Source: Liolophura sinensis
Lineage: Eukaryota > Mollusca > Polyplacophora > Chitonida > Chitonidae
Direction: 5' to 3'
Length of the DNA stretch: 64,000 nucleotides
NCBI RefSeq assembly: GCF_032854445.1
Contig: NC_088301.1
Coordinates: forward strand, 10,226,281-10,290,280
The notes beneath the pieces are model-generated. The model saw only the letters and a list, made by a program, of their open reading frames with translations, was not told the origin of the DNA and searched no databases. Below are positions 1 through 64,000 of the stretch, piece after piece (the stretch's first letter is position 1; each line of letters starts with the position of its first letter). Both the position numbers and the translations under genes were made by a program.

Positions 1-747
1 ATATTTTTAAGCTCTAAGATTCCATCGAGTGCGTGTCAATCGTTATACAACAAAGCCAGGCTGTTCTAGTAAAATAACACATGCGACATGTAATTAATTA
101 TATTGGACATGTGCGTGAGTTACATCTATTTAGTGTCCATCCATGTGACTATGTAGTATATACAAGTACGCCATTTTATCATATCCTAGCTCATTATATC
201 TATACATGTGTTATCTTTTTCACGACGTCATGGGCCATTCTTTAACAAGTTGGCCTATATGCACACCTGTGTGACTTCATGTGAAAACTTTGATATATTT
301 CACGACAACATTATTAAGCGGTTAAAGTTAACGTAACAAAGAAATTCTTTTCACAATACGATACAAAAAAATACTTTGTCTCAATGTAATTACTTGTCAA
401 ATATCTAGAAGCCTTTTTTCTTCAGTCTGCTCTCCAGTCCGGTCACCTTACAATGAACAATACGGTGGCTCTTTTAGAAGGTGTGCAGTAGAGAATCAAC
501 AAGCTAGTTGCTAACTATCTAACATCTCAGTTGTCAATTTGTTCTAACTGTTCGTGTGAATGCTTAAAAACAATGAACTTACACGTCCCCTATAGCAACA
601 TGACTTAAGCAGAATAAGGTAAAAAAAAAATTCAGCGATGTTAAATGCAATTTCTTGGACGTCACTGGTCTAGAATTACTCAAGATGCCTTGTCCTCAAA
701 AGGCCCTTTCGGTTTTAACTCGGGAGGTTTGTCAGGTTCGTAGCGAA
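1..747. other. Non-coding flank, nothing recognised
   Basis: This stretch is AT-rich with frequent stops in all frames. I see no convincing exon, RNA gene or repeat in it. Confidence 0.5.
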
Positions 748-853
748 CATCAGTGGTTCATTTCGGGGCACTGAACTTCAGTGGTTTATTTCGGGCACTG
801 AACATCAGTGGTTTATTTCGGGCACTGAACATCAGTGGTTCATTTCGGGCACT
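748..853. repeat. 27-bp minisatellite, 4 copies
   Basis: Four tandem units of 27 to 28 bp begin with CATCAGTGG or CTTCAGTGG and end with GGGCACT. The unit is a multiple of three, so an open frame passes through it, but nothing else suggests coding. Confidence 0.85.
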
Positions 854-2034
854 CTGGCTTCTTCCACCGATTACTCTCACCACTAAGTATTTGCTAATTA
901 ACGATTATAATTTTTGCCCTGGACTTTACATTACTGGTACGTTGCACGTCGATTCAAAAGGAATTGTTTTCTCAGCAGATAATAATATAATCAGAATACA
1001 TAATATATTAAAGCCTTTCCATACGGCAAGACTGCACGTGACTTACCACGTTTTGATAAAACCCCTGACAATGCCACGTGAATAAATGAACAGTGTTTAG
1101 TTCAAGGCTCAAAAAAAATCTAAATCGCCATCAGTATTCCACTTATCCCGCCGGAGGTAGGGGTATTTAGCTCGGTTGAAATAGATCGCCACGTTGGATT
1201 TATGAACAGTTGCAATCAAAGCGCAACGGAGATACATATTTTAATTATCGACTACGTATAAACCAGCATGGTACACTATTGGATGCTCATATCATCCATT
1301 CACCTATAACATTCCTTGCATCATTGACAACTCTTGACTGCTTTCCTTTCATGAATCTGTCCTAATTTTGTACTTTATATCCTTTCTTAGTTCTTTCTTC
1401 CTTTGTGTTAAGCGTTGTTTTGGGTTTTGGCCTTGCGACTATTGACCCAGATCGTCAATTTTGGTTGATGTCTATTACATGTATTTCTGTTTTCACACAG
1501 AGATCAAGCCTACCACGCTCAAAGTGTGCAATGGAAACACGAGCATCTAGAAAATTCCGTGTCCGGGGAATTCACTAGTCACAGGGATTGCATAACAGAA
1601 GACCAATTCCCGTATATGTCAATCAACTTAAGACTTAAGTTATACATTTCAAACTGAGAACCGGAAAGATCTCAAGTTATAGTTAACAGTGTTCTGCAGC
1701 AAAGGATCGGTGTTATCATGCAGGTATATGAATCGTGTGTAAAGCACCAATTTCATACCTCTCCTTCCTAAAAATGTAGCATTCCAAGTCGATATTCGCA
1801 TGACACATTTTCCACAACTACATGTAGTTTGTACCACTCACGCTGTTTCAAAATTGAGATGTCCAGGAAGAGCTGAAACAGAGATCTAGGATTGCTCATC
1901 AGGTTGCATTGAGAAAGATATTTTATGTTTCACACATGGAATTCAGATCGAATGTCAAACACCTGAACGTTATTAACGGCTGTGTAGACTGTTTTTCTTT
2001 CCTGTAACGTATTACTCACATACTGCAAGAAAAC
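854..2034. other. Non-coding, nothing recognised
   Basis: No supported gene or repeat is seen. The short open frames here have no flanking splice signals or family similarity that I can recognise. Confidence 0.45.
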
Positions 2035-2265
2035 AATGATCAAGCCAGCTTGGACCCGAGTCGCAATTGAGAGGGAAAAGGGATCGCATTATTCTGGCCA
2101 AAAAAGTAGATTTGGGAAACTTGAGTTTTCTATTTTGCATCCCTGTCTCATCTGTTGCAACAGAAACATGATCATTCCGGCTTGGATACGGGAAACTTGA
2201 GTTTTCTATTTTGCATCCCTGTCTCATCTGTTGCAACAGAAACATGATCATTCCGGCTTGGATAC
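2035..2265. repeat. 76-bp tandem duplication plus a diverged partial third copy
   Basis: Two essentially identical 76-bp copies lie at 2114-2189 and 2190-2265, each beginning GGGAAACTTGAG and ending CTTGGATAC. A diverged partial copy of the unit end lies at about 2035-2074. The near identity of the two full copies suggests a recent duplication. Confidence 0.85.
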
Positions 2266-3637
2266 AAGTCTCCATTGTGAGGAACAAGTTACCGAATGGT
2301 AAATTTATAGATGTTGGTGCAAATAACCATGATAAAAACTAAAATTACATGCCACTGCTAATACCGTTACTGTTTAAGAGATAACTTCTGCCCTTTGTTG
2401 TGCATCACGACATACATTCTAGCATCACTCAGACAACTGACTTTCTGTTAAAATTAACAGATTAATTTTTTGAGCGGACACATTTACACTGATATGAAGC
2501 TCCTGTGTATAAAGTTGCTGGTTACCTAGATCTTAACTGATACCAATGACTCCAGCACAAAGAGTAAAAGCAGAGCAGCGGCGACAAGTGTGCTAGCTGG
2601 CAATTGGTCGCACGTTACCGGTTGACTCAGACGTCTTGTCATTTTACCTCAGTTGTGTTCTAATTGTTCGTGTAAATGCTTAAATCGTACACGTTCTCGA
2701 CAGCTTAATGCAGGATTAATCAGAACTGGGGTAATGCAGCATTGTTAATATCAACTTATTAGATGTCATTTGCCTATAATTACTCAAACTGCTATGCTGT
2801 TGTAACATTTCACAACCAGTAACATGAAGACCACACAAAGGGACCAGGCCTTGTGGATGCTCAGCTGACCAGGATCAACCTGGTTAATGAGCCAGTGAGC
2901 CGCCAGGCGTCTTCGCAGGGCGATAGGAGTGATCTCCCTTGGATAAAGTGACCCTACATTTATGACTGTGCAAAAGACCGCAGATTTGTCGTATTAGAAT
3001 GCAACATCGTCATGAAACATGTTCCAGGCAGGAGAAGTTTCGTTTATGCAACAGACTACAGCCTTTAAAGGGCTATACCAGTGTCAAAATTTATATTTTT
3101 TATTTGACTGGGATTTATGCCGTACTTACACCGAAACTGACTATAGCTCTGACTGACAGCTACAGCACACTTTTAACCCTTCTCTTGTCAGTTCTGTTTT
3201 ACTCCTCTTTTCCTGTTATATGACAAGCGTGTGACTTAAAGCTCCCAACATTCACAGAAGCAAGAAATACGTTGAAATGCGTATCTTTAAACTCTAGGAG
3301 TTTAAATTTGAACGATTAACAAATGTTACCTTATTAACGCAAATACATCCAAATTTGAACTTCTTGGGCCAAACAACTTATATCATATTTATGGTGTTTT
3401 ACGCCATACTCACGACTATTCACTTATAGGACGGCGACCATTATGGTGTAAGGAAAACATACTAATATCATAAGGTTTAAAATTCGGACTCATAAACAGA
3501 TTTGTCTTATTTACACTTTTTGTCTCTATACGGACGTATTTCAGATGTTTTGTCTGAGTTATCTTTATAAAGTTCATCTTTCTGCTTCTTTCAATTATAA
3601 ATAGATCATCGTTCCAAAGACCGCTTTCGCTATCATC
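2266..3637. other. Non-coding, nothing recognised
   Basis: AT-rich sequence without a convincing exon. The GC-richer patch near 2850-2950 does not fold into a tRNA or any other RNA I know. Confidence 0.4.
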
Positions 3638-3638
3638 A

Positions 3639-3690
3639 TATATATATATATATATATATATAAACCGGGGGGGGGGGGGGGGGGGGGGGG
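3639..3690. repeat. (TA)n followed by a G24 homopolymer
   Basis: A TA dinucleotide run at about 3639-3662 is followed, after AAACC, by 24 consecutive G at 3667-3690. The G tract could form a quadruplex. Its length in an assembly should be treated with caution. Confidence 0.9.
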
Positions 3691-3845
3691 TAACTCACGA
3701 CCATCTGCACGTCGTTGACATACTTTCCCACGTAGGCCAGAGAGGAAGCCAGCATAAGCGGGACATAAATCCCAGCGACCGCATTGGTGAGAGGCCCCTG
3801 GGTCATTGCGCCGCGCTAGCGTGCATCCACGGAGGCCCCGAGATA
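3691..3845 (-). mobile_element. tRNA-derived SINE fragment, tRNA-like head and centre
   Basis: On the minus strand this reads as a degenerate tRNA-like head ending at 3845, then the common body (CTCACCAATGCGGT, then GCTGGCTTCC, then GTGGGAAAG). It is cut off by the G tract before reaching a tail. It lies head-to-head with the next SINE. Confidence 0.75.
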
Positions 3846-3862
3846 CCTGTAAACGGATGGCC

Positions 3863-4036
3863 AATAATTCTGGCGCCGTACGCGGGAAGGTCTGTCAGCA
3901 ACTTGCGGAGGGTGTAGGTTTCCCCCGGGCTCTACCCGGTTTCCTCCCACTATAATGCTGGCCGCCGTCATTTAAGTGAAATATTCTTGAATACGGCGTA
4001 AAACAACAATCAAATAAAAAAATAAATAATTCTGGC
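3863..4036 (+). mobile_element. 5'-truncated SINE with 12-bp target-site duplication
   Basis: Central domain and tail of the window's common SINE lie at 3875-4024: GGGAAGGTCTG, then TTTCCTCCCACTATAATGC, then GAAATATTCTTGA and an A/T-rich AATCAAATAAA tail. The flanking direct repeat AATAATTCTGGC at 3863-3874 and 4025-4036 is a target-site duplication. This is as expected for LINE-driven insertion with 5' truncation. Confidence 0.85.
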
Positions 4037-4173
4037 CGCTGATGTTATGAAAGTGAAAAATTCATAACTGCATCTTTAAATATCACTGAATTAATAAATT
4101 AATAAATGAACTATTATTTAAGCCGCTGTACACTAAAAATCCTGCTTTTTATAAAATAAGAAATGACGAACAC

Positions 4174-4179
4174 TTTATT
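4174..4179 (-). terminator. AATAAA polyadenylation signal of the XKR-like gene
   Basis: TTTATT on the plus strand reads AATAAA on the minus strand, about 80 bases beyond the stop codon at 4260-4262. This is a normal distance for a short 3' UTR. No cleavage evidence is available. Confidence 0.5.
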
Positions 4180-4259
4180 ACCCATAGTCAAAAGTGTGTT
4201 CCAATGTATTAACTTAGCAAACGATATTGATGACATTGACGACTTTGATGACACAAATA

Positions 4260-7118
4260 TTAAACTATCGATTCCAGGGCAGCGGTAGGGGCACTTGTCT
4301 GCCTCAAGAAGTGAGGGTCTCGAGGACAGATTGGGGTTACCGTCCTGCTTGGAGTTGACACAATAGGTTTAGGGGGTCGGGGTGGTCGTGGCGGTTTAGG
4401 AGAAGGGTTATAAGTGTCTTTGGAGGGTGAGCTGCATGCTTCCTGGTGGGTCTGTCTATAAGTCTCTTTTGGGGATGGGCAGTTAGCGTCTACAGCACTT
4501 GGACTATATCTGCTTTGGGGGGTAGGGTTGTTTGTAAAGGGAGGGTTTGGATTGGGGGAATACGTTTGCCTCAAGGGTGATGGACTGTAAGTCTGTTTCG
4601 TGGATATGTGATGTACCGTTGGAGATGGCATGTGGTTCTTTCCTGTGATATTGCTGTCTTGACGTATTCCCTGTAGGAACTCTGCTCTCCTGCCCGGGAC
4701 CCCGCCTGTCCCCGGTCCTGTGTTAATGACGCCCCCAGGGACAGCGCACCTAGATCGTACTCCTTCTGCCAGCCGCCGCTTTTTTAAACTGTCCATGTAC
4801 GTCTGAAACTGTATTCTATAGTGATCACAGTTACCAAGGTGTGCCGCCCTGAACGGGTATTTATGCTGAGATGTGGGTTTTATACCTCTCGGTGGTAAAC
4901 GTTTAGATGATGTAGATGAAAAACTGAGCTTGTTTTTGTAGCCAGCGAATGTTCTACGGTTTGCTTCAAAGCGCAATGAGGGTGGAGGTTGCTGAGACTG
5001 TCCGGCAGCAGACAGGGTGATCAAATCCTGAGAAAAATACTGTTTTGATCTCTGGAACCAGATTGATATTCTTTCCTCAGGAGAGAGTTTTTCGTCCGGA
5101 AGTTGCGCTCCGTGGTTTTGGCACCCTGGCGGTAACGATGGCGGCCACGTTCGGGCACAATCAGAGTCTGACGATGAATGCGTACTGGTGGCCGTGTAGT
5201 AATAGCTAAGTGAGTCATAATACGAAGTGGTGTCCGTGAAGTCGCAACTGTACTGATCATCCAGATACGGGGGGTTACGCCAGCCTGGTAGCCTGCCACC
5301 TCCGGGAGTTGGCCACCAGCCAGAAACTCCAGGACTCCTGTAGCAGACGACAGGATCTTCACCACGCAGACCACCCAAGAATGGGGCACAACTTTGCGGG
5401 CGGAGTTGTCGTTCGTGACACGGATTGCTTATCGCTGGAGGGATTTGACGTTTAGGGCCGCTGATATGGGCTGGCTGAGTTTGCTGCCATGTGTGGGTGG
5501 GTTCTCTGTTCGTCTTGGGCACGTTATTATATAAGTTTTGCTCGCAGCTCATCTGATTCTCCACACGGCTGCTCTGCCCGCTGACGTCCAGTGTATTTGT
5601 GTTCCTGCTGTTCGAAGAGCCTATGTCCGTCTGCTCCTCGGAACAATACCCGCGGTGAGACTTCAGCCTGGCTCGACTGTTCTGAGATTTCCGCTGTGGA
5701 CTTCCTCCAATATTCGTGGTATCACTGGACGGTTTATTTGCCCTACCCTTTCCGGCCGACTTTCTCCACTTCTCAACATTAATAGTGTCAGTCTTGTCTC
5801 TTGGATGAGAATCATTACTGACTATCTCCTCGACATCAAAGGCATGGTTACTGTATGACTGGGGTGAGTGGTTCCTTTTCGAATGTGTCCCGGAACTATT
5901 TTCAGAATTATACGAAGCAGAAGTCACGGTAGGGCCGCTGCGCCATGGATTCGTGATTTTTGCCGACACTGTTGCTTTATTGGAAACGATGTCAGAGTCA
6001 GCCTGATTATCTCCAATCGCCCGTAACCTGTCATGATGACAATGACCTTCAGTTGACCTTGGTGTTCTTTGTGCCACGCTGCTTCTTGAAGCCGCCATGA
6101 CATCTAAAGTTTTCCGATCGGAATCGTCGGCCGAATTCTCAGTTTCGTCGTAATTATAGCACACAAACTTCAAAATGACGCCGAGGACAAAAGTGCCCAG
6201 CATCAACATGGCTACGACTAGTTTGGCGACGTCTGCATGACCGGAAGTCATGACCCAAACAGCTGTCATGAGAATGTTTTCCACAAGAATTAATGTATAA
6301 TATAAAACGTTCACACATTTTCCGGGACCCGGTCGCGTGCTCACTGAGTCGTAAAGATGGATGGACATTAAACCCGTCTGGCGAAGAATGCAGATGTAGT
6401 TGACTTTCCTCAGCTGTAGGTGTGTATAAAGCAAGGACGATGCTAAGCACAAGAGGAAATGAAGACCTACCAGGAGAAATATCCAGTAGGTTAATGAATA
6501 TATAAAGAGTACAAAAGAAAGACATCGCGAGATCAGTAAGCAAAGCACACCTGTCAAGTGACACAGGTTCAGCAGGACGAATTTAACACCTGATATCTCC
6601 CCCAAGGCCTCCTGCTCACACCGAAATGCGAGTTGGGCGAGGGAAAAGGATAATGCGCTGGAAATTATGCAGACAGACACGAAGGCTTCCGTGGGTCTGG
6701 GTATGTCATGTAAGATGGGATGTAACAAGTAACCTTCTAACAGAACAGCAGGCAAGAAACTTGATGTCGCCTGGCCTACGACGAGTAGAGAAAACTCCAG
6801 CATTTTCCGTCTGTTGAAGGATTTGACGAGGATGACAAGGCGCCACGCCACTCCCATCTGAAAGCAATGTGATGCGATGCAAATATTCTGAGCGATAATA
6901 CGTCCGCTAAAGTCTTCGTTTTTCATGACCAAAATGGCGGAGACCAAATTGACGACGAGCATCGGTGCGACCAGCACAACTAGGAGAGCGAGGAAAACGT
7001 CCAGCTCTCCGCGCAGGTACCACTGATAGATGAGGTAGAAGTACAGTGGTAAAACAGCCAGGTAGAGGAGAAGCCCGACAAAACACAGGGCTTTCTGCAC
7101 CTGTAACCTGTCGAACAT
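4260..7118 (-). CDS. XK-related (XKR/CED-8 family) membrane protein, long-tailed, single exon
   Basis: Predicted 952-residue multi-pass membrane protein. XKR proteins are plasma-membrane components, some of them caspase-activated phospholipid scramblases. Hydrophobic segments lie near residues 11-33, 41-65, 76-98, 109-131, 145-165, 178-200, 202-228, 272-291 and 297-320. Family marks seen are WYLRG after the first helix (YYLRG in vertebrate XKR4), ISRCLSFVLF, and LYYTLILVENILM near 272-284, which matches the conserved YY...LLEN block. The ESAPQL block is replaced by LLEGYLLHP, so the protein is divergent. The ~630-residue tail is Ser/Pro/Asn-rich and probably disordered, with YSPSP-like repeats at 829-908, PPRPPRPPKP at 909-918 and a C-terminal ESIV that fits a class I PDZ ligand. 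A DDSD at 331-334, just after the last helix, is a possible caspase site. The open frame extends upstream to 7286, but I chose the ATG at 7118 because the 56 extra residues are unlike the family. Family call fairly sure, function inferred. Confidence 0.85.
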   Translation of the reverse strand: MFDRLQVQKALCFVGLLLYLAVLPLYFYLIYQWYLRGELDVFLALLVVLVAPMLVVNLVSAILVMKNEDFSGRIIAQNICIASHCFQMGVAWRLVILVKSFNRRKMLEFSLLVVGQATSSFLPAVLLEGYLLHPILHDIPRPTEAFVSVCIISSALSFSLAQLAFRCEQEALGEISGVKFVLLNLCHLTGVLCLLISRCLSFVLFIYSLTYWIFLLVGLHFLLCLASSLLYTHLQLRKVNYICILRQTGLMSIHLYDSVSTRPGPGKCVNVLYYTLILVENILMTAVWVMTSGHADVAKLVVAMLMLGTFVLGVILKFVCYNYDETENSADDSDRKTLDVMAASRSSVAQRTPRSTEGHCHHDRLRAIGDNQADSDIVSNKATVSAKITNPWRSGPTVTSASYNSENSSGTHSKRNHSPQSYSNHAFDVEEIVSNDSHPRDKTDTINVEKWRKSAGKGRANKPSSDTTNIGGSPQRKSQNSRARLKSHRGYCSEEQTDIGSSNSRNTNTLDVSGQSSRVENQMSCEQNLYNNVPKTNREPTHTWQQTQPAHISGPKRQIPPAISNPCHERQLRPQSCAPFLGGLRGEDPVVCYRSPGVSGWWPTPGGGRLPGWRNPPYLDDQYSCDFTDTTSYYDSLSYYYTATSTHSSSDSDCARTWPPSLPPGCQNHGAQLPDEKLSPEERISIWFQRSKQYFSQDLITLSAAGQSQQPPPSLRFEANRRTFAGYKNKLSFSSTSSKRLPPRGIKPTSQHKYPFRAAHLGNCDHYRIQFQTYMDSLKKRRLAEGVRSRCAVPGGVINTGPGTGGVPGRRAEFLQGIRQDSNITGKNHMPSPTVHHISTKQTYSPSPLRQTYSPNPNPPFTNNPTPQSRYSPSAVDANCPSPKETYRQTHQEACSSPSKDTYNPSPKPPRPPRPPKPIVSTPSRTVTPICPRDPHFLRQTSAPTAALESIV

Positions 7119-7736
7119 GATGGCGTTTCCGTTTTTTTTTTCTTTCTTTATATTTTCAGCGTGTAGGCGGAGGATCAGCGGTAAGCTCCACAGCACACAT
7201 AGTCTCACTTGCTGTTTGTCCAGTGAATTGTTCCCAGTGTGAAGGCCATCCTTGTGAAACGCACCAGGACTGTGGTTGTCAGACACACTGGCTTATGACA
7301 GCAGCAGGCGACACACAAGAATGTGCTCCATTGAGAGTAGAGCAATCCACTTTCACCCGCAGAATCGACAATGAAGATATTACACCAGCCGAGATGGTCT
7401 TCCTTCAAGGGACGATGCTATAGCCAACTTTGTGCTCATATATAATGCCTTTGGCAGCTGAATGAAAAAAAAAAAATAACATTCATCGGTCAACGATAAA
7501 AATAGAGGTGACCATAAGGACGGAGCTCACCAGGTTGAAATGTCGCTAGACTTCTTAAACTTCAGGAAGGCAAAGACATGCAGACTGTATGGTTTGCGTT
7601 TTCCGCAAACTATGACAACGGCACTGACACAAAACGTATATTCCACATAGGTTACCCCCACAGTTTCGGTTTCATCTCGAAGACAGTTGCCTTAATGTAA
7701 TTCCACTGCTATTTGCTACATTCTCAAACCACTCAC
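7119..7736. other. Upstream flank of the XKR-like gene
   Basis: Likely contains the 5' UTR and promoter of the minus-strand XKR-like gene. Short open frames overlap here on both strands, but none shows a recognisable domain. No clear TATA box was identified. Confidence 0.4.
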
Positions 7737-7834
7737 GGGTTTTAATTTCCGTCAAAGTGCGTAACAGCGGCCAGTATTCGTCATTAAAACACAGTCGGTT
7801 GCTGATAATTCTCTCTCCCCCATCAAGCCTAGAC
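7737..7834 (-). CDS. Candidate isolated exon, product unknown
   Basis: A 98-bp open segment lies between an acceptor-like site (TATATTTTTAG before 7834) and a good donor (GTGAGT, 7736 down to 7731). It would add about 32 residues, including RLDGGERIISNRLCFNDEYW. Both edges are in phase 1 to 2 arrangement (1 + 32 codons + 1). I do not recognise the peptide. It could be an upstream exon of the XKR-like gene, part of another gene, or chance. Confidence 0.25.
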
Positions 7835-8993
7835 CTAAAAATATAGAAAAAATGTATATAGTTCAACTGACAAACTGCACAAAATTATCTGAGTTAAATG
7901 TTAATATTGTGCTGGATACTTAAAAGGAGACAAACAAACAAACGACAGTCATATAATAACAGAAGAAATGTCATCAAATATGATTGAAAATCATGGAAAA
8001 TATCGCAGTTATGTTATTGTCAACGGACAGAAGAAATTCAAATTCACAGGTCTTTTGCCACAATACAAAATTATTTGAACACAAATAAATTATATACTGA
8101 TAATAATTCGATATTATACTCGATCTCTGAACATACAAGCTCAGGCGTTGTTTTCCGCATATGACAAGGTTAATACTGTCAGTACATTACGCTCATGAGA
8201 AGCAATGTGTACGCCTTCAGGTACAGGTAGGGCTAAGACATAAGCGGAATTACTCTTTGTATCCTAGCTGTCAATCAGGAAGTAATTACCTGCTGTGGGG
8301 TTAAAATATACAAAGACTATATTGTGAATTCCGCACAAAAGCTGTGAATAATTTAAACTGAAAGGTTAAGTAAAAACGTATTAGTCAATCGTGTTATAAC
8401 CTTCTTTTTTATCCGCAAACACTCACTCACTCAGTCTTTGTTCTCTGACACCAGTGTATACCGTAATACAACGGACTTTCAGGAATCTGTCTTTAGGATG
8501 CAGACAGGTTTCCACAAATTTTAAGACAATTCGTATTAAAATAAGTTAGGCCTATGCAAACACACAATCAGCTACATGCACTTTGTCTTATTGCTGAGCT
8601 GATGACTATGATTTATCCACGCAGCGCGTGCATTATGTCTCATCGCTGCAACTCCTACTTGCCAATTAAGCTGTTTTTCTTCAAATTATCTTCAGCAATG
8701 CAACGCTCTTAATCTTCTGACACCACCGTAGGTCTGTATGACGGTCCATTATGCGGGTACCATAGCTGGGGGGAACAGGTGACTTGTACGTCCCTTTAAA
8801 CTCCCACACCTGAATATCACACTCGACCTTTGTTTTAAAGACTTCACCGGTTGCCCTTTCCTACCCGCCTTAGTGAAAACCACGTGAGGCTGCGCGAGTC
8901 ATACCATGAACGTGAGTGAATGCGGACTGGGTGTTTGTGTGTGAAAACAGTCGATTTGCATCAATAAGGCGTGTCTTCTGTGGACTGGGAAGA
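7835..8993. other. Non-coding, nothing recognised
   Basis: AT-rich with no supported gene, RNA or repeat. Confidence 0.4.
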
Positions 8994-9209
8994 ATGGATG
9001 ACAAGGGGCTTAACTCTGTATTAGACGTGCTACTCGACGATCTGCATCTGCGGCAAGGAAATCAGCCATGCGCAGATAACATAACAACGGCGGTTAACGT
9101 CGCAACCGCATCAACACAGATAACAATGTCAAATCAATTTTTTACGCTACAGAAAAGAAGCGTAATAGAAAAAGGAACTCACATAGAAATCCTAACATAT
9201 TTGCATTAA
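8994..9209 (+). CDS. Weak candidate start with LD-motif-like peptide
   Basis: An ATG at 8994 opens a short frame beginning MDDKGLNSVLDVLLDDLHLR. LDVLLDDL fits the LDxLLxxL pattern of paxillin-type LD motifs, which in paxillin also sit at the very N-terminus. The frame runs 71 codons to a stop, becomes uninformative after about 40 residues, and shows no strong donor. No LIM domain or matching downstream exon was found. This may be the first exon of a plus-strand gene or chance. Confidence 0.2.
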   Translation: MDDKGLNSVLDVLLDDLHLRQGNQPCADNITTAVNVATASTQITMSNQFFTLQKRSVIEKGTHIEILTYLH

Positions 9210-11294
9210 ACATGTACAGGTTGTGAATGCTGTCCTTCATGCTTTCAGTATATAACATGCTATACATCCCACCATCGTCACATAACGAAGAATTAAATCC
9301 GTACAATTGTTCGGAAACTACATGTATTTTCATCCAGTACGACTCTTACAATATAATCTTGTCCTTGTGCAATACGAATTTAATACAGTTTCTTAACAAA
9401 GTTCTTTAGATAGACCTCCTCCCCATTTTCCATCCCACTGTGACAATGAAATTTTTAACGTTCGAATCCGGTAGCCGAATGACCCAAGTTTAAATTTGTT
9501 TGCGTGAGGAAGATGTTTGAAACTTGCCAAGTGGCTGTATGGTGAATTTTTGTCCAAAGCCTTGGTTTACAGCTTTCCTGTATAATATAGTCTCCGCCGC
9601 CAGATATATACAGGAATTTCAATAGAGCAGACGGGGTGTTGAATGGGTATAATTTTATCCACAGAGCTCAATGGTGAACCTGCTGTAAATTCGTGTTCCT
9701 ATCTCGACACTAGAGTACATCAGTTGTTGGCCTACATTGGCCACGGAACCTCCGGCCTAACGTTCATGTGCAGCCAAATCACGGCTGCCCTGAGATTTCC
9801 CGTGTGAGGATGTGCCATCTACATACAGTTTGATCTCAAATTTGTAACCACATGGCAAATGGCTCAGAGTAAATCAGGCTTTATTGGAGGTTTCAACATC
9901 GTTGTTGACTTTAGCTGGAGGAACGCAAATTGCCTAAACTTCCGATTGAATGTCGACTGCATTTACTCCGAAAATTTGGCGGTACAGAGAGAATCCCTCT
10001 GTGCCCGTGAGCCTGTGCGTGATTATACGTCTGTTTTGACACGGATTACCGTGGACAATGCACATCATTGTCGAGGAAGACATCCCGATTAACTCTTGAA
10101 AACAATTCCACTGTGCTTCACATTTAGGCACATAATCAACAGCAGCATGCAAAGACGAAGACATCGAGCCAAAGTACATGACGTCACACTCCACGTGCTG
10201 CACCAGGAGATAGTTTATACAGTCAAACTGATTTTTCCTTGCAAGCCCATTAACTGTATTTTTGAATGCTATTGTTCAAAGCGGGAGATGCTGCCTTTAT
10301 TTTTGCTTTGCAAAGCGAGATCAACTTTCAGCGGTGCAAGCCGTTCATAACCTAACCTAAGGACAGGTAGGCCTACGTATTTTAAACCCCTTCATACAAA
10401 TGTAATATATTTAATCCACCTGCCCGGTCATGCGCAATAACTTTTCAAAAAATATGCATGAACATTGTGTTTAGAGGATGGCAGACAATTATTCTGTGCG
10501 TAAACCATGTAAATACAGACAAAATGTAAAACATGGCAAAGTCTGCCTGTGGGTAAAATCGCAACTTTTCCGAAGAGTTACTCCAGAGAGAATTCTTTGG
10601 TTAGAACAATCATAACAGAATACTTTTTTTTATAAAAAGACATTCTAAGCAATTCCACACGAATCTCAGGTGAAAAGGACAGAATTCAGATAAATAAGCG
10701 TAATATCACACAAAACTTCGTAAATCAATATTATATATATCTTTTCTTGTAAGTGGCGTCGCTTTGTGGCCTAGACAACGTCTAGTACAAAAACGTTACG
10801 AGAAATATAACTTATGAAGTTTTGTAAAAGTGAGCCCTGGTATTTCTGAAACAATCAGATCAGGGTTAGTTTTATACCAATAACAGAATTAGCTCACCTG
10901 TGATTCTACATAGGAGCCCAAAATATAAAAATGACCTGTTATTCTCCGTATGAAACCCCAAATATAAGAAATCTGTATATATGTCCCAGGAAAATTGTCT
11001 ATGGAACAAAACAGAATGTCGTGTGTTCGAATGTTTTCTATGCATATATGATCAATGAAAAATGATTTATTTATTCATATTCATGAAATGTATTTATAAA
11101 GCAAAACCACGCTCTTTGCGTAGCACACGCATTCAACAGACTGCATCAAATGCATACATGCATCGACACTGTTAAAACGCATACATCTCTAAAATATGAT
11201 AATTTGCATGAATACATCCCACGTTGTCACGATTGTGTTATCTTCAAATATATAAATAAGAATGCATAAATACAATACAGAATTGTTTGTAAAC
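9210..11294. other. Non-coding, nothing recognised
   Basis: Intergenic AT-rich DNA. Short open frames near 9860-10350 have no recognisable domain or splice context. Confidence 0.4.
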
Positions 11295-11793
11295 AATAAG
11301 ACTTGTTTCAGTAACAATACCTGTCATCAATAAGACTTGTTCCAGTCCATAGTCACACCTGTCACAAATAAGGCTTTTTCAAGTCTCATAGTATCATAGT
11401 CCACCCCAGCTTTCACCAATAAGACGTGTTCCAGTCCCGTATTCCACCCCACCTTTCACCAACAAGACTTGTCCAGTACCGTAGTTCGCCTCGCCTTTTC
11501 ACTAATAAGCCTTGTTCCAGTCTCACAGTCCATCCCACCTTTCACCAATAAGACTTGTTCCAGTTCCACAGTCCACCTCAACTTTTACTAAAAACACTTG
11601 TTCCAGTCAATAGTCCATCCTACCTATCACCAATAAGACTTATTCCAGTCCCAAAGTCCACCTCAACTTTCACTAAAAACACTTGTTCCAGTCAATAGTC
11701 CACCTTACCTTTCACTAATAAGCCTTGTTTCAGTCCCATGGTCCTCCCCAACTTCTAACAATAAGACTTGTTCCAGTCTCACAATCCACCCAA
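11295..11793. repeat. Diverged ~40-47 bp minisatellite
   Basis: About 11 imperfect units contain AATAAGACTTGTTCCAGTC followed by a C-rich stretch such as CCACCTCAACTTTCAC. Spacing and sequence vary, so the array is old or poorly homogenised. Confidence 0.8.
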
Positions 11794-11929
11794 CTATACC
11801 CACAAAAAACGTGAACACGCCCAGAAGCAGATCAAGAAACTCCCATGTTCAAATGACCTGTGTAGAGTAGCGATGTATACATGCCGATAACTTTATCAAA
11901 CTTCTCGCCGTGTATTCTGTGTTTTTAAT

Positions 11930-12312
11930 GTTCCTTGTACAATATTACGCTCTACAGTATAGTCATTTTCCGTGTACACTATTACGCTTAAGAGTATAGT
12001 CAATTTCCGTGTACACTATTACGCTCAACACTATAGTCATTTCCGTGTACACTATTACGCTTAAGAGTACAGTCATTTTCCGTGTACACCATTAAGCTTA
12101 ATAGTATAGTCATTTTTCGTGTACACTATTACGCTTAAGAGTATAGTCAATTTCCGTGTACACCATTAAGCTTAACAGTATAGTCAATTTCCGTGTACAC
12201 TCTTAAGGTTAAGAGTATAGTCAATTTCCGTGTACACTATTACACTTAAGAGTACAGGCAATTTCCGTGTACACAGTTACACTCAAGAGTATAGTCATTT
12301 TCCGTGTACACT
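11930..12312. repeat. 36-37 bp minisatellite, about 10 copies
   Basis: Units contain GTGTACACTATTACGCTTAA then GAGTATAGTCATTTTCC. Unit starts are 36 to 37 bases apart (11972, 12009, 12045 and onward). It is unrelated in sequence to the array just before it. Confidence 0.85.
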
Positions 12313-13422
12313 TTGTAAGGAATCAGTATTATCTTCAGAGTACAGCTCTACAGTATGATGCTTATGGGAAGCAATCTTCATTTTACACTATCAGACTCTG
12401 AAGTACAGAGTATCACACTTACGTGAAGTAATCCTCATTTTAGGCTGTCTTCAGAGTATACAGTATCAGACTCGTACATAGCTATTGTCGGATCTCTCTG
12501 TGTACAGGTAACCCCAGCACGTGCCGTCTGGGGAAGAAGACTGGAAGCATGTTAGTTTACGTGTGTTTGTTTACGGTAAGCACACCTGGTTCTACAGGTA
12601 GCCCAGTGTAATAACATAGCCCGCCCCCTAAAGCATGCCCTAATGGATGGCCTGAGCGACAGCTAACGGCATCGGGCCTGTCACAAAGGCCAATACTTCA
12701 TACCTTAATCAGTGTACAGGTGGAAATCTGACATTCACACTTATGCTTACATCTGCATCAAAATATCGCCCAGGGCATGTTAACCTTCTCTGTGCTGGCA
12801 TTCTCGATTATACACATTAGGCCTGACTTAAATATGCGGATTCAGATGACAGGCGGCGATTATTTATAGTCCAGTTTACTCTGGTCCAAAAAAACAAAAG
12901 GCAAAAAAGGAGCAGCATAAATAAAAAAAATGAATAAATAACCTGTCAGCTTGCCTACTTCCCGTCATCAGTAATAGAATTGTGTTTGTTTGTCCGCTCG
13001 AAATGATCCAGTGGGTGATTAGTCCAGCCTCGCCTCGCGTGTAGCCAGGAACACCTGTGACGGAGGATAGCTGGAGAGCCAAAAGACACAACCCTTAAAC
13101 ATCCTTCGCGGAACCACTCCGCGCTACCTCATTAATATTAATGCGCTGAATTACAATGAGATCTGGCTCATTTAGATCGCTTAACGTTCATTATTATGAT
13201 CCTCACGATTATCTGTGTTACAAACAGGTTTATCTGGCTTTGATGGCCGTTGTCATTTTGCTTGATCGTCTGATACGATCAACAATAATACCCACTCTGA
13301 ACAGTCAGTCTGCCCATCTACCAGCGTAATTAAATTAGATAATTAATGCAAATAAGCTGGAGAAATTCTCTCTGACAGTTGAATGAGTTCGTCCCGACGG
13401 AAATGAATATATCTTTTTTCCC

Positions 13423-13423
<1 letters not shown>
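12313..13423. other. Non-coding, nothing recognised
   Basis: No supported gene. The start shows degraded words related to the preceding array (TACAGTATGATGCTTA). Confidence 0.4.

Positions 13424-13478
<55 letters not shown>
13424..13478. repeat. (GT)n microsatellite
   Basis: Uninterrupted GT dinucleotide run of about 27 copies. Confidence 0.95.
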
Positions 13479-13480
<2 letters not shown>

Positions 13481-13737
13481 ACGCCATGCTCATCACCCTT
13501 TCAAACAGCACGCATCCTGTCTGCCTAAAACAATCGTGGACATTTACTATAAAGTACCAACCTTTAAGTATTCAGGATTGCGCATTCACTGCATTATACA
13601 GGGAATGACGTAAACAATGCTGAGTCCCTCGTTGTGTCGCTAATGTCCATAAACGACAGGTTATTCAAATCTACTTATATACATGTATATATAGCCGTAT
13701 GGATTACCCGCCAAACCGTGACTTTGTAGGCAATAAC

Positions 13738-13840
13738 TCGAGCTATAATCCTAGTTGTAATCTAGACTATAATCCGAGCTATAATTCGATCTATAATCCG
13801 AGCTATAATTCAAAACAGAATCCGAGCTATAATTCAAACC
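13738..13840. repeat. ~18-bp short tandem array
   Basis: Five to six imperfect units of the type AATCCGAGCTATAATTC. Confidence 0.7.
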
Positions 13841-13876
13841 TGGGATTAGGAGAGGATTACCCTTGACGTTTCTGGT

Positions 13877-14572
13877 TCGGATGGTATTATGAGCTGTGCG
13901 CTGTATGTGGCAGATGGTATCATGAGTTGTATATAACTCAGATGCTATTGTGAGCTGTATATGGCTCAGATGGTATTATGAGCTCAGATGGTATTACGGG
14001 CTGTATATGACTCAGATGATATTGTGGGATGTATATGGCTCAGATGGTATTATGGGATGTATATGGCTCAAATGATATTATGGGATGTATATGGTTCAGA
14101 TGGTATTACAGGCTGTATATAACTCAGATGATATTATGGGCTGTATATGGCTCAGATGGTATTATGAGCTCAGATGGTATTACGGGCTGTATATGACTCA
14201 GATGGTATTATGAGCTCAGATGGTATTACGGGCTGTATATGGCTCAGATGGTATTATGAGCTCAGATGGTATTACGGGCTGTATATGACTCAGATGATAT
14301 TATGGGATGTATATGGCTCAGATGGTATTATGAGCTCAGATGGTATTACGGGCTGTATATGGCTCAGATGGTATTATGAACTCAGATGGTATTACGGGCT
14401 GTATATGACTCAGATGATATTATGGGCTGTATATGGCTCAGATGGTATTACGGGCTGTATATGACTCAGATGGTATTACGGGCTGTATATAACTCAGATG
14501 CTATTGTGAGCTGTATATGGCTCAGATGGTATTATGAGCTCAGATGGTATTACGGGCTGTACATGGCTCGGC
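13877..14572. repeat. Composite minisatellite built from two related sub-units
   Basis: About 700 bp of alternating sub-units: CTGTATATGGCTCAGATGGT then ATTATGAG, and CTCAGATGGTATTACGGG. They combine into dimers in a partly ordered way, giving higher-order periods of about 47 to 75 bp. Open frames through it are repeat artefacts. Confidence 0.85.
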
Positions 14573-16404
14573 CAGCGCGTCCATTGAACACTGTTGTACA
14601 GTTCTGGGAAAGCAATCGGTCATTAATGGTAGACCATGATATATAGCGGTTATAACAATCCATCATGTAAAGTAATATTAAATCTTGCACAGACACCAGC
14701 GGGCAAAAATTAATTTGATCCACCCGCTGGTGCAAAACAGTACATTCCTTATCAGTTATGTATACATGTAACTCGTTTGACAGCTCCGAAGAAACAAAAG
14801 TTCATTTTCGCAACTTGTCGCAGTATAAAGAACACAGGAAATGGCATAGTTGTCCATTTCGGTTCAACCGCGGTATAAATGCTAATGTCCGTTAGAAGAA
14901 TGAGAAAGATACGGCCATCTTTACAATATCCGGCTGATTCTAACAGGACTGATAGCTAGATCGCGAATGCAGCAGTGAAGCTAAATGCAAGTGTGTGTAT
15001 ATGTGGTAGTCTCGTTTTTGAACGTCACTCATATTTCGAAAAAAATAATATCAAGAAAATAAATTGTAACTCCTTGCTTTAAACTACTCCTTGGGCGGTA
15101 CAATTAAGTTCAGCGCCACTTTTAGCGCTGTATTTCCGCAGCCGTAGCATGCAATGGTACTAAAGAGATATTTTATTTCCAAGCACAAATTAGCTCTTGT
15201 TTTTAATTTTTTGTCGTGCGATCCACCGCTTGAAAAAAAAACTTTTAGCATCAGACTACATAAAGCAATCTTTGCTTCTGAGATACTGAGGTACAAAGGT
15301 CTCTACAGTGGATAGGAAGGGCCGCCATGGCTAGACTACCGGTATTTGATATCATAGTGGTCAGTCCAGGCCACCGTTATATTGGCACTTTAGCGTGAAG
15401 TGACATCTGTACACTATGTTGCTATTACGCCCAGCATAAAGACTATCAGGTGAAAGTTTTAGGTGACACGACCAGGAGAGAATACCTGTAATTTGTCAGC
15501 TCTTGGCCAGGTATAAGGTTGAGTGGGTTTTAGCCTGAGGCTGGTAAGGCTTGATTCAGACAAAGATATATCACATGCCATTCCCTTGTCACCTAATCCA
15601 CCTCCCCCGATCACATACCTTACCCCATCATCCGGGCCCTATCCAAAACCTGCCATGCAGACTGTCAAACTGTTAAACAGAAAATGTTCAAACCTTCGCA
15701 CACTTCTGTGTCTGTCACCTGGCGAACCCACTCTCAGTGCTCGGACCAACACGCTACATTTATAGCGACGTGCCGTTGGTCAGCAGAACAACCAAAGGCA
15801 CCAAAAATCCGGATTTAATGAAGGATCTGGGGATCTCAGGCAAACTGCCTTCCTGTGCGTTCTCAAAGAAAAAGCTTATCTCCATTTGTTTGGTTAATCA
15901 TTTACGAGTAGTATTAAACTGTCAGTCGTTCGGATATGGAGCCGTTCAGGTTTTTGATCAGGTTTTACACCGGCTAATAAAAGTCTTTGAACTTTCCCGC
16001 CCAGCTCGTGACCACTTAATAAACTGTGAATATTACTCTGTGCATGGGGAAAAGTTCCACACTCTGTTATAATTACATGAACCTTTAACAGCTATGAGAT
16101 ATTTCAGGGTTGAAAAAATCATACATGAGGTTGTATAATCAAGGAAGACGTTTTTATATCAATTTTTCATTAAAACTGTGTTCCTCCAGCTTGCATACAC
16201 ATTTTTCTTTATATACACTTTATCTCTCGGGAACTAAAGAAGTTATGTGTGAGGGTAGCTTCCTTCCGCCAGATATCCACCAATTTGTTGAATGCTCATC
16301 GTTACGTTACATAATACGCTCAGAATTGTACACTTAATTATAGGTACATTGCGGTTAAGGTTGATGGGCCTTCAGAAAGGTGATATAGGCTCCAGAGTTT
16401 CCAC
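14573..16404. other. Non-coding, nothing recognised
   Basis: Several short open frames lie here without recognisable domains, splice context or repeat structure. Confidence 0.4.
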
Positions 16405-17042
16405 TGGAGCAGAACAAGGTGTTTTTTTTTTGTTATTAGGACAAGATCTCAATAGAGCAGGACAAGTTTTCCTACATCAGCACAACATCTCTTTAGTGCA
16501 GGAGAAAGTTTCCTCTCTTCAGGACAAGATCTCTTCAGCGCAGGACAAGATTTCCTACACCAGGACAAGACCTCACTAGAGCAGGACAAGGTTTCCCCTC
16601 ATCATAATAAAATTTCACTTGAGCAAGACAAGATTTGCTCTCATTAGAACAAGATCTCATTAGAGCAGAACAAAGTTTCTGTCATCAGGACAAGACATCA
16701 CTAGAGCAGGACAAGGTTTCCCCTGAGCAGGACAAGGTTTCCCCTGAGCAGGACAAGGTTTCCTACATCAGGACAAGATCTCAAAAGAACACGACAAGGT
16801 TTCTCTCATCAGAACAAGATCTCATTAGAGCAGGACCATATTCCTCTCATGAGAACAAGATCTCATCAGAGCACGACAAGATTTCCTCCATCAGGACAAA
16901 ATCTCAACTGAGCACGACAAGGTTTCTTCTCTTCAAACTAGCACCATCAGGACAAAGTTTCCTCTCAGCAGGAGAGGGTTTTTTAATCAGAAAACATCTT
17001 TTCCTGAGTACAGGGTGAGATTTCATCGGATCAGGACAAGAT
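16405..17042. repeat. Minisatellite of ~17-36 bp (GAGCAGGACAAGGTTTCC type)
   Basis: About 640 bp of imperfect repeats alternate GAGCAGGACAAGGTTTCC and CATCAGGACAAGATCTCA. In one frame it would read a glutamine/aspartate-rich repeat, but frame shifts and stops interrupt it. There is no sign of a gene. Confidence 0.8.
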
Positions 17043-18599
17043 AAATTCTGGAGAGTGCCTGCTAACCTCACTTGGTTAATTTACAAATAATCATTACTGT
17101 TTTATACGTACACAGATGACGCTCACTCAGAAAAAGGCCGTGACGATGGGCAGTGTCTTCAGAACGGGACAAAATATCGGTGTCTCGTCACAGGTAAATG
17201 AAAAGCAGGTGAAGTCTCCCAGGTATGCGGGCCACGAAACACGAGGCAGTTGTCGAGAATTTTATCGCAGATACCACAGATTAACTTAACGTATGGAATA
17301 CACAGGTGACATGAAGTCGCGGTGTACTTCAGTTTGTAGACAGGTATTGGGCATAACGCGCAACATACTCGGTAATTATACCGATTGTCCGATAAAAGGA
17401 TATCTGATCAAATTACAGCGTACTTTGTAACTGTTTGCACTCATGTCGTATACGCTACTCATATATTTATCTTCATGGTCGTTATTGCTAATGCAGTCAA
17501 GTAACTAATCGAGATACAATCGCGATAAATGATCCCACGAAGCTTTAGTGTTGATCCAACGATCTACAAGTCTACCTGTATGAAACACCCAAGGTTAAGC
17601 TTGCCTAATGGTGGCAGTGCTGTAATGCGAGCGTGAACGGATGAAATGGCCAATAGAAATAAAGCATACACAGCGTTTTCAAAGGAACGAGAAATCAGGA
17701 AATCAGGATATCATCTCAGAATCAGACTGGCTTATAATACCACTCGTTAAGTTAGTAAAGAATTCAAGCAGGGGCCAAGATTTTATAAGCCATATCCAAA
17801 CTCAAGCATTATCTTTGCCAGGAAATTGACCTTGTATAGATTAAACTTTGTTATAAGCAAGAAATCATCCGTCATCTTGGTTGTGTAATAACCAAAGCAG
17901 CGCATGCCACAATTAGACAAGCTTTACGTTGAGAGCCTGTACGATGCATGTAGATTTGAATAGGCGCAGCCTCACCACTGGTGTCCTCGCGCGGAACTAC
18001 TTAATCAAAATTCATCGTTAAAATCGTGTCAGGTGTTTTTTTAGTACAATGATACTTTAAATACGTTAGATAAAGGGAATGTGTGTGAATAACGTACTAT
18101 TGCCAAAGGGAAAATGGCGCTGATTACGTCAAACTGTATCACAGACGATCAGCTGTCACCTATATACTAACAAAAAAAAAAATAAAAAGGTATATGTCAC
18201 ATTTGAAAATCACGCGTTGAAGACTCTGGTGAATTCAGCAATAAATCTTAAACGAGAAATCTGTTAGTCAAAGAGTCAGCCGTCATATCTGTCAAGTAAA
18301 TAGCAAAGAACGCAAGGCCTAAAACGCAAGCATAGATCTTATCATGTGAATCGACCTTGAAGAAAGATATACCAGTATATAGGAAATCGGTCACCAAACA
18401 AATATGGAAATTCGGCCATCGTACATAGCCACGATGTTAGACAAGAAATCTAACGTAATCTTTGCCAATAACTTTGGTTAAGCAGCTTGGAGTATAGATG
18501 ACAATGCTATGTATACACTGCACTTAGAAGCGGTTTACCCTGGAGCTATATAATTACTGTAGTATACACGTATACGCGTGTTGTAAGTTGCAGGTGCGA
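17043..18599. other. Non-coding, nothing recognised
   Basis: No supported gene, RNA or repeat. Confidence 0.4.
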
Positions 18600-18724
18600 C
18601 ATATATCTCACATACCTTTACAATATATATCTCATATATACCCCTACAATATGTATCTCATATACCCTTCCAATATATATCGCATATACCTTTACAATAA
18701 ATATCTCATATACCCTTACAATAC
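18600..18724. repeat. ~24-bp AT-rich tandem array
   Basis: Five to six imperfect units of ATATATCTCATATACCCTTA plus CAAT. Confidence 0.75.
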
Positions 18725-21700
18725 AACACTTTGAACCTGGTGATTGTCGTGTTGGATAATCAAGTATATATGTAAATATATCAGACTAGAAAGGACTTAT
18801 ACGACGGCTACCAGCATTATGGTAAGAGGAAACTATGCAGCGTCCGGGGGAGAATGTATTCTAATTATGTATTGTGCGTATTGCACGTTGTAAGTGGTAT
18901 TTTCCACCGATAAAACTGACCCTAATGGTGTAAGCGAAAGATTCCTGAGTCATGGCGTGAGATACTCTAGGTAATGAGACATATGAAGCTATCATAATAA
19001 CCAATATATATTTACTATACGACGCGTGTATTCTAGTTATCTGGTCTCCACCGTGAGTAATATACGAGCTTCACTCCACATGGTAAATGACTCAATAAAA
19101 TGTTAACGGTAAATGAACGGCTGGGTTTACCTGTCAATTGCAGTTTACCTGCACAGGTATGTACATGTAGCGGTATACTTACCCAGGTGTAGAAGAACTG
19201 ATCGCTTCAGCGTGAATTAGTTCTCACCTTCGCTAATATAAATGATTAAATCAGCTTTTTAACAGGTAACAAAGGCCACTGATGAGAAGCGAATAATTAT
19301 CAGTGAGAACGATCAGAAAAGAGACCGCTGTGAGGAAACTCATCAGCATTTACACCTGATTAAAAATAACTCCTACTTACTCCCGAGCTTTGCCGCTCGT
19401 ACAATGTATATACATACAAGCTGGCCGTCATTTGAATGCTACTGCATATACAAGTGAACGATAATACGGAGCGACCAGCCTGACGCGGCTGTAATGAGGC
19501 TACATGGTGCAGACATGAATATTCATGTGGACAGGGTCCGGACTAAGGGTTTACAGTCTTGCGTGCGTCCGTATACCCCAGCAGCTGTCATACTGAAAAG
19601 TTATAAGTGACGACGAATCTTGACAGTTATGCTCTGTTTTCTGCGGCTCGATGGTGACATATCTTTTATCTGACACATTTTTAAAATTTTTTTTGTAAAT
19701 AAATAAATAAACTATAACTTGTTTACGAACCAAGTATATCAGCAGGATAATGTTGGATTTTCATACAGAGATCTTATAATCTCAAGTAAATCCTTTAATC
19801 CATAAAGATCTATACGTATAACCTGCATGTATATATATATATATATATATATATACATAATCACGTAATCGAGAGCAAGAGAAAACGTGCAGAACGATTT
19901 AATTTCTGTCAGCCGTATAAACAAGCACATACATGCCCTATTAAGCGAGAGTAATGCGCAATTAACTTTTTTAAATTCGAATGTAAAGATCAAATCGTTT
20001 ATCGGGACCTCAAATTATATATTTCCATAGCCAAAAGGTATGTTTACTTGTAACAAGGAAATAGTTAAAACGTTCGCTAACGCATTGTACACACCATAAT
20101 ATAAATATACATTCACATTGCCCTATTAATTCTAAAATTTGGGACACCTGATCTGCTTATTTTAGCCAATAAATATGTAATTTTTACGGGAATATTGAGT
20201 TTCTTTTTTCTCACACGGTGAGACCACCTAATGAACAACACACTCCTATCTTTATTTTTCCAAAAGCCTGGATAAGAAGTGTAACATTTTACTTTCATCA
20301 CTACTAATATCTGTCCCAAATGTTAGAAGAATTAGGGTACATGGCTTATGCTTTTGTAGCTGAGAAAAAATACATTCGTCTATAAGCTGCTATAAAGCCA
20401 AAACTTGCAACAACAAACCTGTACACACACAATATATAGAGGTTTGTTAAAACGACACTTTTTCCTTAGACAAGTAAATTTATAAATATCCAGCTTAAGT
20501 GTGGTCATGTCAGCCGTGCTTCGTTTACACACACTACAGATCGGTCCCCGGGTATATAGTGAAAGAGAAATAAAGCCATTAATGTCGTGTTAAGTGTGTC
20601 TTGCCTTCTCGTGTTTAATGGATAGTACTTAAACCAGGCGTGAGGTAAAGAACAATTAAGACGCGCATAGAAGACTGGAGTATGTCAGTTGTAGAAGTAC
20701 AGGTAACGTTGTAAGGAATATGGATGTTTTCGTCACTCACCTGTAAATGACTGGATGGGTAGTGTGTATCCCTGTCCATCCCTGGACATATGTGTGTGGC
20801 TAACAGGCTGGCACGCTACTCGGGGAACTGTTTCCACTCGCTCGCATACTCACAGGTATATTATGGTTGACTCGTCGTGGAGTGTGCTTGGGGCATGCTG
20901 AGGTGACGCAGACTGAGCTACGCACAGGGCCTGACTGGACAAGGGCTTCTCAACCTCTATGAAACAGCACTAGATTTCGAGCATAAGAGCCACTATAGTG
21001 CGGTGTCTTACGTGAACAGGCTCTTAGCAGAGCTTCCGTAACCCCAGCTGTGACAGATTTACCACCCATCTGTCGTCTGCTACATCTGGGATCTGTCCTT
21101 GTTTTCCTTCACTTCTTGTTAACTTTATCAACCTGTGCCCAATGCTCGATCACAGACCACACACGTGCAGTACTAACTCCACACAACACACTGTACTACC
21201 AGGTATGGCTTGACTCAGGCAGCTTATAGTCTCTTACAATCGAATAGGATCAACTGCTCCCCGCAGCTTATCACTAGTACATATCTATAGCTCGGAGAAT
21301 TTATCGGGGTAATCGAATCGGAGGCTTTCCACCGGCGACGCAAAAACTTCAGCGCTGCAGTGTACAGTACAAGTGTATGAATCAGTGACCTGTGACTGGT
21401 GCCCGTACAAACGACAGGGTGGAAGTAGGGTGGGAAAGGTCGACAAAATACCGTATTGACACCAACACAATGCCCACAACGGATCTCATTAGCTGGCGAA
21501 AGTTTCGACATGTCCTATATGCCTGTCTCATATACACATCAAGTGATCAATGCACTGGTTCGATCAGGATCAATGAATTCACAAATAAACCAGACTTATA
21601 CTGGATACCTTAACCCGTGTATGCTCACCACCGCTGGCCAAGTAGTTTAAAGTGTTACACACAATTGAATCGCCATTTGCATTCAATCAAGGATCTTGTG

Positions 21701-21807
21701 AGTCCGAAAACATATTCCCTTTAGTCAAGTTTGTCACCAGTTTTTTGTGTCAGCTTTGTCCAAAAAATCAATCATGCAGTAAGTGAATGATTGATCAATT
21801 GATTTCA
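18725..21807. other. Non-coding stretch with a (TA)n run
   Basis: No supported gene. A TA dinucleotide run lies at about 19827-19856. Short open frames near 21224-21650 on both strands show no domain. Confidence 0.4.
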
Positions 21808-22106
21808 TGTATTTATTTATTTATTTGACAGTTGTTTAACGCCATAATCAAGTATTTACATATATATATATACGATGGTTGTCAGTTTATTTGGGTTGGA
21901 GGAAACCTGGGTTTCCTGTGGTATACCACCTTTGGCAAGTTACAGGCAACCTTTCTGACTTGTAATGTATAGATAGTGGTCGTCAGTGAACGTAACATTG
22001 CACAAACGGCTACAGGAATGTCGTCGTACAGCGCTTATATTGTCACTGCACATGAAATATTCTTTAGTATATATGGTGCAAAAACCTAATCAAATAAACA
22101 AATAGC
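21808..22106. mobile_element. SINE-related element with inverted tails
   Basis: The left end reads ATTTATTTATTTGAC then GTTTAACGCCATAATCAAG, the reverse complement of the common SINE tail. The right end is a forward tail (GAAATATTCTTTAG, then CCTAATCAAATAAACAAA). The ends are therefore imperfect inverted repeats of about 45 bp. Words shared with the element at 41633 (GGCAAGTTACAGGC) suggest a family. Confidence 0.55.
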
Positions 22107-22757
22107 CTATATTGTCACCTAGGGCCCACAAGAATACAAATTCTGTGTCGCAGGTCGGAATTGAACTCGTCCATCTTGTGTCGTACTGATTGAAATTTAT
22201 TTTTAAATAATCTTTGTTCCATGCAAAAAAAATTTTCATAAAAGTTTTTATTCACTTTTTTATGACTGCGGTCAGTTTTCTGGGTGGGGGATACCGTGCC
22301 GGGGTATCAACCTTTGGACTACAGCGACTATATAACATCATAAACTATATAATTGTAGTTTGAGTTTTAGCCTGAGTATGTGTAAAACACACTCTTACCT
22401 GTACACATGTCCCTTGCCTCATTAACTGTTCGTAATTAATACCGAATAGACTATTGTTTCTGGCAATTTGAGCGAGACGCAAGCGGCATCTGTTGTTTGT
22501 TAATTTCATCACTACCTTGCTCCTTCAAATGACATCTAAAGGTTTGTTAAACTTCACTTACTTCAAAGAGGGAAGCGTTAATGAGACAACTACTGAGGCT
22601 CAGTTATCTCACACTTAAGATATGTATAGACCTATTTTACAGATAGTTATAGTGTTAGAACAAAAAGTGTTGCTTGGGGGTATACATGCAACACCAACCC
22701 TGTACGCTGTGTTAAAATAGAAACAGTGCGGCGGTATACATAATTTAGTACATTGTA

Positions 22758-23021
22758 GTGGTCTCCGTGTCCGAGGTAGTTAGCATGCCAGCACGGCGTA
22801 TTGGCCCAGGAGCCTCTCACCAGTGCAGTGAGTTCAAGTCCAGCTTATCTCTTCCTCTCCGGCCGTATATGTGGATGATCTGGATGATCGTCGGTTTCCC
22901 CCCAGGCTCTGTCCGGTTTCCTCCAACGGTTTACATGTGACATAATAATCTCATTATTCTTGATAAAAAAATGTATTGAGTACGGCGTAAAACACAATCA
23001 ATGAAAGAAATAAATAAATAG
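22758..23021 (+). mobile_element. Near full-length tRNA-derived SINE
   Basis: The tRNA-like head starts about 22758 with a box B-like GAGTTCAAGTCC. It is followed by the common central block (GGTTTCCCCCCAGGCTCTG, then CCGGTTTCCTCC) and the tail with TACGGCGTAAAACACAATCA and AAATAAATAAAT. The head is more diverged than in the copy at 33999. Confidence 0.75.
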
Positions 23022-23159
23022 GATATTGTAGTTCTCTTAAAGTTCCATGACATCTCCAAATTAGCTGACCTCACATTATAGCCACAACGCTGACATATTG
23101 CAAACACCAAGTAGATATAATTGGGGCGGCTCGTGCTAGGCATAGCAACTGAGTTGCCT

Positions 23160-23315
23160 ATAGTTAAGCCATTATACTGATACAGGTCAACCAGTCGTTG
23201 CATTATCCCCTTCATGCTAAACGCCAAGCGAGGTGTGAATCGACCCAGAATTGATCACGGATCTACCGCTCCCGAAGCGGATGCTCTACCAACTGTGCTA
23301 TCTGGGAGGGTGCAA
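23160..23315 (-). mobile_element. Head part of a second SINE family
   Basis: On the minus strand a tRNA-like head (AGCACAGTTGGTAGAGCATC, then GCTTCGGGAGCGGTAGATC, then GGGTCGATTC) is followed by family-specific body sequence. It matches the fuller copy at 23695-24033. It lacks an acceptor-stem partner, so it is not a free tRNA gene. Confidence 0.65.
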
Positions 23316-24140
23316 AGAAATATCGGAGTATAAAGTTAAGCTGACCGTTTAAATTGTAAGCCACCCAGCGAGAATATCGGAGTATTAAGATAAGCTAACC
23401 CTTTAAATTGAACGTAATGCAGGGAGAATATCGGAGTGTGAAGATATGCTCACCGTTTAAACTGTAAGCTACGCAGCGAGAATATCGGAGTATAAAGATA
23501 AGCTAACCTTTTAAATTGAACGTAATGCCGGGAGAATATCGGAGTGTAAAGATATGCTCACCGTTTAAACTGTAAGCCAGGCAACGAGAATATCAGAGTA
23601 TAAAGATAAGCTAACTTTTCAACCTGTAAGCCACGCAAAGAGAATATCGGGGTATAAAGATACAGTAATCTTTTAAATTGAAAGCCATGCAGAGAGAGTG
23701 AGTGAGTGAATGCTTGGGGTTTAACGTCGTACTTAACAATTGTTCAGTCATATGACGACGAGGGAATCCTTAGAGTGCATGTAATGTGCCTCCTTGTTGC
23801 AGGGCGTATTTCCACCGCTCTTTTATCTGGTGCTGCTTCACGGAAACGTCTTACCGAAGGCAAGTAAGTCGCCCCACCCAAGCCATTATACTGCTGCAGT
23901 ATCCCCTTAGCGCTGAATGCCAAGAGAGGAAATTACAACTTCCCCTTTTAAGGTCTTAGGTGTGACTCGACCCAGGTTTGACCCTGGATCTACCGCTCGC
24001 CAAAGCGGACGCTCAAACTATCGTGGCCGGTCTATGCAAAGATCGGAGTATAAAGATAGGGTAACCTTTCAAAGTGTAAGCCACGTAGGGAGAATATGAG
24101 AGTATAAAGATAAGCTTACGTTTTAAACTGTTAACCAAGC
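23316..24140. repeat. 54-bp satellite array split by a SINE
   Basis: Units contain GAATATCGGAGTATAAAGAT. Starts at 23321, 23375, 23429, 23483, 23537 and 23591 are exactly 54 apart. Two unit types alternate (TTTAAACTGTAAGCC versus TTTAAATTGAACGTAATGC), giving a 108-bp dimer. The array resumes at about 24034-24140 after the SINE. Confidence 0.85.
23695..24033 (-). mobile_element. Near full-length SINE, second family, in the 54-bp array
   Basis: The minus-strand head is at the right (AGTTTGAGCGTCCGCTTTGG, then CGAGCGGTAGATCC, then GGGTCGAGTC). The body passes through TCATATGACTGAACAATTG to a TCACTCACT-type tail at the left. The same family recurs at 39665-40003. Confidence 0.7.
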
Positions 24141-26061
24141 AGAAATTGGAATTGAAGCAGCAACGCAGAACATCTAATGTTCTAAATGGAAAGTCCATTC
24201 ACACTCGCTTGCACTTATAACTCTCTTCACAAAAAAAGAAAGAGAATACCTGACACCATACATTACATCATATTTATTTTAAACATTTGATTTCAAATGA
24301 ATTCCATCTCTTGTAACACTGGCAAAAAAAAACGAGACAAGGAGCATAATCAGACATTTGATAGGTACAATGTTTTGTACATATCTGTCATGAATGAAAT
24401 ACATACCAGTACAAAGTGCACAGTGCTAAACAATATATACATTTATCTCGTTTTGTAGGCATTTCTGACTTTCTGTAGCACAGTACTAATCCACAAAAAT
24501 AATGAAACCCTGAATAAAGCAAACAACCATACCAAAACAATAGTCAATGTTTTTTGACATGGCTTAAAATTGTAACAGAAACCCAAGGGCATAAAACGTG
24601 TCAAGGGAGATAACCTTTTGAGTTTGGCAATGACTTGCTTTTGTGACCAGTCATGTGGATCACTACACGTACATGACGTTGTGGCTTTGATGAACTACTT
24701 AATTCTTTCTTATGGGTATGGGAGAGAAAAAATGGGACAGAAAGAAAACAGCACACATTTCATGTGAGAACATCTATTATTGTCGTTACATTTACAAGTA
24801 CATATACGACATCTCGTGAGTTATAAGGGGTTTGTTCTAAAAAAAAAAAAGAAATATATTGTAAATCAGATTTTCTTGTTTGTCATTGCTGCACAGGTGT
24901 AGATGAAATTTTGCATTAAATAACTGAGGTATGAGAAATATGGTATTTACAGATTGTAGAAAACTTTCAAGGGGGCCAAAACTTTCAATAATTCATGGCA
25001 ACTCAATTGCCTGCCTCCTAAAACATCACTCTTCCATGTTGAATGTGTACTTTCCTGTAGGCACAATGTGTTCAAAAAATATTTCCTACTCGCACATCAA
25101 TGAAAAATATGAGGTTTTCGTCAAAGTTAATTAATATCAGATGTACAGACAAAAAAAATCTAACCTACAAACCAAACACCTGACCTGATACACTGTCAGC
25201 ATTTATAATATGACTGCCAGGATGTTTCCTTCACAAAACTTCCTATTCAATTTCTTTTTTATCTATTCGAATAGGGTTCAACGTTGTACTCAAGAATTTA
25301 CAGCGCAAAGGTGTAATCAAAACTGGCCTCAAGAAAGCTATATAAATAGTTTGGGTTATTATTCCTAGGTTTGCTGTATTCTTAGCTTGGGTTGGGACTA
25401 AAATTTGTCCCAAATTTGCTGTGTAATTGGTTTCCCTGAGATTAAAAATAGTCCAAGGTTTACTGTATTTGGGCTGGGATTAAAATCAGTCCCAGGTTTG
25501 CTATACAAGTATTTGGCTCTGGGGTTAATACTGTGATATGTTTTAACCCAAAAATTGTGTCTCAATGTGGAGACCGAAAGTAACAAGCCACTTTGTAACA
25601 TTTCTAACTCTGACCAAATATCTTCACAACTTCTAGGGTTAGGCCGTTTGTCACTTAGAGCAGGACTACACTTCGTATGTATATAACCCTGCATCCGTCC
25701 CTACTGCCTCCACTATCAGCAACGCATCTTCTAACAATAATCAAGCCGTAATAGAAACGTTTCAATTGGGAAGTCAAACCAACTTCCACCATCATTCATG
25801 ATCGATCATATGGAAAGGCAGGTGCAGGCAGCTCAAAAAATTCTTCCACTGGGAATTTTGATGGTCATTTTTTTTTCTTTTTCCATTCTCAAATACTGAC
25901 TTCGTTGTCAGTAGTCTAGATTTCAAACAGCCAGCCAGAAAGACATCGTTTCAAAAGTTTCCACAGTTGGATTATTGTTAAAAGAAGGTTTGCTGCTGCA
26001 GGGTTTGACATTGTGATTATCTGGGTAATTTGGGGACTTAGTGTACTTCAAACATTAGGAC
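24141..26061. other. Non-coding, nothing recognised
   Basis: AT-rich. Weak internal repetition of words such as TTGGGACTAAAATTTGTCCCA occurs at about 25360-25510. There is no gene. Confidence 0.4.
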
Positions 26062-26205
26062 GGGCTTGAGCTGTATTTGATAGGCGTTTTACACCGCACT
26101 CAAGAGCATGGCGTCCAGAATTATGGTGGAAGGAAACCGGCCAGAGCTCGGTGGAAACCCATGACCATCCGCAGGTTGTTGGCAAAACCCTCGCACGACG
26201 AGTTA
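26062..26205 (-). mobile_element. 5'-truncated SINE, common family
   Basis: Reads as the reverse of the tail and central domain: TTGATAGGCGTTTTACACCG, then ATTATGGTGGAAGGAAACCG, then CATCCGCAGGTTGTTGG. Confidence 0.75.
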
Positions 26206-27213
26206 CGTGAAGTTCCTACTGTGAATACGAAAATGTGCTTGGCTTTGTGTAGACAATATATAAAGTGTACAGAGTTTGGCTAGATGGGCTACTGCGAATT
26301 TAAACTATAACATCTTAATGGCCTCTAAGTCGAAGATCTGGTAAATATAAAAGCAGTGTTTACGCGGTATCTACATAAATCTAACTGAATGTTGTTCCAT
26401 CTAAAACAAAACAATATACGCAAATGCAAGTGTTGTGACGATGCGACCATACAAAACAGCCGCGGGACTCAGATGTAATGTTCATGAATTCAGAATGCAG
26501 GCAATTTTACCAGGTATGCCCATTTTGTCCTGATCTGACCAGAAAGTTGAAAATTACAGACACTTACATGGGAATCCATGTTGTTGGGGTAAAAGAAACC
26601 GATTCATCAGAAAAAGTATCAAAATCTTCATGCTTAAAGTTTTTGAATGTGAGCCCTTTTTTGATTAATTCAGAATTGTGGAGGTCAATATACCTCGCAG
26701 CATATGGCCCAAAAAGCTGACATTGCAACTGCTATATCCCATCGCTTAACACTTGCTGACATATTAAACTTCAACTCTGTCAGTTCAAAGATAAGGGTGA
26801 AAAAACAGGTTCAAATTTGGGCTTGTTCTGTTTGGGAGTGAATCAGCACATATTCTGAAGTAGAACGATGAACCGCTTAAATTTATCAGCAAACAATTCA
26901 TTTAAAAAAAAAAGGCATATTTATCCATCTGTGGAACATTTAGAAAATATATGAACAAATGATAGACATGTATTCACAATCTTTACATGCGAATAGGGCA
27001 ATGAGACCTAAGATCTTAGTCTATATTTTGAGAGATCATCTACCCATTAAGAAGACTTCCAATTTAGGGAAACAAAATGGTCATGAAAAATGCTATGAAT
27101 ACCATATCAACAAAGACAGTAGAATCAATGCTATTTAAGATGGGCATTTAATAAATCTCTTAACAGCATTTGTTATTTTCTCGCAAGTCATCCATGCAAT
27201 TACTATTACTGAC
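26206..27213. other. Non-coding, nothing recognised
   Basis: An 80-codon open frame near 26478 has no recognisable domain. Otherwise AT-rich intergenic DNA. Confidence 0.4.
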
Positions 27214-27481
27214 ACGTTTTTAACTCAGTTTGTAACATGATTTTAACACAGTTTGTCAGATGTTTTTAACCTAGTTTGTGAGATGTTTTAACCTAGTTTA
27301 TCAGATGTTTTAACCCAGTTTGTGAGATGTTTTTAAACCAGTTTGTCACATATTTTTAACTCAATTTGTAACATGTTTTTAACACAGTTTGTCAGATGTT
27401 TTTAACCCAGGATGTAACATGTTTTTCTCCCAGTTTGAAAGATGTTTTTAACCCACTTCTAACATGATTTTAACACAGTTT
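27214..27481. repeat. ~24-bp minisatellite (GTTTTTAACCCAGTTTGT)
   Basis: About 11 imperfect units vary between GTAACAT and GTCAGAT endings. Confidence 0.8.
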
Positions 27482-27495
27482 GAGGAGTCAATTAG

Positions 27496-27640
27496 AGTTT
27501 AGCAAGTAAGACATAGTGTTTGGCAAGTAAGACGTAGTATTTGGCAAGTACGACGTAGTGTTCAGCAAGTGAGATGTAGTGTTTAGCATGTAAGACATAG
27601 TGTTTAGCAAGTAAGACTTGGTGTTTAGCAAGTAAATGCA
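27496..27640. repeat. 21-bp minisatellite, about 7 copies
   Basis: Units are of the type GTTTAGCAAGTAAGACATAGT. They begin about 15 bases after the unrelated 24-bp array ends. Confidence 0.85.
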
Positions 27641-28134
27641 CCTGTAATGACATGGTAATGATATACAAATGTAGCGAAGCACATGCTACTGGATAAAAAT
27701 AAAACAAAACAAAAGAATAAACTTAACACAAGAAATGCAAAGGAAAGAAAGCACTGCAACTGCTACCTGTACTGTACAGTAAAAATGCATCTCAAGATAC
27801 AGTAGCTTAGTATTCTGAGAGCGTTAAGATTTTTATCTAAAAACAACTAAAATTACCTTACAGTTCCATTGTATTACAGAGATAAATGATGTAAATCTTG
27901 TCATGCGTTTGTCACCTTAATTTCCGAATGTACTAACATTATCCTTGCATTTAGGCTTTTGGTCATCATATGTTGTTGTCACTGTGGTGGCATGGTGTTT
28001 TCAAAAAGCCTGAGAGAGGTGAAAACGTCTAAGTCATATGTCAGCTTTGATTGCAGCTGTTGGATTATTCAATGATCAGGTTCAATGACCATCAGTCTTC
28101 TCCACAAGATCCTTGACAACGATTAGCTCATACA
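27641..28134. other. Non-coding, nothing recognised
   Basis: No supported gene or repeat. Confidence 0.4.
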
Positions 28135-28329
28135 CAAAGGATCTGTCGCTCATGCTGGCTTCCTCTTTGATCGTACGTGGGAAGGTCTGACAGCAACCTG
28201 CGGATGGTCGTAGGTTTCCCCCGGGGCTGTGCCCAGTTTCCACCCACCCTAATGCTGGCCACCGTCATATAAATGAAATATTCTTGAGTATGGCGTAAAA
28301 CACCGATCAAATAAATCAAAGGATCTGTC
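28135..28329 (+). mobile_element. 5'-truncated SINE with 13-bp target-site duplication
   Basis: Common-family body and tail lie at 28148-28316: CATGCTGGCTTCC, then GGTTTCCCCCGGGGCTGTG, then ACCGATCAAATAAAT. They are flanked by CAAAGGATCTGTC at 28135-28147 and 28317-28329. The perfect duplication indicates a fairly recent insertion next to the following minisatellite. Confidence 0.85.
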
Positions 28330-28688
28330 ACCAAGATGCCTGTAAACAAGTTCTCTGTCAACCAGACGCCTGTCAACAAGACGCCTGCAAACAAATTCCC
28401 TGTCAACAAGATGCATGTAAGAAAATTCCCTATCAACAACATGGCTGTAAACAAATGCCCTGTCAACAAGATACCTGTAAACAAGTTCCCGTCAAGAAGA
28501 CACCTGTACCCCCTGAACAAGATTCCTGTAAACACGAGCCCTGTCAACAGAATGCCTGTAAACAAGTTCCCTGTCAACAGAATGCCTGTAAACAAGTTTC
28601 CTGTCAGCAGAATGCCTGTAAACAAGTTCCCAGTCAACAGAATGCCTGTAAACAAGTGGCTGATCAAGAAGAATTCTGTAAACATCTG
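28330..28688. repeat. 30-bp minisatellite, about 12 copies
   Basis: Units are of the type GCCTGTAAACAAGTTCCCTG plus TCAACAAGAT, most regular at 28535-28660. The unit is a multiple of three, so open frames cross it on both strands. These are repeat artefacts. Confidence 0.85.
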
Positions 28689-29037
28689 ACCTTTCCATCA
28701 GTTACTTCCCAAAGTACTTCACATGAAAAATAACAAGATTAGAGGGCAAATTATCCATTAGTTCAACCCATAAACCAGATTCCACATTGGCCAGATTAGT
28801 CAGTTTCTTGCCTTAAAAGAGAGGTACAGTTTTTGTCAGTCAAAACAGAATGATGCGGATTCATAAAATATCCCTACATGAGCAAGGCTGCAAATTCATA
28901 GCAGTGACGTCCAAAATGCACACCAGAATTTTTTCAAAATATTTTACAATTTTGTGATTTTTGGCAGGAATCTGGATCTTAACATCTGCATTTCCCTGCA
29001 CTTTGGCCCATTCTAAGGTAAGGTTAAGTAATAATGT

Positions 29038-29222
29038 CAAGCTGGTAACATTGGTATACAATATGATCAAGCTGGTAACACAGGTATACAATATGATCAA
29101 GCTGGTAACACAGGTATACAATATGATCAAGCTGGTACCACAGGTATACAATATGATCAAGCTGGTACCACAGGTATACAATATGATCAAGCTGGTAACA
29201 CAGGTATACAATATGATCAAGC
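29038..29222. repeat. 30-bp minisatellite, 6 copies
   Basis: Nearly identical units AAGCTGGTAACACAGGTATA plus CAATATGATC. Different in sequence from the neighbouring 30-bp array. Confidence 0.9.
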
Positions 29223-29496
29223 ATATTTGGAAACTCCTGATATCCACATTCAATTAGAGCAAGTTTTTTTTACAAAACTAGGCATATGAAAAATAGCCAG
29301 AGATGTCAGCATCATGTATTCTATACAGTTGTACACAGGACTGGTGATCATGTAATCACCACATTGTCCATGAAAATCTTATGGGAAAATATTTACACAA
29401 ATTTAAGACATATACATGTAGATGGACGGATGTGGTACTAATGTCATTTCTTGGAAACTGCACAATGAAGTCATGATTATGTCTCAAAAACTATAT
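29223..29496. other. Non-coding, nothing recognised
   Basis: Short AT-rich spacer. Confidence 0.4.
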
Positions 29497-29630
29497 TCAT
29501 TTATTTATTTGATTGGTGTTTGTACTCAAGAATATTTCACTTCTACACCGGCGGCCAGCATTATGGATTGGAGGAAATTGGGCATAGCCTGGTGGAAACC
29601 CACGACCATCCACAGGTTGCAAGTAAGTAT
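29497..29630 (-). mobile_element. SINE fragment, common family
   Basis: Reverse tail TTTATTTATTTGATTGGTG, then GGCGGCCAGCATTATGG, then CCCACGACCATCCACAGG. Confidence 0.75.
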
Positions 29631-30295
29631 GTACACACCATGACTGTATATCCAACTCAGTTACATATATGCACATGGAATTCACAACAAAATAACACTG
29701 ACCAGTGTTCAGTAGCTAAAAGTTAATGTTTAGCCGCTCTTCTGTCAGCCAAAGAAAAGAAATGCATGTAACAATAACCAAGTCCTGAAGTACACACATG
29801 ACTCAAGAGCGATTATGATAATACTCACTGGTGAAAGTCTGCTCTCTTTGCAGAGTTGTTTCCCTTGCATAACAATTGGCAGAGAAAATCCTTGATCAAC
29901 AATATGCCCAGATTCCAGGCACTTTTATGGTAGTTCCTTACAACAAGCCTCCAAAGGTGTCTTTTGATTCGTGCAATATAAATTCATGTGTGTATGTAAT
30001 AAGAAATGATCTGACTTGTTTGACCCATGACTTACAACCTGATCTGACTCATGCCCTGATCTCCGGTCAAGAGTCGTCGCCGAGTCCAGCCTGATTCCTT
30101 AATGACCTTGCTGTGTTCTTGAATTCATGCACTGTTAATCCAAAGCCTTTGGCCTAAATAGGCCTTTAGCTAGTCATATCCATGGGCATAAAATGATGCT
30201 TCATAAATCTTGGGCACAAATCCTTTGCTGGTCAAAATCCTGTGCTTGGACTGAGTCCTCATTGCCCATGCAATGGCCTGATCTCAAATTTGATC

Positions 30296-30480
30296 GCAAA
30301 CTGCTCCGTGAACAACCTTAACCTGATCCGTGGACACCTTCAACCTGCTCTGCTGACAATATCAACCTGCTCCACAAACAATGGCAACCTGCTCCGCGAA
30401 CAATGGCAACATACTCCACAATCACAACCTGCTCCATAGGCAATCGCAACCTGTTTTACAGGCAATCGCAATCTGTCCCT
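30296..30480. repeat. ~22-bp minisatellite (CAACCTGCTCCACAAACAATGG)
   Basis: About 8 imperfect units end roughly 135 bases beyond the receptor stop codon. They may therefore lie in the 3' UTR. No AATAAA was seen on the minus strand within about 900 bases of the stop. Confidence 0.75.
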
Positions 30481-30613
30481 TGAAGTGCATGATCTTAAAC
30501 TTTGTTTAGATGCCTACAGTTTGGATTTGGCTTTTGAAAAACCATCGGTTGTATGGTGTCAACACATATTACATAATCCTGAACTAATCCATTACTGGGG
30601 AGATCATAAAATA

Positions 30614-31492
30614 TCACACACTAGTCTGCTCAGTTCTGGTCTCTGTCTCCTCTACCCCTGCCCTGTGCCTCTCTAAGGCCTTTTGTTTGACCAGTTCCTC
30701 CTCGGTTACACGTGTCTTGGTTGGGAATGGTACTGTATGATCAGAAGAGGAGTCTGATGTACTAGTGCCTTGTCTAACACTGCTCAGGCGAGCGTAAGAG
30801 GTCATGCTATTAGACCGACTTGCTGGTCCTCCAAAATTATCCTTCCCAACTAAATCTTTCCCTTCTTCTGCTGCTCTGTGCTTCGTTAACAATTCAGTTG
30901 TGGACCCAGACATCTCTTTGCCTTGCAACGAAGACGATGAGTCTTGGAATACATCAAAATCCTCAGTTTGAGCCATCTTCGGCTTCTTGTACTGGTCGCT
31001 TTCATCTGTCCAATCTGTATCATCATACTCCTCGTCTGTATCATATGAAGGCTCTTCTGTTTCACCCCTGTCCTGACTGTGCTCACCAGGTGTTTGCAGC
31101 TGCGTATCTCCCGCCGAGCAGGAGTCTGCAGGGCCAGGTAAGACATTGTCTTCTGACAGGTCAGACCCTGGCGAATCTCCAACTTCAGGGGAGACACGAT
31201 CAGGTAAGTTATTCCTTGTTAAGTCTTGGCTTGATACGTTTGGGTTGCTGGAAGCATCTGAGATCTGCTCTTGTAAGTCCCCCTGAGGTAACTGGTGAGG
31301 AAAGAGGAGTGGCACTGGGGATCCCGACTCTGTCGATCCTGGCGCTGTGGAGCCCGGACCTGAGGACCCTGGGCCTGGGGAGTCAGGACACTCTACTGAC
31401 AGTATGTTAAAGCCACCATTTGTTGAGTGATGAGCCACACCGTTTGGGATATTGCCATAACCCGTATGTATGGGGCTCTCACCATTACAAAT
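30614..31492 (-). CDS. Receptor exon 15: cytoplasmic tail and stop
   Basis: Encodes 292 residues (730-1021) after the acceptor TTCATTACCAG. It includes TGYGNI (Y741), a Gly/Ser/Pro run near 768-790, an acidic block with SYDTDEEYDD (about 873-895), Y897, TSYARL (Y962), and a Glu-rich end finishing TSV. Low complexity and mostly disordered. No YxxQ STAT3-type motif is present. An antisense open frame at 30820-31410 is a shadow. Confidence 0.85.
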   Translation of the reverse strand: MCNGESPIHTGYGNIPNGVAHHSTNGGFNILSVECPDSPGPGSSGPGSTAPGSTESGSPVPLLFPHQLPQGDLQEQISDASSNPNVSSQDLTRNNLPDRVSPEVGDSPGSDLSEDNVLPGPADSCSAGDTQLQTPGEHSQDRGETEEPSYDTDEEYDDTDWTDESDQYKKPKMAQTEDFDVFQDSSSSLQGKEMSGSTTELLTKHRAAEEGKDLVGKDNFGGPASRSNSMTSYARLSSVRQGTSTSDSSSDHTVPFPTKTRVTEEELVKQKALERHRAGVEETETRTEQTSV

Positions 31493-34400
31493 CTGGTAAT
31501 GAACGAGGAAAAAAATATGTAGGTTAAACTCATAAAAGATACATACATAAAATTTTGCTAAGTTTAAGTGACAGAAAAAGGAAATAAGTATATCTGACAT
31601 TACCACTTACTTTATTTATTTCTACTTTTTTGTAAGATTTTTGTTCTTGGGCAAAAACTGAAGGCAGTCAAATGCTTCTATTTTCTAAATAATTTTGGAA
31701 TAGTTTCTTACGTGAAAAGAATTTTTTCAAAGGTGAACATAATAGTACAGAAAACTCAATGTTGCAATACACTGACATATTCAACATTATCAATATATGG
31801 TCCATAGGGAAACATTAAAAATTAAAAAATTTAAATGCATTCTTTATTTGGAAAAAAATAGAAAGCCATACTTTTAGACATAGCTTCAACTGGACTTCCT
31901 TGATTTTCTGTTTTCTTAAATATTCAACTGACTGATGTCTTTAAATTTCACAATTTCACACAAAAAAAATAATTTCCCCTTTTAATCAAAAATAAAAGCT
32001 AAATAGCAGAAGAACAATGACAAGTTTGGAGAAAAAAAAATTTACTATGGGAAGAGACGTAAATATTTCGAAAATTTCAGAAAATAACTTTCATCACCTG
32101 GACACACACATGTAGATACATACATGTCCAATGCTGGTATAAATTAAATGTATAATATTGAACTATTTTACAATATGTGTTACGATGTATCAAGAATATA
32201 TCACTTCTACCACGGCGGCCAACATTATGGCGAGAGGAAATCGAGCAGAGACCGTGGGAAATCAACGAAACCAACGACAGAGTAATTATTAAGATCAAAG
32301 GAAAATTTTAAAAAGTGTGTAAATTAAACATTTATACACAGGTACATGTATATAGAATTTTGAACTATTTCATGATAATTATTAAGATCACAGGGAAATA
32401 TTAAACAGGCAGATATGTCTCAAACAAGAGAAGAAAATGTTGTTGACTGTATGATACTATGTTTCTAATTTCCTCAAGTGAGGAATATTGGCGTTGCTAT
32501 AACAAGTCTTAATAAGTTTCTTCACATCTTAGAATATTTCCAGCCAGGATAGACATAAATTTTTTTCATAATATAGTCCTTGTGGAAATCCTACATATAG
32601 GAATGAGGTTTTATTCCTATTAAACCAAAGTAAAGGTTCAATGGTTTAAGACTTATGGTTATTTTTGCTCTAAACAAGAAATGACTATGATTTTCTGTTA
32701 ATTACATACCTCGGTGGACACGGTGTGATAGCCATTTATTTCAGCATAATAAGAACTCTGTACAAATGAAACACAATACAATTAAAAATTTACCAAAAGT
32801 TGAAGAGCATCTTTTAACAAGAGCATCATGTCTTCATCTCTAGCGACCATTTCAGAAATCTAATTTGTCTAATATATACCTGCAAAATTAAGGGACCTGT
32901 ACCATGGAAAAAATTGACCTCCGAATTGAAAACCTGCACACCAATGTCACTTTTCAAGTCCCAGCTAAGGGAGTGCCTGCTTAATAATTGTCACTTCTAG
33001 AGAGATTAAACCTGCATCATTATTGTTTACTTAAATAAAATTCTGCCTCCATCTTGATATTTGATCTGTATCTAATATGTCCTCACTATATAACGTATAC
33101 GAATCTAATGAATCTGTGTGTGAGTGTATTATTCTTATTTATACAGTTATCTGACATATAATTGGAAACACTGTCCGTCCATACACCTTCTCTCCTCAAA
33201 TATGAGAGATATAGGTTAAAATAAACTCTTCCTGATTTCTACTCCAGCCAGGGATAATTTGATACACTGTTTACAATTACTTGATATTTGTTATTAATTT
33301 ACATACTAGTTGTGTTTCACACACCTCTGTACACTACCTCTGGTGAAATAAATGACATGAAAATGAAATATTCCATGTTTTTTTACCGCTCACCCAGGCA
33401 ATATAAACTCAGAACATTAATATCATCAAATACAAAACACGCAATCACTCTTTGAAGTTCATCTTTGTAACACCCGAAATTTTACTTGCACTCGAGCACT
33501 GTTTCAAGTCAAAAAGTTGAAAGTTTAAAAATACACATTTAAAATTAGAACTGAGCCAAAGTGTTTTGAGACTGTGCCAAAGTCTTCAATGTGCTAGCTC
33601 ATGCGTAAAAATAGCCATGTGTTTCTGGCAATTCCACAGGCCCTGGTTCTACCTGGTTCTGCCTGTTTCTACTTGGTTCTGCGTATGATCTACCAGTCTG
33701 GTGGTACCAATGGAAACAGCCAGCTGACTTTATTTTTACATTTCATACTTACCTCTAGATCTGGCAATGGCCGAAATGCTTCAGGATACGTAAAATCGTT
33801 CTTTTTGTTCTGACTTAACCAGAACAGTCTGCATAAGAAAAAAAAACACAGAACAACATATCAATATAGTGCTACATGAAAAAAATATGAAGAGTACGCC
33901 TAATGTCATCAGCGTTAACCAGTCTGAAATTTATTTATTTATACGATTGCTGGTTTTCAAGGCACTCGGGTATATTTCACTTATATAACAGCAGCCAGGG
34001 GCCTTCGTGGCTCAGTTGGTTAGCGCGCTAGCGCAGCGTATTGACCTAGGAACCTCTCACCAATTCAAGTCCAGCTCATGCTGGCTTCCACTCCAGCCGT
34101 AAGTGGGAAGGTCTGGCATCAACCTGCGGATAGTCGTGGGTTTTCTCCGGAGTTCTGCCCAGATTCCTCCCACTATAATGCTGGCCGCCGTTGTATGAGT
34201 GAAATATTCTTAAGTATGGCGTAAAATACCAATCAAATAAATCAAATAAATACAACAGCAGCCAGCGGATTGCCAGAGAAGAGGCCAGCATGAGCTGGAC
34301 GAACTAACAGCAACCCCATTCGTGAGAAGCTCCTGTGTCACTGCACTCAGCCAAGGAGGCCTCATCTGTAATACAGACTAATCAATCCACAGAAGTTTTA

Positions 34401-37400
34401 GTTATTTATTTATTTGATTGATGTTTTACGCTGTACTCAAGAATATTTCACTTATACAACAGCAGCCAGCCTTATGGTGGGAGGAAACCGGGCAAAACCT
34501 ACGACCATCCACAAGTTGCTGGAAGACCTTCCCAGACATGCGGAGGAGAATTTTTAATGAATCTGGTTCAGCAATATATGGGGAACATAATATTAACCAG
34601 TCAAATATCAATTCTGAAGCCAGTGGAATATTTTCAGATATCTATTATGACTTTTGCAAAGAGATAAACAAGTATTGTAAATTTTACGATACATGAAATA
34701 CAAGAATTTCAAAAAGATCACAACACAGAATCTGAGCTGAACATTACAGATAATCTGGAAGATAAAAGCCATTTCAAAAAGTATTTACTTGTATGTGTTA
34801 CTTTAACATAACTTAATTATTTATTTATTTGATTGGTGTTTTACGCCATACTCAAGAATATTTCACTTATAAGACGGCAGCCAGCATTATGGTGGGAGGA
34901 AAAGGGGCAGAGCCCCGGGAAAACCCACAACCATCCGCAGGTTGCTGGCAAACATAATTTACTACAATTCAGTATGACCTTCTTGTATTATAAATATAGT
35001 TGCTTACTTATACCTACATGTAGGCAGTGCATTTTATTCATGGCCACTTATAATACACAACTTTTCAGTAACTTTCAAAAATTACAAATTAAAACTTTTT
35101 CCCCATCTTTTTGGTCACAGTAACATGTAAGCTGAAATTGCCACAAAATGTCACAGTTGTTTTCCGTCACAATTTCTGTCACTCCGTCACAGCTAAATAT
35201 TGTGATCCCTGTAATAACAAATTCAGCTCTACTGACAAACTGTAGACCACATTTATTTCCAGAACATAAACTGTTAATTTTCATTGAAGATTTTGAAAAA
35301 AAATTGCCCATGTTAATTGTCCTGTCCTTTAATATGAGTGAGTTCGGTTAATAGAACAGCCAGTAAAGACAAAGACTTTGATCTGGCTTATTATGGTTAT
35401 TTATTTATTTATTTGATTGGTGTTTTATGCCGCAATCAAGAATATTTCGCTTATACGACGGCCCGCATTATGGTGGGAGGAAACGAGGAGCCCGATGGAA
35501 AACCATGACCACCCGCAGGTTGCTGGAACACATCCCCACGTAAGGCAAGCATGAGCTGTGAACTCAAAGCGACTGCATTGGTTAGAGGCTCCTGGGTCAT
35601 TGCGCTGCGTTAGCGTGCTAACCAACTTAGCATATACAAAATTACAAATTAGAAAGTATTATATGAGAGTGAGCTTTGACGTAAATAATGTGTAAACACA
35701 CATACCTGCAACAGATAATGATAATGCCGATCAAAACCGTTCCACCAATACAAAGGCCAACAATCAGTCCCAAGTTAGTATTATCTGGAGTGTCTGTGAA
35801 GAAGAGCAAGAACTGACTCAGATTAAGCTTCCCTGAAATTTATTTATTTCTTTCATTAGTGTTTCTGCACTGTACTCAAGAATATTTCATTTACACAACA
35901 ATGGCCAGCATTATGGTGTGAGAGAATCTGGCAGCACCTGGGGGAGGCCCATGACCATCTGCTGGTTGCTGGCAGATCATCTCAGTTAGTATGACCATAA
36001 TGAGTGGAAAAGCTGAAAGCTTTGCTAAAAAATCATATTTCCTAAAACAGAATCAACCCTATCCTCCTTCCTTCCTACTGATGACAATCAATGTATGTAT
36101 ATTCCTACTGATGACAATCAATGTGTGTCTATCCCTACTGATGACAATCAATGTATGTATATTCCTACTGATGACAATCAATGTATGTATATTCCTACTG
36201 ATGACAATCAATGTGTGTATATTCCTACTGATGACAATCAATGTATGTATATTCCTACTGATGACAATCAATGTATGTCTATCCCTACTGATGACAATCA
36301 ATGTGTGTATATCCCTACTGATGACAATCAATGTATGTATATTCCTACTGATGACAATCAATGTCTGTATATTCCTACTGATGACAATCAATGTGTGTAT
36401 ATTCCTACTGATGACAATCAATGTATGTATATTCCTACTGATGACAATCAATGTGTGTATATTCCTACTGATGACAATCAATGTGTGTATATTCCTACTG
36501 ATGACAATCAATGTGTGTATATTCCTACTGATGACAATCAATGTGTGTATATCCCTACTGATGACAATCAATGTGTGTATATCCCTACTGATGACAATCA
36601 ATGTATGTCTATCCCTACTGATGACAATCAATGTGTGTATATTCCTACTGATGACAATCAATGTATGTATATTCCTACTGATGACAATCAATGTATGTCT
36701 ATCCCTACTGATGACAATCAATGTATGTATATTCCTACTGATGACAATCAATGTGTGTATATTCCTACTGATGACAATCAATGTGTGTATATTCCTACTG
36801 ATGACAATCAATGTGTGTATATTCCTACTGATGACAATCAATGTGTGTATATCCCTACTGATGACAATCAATGTGTGTATATCCCTACTGATGACAATCA
36901 ATGTATGTCTATCCCTACTGATGACAATCAATGTATGTATATTCCTACTGATGACAATCAATGTATGTATATTCCTACTGATGACAATCAATGTATGTCT
37001 ATCCCTACTGATGACAATCAATGTATGTATATTCCTACTGATGACAATCAACGTATGTCTATCCCTACTGATGACAATCAATGTATGTATATTCCTACTG
37101 ATGACAATCAATGTATGTCTATCCCTACTGATGACAATCAATGTATGTCTATCCCTACTGATGACAATCAATGTATGTATATTCCTACTGATGACAATCA
37201 ATGTATGTATATTCCTACTGATGACAATCAATGTATGTATATTCCTACTGATGACAATCAATGTATGTCTATCCCTACTGATGACAATCAATGTATGTAT
37301 ATTCCTACTGATGACAATCAATGTATGTCTATCCCTACTGATGACAATCAATGTATGTATATTCCTACTGATGACAATCAATGTATGTATATTCCTACTG

Positions 37401-40400
37401 ATGACAATAAATGTATGTCTATCCCTACTGATGACAATCAATGTATGTCTATCCCTACTGATGACAATCAATGTATGTATATTCCTACTGATGACAATCA
37501 ATGTATGTATATTCCTACTGATGACAATCAATGTATGTATATCCCTACTGATGACAATCAATGTATGTCTATCCCTACTGATGACAATCAATGTATGTAT
37601 ATTCCTACTGATGACAATCAATGTATGTATATTCCTACTGATGGCAATCAATGTATGTATATTCCTACTGATGACAATCAATGTATGTATATTCCTACTG
37701 ATGACAATCAACATAAGTATCCCCAAAATAGGTACCTGTACTCTCAATTCCCTTGAAAAATTCATACATTCAGGTCTGAATTTAAAGATCTATTTGTCAA
37801 TTCAAACTTCATAAGAGAGTGTAGACACACTTCCTTACTGACTTTTATGGCCTTTAGTTAGAATGATAACTTGCAACATATATCAGTTTCTTGCTTGATT
37901 CAACAGTAATGAGACAATGTGTATCATTAGCTTGCAGGATTTCAGGAAGCAAGGGTAGGAGCTTACATGTTTTTTCAAAGATGATTTAAAGTGGTCATAG
38001 TCAAAAATTTGATTGGCTTATAACTGTTTGTCATTCAACTATAAAGACATACCTTTTTTCTCGCAAGATTTTCATTTCCATCATGTTTAGGACCAACAGA
38101 CAGTTTCACGTGACCCATTTCTGTCAGACGGTCCAGTTAAAGCTACTGATTGACACAACAAGTTCATCTTAAGACTACTAAAATGCTATTAAAAACAAAT
38201 TTGGCGACTTTGTGGGGAAGATAAATCTATCTACATTGTTGTCTTAAAAGTGCCATCCACCATCTTAGCCAGAAGAAAATTCCCACGAACTCCATGTACT
38301 AGCGGAAGGCTGACCACACAACGCCAAGTCTACCACATTTTCCTATCCCTGTGAAACTTACACATCCCTTGATCAATTTACATGTAGGTAACACACTTAC
38401 GTGCACGGCGAAAGACCCACTTGCCGGATTTGTCGTCCGATATTCCATGAACACACACAAAGTACATCTGGCCTGACTTGAGAGATTCTAGACTTGTCTT
38501 GCATACAGTTCCAGATGGAAAATCAAGACATACGTTTTCTGTTTGTAACATAGCGGCAACTGCAAAACAGGAAGAAAAAAGCAATCAGTGTTGTGAAGAT
38601 GTGTGTACCCCTCCCTTCCATCACCCTACAAATATTGCATTGTTATGAGGAAAGCTTGCTGATCTTAGATGGAAACACACGAGTCTAATTATTCATTTCA
38701 CTGGTGCTGGTCAGGGAACATACTTGATGATACATTCTTCTATTATTTTGTATTCAACTTGTAATTTATATTTATTTATTTATTTGATTGGTGTTTAATT
38801 CTGTACTGAAGAAGATTTCACTCATCAACAGAGGCCAGCGTTATTTTGGGAGGAAATGGGGCAGAGCCCTGGGGAAGCCACCGCCATCCGCAGTCTGCTG
38901 ACAGCTTGTACATTTGGTTGGAAACTAACCTCATAAAGGTGGACAACTTATAATTTGCTTAAAACATCATGGCGGACAAACTTTAGGGACTAGATTTAGG
39001 TAAATTTTCTTAAAATTGGTTGACGAGCAGCAACCAATAACGTCTGCTCGAATTCATGCACACCCGGTAGCCATTTTGGGAAATGAAGTAGACAGTTCAC
39101 TGTTAATTAACAAAACAAGCCGAAACTCAATCTCGACCTGTAAATTGTCATGGTAAACATCATATTCTGATTTATGACGGACAGACTGACTGATTGATGG
39201 ACTGACTGGCTTTACAGGTAAAGACCTATAGTCCCCTCCAGTACCAATACAGGACTAATAACGGACAGGTGTTACCAGGTACAGGTGCATCACATCTAGT
39301 GATTAACAAGTCGGTACATGTAGTGACTGGCTACTAGTCTAGATCTGATTCAGTTAGACTAACATCTTCCTATACACACCTATCAGAGAACATGTGTAGC
39401 TTATATGTAGCAGAGTTCTCAGCAGTAGGTGAAAATGTTTTTTAATAAAAGAAAGCTAAAGTACGAAGTATGGTTCATCATTTGGACAACTGAAAACTAC
39501 GCGTAAAAATACTTTCCTTTATTTTTTTGAAATTTTTCTTGAGAGCATAGAAAGGCATTCAGATATTTGAATACTATGGTAAGCATTATGAGCCATACTG
39601 AAAGTATCTATACCACATATCTTATGTTTTTCAACTCTTGCAATGACCGACTGCAAGAAATATTTATAAACGCTAGGGGCTTATGTCGTACTTAAGAATT
39701 TTTCAGTCATATGTTAACGAGGAGATTCCAATCCCAGCGTGTATATGTTGTGTCCTTATGTGGCAGGGCAAGTCCACGCTAAGAAAGTCAGCTGCTGCCA
39801 CTAAAGTAGACACCAGACATGACACGCCTACCTAATCACATTATACTGACTTGGCTCAACCAGTTCTGTCTCCATTCTCTAGCCACGCGTGGCAGCAACA
39901 TGTCCCATTTTTATAGCCTTTGACATGACCAGACCTGGGTTTGATCACAGAGCTCCTGACACTGAGACGACACTGAGACTGACGCTCTAACCAATTATGT
40001 GAAGAATAACTGGATACTAATTTGGCTGCTTATTTATTGGTCTGTTTTGGAACATGGTTTAATATGATTATGATTTTCAATAATGAAAAAAAAATATATA
40101 TATTCTTCAAGGACTTCAAAGACTTTGAAAATCCAAAAACAAAAGCTTCCAATGATCTCAATGATCACTGTGCAGAGGAGTTCTCGGCTGTGGTGTCGGC
40201 CATCCCGTAGTTGATTGGGTAAAATAGCTGACAAGTCAGCTTTATACTCACCCGAGTCACACTGTGCAGAGGGGTTCTCAGCTGTGGTGTCGGCCGTCCC
40301 GTAGCTGATTGAGTATAATAGCTGACAAGTCAGCTTTATACTCACCTGAGTCACACTGTGCAGAGGAGTTCTCAGCTGTGGTGTCGGCCGTCCCGTAGCT

Positions 40401-43400
40401 GACTGAGTATAATAGCTGACAAGTCAGCTTTATACTCACCTGCGTCACACTGTGCAGAGGAGTTCTCGGCTGTGGTGTCGGCCATCCCGTAGCTGACTGA
40501 GTATAATAGCTGACAAGTCAGCTTTATACTCACCCGAGCCACACTGTGCAGAGGGCTTCTCGGCTGTGGTGTCGGCCGCCCCATAACTGACTGGATATGA
40601 TGGCTGACAAGTCAGCTTTATGCTAACCTGAGTCACACTGTGTTTGCTGATCTTAGGGGAGTTCTCGGCTGTGCTGTTGACACCCCCCCCCCCCCCACCA
40701 CCCCCCGTAGCTGACTGAGTATAATAGCTGACAAGTCAGCTATATACTTACCTGAGTCACACTGTGCAGAGGAGTTCTCAGTTGTGGTGTCGGCCGCCCC
40801 GTAACTGACTGTGTATGAGGACGGGAAACTGGTGAGTTTCTGGCAGTCAGGGGGAGACCACTTCAACTTCATGCTTGTCTTTAAGGGCTCTATTTGAAAT
40901 TCAGTGACCTCACCCGGACCTGTGGTAACAAGAGTTCAAACAGATTTGTTCAAATGAATAAACCAATTCCAGCGTAGCACAGTGGTGAGTATAAACTAAG
41001 AAGTACTTCATGGGTACTGATGATACATGTAGGTTTAGTATTAAATAGTAACCTGAAAAGTTTACAAGAAACATCATCACATTTGTATCTATGTCAAAAA
41101 AAAAAAACTGCATCTGGAAAACAATAAGTGATATAGCCCAGACACAAATACAGACGAACAGATAGAAAAAATTAGTACGCAATAAATGGCGGCGGGCATA
41201 TAACCATGGACGAATGTGAGGCGCTTAACATCATCACATCTGTAACTATGCATGCTCCAAATATCAAACCTGAAAAACAATTGGAGTTGTAGCCTGGACA
41301 CAAACTTCACGTCAGTCTATATAGCAGATATCAGAAAAGGGCGATCTGGTTACCATGGCAACTGCAGAAAAAAGACAAATGTGAGTCGCAACATATCATC
41401 ACATGTGTATTCATGTATCCACCAAAAATTAAAACTGCACCTGGGAAACACCTGCAGTTCTAGTCCAGAAACGAACTCTTATCTAATTAGGTAATATATG
41501 TAGCGGGATGATGGCAAACCGATTACCACAAAATTGCTGTAACAAAATATGCCCTGTCTATAAATGACTGGTGTATAAAAAAGAAATACACACTAAATCA
41601 CATTTCTAAATTACAAGTACACTGCATGTACTATGTATTTATTTATGTATTTATTAATTTAATTAGTATTTATTGTCACACACAAAAACCTGTCATAGCT
41701 TATATGATATGCTTGTCAGTTTTATACACGTAGGTTTAGGAAGCCAGAGTGCTGCCGGTTAAAACCATCGACTTTTGGCAAATTACTGACTACTGAGTGA
41801 TGTACAAATATAATCGCATTTTAATGAGTCGGCCATGGCCAACTCCCCTAATCAAATAAATAAACACCATTGTGTCTACTTGCATGACTGATTACCACAT
41901 ACACTTACGTGTAAATACGGTACCAGTGGTACATTTTATGTAGTAACAAGAGCATGTTGAATCTCAGAACTGACGTCTTAACTATAGTTCAAAAACGAAA
42001 TTAAAAGTTGTCTTTTATGAGAAGTAACCCTTTCAGGTTAGAGAAGATTTCCCAGAAAAAAAAAGAGAGGCAAATATGCAGGATATTACAAATTATTGAC
42101 CACAAAAATTCTAAAATTACTTGTAAGTAGAATGAACTATCTAGGCTTTGATTTGGCATATCATGTGACTGACATCTGAGTGGCTAGTTGATAAATGTGG
42201 TTCTAGGGAACAATTCAGTTATTCAATGGCAGTCAACTTCATGGTTGGAGGATCGAATTCGGGCAGGGCCCTGCTGTGGCAATGGTACATGACTTTACGC
42301 CACAGGCAAATAATTGCAAGGCTAAGCTGCCTTCAAGTACACAACCTCAGTGGTCAAGGGTAAGGGTTATTAACTTACTGTAGATACTCAACCTTTTCGG
42401 CCTCTAAAGCTTGCGTCAATGCAGAGGAATGTATGCCTACAATTATTATAAAAAGGACGCTAAAATGACTTGTTGGTGTCACTAAAAGACGCAAGCTTTG
42501 TAAAACTGTGCAAATCATTTCTCTACACCCAAAAGTTCTCTCAAAATGATTCAAAATACTGGTTGCAGAGGTGGTTGAAAAGGTTGAAAAAGTAAGTGGT
42601 TTGAGTAAGCTGAATGGGAGAGTCTTGAGAACAGATGCCCACATTTGGCTAACGGCAAAATCTCTACCTAAGACCTGCCAAATCTGATAGCAGCTTAGCC
42701 ATTTAACAAGTAATGTAAACACACTTGTAACTATGGGAACCTGATAACATGACAGATAATCATTTCAAATGTACAGATTACACGGTTCGAGTTAAAGGGT
42801 TCTGAAGATCCCAAATAAACCAGGCTATACAAACACAGGATACTGACAGCACTGCCCTGGTAGACTGACACAGGGTCATGTGCACCACTTTACACACAAT
42901 CTATACGCTGTTTCTGTTATAATCATCAATCTATATCAGCACTTCCTCTAGACCCTTAATCGCACTTCAAAAAATGTATCATCTGGACATCTGTACACGG
43001 ACAGCGCACAGAGGGGTGTGCAGTGAAGCTGGCCTGTGTGCAGTAAAGGTGTGAAGAGTTAAAACAGCATTAAAGTAATACCTGCTTTATGTTGTGTTTT
43101 ACAGCTGAGCAGACACTAAAATATTCAAAATGGAATAAATAAAAACCTGTAAGTCCACCTTTTCATTTTGTCCAATTCTGACATTTTTTGAGATTTGTCC
43201 TGTTTTTCAAGGCTTCCCGAGCACAAAAACATGTCTTCAGCGGGAAAAAAAAAAGCTGTGCCCGTTCATACTTCCATTCCCATCAATTAAACAGGTTTTA
43301 TTTTTATAGCCTACGTGTTTCTCCCATGACATTGAGAAAAGATCTATTTCTGCCCTGAAAACAACAATTCAAATTGTTGTGGCCTAAGATAAAGAATATG

Positions 43401-46400
43401 AGGCAGTACTTGGGAGGTTCAGTCAATCTCACTAGCTGCACAAGTAAACCAATGGCTTCAGCACAACATAGTTCACTTTAACATCAGCTACAACTTTCAC
43501 TCGTTCAATACTAGGTCTTCCTGGTTAGGATTTGTTTTCAGATTTGAGCCCAGAGTCATAAATTTGCTTTTTATAAGCCAGACTTAGGCATAACTTGTGG
43601 TACTGTTCTTACAGGTTTCAATTTAATGCTAATTTTCAATTTTGTAACAGAAGTCTAGATATACAACTCTTAATGAGATTGGCAAAACACAATGAACTCT
43701 TCTGAAGATATGACAGTATTATACAATGACTACAACTCAAATTCCTCAACACTGTTGCACATGAAAGTGCAACTTTCAGTACGATTTACATTTTTGATTT
43801 GATTTTAGACACAAAACTTCAGGACTTCACAGAGAGCACAATTTTATCAGTGTACACAAAATAAGAGCATGTTTTAATAAGCATCTTGCAAACATATGCA
43901 TAAAAGTTACACCATAGAAATAGCTTTCATTTCACAGACCACAAATTATGGTTTTATATACTCTAATTCCTCAACCTTTTTGTGTATGAAAGAGCAATTT
44001 TCATTGTAATTTATGCATATTTTTAATTTGATTCTGGGGATAAAACAACATTGGTCGGATTGTCCAGTTCCAGGGCTTCACAAAAAGTATGGTTATATCA
44101 TGCCTTCAGAATATACTTCAAAAAACACCTTGCAAACATGCAAAAATGTGGAAGAATTACAGTACTACATCAGCAATACTTACTTCAGTCATAAAAAACA
44201 CGTTTTGATGATTTACTTGCGTGGAAAACTCCATACACATGTACTACCAAATTCTTTAAATTAATAGATATCATCATACGGTTGGCACTAACCTACCAGG
44301 TTTTTCACACCTCACACAGTCTAGAATAGATATTTCAACTTGGCTTTGTTGTCAGTCTTCATATGGTCATATTAGACCATATTAAATCAAAATACAGACT
44401 AAACTATGCACAGACCCAGTGTAGCTTATTTTTTCACATCAGACACAAATTCACAATGGCTCTTACAGCAATGATGTACTCCTGCACTCTGGCCTGGTCA
44501 ATTACTGATTGACCCAAATTAAAAGATAGGATGTATGTAAAAAACCGTGATCGATTGACCAACCGACAAAGCTACTTGTCCCAGTTACAGTGTATATACA
44601 TATATATGACCCAACATTTTACAGGTGAACACAGGTATACTGGTGTACACAGGTATACAGGTGTACACAGGTATACAGGTGTATACTGATTTATAACCAA
44701 ATTCCTTTACATTCTTTGCAGTATCAATGAAACAAATACAGAGTTTCAGAGTTTGTGTATATCAAATGAAACATGAAGTATGGTACACACCTAGTATCAC
44801 CATACCTGGAATTAGCAAAGCCACAAAACAAAATTACAGTAATTTTGATGGTGATCTGTACACTGATAGCTTTATAGAGCACCTTCAATGTTGAAGTAAC
44901 AAAACTCTGGGTCCCCTATCCGCCTGAGCCACAGGGCTTTCATTACACTTGAGGGCTACTGGGCTCTGGGTGAGGAAATAGCAGCAGTTTTACATGTGGG
45001 TATATACTGTATCAAACCTAAAATTCCATCCATGCTTACAATTGAGTTATTTATTAAGCACCATTTGAGAGTTATATTGATTGTAGGAAAGTGTTTTGAG
45101 GTTTGTTTGGAAGGTTGAAGAATATCTTACTGAAAAACAAAAAAGTTTCAGCACCAAAATGTAAGACTTAATGATCTTTATTTTGCCTCTAAATTGCAAT
45201 TTTCCATGTGAATTTATAAGGTAAATAATGTACAACAGCAACTCACTACCACAGGTAAGCTTGACATGACTTAATACTACATGTAACTAACAAACTAACT
45301 GCATTAGCAGCAATCAAGTATTGAGTGCAGTTCAGGCAATCTTTAAAATTTTCTTTGCTCAGCATAATCAAATGCTATGAAAAGGATCAGTAGGAATGTG
45401 GGGTAGTGGTAAGTGGTGACTCACAGTAGGGGTAATGGTAAGTTGTGTCTCACTCGTGGGGTAATGATAAGTTGTGTCTCACTCGTGGGGTAAAGGTAAG
45501 TTATATCTCACATGTGAGGTAAAGGTATGTCTCACAAGGGGTAAAGGTAAAGTATGTCTCACATGGGGTGAAGGTCAGTTATGTCTCTCTTGTGAGTAAA
45601 GGTTTAGTTATGTCTCACATGTTAGTAAAGGTAAACTTATGACTCACATGGGGTGATGGTAAACTTAAGTCTCACATGTGGGGGTAATGGTGTGTTGTAT
45701 AGCAAATGTTAAGTGCATGTACAGGTGGATTGTACGTCACATGTGTGTTAAAGGTATGTTATGTCACACATGTGAGGTAAAGGTAAGTTGTCTCCATTTT
45801 AGAGACATGACAGACAACACAGATTTATTTATACAGAAATTTTGCATGTTTGCAAGATAACTATTAAAGCACAATCTGAGGGTATTATTATGGGTAGACT
45901 GATAAAACCATACTTTTTCTAAAGCCCTGAAATTGGCCAACTAAACCAATATACAGTTTTGTTCCCAAAAATCAAATTAAAAAAGTACATTAATTAAATT
46001 AAAAGTTGTTCATATGTAAAATGGCTGAGGAATTAGGGTACTCAAAGTTTTTTTTTCTCTCAAATGAGCTTGCCAGCTCAAGGGAGTGTAAAAACCCCAC
46101 CCACTAGTATACAGATATGACTGAAAAACATTTCTGGTTAATGCCAAAAGGTCAAAGGTCAAGGTCAATAAGCCCAATAAGTACTTGTCATTTCATGTCA
46201 TCATCCATCATTACTATTATTAACCCTTATATCCTGCTTCTATTTTGTACGTGTATAATTATGATCACTACAAGCCCTCAATATAAGGGCCCATTTACTT
46301 GAACATGGCCACCACTATAATTCTGATAACTACTGTACTCCTCTAAATTCTGGGTACTGACAAATAAGTACTCCTGCCCTTGTTCTGTCTATTATAGTCA

Positions 46401-49035
46401 CAATTTTCATGACCTCAATTTGATGCCAGCATAAGCTTCGGGTCTGGTATACATTATCTTTTAATATCATGCCTACATCTTCACTTCCCTCACTTAACTT
46501 CCCCCTGAGGGTGTGCAAACAGGATAAATTTCATAACTTCAATGACAGAAGACTTTTTTTCATTCGCCCGATTATCAAAGGGCAATTCTGATGAGGAAGT
46601 AACATTCTGTAGTGAACATAATCGAAAGTTTTTGTTTGGTCAACTCATCAAGCATATATAGAGCTTTACATACTTTTGCTCTAGCTATTTTAATTTCATG
46701 TCAATGTATTTTAGCAGAATTAATCCAGAAAACTGGACGACCAGAAAAATGACGCCAAAGAGCTGTTAGCAAGTTCACTACACGTTTACCGCTTGTGCCT
46801 AAAATAACCACGCAATGAGCTTTGCTGTCTTACTTGTATTAATTATAAAGCCTAATATTTTTTATGTGTTCATTAATTGATTTAGAAAGCAAATACACAA
46901 ACAGAAAAATGAAATGTAGAAAGAAGACGACCATATATCCCTCTGTGTGCGTATATGTCCCCTTCACATTTTCAGTTTCATCGCCTTCAGTATCATAAGC
47001 GAATCATGCACGTGTCTGAGGAACATTTTCACTGCCTTTCATGGGGAAATCTAACTCCTATACAAACCTGACAATTCCTTATCTGCTAAAAGTGAACTAA
47101 TAATGCCTTCTCTTACATGTAAGCACATACAGCTGATGCTTCACACGGAACTTATAACCCGGATTCTTATAACGAAGACTAAGAACATATATGAAGAACC
47201 CATACACCAAATGTCATATTCTAGCAAAGGATTAGTTATGAGTCTGAATCTAGGGAATTTAGTCACTTTATTGGATAAAAGAAATGTTTTCACAAAGAAA
47301 TCTTTGGTACAACTTCAGGGTTCATGCCAGTCACCCTATCTGTAAAGCACTTTAGACATTCAAGAACTTAAACAAAAGTAGGTGTGACAATGATGGTGAT
47401 GGAGCCGACGTTCGTCTATAAACAGACAGTGAATCCACAGGCTGGGCTGGATAACTGACCTCAGTAGATGTCTCCTGGTGAACACATCTTTGGACTTTCT
47501 AGGAGCAAATCAACAACATGACACCCTTGTACCTTAAACATCATCGCCTCGTTGTTCAAAACTGTTGTACGACTTAACAGTAGTTCGAGATTATGACAAG
47601 TCTTCAATTTAATGCTTAGCATAAAAATAATTACGTAACGGTACACTAAATATAAAATAAATCTGCTGCTGTTATACTCTGACTTTTGGCCAACTGCACT
47701 GGCTGCAGAATTCGGTTAATATCGTAAATATAAAAAATGACTTAATACAAGTATTAATTAATACATTTTCAAACAAAAGGGCCCAGCACTTTCTGTATTA
47801 CAGGTAAAATAAAGAGGATAATAGTATATTTGACCAAAAATGCTGTGTATACATATATATATAAGGTATACAATGGAATATCTGCTAACGTCTTTTATTA
47901 TCAAACGATGCACAATATTACCCAACAAAGATGCACGTTATAAAATGAACGCCATATTATCAAATATTGTTTATAATATGGATTTACATGTAAGTCTTAC
48001 TAAACATAAGATACTTTGTATTTTACATATATTGATTTGACAACTGATAAACGCCACAAGAATTTTTCACTTATACGATGCCTTTCAGATTGTAAACACA
48101 TGTGCACACCTTATTTGGTGGAAGACGTTTGCTTCTTTAAAAAAAAAAAGGTTAAGACTGCCCAAACGGTCAGATGAGAATTTTGGTCGATTATTCTCCC
48201 CTCTGCTTCACTAGAGCGTTTGTCTAAAAACTGGTTTGTAAACCTGCGTCTTGTGTGTATTTCAAAGTGATTGAAAGACATGATCTGGTCCAGTGATGTT
48301 TTCTCTTATCACTAATACAGTGTAATTTCCATCAAAAACAGTGTATCCATGATCAACCAGTTCACTGTATGATATTTAATACCGCTGTGAGCATGTAAAA
48401 AAGATGATGTGTGTTAGGAACAATAATATAATATGCACAATACTAATAAGAAAAAAAATGAACACAGAACATTACCATGAAATCATGCATACTAAAAAAA
48501 GGGAAGAGTATGTAATCCACATGTTAAAAACAGAGGTATGTAAATGCTATGCATGTATGTCAAATACATTATGCAGTACAACAAATACACAGTATTCCTG
48601 AGATTAGTTCACACAATTTCTGTACCCCAAACATGCAGCTATTTTGGTATGTTCACCTCTCCATAATCATAACACACGTCGCCGTAACACTAGATTCAGA
48701 CTGGTATTCACATGTAAACGCGATCACAGATATGTCCCCCAAACTTTTCGAACAAGCTGTTGTTGCACACATCTGTACATACTATGAAAATATTCTTAAT
48801 GAAGTCGAAATTTCAAATCAGTTTAAAACTGTTATTTCTTAAGCAACAAATAAAAATATTGCATGACCATGGAAATTTGGGGTAAGATATTAAAAAACAA
48901 ATTTCAGCTACAATAAGGGAAAGGAACATACCAAATTTAATGATTGAAATTTTGACTTAAGTCTGTTAAAAATGTTAATGTTTCGTGGGTCCTGGGTCCT
49001 GAGGCTTGGTTATCAAGTAATAAATTCATGTAAAC

Positions 49036-49072
<37 letters not shown>

Positions 49073-52000
49073 CGCTGTATCTATTCTTATAGTATACATG
49101 AATATGTTACTAGGTACCATTAACTCAAAAACACACACATTTACCACCTATTACTCAACAGGATGGTCTGTTACCCAACAACAGCGTTGTATAAATGAGG
49201 GAGAGGTGTTTTTGTGAAAAGTATTATACAGTTACTATATGAACACTCTATGTATATTACAAGCGGCAAATATTAATCGGGCTGCATCATGAAACCAGCA
49301 GCTGCTGTTCCAATATTAAGTTCATGTATGTTTTATAAATACACCGTCTTGGGTCTATTTTACAAAGATACCATAACGCTGTGTCAAGCGTCAACGTGGC
49401 GTATGCATGAAGTTACCCTACGCTGTCATGGACATTACAACAGGCACACGTCAGGAATACAAATAATAACTATACACCCTTCGTGTAACATTGCATGAAA
49501 TTCCAAGGTAACACCAAGGTCGGTACAAAGCTTGCAACAGAGTAATCTGCAAGCATACACAGTTAGTCCTGAAGAGCATAACACCACTATGGTAGTTACA
49601 GGTAGATGTATGCGACTTGTAACACAAAGTCTTCGTGGAACTAGACTCAGAATAAGAATGGATGACTACGTGGACAATTTAATACATAAAATCAACATTA
49701 TTTTAAGCTTAGACGAAACAGTTAAGACCTGGGACTGATTGCACAAAGCTATTTCTGAGTGAAGTCAACATTTAACACCTCATCACAATGCTTAGTTTTG
49801 GTGCTGGAAGCTGAAATTTTGACACATTTGTCGTATGACAACATTTATGAGGTAGTCAAAATTGTAATATTGATACACGACCCAGAACTAGCCGGTAAAA
49901 TTATATTTCAACTTCACCCTTAAGTCAGGAATGATTTTGATTCAGCCCTTGGAACAACTGGTGTTATGATCTCAACTATGTGGCCTCTGCCAAAACCCTC
50001 ACTCAATTCGTCAATATAGCAAAGGCAAGTCATTAGGATACAATGTATGTTTAATCTGTAACCACAACACAGTATCTGTTTCTGAGTTTTAGTTATATGT
50101 TCCATGCAGTGTAAAGAGCAGACTAATATGGCTACATGTTTGTCCACTTGTTTGATAGCTGATGTCAAGTAGCAGTATTCTGTTCTAATGTGTGCCTATG
50201 TATTAAAGGAGGGTTGACTACTCATGTTAAAATTAACATTGCTATATAGTCATTTATTAAAGAACTCTGCTTCCCATGGGATCTGCCTGGTTTCCTCCCA
50301 CCATAATACTGGCCGCCCTCGTATAAGTGAAATATTCTTTTGTCGGCGTAAAACACCAATCAAATAAAAAAAATAAAAATACAGTGCTCTGATTAAATAC
50401 TAAATACTAAATCTAGACACAACAACCAAAGGTAGGAGCAATCTCCTCTACTAAACATGATAAAATAATAAAAAATATGTTTTAAAAAAATGGGCTTTAG
50501 GGGCAGACACAGGCGACCCAGTTGGAGCCACACCCAGCATTAGCCAGGCATGCCTGCAGCTGAGGGACAGAGAGATGAGCTGAGACAGTACCTGAGGGTC
50601 TATCATAGAGACAGCTGCTCCATGCAATTCCGCTGCTGACACCGCCCACCTCCACGGACACCCCAAACCGGAAGTTTGACTGAGTCTGGTCCAGGTTAGC
50701 AACTGTGACATTGTGGGAGGAGACAGGCCCCATGACGGTCAGCCAATCATACCCAGTCTGTAACATACACCATGATAGCAATGTCAAATTAACCATCAAA
50801 CATTCTCATAGGACTGTTTTTATAGAACACATCATCTGTCCACATTACCATACAGCCAGGCTAGCAAGTTATTTACATGTATTTATTAATTCACTTTTTT
50901 GATTGGTGTTTAATGTCACCCTTAAGAATTATTAACTTATATAACAGCATCAGGCCCATGGGTGGGGGGAAACTGGTGTGCTCGGAATAAAGCGCTGACC
51001 TCTGCCATGTAACTGACAAACATTAACGGCTGAAGCAGCAAGAGGTGGATACAAACACTAAACCTTGTCGTTCAAGGGCCTGACAGTTGAAACAAGCCAG
51101 TGTTTTAACTGTCTGAGAAAATGAGGTCAATTGGGGAGTTTCAAGTTCGAACTCTTCTAAAAGAGAGTCTTACTGTGTTATGTGATTTGTCAAAGTTCTT
51201 GTGTAATTATTTTATAACAAGGGTGTCTGGAAAAATGTTCCACACAAAATATATGAGTGATGAGTACCTGTGAACTGGAAAGAAGTGCCTCTGGAAAAAG
51301 AGAGACAGGTGAGTGGTAATATCAACAAAGGTTGCCCAGCATTTTTCACAAGTCACTTGATACAGTAGGTCTCTTTTTACCTAGAACTACAGAAGAGCTT
51401 GACCTCGAAATCCCAAGACATTAACAACGGTTAATAGAAGCATAATCTGCCAGATGAGTTCTACTGGAAATGAAAGTGCACTGCCTATAGTCCAGGTCTT
51501 AAATTATTGCAATTTTTTCTTCAGAAACAAACTACAAGGCTGTAACAGCAGAACACCATGACAACGAGTACCAATGTACCCCTAACCAGCTTTTGTTAAT
51601 CACAAGGCACATCATAAAAAACATCATCAATATGATCAAAAGAAACCTTAAAACTTTCAACTTTAAATAATGAACAGATCTTTTGAAGGTTTCTTTAAAC
51701 ATACAGATGTTAATAATTACAAACATGTAAAATGGTACTATCTTGTATAACAAATGACATTAATGCTTCACCATACACAGATGGACAGACAGGCTAAATA
51801 CCCATAATGTGCCATAAGCCGTCACTGGTGACAATTAAAGTTACCTCTTATGAGAAACAAATGATCATCAACAAATATCTTCAAATATTCCCACAAAAAA
51901 AGACAAATCAATTCAAATTCATTCACAAGTTAAAAAAAAAAGAGTTGCATGCATGTAAAATTCAAGCAAGAGATTTGGACTGTAGGAAAACGCACCAAGC

Positions 52001-55000
52001 ATTTAGAGTGACGATCAAACTGTTGGCAGAGATGAATGGTCACATTATGCATTGCATCTGATTGGACAGTCCACCTCACATGAACAGTGGTACTATTTAG
52101 CTTCTCAGCAACCACCTGAATGGGCTTCAGAGGAGCTGTAAACAATATTGAATAAATTACTCTTAACAATGACATTCACTCCAAAGAATTATCACAGTAT
52201 ATTCAATGTAATGAGACACATAGATTAAATTGTCTTTTTTTTTTTGTCTTTTTGACAGCTAGTGTATGACTATGGCTGCACAGGGCACTACAAATAATAC
52301 TTTACAATAAAACAATTACATTATATAGTCTAGAAAATGGTACACATTCCTAAAATATTATTTTTATCTTATTTCAGAAATGAGGATTAAATCTGTTTTA
52401 GCAGATAATGTTTCCGTTTGATTTCAACCTTGAATAAACACGGAATTCAGATATGCAAATGTATTTAATTTTCCATTTCAAACAATTAAATCCCAAACAT
52501 ATACCATGAATACTTAACTACATGTACGTAGTTTATACATTTACATTTTACATATAACTGTTCCAATGTAACACGAGAGCTTCATTGTAAATAAGGCATT
52601 GAACATGAAAGAGATGCATGCAAAGCCCAATTTTGATGAAACACTAAAACTCAGTGAAATTTAATCCAGTTTAAAAAACAAAAGAAAAAAAACTGAAAAC
52701 AAATCCCATGATATACTTTTACATGTTTTAAAATCTCCATATTTGGGACTGGGTCTATACATTCATGGATAATATAATGGGTTTAGCATCCTTTTAAAGA
52801 CTGATTGCAGTCATCTATAATAAGGATTCTGTTTACTTAAAAAAAGGTTGACAACAGTCTTCTAAAGAAACAATACAGACTTCAAAAAATGACACATCCA
52901 TATACTGACCCTTTGATAGGATGACAATGCTGGATGGAACCTTTGAGAGGCCCATCTTGGTGCGCCCTTTCAGCTCCACCTCATAATCCTGGTCCCTCCT
53001 TACTCCACATAGAACTATCGTCTGATTGGCCACTGGACTCTCCACTGGGTTTGTTTGATTGAGTAATGGAGGCATCACATTCACATCAATGCTCAGCAGC
53101 TTGCCATTCTCGCTCTCCTTTGGGATTGGCTGAAATGCAAAACGGTTTCATATTATTGATACATTGTGTTTTATACTTTGTCCCCTAAATTTGAGTCCAT
53201 TCCTGTCAAAATCTGGTCATTTCATAGTGAACCCAAATATCATGGAGAATGCACAATAATAATGGGTGACAAACTAAAGCAATTTCAGACATAGCTCTTT
53301 CTACATTTTTAAGCTGCTGGCCTTAAGTAAGTTTCTGACAATCAGAGGTTTACATGTTACTAGTAATTGGCATAAAAGCTTCCAAAATTTCTCTTACTAT
53401 TTTAGAAACAACCAGCAAACTGTTGAATCATGAACACAATAGCCTGCATGATCCACGTTCTTCTTGCATGACACTTAAAAAACTACAACACCGTGACACA
53501 CTTGAAAATTGTATATAACAAGCTTGTATCATGTATGCATCTCAGGCTGTAGATCTTAACATCAAGCAAAAAATGTGAACAGACAAGTAAAATAGCTTTT
53601 TCTTTGGACCCTTTTTCTTGTTAAGTAATAATAATAATAATAATAACACATGCAACATCTTTATTTATTGAAGGTAACTCTGTCAGTTTTGTACAAAGCT
53701 GTTCTTCCCCAGGGCATTCACAAGCAAAAACCATACACAGAAACAGTTCTACAGTGGCTCAGGTCAAACTGCTGCCCCCAAAAATGAACCGACCAGCATG
53801 TGAGACAAGGTGGTGGAAGAGGCCCATTAGCGACCCCTTCCTCCTGCTCACTAGCACCTTCTACAGTTTATACATGCATCTTCAGTGCATCTACTAAAAC
53901 TACGCAGAAAACACAGTTAATTATCTAATACTGACCTTTGTGTACAGGACCAGGCTTGTTTGCCCGCTCTCACCGCAATCTGGTGAGACATCATGCATGT
54001 AGGAGCCAACGCTCAACTTCGGACTTTCACTAGGTACTGGTGACAAATGAAACAAACAATGGGACATAGGGTAACACACATCTGTCAATTCTGGCTTATC
54101 ACTGGCCATGATAACTAATGGGTTATCCTAAAATAAAAAACAGGCCCCTAGCTAACGTTATTTGCGCCACGCACCGATATCCAGCCCCACGCTGCCCCCA
54201 AACATTTCTCCTCAGCGCCATGCCCCTTTTTCCAAACCCCTCGCTAGCGTTATTTGGCATGGCGCAGCCCCTAAAACTGTTGCCACGCCGCCTTTTCAAA
54301 AGCTATGTATGCGCCCCGTTTCTGTTTCTTTATTTGCCGCTTTTTTTTTTCTTCTAAGTCTGGGTCTATTCAACGTACTCCAACCGTCTTGTCTTATTGG
54401 AGAGCTCTGCAATTTCCGGAAAATCTCTACACAATGTATCAGATCTTTGTTGGCGATTTCCACAATTCGGGTGTTGTCAAAACTCTGTTTGGCCTACAGT
54501 GTTTTGTAGAAATCCCGATTCATGCAGAATTCACTCTTCCTCGTGGTGCAGTAAAGATGCCATGAAGTGAAAGGCGGGCGAAGACACGTTTTCGAGAATT
54601 AACCGAAACAGCCGATGGCTGTCATTCAATTGTAGATTTCTTTGGGAAAAGCGGAGCAGACTGTCAACCAAACCAGCCTTGGTCACCAATGAAAACAGTG
54701 TAGCCGAGCCGGAGAGGCCAGGGACAGCCGACGTTGAATCAACAACAACATATGAAATCACAATTGCCTTGGATGCTGCAACTGTTACTGCTAATGTGCC
54801 TTGTGAAACGTCAAAACCAAAAAAAATCAAAACATTCTACAAGAAAAGAGGCTGTTCTGAATCTTAATTCTGACTGGCTTATATTTAATTATGAATGGAG
54901 TGCTGAGGACAAAGCTGACATATTATATTGTGCCCTGTGTCAAAAACACAAAATATGCGCTCCAAATGGGAACAAAACATGGACAGCTCTCTCTTATAAT

Positions 55001-58000
55001 ATTAATTATTAAATTGTAGATTATTTCCTATGACTTCCTTGGATTTCCCATGACTTCCTTGGATTTCCCATGACTTCCTTGGATTTCCCATGACTTTGGC
55101 ATCTCTTATGTTCTGCATAACACTACATGATTCAATCACTATATGATTCAAGTGAATAAACCTTTTCTTCAGTTTATATTTTCCTTGACAGTATTTTACT
55201 TGGAAGTGATTAAAATTTAAAAACAAAATGAAATTCAGAATTTCTGAATGTTTTGCAGTTTGAAAATGGTTATCTGTAACAGGGTGAACAGAAATATTAT
55301 ATTTACACATTAAATCGGCGTAATTACTCCAAATTTATCTTCAAATTTTCAGTTTTCAAATGTCATTTGATTTGACTCTACAAGAATTCCTAGATTCAAC
55401 ACTGACAAAATTGCTTCTCAGAGCATCTGGGATCTATAGCTTCCAGGGGCCTAGGTGGCCTTATAGCGGTGCATGCCCTTTCAGATAGCTTTTCCAGCAC
55501 GCCCTTTAAAATCCTGGCTAGGGGTCTGAAATAAGTGGCTGCAAGCTCAAGCCCACCAAAAGTGGTTTTGTGCACTAAGTTGTACATATGCAAAAATAAC
55601 ATTGGACGATGTCATACAAATGAAGCATTCTTGAGTACGGCCAAACAAATGGTATGGGTAAAATCCCCGCAGGACACCTTTGTGAGAATCTCCACATGAT
55701 GCCTTTGTGAGAGCCCCAACAGGACACTTCTGTGAGAATCTCCACAGGAAGCCTTTCTGAGAACCTCCACAAGTGGTCATTGTGAGAATCCCTACAGGTT
55801 GCTTTTTTGAGAATATCCACAGGTCGCCTTTGAGAAAATCTCCACAGGATGCCTTTGTGAGAATCCCAACAGGACATCTATGTGAGAATCTCCACAGGAT
55901 GCCTTTATGAGAATCTCCACAGGTTGCCTTTAAGAGAATCTCCACAGGACGCTTTTGTGAGAATACCAAAAGGACACCTTTGTGAGAATATCCACAGGAT
56001 GCCTTTGTGAGAATCTCCACAGGTCACCTTTGAGAGAATCTCCACAGGACGCCTCTGTGAGAATCCCAACAGGACACCTTTGTGAGAATCTCCACAGGAC
56101 GCCTCTGTGAGAATCCCAACAGGAAAACTCTGTGAGAATATCCACAGGATGCCTTTCTGAGAATCTCCACAGGATGCCTTTGTGAGAATCCCAACAGGAC
56201 ACCTTTGTGAGAATCTCCACAGGATGCCTCTGTGAGAATCCCAACAGGAAACCTCTGTGAGAATATCCACAGGATGCCTTTCTGAGAATCTCCACAGGTC
56301 ACCTTTGAGAGACTCTCCACAGGAAGCCTTTGTGAGAATCCCAACATCCAGATATTAATTTAAGGATTCATAAGTTTCCATATACATCCAATCAACCATG
56401 ACAAACAATTAATAAAGAATTCACGAGTTTTCTTATTAAAGGAGGAGAAAACATAAAAATGATGCTAACTTCAGAAGAAACAGAGTAAAAAGTTATTGCA
56501 AAAATGATGTAAATACAAAGATAAGGACGTCTAAAATTAACATTTATGTGGTGGGTATTTCGGTCCACCTCTTGGTGCGTACTGTTGTCAAATAATAATG
56601 CTTCAAACCAGGATGTGGTGCATGCCTAACATATTTATTTCAATCTAAATTTGTTGTTAATATCTAAACACATACATTAAATCTGAATTAACATGTAGAA
56701 ATAAAGTTAGACATTAAAAGTATAAAAATGAATAAAATTCTAGTTAAACATATTTGTCATGTGAAAAGACTAAATTCAAGCTCAAACTTGTCAAATAAAT
56801 TGATTAGACATATGTCTCATCCTCATTTAGGACACTAACATGGAAAAAAAACATATACCAAGGGTTGGTTCCATATACCCACCATACAAGTTTTATTTTC
56901 AGATGTCCTCAAAGAAAAATAAAAAAAAATGGAAGGCCATATTTAGAAATACCTTTTCACTTTGACTTTTTATTCCATTTGACATTTAAGTTTTCTTCAT
57001 TTTCAATTTAATCAACCACAAAAGGCTACCATCCCTCATTGTTACTACCATCCATAACTGTAAAAATGCACCCTCAGTGTAACTGCCATCTCTCAATGCA
57101 TCAACCTTTCATCATTGTAACTACCATCCTTCACCCTAACTACCATCCTTCATTGTTACAGCCAACCCTCATTGTAACAACCAAAAATAATTGTGACTAC
57201 CACCCCTCATTTTATCTACCAACCCTCATTGTAACTACCATCCTTCATTTTAACTACCACCTCTCAATGTAACTACCACCTCTCATTGTAACTACAATCC
57301 ATCATTGTAACTATCATCCCTCATTGTAATTACCACCCCTCATTGTAACTACCACCTCTCAATGTAACTACCACTCCTCATTGTAACTACCATCCCTCAC
57401 TGTTACAACCAACCCTCACTGATTTTGGACTGGCCATGCATAATGATTGTAAATAAACAAGTTCAGAAAAACAACTTACCATCCTCTGTTGTGATGAAAT
57501 CTTTTAGCTCAGGTTTGCTCCATATGTCACTCTTGTCAAACTTTGCAGAGATATTGGCCTGGTAAGGGGTATTGGTTACCAACCCACGTATCATCAGGGA
57601 GGTTTCATTTGTCATAGATTCCTGTGGATAGAAATGTTCATTCTCTACTCCAAGTACTAATTAATGTTAACTTAGTGGGGGGAAAAAGGGTGCTTTTATC
57701 TACCTTACCACCGAGGCTAGGGAGAGCTCCACATCACACAGACAACAGAAGTCTTACTGCCTCTGCCACAGAAAGCTCTACATCACATAGACAACAGTCT
57801 TACTGCCTCTGACACAGAAAGTTCTTCCTTAAACAGACAACAGAAGTCTTACTGCCTCTGACACAGAAAGTTCTTCCTCAAACAGACAACAGAAGTTTTA
57901 CTGCCTCTGCCACAGAAAGTTCTACCTCACACAGACAACAGAAGCCTTACTGCCCCTGCCACAGAAAGTTCTACCTCACAAAGACAACAGAAGCCTTACT

Positions 58001-61000
58001 GCCCCTGCCACAGAAAGTTCTACCTCACACAGACAACAGAAGCCTTACTGCCCCTGCCACAGAAAGTTCTACCGCACACAGACAACAGAAGGCTTCCTGC
58101 CCCTGCCACAGAAAGTTCTACCTCACACTGGCAACGAAACTCTTACTGACTCTGACACAGAAAGTTCTACCTCACACAAACAACAGAAGTCTTATTGCTC
58201 TTGCCAGAGAAAGTTCTACTGCACACAGGCAACAGAAGGCTTCCGGCCCCTGCCAGAGAAAGTTCTACCTCACACAAACAACAGAAGTCTTATTGCTCTT
58301 GCCACAGAAAGCTCTACATCACACAGACAACAGAAGTCTTACTGCCTCTGCCAGGGAAAGCTCTTCTTCACACAGACAACAGAAGTCTCATTGTCTCTGC
58401 CAGGGAAAGCTCTTCTTCACACAGACAACAGAAGTCTTACTGCACCTGCCACAGAAAGTTCTACCTCACAAAGACAACAGAAGTCTTACTGCCTCTGCCA
58501 GGGAAAGCTCTTCTTCACACAGACAACAGAAGTCTTACTGCACCTGCCACAGAAAGTTCTACCTCACAAAGACAACAGAAGTCTTACTGCCTCTGCCAGG
58601 GAAAGCTCTTCTTCACACAGACAAAAGAAGTCTTACAGCCTCTGCCAGGGAAAGTTCTACCTCACACAGACAACAGTAGTCTTATTGTCCCTGCCTGGGA
58701 AAGTATCTTCTTCACACAGACAAAAGAAGTCTTACAGTCCCTGCCGGGGAAAGCTCTTCTTCACACAGACAACAGAAGTCTTAAAGCCTCTGCTAGGGAA
58801 AGTTCTACATCACACAGAAAACAGAAGTCTTATTGTCCCTGCCGGGGAAAGCTCTTCTTCACACAGACAACAGAAGTCCCACTGCCTCTGCCAGAGAAAG
58901 TTTTTCCTCAAACAGGTAAGAGAAGGGTTACAGCCTCTGTCTGGGAGAGCTGTATGTCCCACATGCAACAGAAGTCTCACTGCCTCTGCCAGTGAAAGGT
59001 CTTCCTTAAAGAAGTCTCATTGTCTGTGCGGGGAAGAGGTCTACCTCATGATGGGTAATCTCCTTACCTTCCAGGGTTCACTCCCAACACGTCGATAAGA
59101 CACTCTGTACCGCATATTTGACAGACCAGGCCACATACTCCATCTTACTTCAACCTGGCGGCTGGACTCATTAAAACATACATCGTACACGTTAGGTGCT
59201 CGTGCTAAAATAAAGAAAGATCAAAATAAATTTATTGATATATTTCACTGTTGTTGAAAGATGTCTTTCATGGCATACATGTATGCTGAAGTTCAGTGTT
59301 TAAGGTTGGAGGAAACAGAATGCCTGGAGTAAATAACTGACCTTTTGCAAGTTACTCATAAGTCACATGTGACATTCACATATGCACTCCACATTGGTGG
59401 AAGACAAAAGGTCTTCAAACTGTCACAAATAGTGAGACACAGGAATATACAAATTCCCTGTCTCAGGCCGGGTTTGAACCTGCACCTTGTGTGTCTTTAT
59501 TCACTATAGACCTGGGGCCTCCTCCATCAAATTCATGAATGAAATCTTTATCTGAAGTAATTTGACATCTATTGTGACCACATCACTGAAACTTGCCGAT
59601 TGCCATGGAAATCAGACAATTTCACTAAAACAGCCTAAGCTTACACCTAGTTCCCCACAACATGAACCTGCAAAACCCACCAGAACATTGCAATATTGTC
59701 ACTGAATAATATCAAAAGGGGAGCCTCTCACTAATGCGGTCACTGTGAGGAAGCCAAGCTCTCTTAGCAACCTGCAGATGGTGGTAGATTTCCCAAGGGT
59801 TCTACCTAAATTCCTCCCCCCATAATGCTGACCGCTGCCATACAAGTGAAATATTCTGTTTTCAGATTTCTGTTTCTTTAATTTTGAACTGTCATCTGCG
59901 ATTAGTACTTTTTACTCCACTGTTATGTGCCTGTGAAAAGTTGTTCACCACCCAAAATTGAGCATTATGCAGGAGGTAACTGCCGCGAGAGAAGCGTTTT
60001 ATTCTCAGTCATGCAATCTCAGTTGCTAGAGCAGAGAAGAGTACATAAAAGTTGGGTGTTTGCCCTTGATCTAGCGTTTCTTGCTGGTCTGATGAAAATC
60101 ATATCTATATGCACTAATGATCAAAGTTGGTGTGTATGAACAAATGCATTTTGTACGCCCACAATGCTGGCCGCCGTCGTATAAATGAAATTTCACTAAG
60201 AACGGCGTCAAACATAAATCAAATAAATAAATAAATCATTTTGTACATACCAACATTTCCTAAAGAATACATGTATCACTGTGAACCGACTACGCGAAGC
60301 AAAGATTGTTAAAATGTGGCGAATTTACCTTATCATACTGCCATATTAATATCACTTCAGTTCAACAGAACCTAATATCTTCATCCACAGGACACCTACC
60401 TATTGCATTGGACGGAATTACGTTAACATTCGTGTGGGCGCTTCCAAAAAGTGTGGAGGACATTTTGACATGAATCGTGTGATTCATGTCTTCCTCGAAA
60501 CAAGACCTTCCTCCCGCAGTCAGCAGCGTACATTGCCCTGGGAACTTGCTTTCTGGACAATCACAGGGGAACTCTAGGGATGAGTCACAACTCCAGTTCT
60601 TCTTCTCAGTACAATGGTCATTGAAATCATCATAAAAGTACTGTGGTCTGAATAAACATCAAATACAATTAATACAGAGTTATTCTATATTTTCAATCTG
60701 CCCATATAAGTCATCATGCCCTGATGTCAGTCATTTGCTCAATATGTAGTCTTTCATTACCAAAATATTGAAACCCATTACAAACCCATTACAAACCCAT
60801 TACAAAAAGTCCCCTTAAGTCCAAAAGTAATATACACATTCTGCTAATTTGAATTTTACATCTTAAATGTTCATTGAAATTCTGTATCAGTTGCCCTTAA
60901 ATTCCAAAAATCTCTTCTGCTTGAGCACCAATGCTTTAGCTATGACATACATTCCGATGCCTTAAGGGTATCTGATGTCCGTCATATTAGATTTATCACT

Positions 61001-62989
61001 TAAACTTGGATAAATTTCTTTGTTAGTTAAACTTTTAGATACACTTAAACACGTATCACTCAAAAGCATAAAGGAGGGGATTTTTTTTGTTTATAAACTT
61101 GATTGGTGTCTTGACGCTGTACTCAAGAATATTTCTTGAGGAAACCGGGCAGAGCCCAGTGGAAACCCACGACAATCCACAGGTTAATGGAAGACCTTCC
61201 CACTTACGGCTGGAGAGGAAGCCAGCATGAGCTGGGCATGAACTCAACGGGACCGCATTGGTGGGAGGCTCCTCAGTCATTACAGGGAGGGAAAGAAAAG
61301 TTGAAAAAGATGGGCTACCGGTATAACCATTAACAGTTGGAGGTCATGAAGTAAAATTTGGCAGCTTATCCCGCAAAGTCCAAAAAACACTGTATTTCAC
61401 CTGAAGTTTTGCAGTTTTCAAGTGTCACAATTCCCTTGATTCTGACTGATTCATCAACCTTATTGGGCCACTTGAAATATTTTTTTCTGAAGGTTGATGA
61501 ATTTCTTATCAGACAAACTTTAAGAAACGGCATCAAAGCATCATTTTAAGGCCTTTATGTGTTTAAAAGTACATGTTTACGTATCAAATACAGCACTACT
61601 ATATTAAGAAACAACTCGTCATATCAAACCTTCTCGTATTTAACCTATATCGAATGTCCCAGGTCCAGTTCACATTTTTGTTCCGCTCTGTTGGAGCTGC
61701 GACGACAGTCAAGTTCTGAGCCATATCACTCAGGACATCGTAGAAGACCTTCACATCTGGAGGCTCAGCTGGGTCTATCCGGTCAGCCAAAAGCAAACAT
61801 TTGAAACTTTTAAACTATTTCAAAATTTATTTTTAGAGACAATTTTACATTACATGGATCATATAAACACTAATTAAAACTTCAATATGATCAGATGTAA
61901 TGCCACCTATACTGTAGCCTGTATTTTAAACATTTTTCTGACTATTTAAATATTTTTTTAATGTACACAAGACAAAAGACAAAATCCATTCCAATATCTC
62001 ATTTAAAATCAAATTAAATTTTGTATTTGCATGTACCTCCTGTTTTGATGAATGCAGGCGTATGGAGGTACATGTAACTGTCAAAAAGTTGAGAGAGTAA
62101 ATACACATTTATAATATCATGAACTGCACATGACATGTGAGTTATACAAAACTGCTTTATAGCGTCATAAGTCCGAAATCAGTTTTCGTTGACGTTCACA
62201 ATTTATACATGATATGCACATTACTGCCTTGAACGAGTAAATTTCCCGGATGTCGAATAGGGATTTTCTCACATATGAGGTATATGTGACAAAAGTTTCA
62301 TTAATTTTGCTCCATTCCTTCAAAAGGTATCATGTTTACAAGCACTACGTGTCAATCACCTTTAGCAGATCTGTTACCTAGAAAAACTGCGTCAAGGTTA
62401 CTGAGAATCAACAGGGTTCCTCCACAGGTTGTACACAATTTTCACAATTTTGAATTTAAGATTTGCACAGATAGAGCATTGACAAAAAAGTGTATGGGCA
62501 GGTGTAAGAGCAGACGGATGGACGTTGGACACCAGCTACAACGACAATACCCATATTCTTGGCCGAGGGGTAAAAAGGGCTGGATGATGACGGTGTTCAT
62601 GCATAACCAATACAAGTGTACTTACAGGCGATCTGCATTTCGATATCAGCTGCCAGACAACCTGACACATAACAGAAATATGAGCCCGCATAATCCTCAG
62701 TGACATTGGCAATACGCAGCTCTTTGGTCCTGGAATCTACAACACGGGTGAGGTGATCGGGCACATTGCCCTTGAAGCAGAAGTTGATATCAGCTGAAGT
62801 GGCGTTGGGGCATTTTTCGCCCAGTGTACAGTTCCATGAGAGTGTCTCACCGATGTACCAATGGAAAATCTTGGTTGCATTGGAAGAGCCTGAAACAGAA
62901 ACACTCCAGCTAACAGTAAAGACAAAAAATAATACAACCATACTTGTTTGGGGATAGGAGAGGAAACACACTTGAACAGCCACAGCCAT
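30614..62989 (-). CDS. gp130/Domeless-like class I cytokine receptor, complete 15-exon gene
   Basis: Exons joined from 62989 down to the TGA at 30616-30614 give 3066 bp, 1021 residues. All 14 junctions have GT-AG ends and matching phase. Domains: signal peptide in about the first 35 residues; Ig-like D1 with DYAGSYFC (exon 1); D2 about 122-247 (exons 2-3); D3 about 248-340 with degenerate SDIWS in place of WSXWS (exons 4-5); FN3-like D4 341-447, D5 448-549 and D6 550-658 (exons 6-11); membrane helix about 666-687; box1-like FRPLPDLE at 706-713; a tail of about 330 residues. Ig plus five FN3 is the order of vertebrate gp130; insect Domeless is the arthropod relative. Family members bind helical cytokines and signal through associated JAK kinases to STAT. 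Many N-X-S/T sites fit a glycosylated ectodomain. Introns are rich in minisatellites and SINEs. Membership of the gp130 group is confident; ligand and signalling are inferred. Confidence 0.85.
31493..32709. other. Receptor intron 14, with a SINE fragment
   Basis: AT-rich. A short minus-strand fragment of the common SINE lies at about 32186-32265 (ACGGCGGCCAACATTATGG). Nothing else recognised. Confidence 0.7.
32710..32757 (-). CDS. Receptor exon 14: juxtamembrane tyrosine cluster
   Basis: A 48-bp phase 0-0 exon encodes SSYYAEINGYHTVSTE (714-729). SYYAEI fits an ITIM-like pattern. Skipping this exon would remove three tyrosines without shifting the frame. Confidence 0.75.
32758..33752. other. 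Receptor intron 13
   Basis: AT-rich. No repeat or other feature recognised. Confidence 0.6.
33753..33828 (-). CDS. Receptor exon 13: box1-like region
   Basis: A 76-bp exon follows the acceptor TTCTTATGCAG and ends at GTAAGT. It encodes residues from R688 to E713. FRPLPDLE, about 18 residues inside the membrane, resembles the proline box1 used for JAK docking. Confidence 0.8.
33930..34365 (-). mobile_element. SINE interrupted by a younger SINE
   Basis: Minus-strand common-family SINE in two parts: tail at 33930-33986, body at about 34254-34365 (CCAGCATGAGCTGG, then CAACCCCATTCGTGAG). The younger copy at 33999-34253 splits it. Confidence 0.8.
33987..34265 (+). mobile_element. Full-length tRNA-derived SINE with target-site duplication, nested
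   Basis: The best copy in the window, 33999-34253. The tRNA-like head has box A GTGGCTCAGTTGGTTAG and box B-like ATTCAAGTCC. The central domain runs to GGCCGCCGTTGTATGAG. The tail is AATCAAATAAATCAAATAAA. The direct repeat AACAGCAGCCAG at 33987-33998 and 34254-34265 is its target-site duplication. Confidence 0.9.
34401..34550 (-). mobile_element. SINE, common family, 5' truncated
   Basis: Reverse tail TTATTTATTTATTTGATTGA, then CAGCCTTATGGTGGGAGG and ACCATCCACAAGTTGC. Lies in receptor intron 12, in the sense orientation of the gene. Confidence 0.8.
34817..34952 (-). mobile_element. SINE, common family, 5' truncated
   Basis: Reverse tail and central domain: TTGATTGGTGTTTTACGCCA, then CCAGCATTATGGTGGGAGG and CATCCGCAGGTTGCTGG. 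Lies in receptor intron 12. Confidence 0.85.
35397..35632 (-). mobile_element. Near full-length SINE downstream of the membrane-helix exon
   Basis: Tail at the left (TTTATTTATTTATTTGATTG), tRNA-like head at the right (minus strand TTGGTTAGCACGCTAACGCA). It lies about 75 bp from exon 12, in sense orientation. Confidence 0.85.
35706..35793 (-). CDS. Receptor exon 12: transmembrane helix
   Basis: An 88-bp exon between acceptor CTTCTTCACAG and donor GTATGTG encodes HTPDNTNL then the helix (about 666-687, GLIVGLCIGGTVLIGIIIIC). It enters in phase 1 and leaves in phase 2. Skipping joins exon 11 to exon 13 in a frame that reads H-C-S-G-stop. It lies between two sense-oriented SINEs. Confidence 0.85.
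35838..35978 (-). mobile_element. SINE upstream of the membrane-helix exon
   Basis: Reverse tail TTTATTTATTTCTTTCATTAG, central domain GGCCAGCATTATGGTGTGAG, end at GGTTGCTGGCAG. It is in sense orientation in intron 11. Its tail supplies AATAAA on the transcribed strand about 45 bp before exon 12. Confidence 0.8.
36072..37712. repeat. 30-bp minisatellite, about 55 copies, with 300-bp higher-order period
   Basis: Almost perfect units of ATTCCTACTGATGACAATCA plus ATGTATGTAT fill most of receptor intron 11. Variants (GTGTAT, TATGTCT with ATCCC) recur in order: ten-unit blocks at 36481-36780 and 36781-37080 are nearly identical, and a ten-unit period can be followed further. Since 30 is a multiple of three, open frames of 550-600 codons cross it on both strands. 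They are not genes. Confidence 0.95.
37713..38400. other. Rest of receptor intron 11
   Basis: No further repeat or exon recognised. Confidence 0.5.
38401..38559 (-). CDS. Receptor exon 11: second half of D6
   Basis: A 159-bp phase 1-1 exon between TTTTGCAG and GTAAGT. It encodes VAAMLQTENVCLDFP, then SGQMYFVCVHGISDD and KWVFRRA, the C-terminal strands of an FN3 domain. Reading on into the intron would add RKCVTYM and stop. Confidence 0.8.
38767..38907 (-). mobile_element. Diverged SINE, common family
   Basis: Reverse tail ATTTATTTATTTGATTGGTG, then GAGGCCAGCGTTATTTTGGG and CCATCCGCAGTCTGC. Lies in receptor intron 10. Confidence 0.75.
38908..39664. other. Part of receptor intron 10
   Basis: Nothing recognised. 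Confidence 0.5.
39665..40003 (-). mobile_element. SINE, second family
   Basis: Shares CTTATGTCGTACTTAAGAAT and TTTTTCAGTCATATG with the copy at 23695. The diverged tRNA-like head is at the right (minus strand GGTTAGAGCGTCAGTC). Ends about 160 bp from the 94-bp array. Confidence 0.7.
40166..40751 (-). repeat. 94-bp tandem array of an exon 10 fragment with its splice donor
   Basis: The unit boundary CACTGTGC (or CACTGTGT) recurs at 40166, 40260, 40354, 40448, 40542 and 40636 (94 bp apart), then at 40760 inside exon 10 after a C-rich insertion. On the minus strand each unit carries a 57-bp copy of the exon 10 end, encoding VSYGTADTTAENSSAQCDS or variants. This is followed by a donor (GTGAGT intact in four units) and a ~37-bp piece ending ATTATACTCAG, which looks like a weak acceptor. 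This may be dead intronic repeat or a set of phase 1-1 mini-exons. Confidence 0.9.
40752..40919 (-). CDS. Receptor exon 10: first half of D6
   Basis: A 168-bp phase 1-1 exon between GTTACCACAG and GTAAGT. It encodes GPGEVTEFQIEPLK, KLKWSPPDC and SYTVSYGAADTT, typical FN3 A-C strands with the core Trp. Its last 57 bp are the source or first member of the 94-bp array. Confidence 0.85.
41633..41868. mobile_element. SINE-related element with inverted tails, second copy
   Basis: Starts TATTTATTTATGTATTTATT and ends CCTAATCAAATAAATAAAC, with GGCAAATTACTGAC inside, as in the element at 21808. Lies in receptor intron 9. Confidence 0.5.
41869..43740. other. Part of receptor intron 9
   Basis: No repeat family recognised. 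A minus-strand 115-codon open frame at 42375-42722 has no recognisable domain. Confidence 0.4.
43741..44260. repeat. Diverged ~225-bp tandem duplication
   Basis: ATTCCTCAAC begins at 43741 and at 43966. Both copies continue with ATGAAAG-GCAA, then ATTTGATT, then CTTCACA and CTTGCAAACAT. Considerable divergence points to an old duplication. Confidence 0.65.
44623..44688. repeat. 20-bp short tandem array
   Basis: Three copies of GGTGTACACAGGTATACA-type units. Confidence 0.85.
45397..45795. repeat. ~31-bp minisatellite, about 12 copies
   Basis: Imperfect units of GGTAAAGGTAAGTTATGTCT plus CACATGTGG lie in receptor intron 9. Many units contain GGTAAGT, a perfect donor core, but on the strand opposite to the gene. 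Confidence 0.8.
45796..50271. other. Part of receptor intron 9
   Basis: AT-rich. A faint SINE-like tail lies near 48035-48085 and a (TA)n run at about 49039-49068. Open frames near 48404-48842 and 49289-49738 show no domain. Confidence 0.4.
50272..50380 (+). mobile_element. SINE tail fragment, common family
   Basis: CTGGTTTCCTCCCACCATAA, then GGCCGCCCTCGTATAAGTG, then CACCAATCAAATAAA. Strongly 5' truncated, antisense to the receptor gene. Confidence 0.8.
50592..50757 (-). CDS. Receptor exon 9: second half of D5
   Basis: A 166-bp exon between ATGTTACAG and GTACTG. It encodes TGYDWLTVMGPVSS, HNVTVANLDQT, FRFGVSVEVGGVSSGIAWSS and CLYDRPS. AWSS near the end is a WS-type remnant common in cytokine-receptor FN3 domains. 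Confidence 0.85.
50885..51060 (-). mobile_element. Diverged SINE-like element
   Basis: Starts TTTTTTGATTGGTGTTTAAT, then AACAGCATCAGGCCCATGG. The later part is unlike the common family and shares words with the element near 59225. Lies in receptor intron 8. Confidence 0.5.
51996..52135 (-). CDS. Receptor exon 8: first half of D5
   Basis: A 140-bp exon between TTGTTTACAG and GTGCGT. It encodes APLKPIQVVAEKLNSTTVHV then RWTVQSDAMHNVTIHLCQQ, a clear FN3 start. The donor GTGCGT is weaker than others in the gene, but it is the only one that keeps phase 0 to exon 9. Confidence 0.8.
52910..53129 (-). CDS. Receptor exon 7: second part of D4
   Basis: A 220-bp exon between GCATTTCAG and GTCAGTA. It encodes PIPKESENGKLLSIDVNV, then VANQTIVLCGVRRDQDYEVE and LKGRTKMGLSKVPS, an FN3 E-G strand region. 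Confidence 0.8.
53130..53935. other. Receptor intron 6
   Basis: Contains a short (ATA)n run at about 53627-53646. Nothing else recognised. Confidence 0.5.
53936..54036 (-). CDS. Receptor exon 6: first part of D4
   Basis: A 101-bp exon between TTTGTCACCAG and GTCAGTA. It encodes VPSESPKLSVGSYMHDVS then GQTSLVLYTK. It lacks the usual core Trp, so D4 is the most diverged FN3 domain. Confidence 0.75.
54670..55012 (+). pseudogene. Degraded transposase-like fragment (hAT/KIAA1586-type zinc finger)
   Basis: Two overlapping frames read KPKKIKTFYKKRG and then SDWLIFNYEWSAEDK and YCALCQKHKICAPNG with NKTWT. A basic patch followed by DWL, C-x2-C and KTW resembles the N-terminal zinc finger of hAT-derived proteins. 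A frame change separates the two parts, and it ends in a stop at 55010-55012. Inserted in receptor intron 5, antisense. Confidence 0.4.
55030..55096. repeat. 20-bp tandem array, 3.3 copies
   Basis: Perfect units ATGACTTCCTTGGATTTCCC. Confidence 0.9.
55660..56346. repeat. ~25/50-bp minisatellite
   Basis: About 27 sub-units of the type TTTGTGAGAATCTCCACAGG and TTTGTGAGAATCCCAACAGG alternate in dimers. Fills part of receptor intron 5. Open frames over 100 codons on the minus strand are repeat artefacts. Confidence 0.9.
56347..57025. other. Part of receptor intron 5
   Basis: AT-rich. Nothing recognised. Confidence 0.5.
57026..57425. repeat. ~19-bp minisatellite (CATTGTAACTACCATCCCT)
   Basis: About 20 imperfect units end roughly 55 bp from the donor of exon 5. 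Confidence 0.85.
57480..57621 (-). CDS. Receptor exon 5: second half of D3 with WSXWS remnant
   Basis: A 142-bp exon between TATCCACAG and GTAAGT. It encodes ESMTNETSLMIRGLVTNTPY, then FDKSDIWSKPELKDF and ITTED. SDIWS sits where the WSXWS motif closes the cytokine-binding module. First Trp and Ser are replaced. Confidence 0.85.
57728..59050. repeat. ~49-bp minisatellite filling receptor intron 4
   Basis: About 27 units of CAGAAAGTTCTACCTCACAC plus AGACAACAGAAGTCTTACTG and CCTCTGCCA or variants. The array ends about 17 bp from the donor of exon 4 and covers over 90 percent of the 1446-bp intron. Plus-strand open frames of 235-266 codons are artefacts. Confidence 0.9.
59068..59204 (-). CDS. 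Receptor exon 4: first half of D3
   Basis: A 137-bp exon between TTTATTTTAG and GTAAGG. It encodes ARAPNVYDVCFNESS, RQVEVRWSMWPG and MRYRVSYRRVGSEPWK, a classical FN3 A-C' region with VRW and the YRVSYR strand. Confidence 0.85.
59225..59500. mobile_element. Diverged dispersed repeat
   Basis: Shares TTTTGCAAGTTACTC, AATATACAAATTCCCTGTCT and GGTTTGAACCTGCACC with sequence at 22130-22190 and with the element at 50885. Probably an older SINE subfamily. Lies in receptor intron 3. Confidence 0.45.
59718..59855 (+). mobile_element. SINE fragment, common family
   Basis: GAGCCTCTCACTAATGCGGT, then AGCAACCTGCAGATGGTGG, then GTGAAATATTCTG. Antisense in receptor intron 3. Confidence 0.75.
60158..60240 (+). 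mobile_element. SINE tail fragment, common family
   Basis: CAATGCTGGCCGCCGTCGTA, then AACGGCGTCAAAC and AATCAAATAAATAAATAAAT. Confidence 0.8.
60400..60647 (-). CDS. Receptor exon 3: cysteine-rich second part of D2
   Basis: A 248-bp exon between TGTTTATTCAG and GTAGGT. It encodes PQYFYDDFNDHC, NWSCDSSLEFPCDCPESKF, QCTLLTAGGRSCF and HTIHVKMSSTLFGSAHTNV. It has more cysteines than a standard cytokine-receptor D2 and lacks the C-x9-C-x-W pattern. Confidence 0.8.
61090..61285 (-). mobile_element. SINE, common family, nearly complete body
   Basis: Reverse tail AACTTGATTGGTGTC, then GAAACCGGGCAGAGCCCAG, CATCCACAGG and CCAGCATGAGCTGGGC. Sense orientation in receptor intron 2. Confidence 0.8.
61645..61774 (-). 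CDS. Receptor exon 2: first part of D2
   Basis: A 130-bp exon between GGATAG and GTTAAA. It encodes YPAEPPDVKVFYDVLSDM, NLTVVAAPTERNKN and VNWTWDIRYR. The proline-rich entry and NWTWD strand fit the N-terminal FN3 domain of a cytokine-binding module. The donor GTTAAA is weak, but it alone matches the phase of exon 3. Confidence 0.8.
61775..62625. other. Receptor intron 1
   Basis: No repeat recognised. A plus-strand 123-codon open frame overlapping 62332-62703 is antisense to intron and exon 1 and shows no domain. Confidence 0.5.
62626..62989 (-). CDS. Receptor exon 1: start, signal peptide, Ig-like D1
   Basis: A 364-bp exon from the ATG at 62989 to the donor GTAAGTA. MAVAVQVCFLSYPQ then SMVVLFFVFTVSWSVSVSG forms the signal peptide. 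The Ig-like domain runs from WYIGETLSWNCTLGEKC to ITIANV-type strands and DYAGSYFCYVSGC. An acceptor-like TTTCTGTTTCAG at the end of the signal peptide coding leaves open that part of this is an intron. A later in-frame ATG (M17) would also give a signal peptide. Confidence 0.75.
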
Positions 62990-64000
62990 TTTCTTTCTGA
63001 TGCGGTTTGTAACTCTAAGTATGTGAAAATTCTTAGAACGCCATATGTCAGGGAAATATCAGAAACACGATGCCATGTCTCTTGTACCCATACACCTATT
63101 GCGAAAGGGCATATCAGTGTTTAATGACCTCACCACAAATAGCTGGGCCCAGTGTCAAGAAGCTCTATGTTACGAGCTTGCAACTACCATGACTATGTAA
63201 GGCCAACAGTACTGGTTGCCGTGGTTGTTAGGTGAACATAACGGTAAAAGTGCTTCCTCGAACCGGACAATGGAAACTAGAATTAGGATGTCTGCTTCCA
63301 TCACCCAACATTTCCAAAAATAAAAAAAAGAAAATGTACATGAAAAGAAACAACAGGATGCCATGTTGCTTTAATAGTTTGGCTTCATATAGATTGTTTC
63401 ATGGGTCATTTGTGGTGTGTATTCATTGCACTACCAGGGCCTTATCTAGAGTGATTTAGGTTCTGGAAAACGTGTGAGCCCCCAAACTGTTGGCCACTCA
63501 ATCTAAGCAAGCTGCATTAAAACTAACAAGTACATTAAAGCTGTTACGTCAAATAAGAAAACACTATGAAAGTAATGCACTGAACTAATCTGACATGATC
63601 GGAAAAATTAAGCTTTGGAAACCATCTGTTTACATAATGACGAATAGCTTTGTTCAACTGCTGATATACACAGACAATGGAAACTTCACCACCTTCCAGC
63701 AGCATGTACAAATTGTAACAGTATTTACAAAAAAAGGCAACATGGAGAAAAGGCATGACAAAAATGAAAAATAATCAACAGGGTTGGAACCCCCCACTAT
63801 CAAACATCATATACAATGCATCTAGAGCTGAAAACCACCACAGCGTCTTGATCGAGTTAGGCCTTAGCGATCAAGGCACCTGGTTAAGTATGTACATTTC
63901 AGGTTGCTCGACACATGCTGTACAATAACACCACTCCCATCTGGTTTGCATGGGCTCAGTTCAGTTTTGGGAGCGAACGAGGACAGAGCGCATGTAGGTG
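62990..64000. other. 5' flank of the receptor gene
   Basis: Should hold the 5' UTR and promoter. I see no clear TATA box, CpG-rich stretch or further coding exon. STAT-type TTCNNNGAA sites were not searched for exhaustively. Confidence 0.4.

What the first reader, a model, noticed from the sequence alone, without database searches (positions are those of the whole stretch)
30614..62989. Complete gp130/Domeless-type cytokine receptor gene in a lophotrochozoan
Fifteen exons can be chained with GT-AG ends and consistent phases at all 14 junctions, giving 1021 residues with the order Ig, FN3 x5, membrane helix, box1-like motif, tail. That is the vertebrate gp130 order. Only scattered class I cytokine receptors are known outside vertebrates and arthropods, so an intact lophotrochozoan gene is informative about the origin of JAK/STAT cytokine signalling.
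Basis: partly seen in the sequence, partly recalled or inferred. Interest (0 to 1): 0.85.

Follow-up and report, generated by a model that had tools for sequence, protein, structure and literature searches.

The report
Chiton gp130-type cytokine receptor gene
The window, from the chiton Liolophura japonica, holds an intact-looking gene for a cell-surface receptor of the gp130/Domeless cytokine-receptor type; it is real but is one of at least six such genes in this genome, and receptors of this type had already been reported from molluscs.

Summary
In detail: a 15-exon minus-strand chain, 62989-30614, with GT-AG ends and consistent phases gives exactly 1021 residues. By descent it is a class I (gp130/LIFR-type) cytokine receptor. 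Five further genes in the genome share its exon phases wherever exons were resolved. A profile of four of those, without this gene, finds LIFR, gp130, OSMR and IL-12Rβ2 first among solved structures; a profile of three matches this protein at 3.5e-47, with none of 201 shuffled or reversed controls reported. The genome is Liolophura japonica by scaffold number and N50. Corrections: (1) this copy is divergent: the C-x9-C-x-W signature of the other five is lost; (2) its 5' end is doubtful: the signal peptide may be translated polypyrimidine tract before an Ig exon starting at 62889; (3) gp130/IL6R-type receptors were already reported from Mollusca in 2021 and 2026. A JAK-like FERM exon and STAT exons are present. 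Transcript, ligand and fold were not tested.

The parts
62626..62989 (-). exon 1: putative signal sequence and Ig domain (D1); may instead be an internal Ig exon 62889-62626
   Evidence: Open frame; Pfam ig 2.2e-05 on a peptide from this exon (its first ten letters were mistyped), 0.0011 and below cut-off on the whole protein. Ig exons of B, C, D start at phase-1 acceptors
61645..61774 (-). exon 2: first half of D2; lacks the C-x9-C-x-W of the other five genes
   Evidence: Phases 1>2 as in A-E; global alignment to D2a of A, B, D not reached by any of 1000 shuffles each; to C and E reached by 23 and 22 of 1000; profile score poor. Weak donor GTTAAA
60400..60647 (-). exon 3: second half of D2, with a cysteine-rich insert; second C...C pair kept
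   Evidence: alignment; phases 2>1
59068..59204 (-). exon 4: first half of D3 (FN3)
   Evidence: Pfam fn3 best stretch at residues 257-322, exons 4-5; phases 1>0
57480..57621 (-). exon 5: second half of D3, WSxWS-position motif KSDIWSKP
   Evidence: Aligned with GGYWSEP (A), GGFWSED (B), SGYWSDP (D), GGFKSDV (E), DKFFSDI (C), KGYWSDW (gp130); phases 0>1
53936..54036 (-). exon 6: first half of D4 (FN3)
   Evidence: phases 1>0
52910..53129 (-). exon 7: second half of D4
   Evidence: tblastn match in gene C (2.2e-05); phases 0>1
51996..52135 (-). exon 8: first half of D5 (FN3)
   Evidence: phases 1>0
50592..50757 (-). exon 9: second half of D5
   Evidence: 37% and 39% identity in A and B, genome-wide E about 0.9, locally 0.003 and 1.3e-05; weak donor GTACTG; phases 0>1
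40752..40919 (-). exon 10: first half of D6 (FN3)
   Evidence: phases 1>1
38401..38559 (-). exon 11: second half of D6
   Evidence: tblastn match in gene A (0.006); phases 1>1
35706..35793 (-). exon 12: transmembrane helix
   Evidence: GLIVGLCIGGTVLIGIIIICC; phases 1>2 as in A, C, D, E
33753..33828 (-). exon 13: box1-like proline motif (YPEAFRPLPDLE)
   Evidence: 76 nt, phases 2>0, same length and phases as the exon of gene C (SIIIPPPLPDPDQ); PLPD aligned
32710..32757 (-). exon 14: juxtamembrane tail with YAEI and YHTV
30614..31492 (-). exon 15: rest of cytoplasmic tail and stop
   Evidence: Open frame of 292 codons plus stop
40166..40642 (.). intron 10: tandem array of the exon-10 end and its splice donor
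   Evidence: 94-bp period, 5.1 copies, 92% matches; 6 blastn pieces 86-93% identical to the exon 10 end and following intron

Best explanation
A protein-coding gene for a single-pass class I (gp130/LIFR/Domeless-type) cytokine receptor, one of at least six paralogues in the chiton Liolophura japonica. Inferred working: the Ig and first two FN3 domains contact a four-helix-type or other secreted ligand or a partner chain; three membrane-proximal FN3 domains hold the chains in signalling geometry; the box1-like motif after the membrane helix docks a JAK, which phosphorylates tail tyrosines (YAEI, YHTV, YGNI and YARL are the likelier of the 8 listed) to recruit STAT or regulators. Because this copy alone of the six has lost the first D2 cysteine pair and the C-x-W tryptophan, I expect altered or no direct high-affinity cytokine binding by D2, so a co-receptor or specialised chain is the likeliest role. 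Shown: gene structure, homology, presence of JAK-like and STAT sequence. Inferred: ligand, JAK docking, signalling, role.
For: 1021-residue model reproduced. Exon phases shared with paralogues A, B, C and with the resolved exons of D and E. A-C profile finds this protein at 3.5e-47; none of 201 shuffled or reversed controls was reported. BLASTP to A 2.5e-29, C 9.2e-26, B 2.2e-22. Profile of A, B, C, E without this gene: LIFR 7.2e-36, gp130 2.7e-34, OSMR 2.7e-26, IL-12Rβ2 1.2e-20, then RPTPδ 2.2e-20. With this gene in the profile: gp130 1.6e-34, aligned from D2 to the membrane helix. Gene A alone: best gp130 5e-19. D2-D3 of D passes Pfam cut-offs for EpoR_lig-bind and LIFR_D4, that of A for IL6Ra-bind. 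This protein alone: best solved-structure hit CRLF1, 2.4e-4. JAK-like FERM exon and STAT exons in the genome.
Against: The protein alone is weak: CRLF1 2.4e-4 is followed by the adhesion proteins L1 at 1.7e-3 and RPTPδ at 0.083, and no class I-specific Pfam family passes its cut-off; nor does any for gene E. The relaxed CHD cysteine pattern is absent. No YxxQ STAT3-type site in the tail. Exon 2 scores only 1.9 bits against a D2a profile of the paralogues and at least five of 999 shuffles score higher. The A-C profile alignment to this protein starts only at residue 194, in exon 3. No RNA evidence. Two other JAK-type models found nothing.
Confidence: 0.85

Rival explanations
1. A cell-adhesion or guidance-type Ig/FN3 transmembrane protein (L1, contactin, RPTP, DSCAM kind) that is not a cytokine receptor.
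For: FN3 is the only Pfam hit over its cut-off; L1 is the second PDB hit for the protein alone; the CHD signature is lost.
Against: Profiles with and without this gene rank gp130, LIFR and OSMR well above adhesion proteins and align D2 to D6 in order; exon phases and the separate 76-nt box1-like exon match paralogue C; the order is one Ig, then five FN3.
Confidence: 0.05
2. A decaying receptor copy: drift explains the lost cysteines and the weak splice sites of exons 2 and 9.
For: GTTAAA and GTACTG donors; first cysteine pair and core W lost only in this copy; a long branch in the tree, though D and gp130 are about as long.
Against: No stop or frameshift in 15 exons, including an 879-nt last exon; TM, box1-like motif and tail kept.
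Confidence: 0.12
3. Real receptor, but the first reader's exon 1 is wrong: the Ig exon is 62889-62626 (phase 1>1) and the signal peptide sits on an upstream exon; the hydrophobic stretch is a translated polypyrimidine tract. (Compatible with the best explanation.)
For: Ig exons of B, C and D (3 of 3 found) begin at phase-1 acceptors; in B and D the frame just upstream has stops. The tract before 62889 ends TTTCTGTTTCAG. A candidate signal exon lies 2.7 kb upstream.
Against: MVVLFFVFTVSWSVSVSG is also a plausible signal sequence; in gene C the frame upstream of the Ig exon is open for the 30 codons shown; the upstream candidate has a modest donor (2.1) and could belong to another gene.
Confidence: 0.55

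Closest known systems
Vertebrate gp130 (IL6ST), with LIFR and OSMR
   Same: Order Ig - D2 - D3 - three FN3 - TM - box1-like; profile alignment from D2 to the membrane helix
   Different: About 19% identity over D2-D6; first D2 cysteine pair and C-x-W missing; degenerate WSxWS (DIWSKP); no YxxQ in the tail
Molluscan IL6R/gp130-type receptors (PMC13203501; PMC8226699)
   Same: Same phylum; architecture as described there in the text
Arthropod Domeless
   Same: Ig-CHD-FN3-TM-box1 topology (PMC1963337 passages)
   Different: Drosophila dome CHD lies on one exon (PMC1963337); here D2 and D3 take four exons. Sequence not compared
Ciona gp130-like receptor (PMC1963337)
   Same: Multi-exon CHD described there as resembling GP130
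   Different: Not compared by sequence

Membership tests
Class I cytokine receptor (gp130/Domeless type) | Ig - CHD (two FN3) - three FN3 - TM order | tested here: met
   D2 by paralogue alignment, not by Pfam
Class I cytokine receptor (gp130/Domeless type) | D2 cysteine signature C-x9-10-C-x-W-x26-32-C-x10-15-C (pattern from PMC1963337) | tested here: not met
   even a relaxed pattern is absent here; A, B, C meet the relaxed, not the strict, form. The second C...C pair is kept
Class I cytokine receptor (gp130/Domeless type) | WSxWS motif in D3 | tested here: inconclusive
   DIWSKP at the position; A, B, D have YWSEP, FWSED, YWSDP; C has FFSDI and E FKSDV
Class I cytokine receptor (gp130/Domeless type) | Sequence homology to the family above other FN3 proteins | tested here: met
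   Through paralogues; alone only CRLF1 2.4e-4 against L1 1.7e-3
Class I cytokine receptor (gp130/Domeless type) | Box1 proline motif after TM | tested here: met
   RPLPD on its own 76-nt exon, aligned with PPLPD of gene C; JAK binding untested
Class I cytokine receptor (gp130/Domeless type) | Split exons with conserved phases across the FN3 domains | tested here: met
   Same phases in the resolved exons of A-E of this genome; vertebrate phases are recalled, not tested
Class I cytokine receptor (gp130/Domeless type) | Gp130-like elbow fold of D2-D3 | not testable with these tools
Class I cytokine receptor (gp130/Domeless type) | Ligand-dependent JAK/STAT signalling | not testable with these tools
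   Only presence of JAK-like and STAT sequence was shown

The most novel reading that the evidence does not exclude
Chitons hold an expanded cytokine-receptor family (at least six genes, three of them - A, D and this one - within about 170 kb of one chromosome), and this member has abandoned the class-defining D2 cysteine pair and tryptophan and gained a cysteine-rich D2 insert, so it has become a new kind of cytokine-receptor chain: a co-receptor, decoy or receptor for a non-helical ligand, in an animal without adaptive immunity.
Probability: 0.3. Interest if true: 0.62.

Novelty: new member of a known kind. Interest (0 to 1): 0.42.

Why it matters
The receptor arm of JAK/STAT signalling is poorly known in invertebrates other than arthropods (so stated in PMC13203501), and the ligands of mollusc receptors are unknown. 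A chiton (Aculifera, called the sister taxon of all other molluscs in the abstract of PMC9366239, seen in the listing) with at least six gp130-type receptor genes, a JAK-like gene and a STAT gives a concrete set for testing whether receptor families expanded independently of adaptive immunity. The multi-exon CHD, unlike the single-exon one reported for Drosophila dome, suggests that the split-exon structure is ancestral; this needs sequence-level comparison with vertebrate genes.

Tried and rejected
Unconstrained exon chaining gave 25, 19 or 11 exons by penalty and took in minisatellite sequence; replaced by homology-checked chaining. An alternative exon 2 with the C-x-W pattern was sought in introns 1-2: the regular-expression scan gave nothing, and the best-scoring of 21 open stretches was an 11-residue match in a 26-residue stretch without fitting splice sites. 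JAK by PF17887 and PF18377: nothing (the tool warns that this does not show absence), then PF18379 hit. IL6Ra-bind search of the genome: 2 hits, both below cut-off, one (C7:10122433) being gene A. Tree of six chiton receptors plus gp130: first run failed on the thread setting; the repeat gave the split {C,E,gp130} against {W,A,B,D} at 95 and 96% bootstrap, but with one outgroup it says nothing about the root, so no age claim is made. Exon 1 fold: pLDDT 37.6, not used. Signal-exon scan: the stringent version found none; the relaxed version found 5 candidates at phase 1 (4 printed, two of them the exon 1 frame itself), 2 at phase 0, 0 at phase 2.

Rows dropped or changed by hand before the phase counts: from A two exons of the automatic chain (10127731, 10130311), with TM added from a separate scan; from B two (5335758, 5341494), with the D5a end and the D5b and D6a starts re-set; from C three (16962227, 16961311, 16957466), with D2a, D2b, D3a and D6a added by hand and the two tail exons left out of the count. 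Phase was one criterion in those additions, and chaining enforces continuity, so the phase counts are not fully independent. D lacks a resolved D4a, its D4b start and D6b end are uncertain and its chain holds extra unlikely exons; E's D4b is over-extended.

Full report
Observation. With exon 2 set to 61774-61645 the spliced frame is 1021 residues with a single terminal stop, 14 of 14 GT-AG introns and consistent phases. The six exon 2 variants tried give 1015-1026 residues. Weak places are the exon 2 donor (GTTAAA) and the exon 9 donor (GTACTG). Pfam gives fn3 at 3e-13 (three stretches at a threshold of 10; two at 0.1 on a 619-residue part) and ig at 0.0011, below its cut-off, for the whole protein; a peptide from exon 1, with ten mistyped leading letters, gave ig at 2.2e-05.

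Organism. The window lies in an assembly of 609,464,459 bases in 632 contigs in which contig C9 is 37,343,639 bases. The Liolophura japonica paper (PMC11068029, passages read) gives 632 scaffolds, 609,495,693 bases and N50 37,343,639. The N50 and scaffold number match exactly; the totals differ by about 31 kb. Eight hemocyanin units in a row agree with a mollusc. I take it to be that chiton.

Paralogues. A genome search with this protein found its own exons plus three weak hits (E 0.9-1.8) to its D4 and D5 exons elsewhere. Reading those places gave gene A (C7 10.122-10.149 Mb, plus strand), gene B (C9 5.340-5.361 Mb, plus) and gene C (C7 16.947-16.963 Mb, minus), exon by exon. Searches with A and C pointed to gene D (C7 10.186-10.209 Mb, plus) and gene E (C7 19.024-19.037 Mb, plus). 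The window gene, A and D lie within about 170 kb of contig C7. At least six class I-type receptor genes are therefore present; the count is a lower bound. Some models are partial: A lacks Ig, box1 and tail; B lacks TM, box1 and tail; D lacks a resolved D4a.

Homology test. A profile of A, B and C scores this protein at 3.5e-47 (search space set to 177,635), and none of 201 shuffled or reversed controls was reported; the aligned part runs from residue 194 (exon 3) to 685, so exon 2 is not covered by it. Pairwise BLASTP E-values are 2.5e-29 (A), 9.2e-26 (C) and 2.2e-22 (B). A profile of W, A, B and C finds gp130 first among solved structures, 1.6e-34, from D2 to the membrane helix, then LIFR 2.8e-26 and OSMR 4.4e-24; the first adhesion-type protein, RPTPδ, is at 4.3e-18. 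To avoid circularity a profile of A, B, C and E (four of the five paralogues; D left out because its D4 is unresolved) was run: LIFR 7.2e-36, gp130 2.7e-34, OSMR 2.7e-26, IL-12Rβ2 1.2e-20, RPTPδ 2.2e-20. Gene A alone finds gp130 at 5e-19, gene C alone gp130 at 1.6e-13. D2-D3 of D passes Pfam cut-offs for EpoR_lig-bind and LIFR_D4 and that of A for IL6Ra-bind, while gene E passes only fn3. The window protein alone finds CRLF1 at 2.4e-4, L1 at 1.7e-3, RPTPδ at 0.083 and IL-11 receptor alpha at 0.21: right direction, weak strength.

Exon structure. Exons 2-13 have phases 1>2, 2>1, 1>0, 0>1, 1>0, 0>1, 1>0, 0>1, 1>1, 1>1, 1>2, 2>0. The same appear in A (11 of 11 exons), B (10 of 10) and C (12 of 12) and in the resolved exons of D and E. 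Parts of A, B and C were corrected by hand with phase as one criterion, as told in Tried and rejected. Liongue and Ward 2007 (PMC1963337, passages read) describe a multi-exon CHD in Ciona gp130-like resembling GP130 and a single-exon CHD in Drosophila dome; the chiton genes are of the multi-exon kind.

What is odd about this copy. In the six-way alignment with gp130, the first D2 cysteine, the second cysteine and the C-x-W tryptophan are present in A, B, C, D, E and gp130 and missing only here (YDVLSDMAQNLTVVAAP against CVSESLENMTCTWDP). The relaxed pattern is met by A, B and C and not here; the strict published pattern is met by none of these four (D and E were not put through that test). No other exon with the pattern was found in introns 1-2. 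Exon 2 aligns globally to D2a of A, B and D with 0 of 1000 shuffles reaching the score each, but to C and E with 23 and 22 of 1000; against a D2a profile it scores 1.9 bits, less than at least five of 999 shuffles. The next exon adds a cysteine-rich insert. The WSxWS position reads KSDIWSKP. The tail after box1 has 8 tyrosines, YYAE, YAEI, YHTV, YGNI, YDTD, YDDT, YKKP and YARL, and no YxxQ; YHTV resembles a SHP2/SOCS3-type site (recalled). The parts of the C and D tails that were read have no YxxQ either.

Five-prime end. The Ig exons found in B, C and D start at phase-1 acceptors; just upstream the frame has stops in B and D and is open for the 30 codons shown in C, so at least in B and D the signal peptide must lie on a separate exon. 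In the window gene the same phase-1 acceptor exists at 62889 (score 3.8) behind TTTCTGTTTCAG. The hydrophobic stretch read as signal peptide may therefore be a translated polypyrimidine tract. A scan of the remaining 1 kb of window and 10 kb beyond found one good-looking signal exon 2.7 kb upstream with a modest donor, which may belong to another gene. I leave the start open.

Pathway. STAT_alpha matches lie at C1:88.914 Mb, 2 over the cut-off, one with a stop inside the matched stretch, as expected if it runs past an exon end. A FERM_F1 match over its cut-off at C8:9.926 Mb sits in a 294-residue open frame whose 7 of 7 solved-structure hits at E<=0.1 are TYK2, JAK2, JAK1 or a chain labelled tyrosine-protein kinase, the best at 2.2e-4. 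So both arms are represented, though only as exons; no kinase domain was tested.

Known before. PMC8226699 (2021, passages) states that IL6Rb (gp130) first appeared in molluscs. PMC13203501 (2026; outline with abstract, passages and two sections; [quoted passage not shown] it also says gp130 proper was found only from fish onward, so the two papers differ on the name. PMC3308963 (2012, passages) still called the bivalve JAK-activating receptor undiscovered. Among the titles listed by the literature searches (lists capped) I saw no paper on chiton cytokine receptors; the 6 chiton papers among the 8 listed hold neither 'cytokine receptor' nor 'gp130'. The library is limited to open papers.

Verdict. 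The gene is real and belongs by descent to the gp130/Domeless-type class I receptors, but fails one defining motif test itself. It is a new member of a known kind with an unusual D2; the rarity claim is out of date. The main value is the family of at least six genes in a chiton.

Noticed in passing
window 40166-40642; also C7:16961072-16961353, C9 near 5350586, C7 near 19033435-19033630: Short tandem or single duplicates of exon-intron junctions (exon end plus splice donor, or acceptor plus exon start) sit in introns of four of the six receptor genes (W, B, C, E); in this gene about 5 copies of the exon-10 end with its donor.
   Followed up: partly
window 4263-7292 (-): Single-exon open frame of 1010 residues matching XK-related (PF09815, 5.5e-18), possibly a phospholipid scramblase-type protein (recalled).
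   Followed up: partly
window 36072-37711: 30-bp minisatellite, 54.7 copies at 95%, open in three frames (up to 619 residues) inside intron 11; mechanical ORFs here are not genes.
   Followed up: no
window 57734-59006 and 55662-56340: 49-bp (26 copies) and 25-bp (27.2 copies) minisatellites in introns 4 and 5 of the receptor, giving long spurious ORFs.
   Followed up: no
introns of the window gene and of A, B, C: Dispersed repeat whose frames read FIYLFDWCFTPYSRIFHLYDGGQHYGG and GLPATCGWSWVSPG-like; copies recur in all four regions, probably a SINE-like element.
   Followed up: no
C7 10.12-10.15, 10.19-10.21, 16.95, 19.03 Mb; C9 5.34 Mb: Five further class I-type cytokine receptor genes in the same genome (A-E).
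   Followed up: yes
C7:10291880-10291994 (in L026): Isolated signal-peptide-like exon (MRPVFALALFLGVIFLG...) 2.7 kb upstream of the receptor, possibly its true first exon or another secreted peptide.
   Followed up: partly
C8:37880506-37891931: Eight consecutive matches to the molluscan hemocyanin domain PF14830.
   Followed up: no
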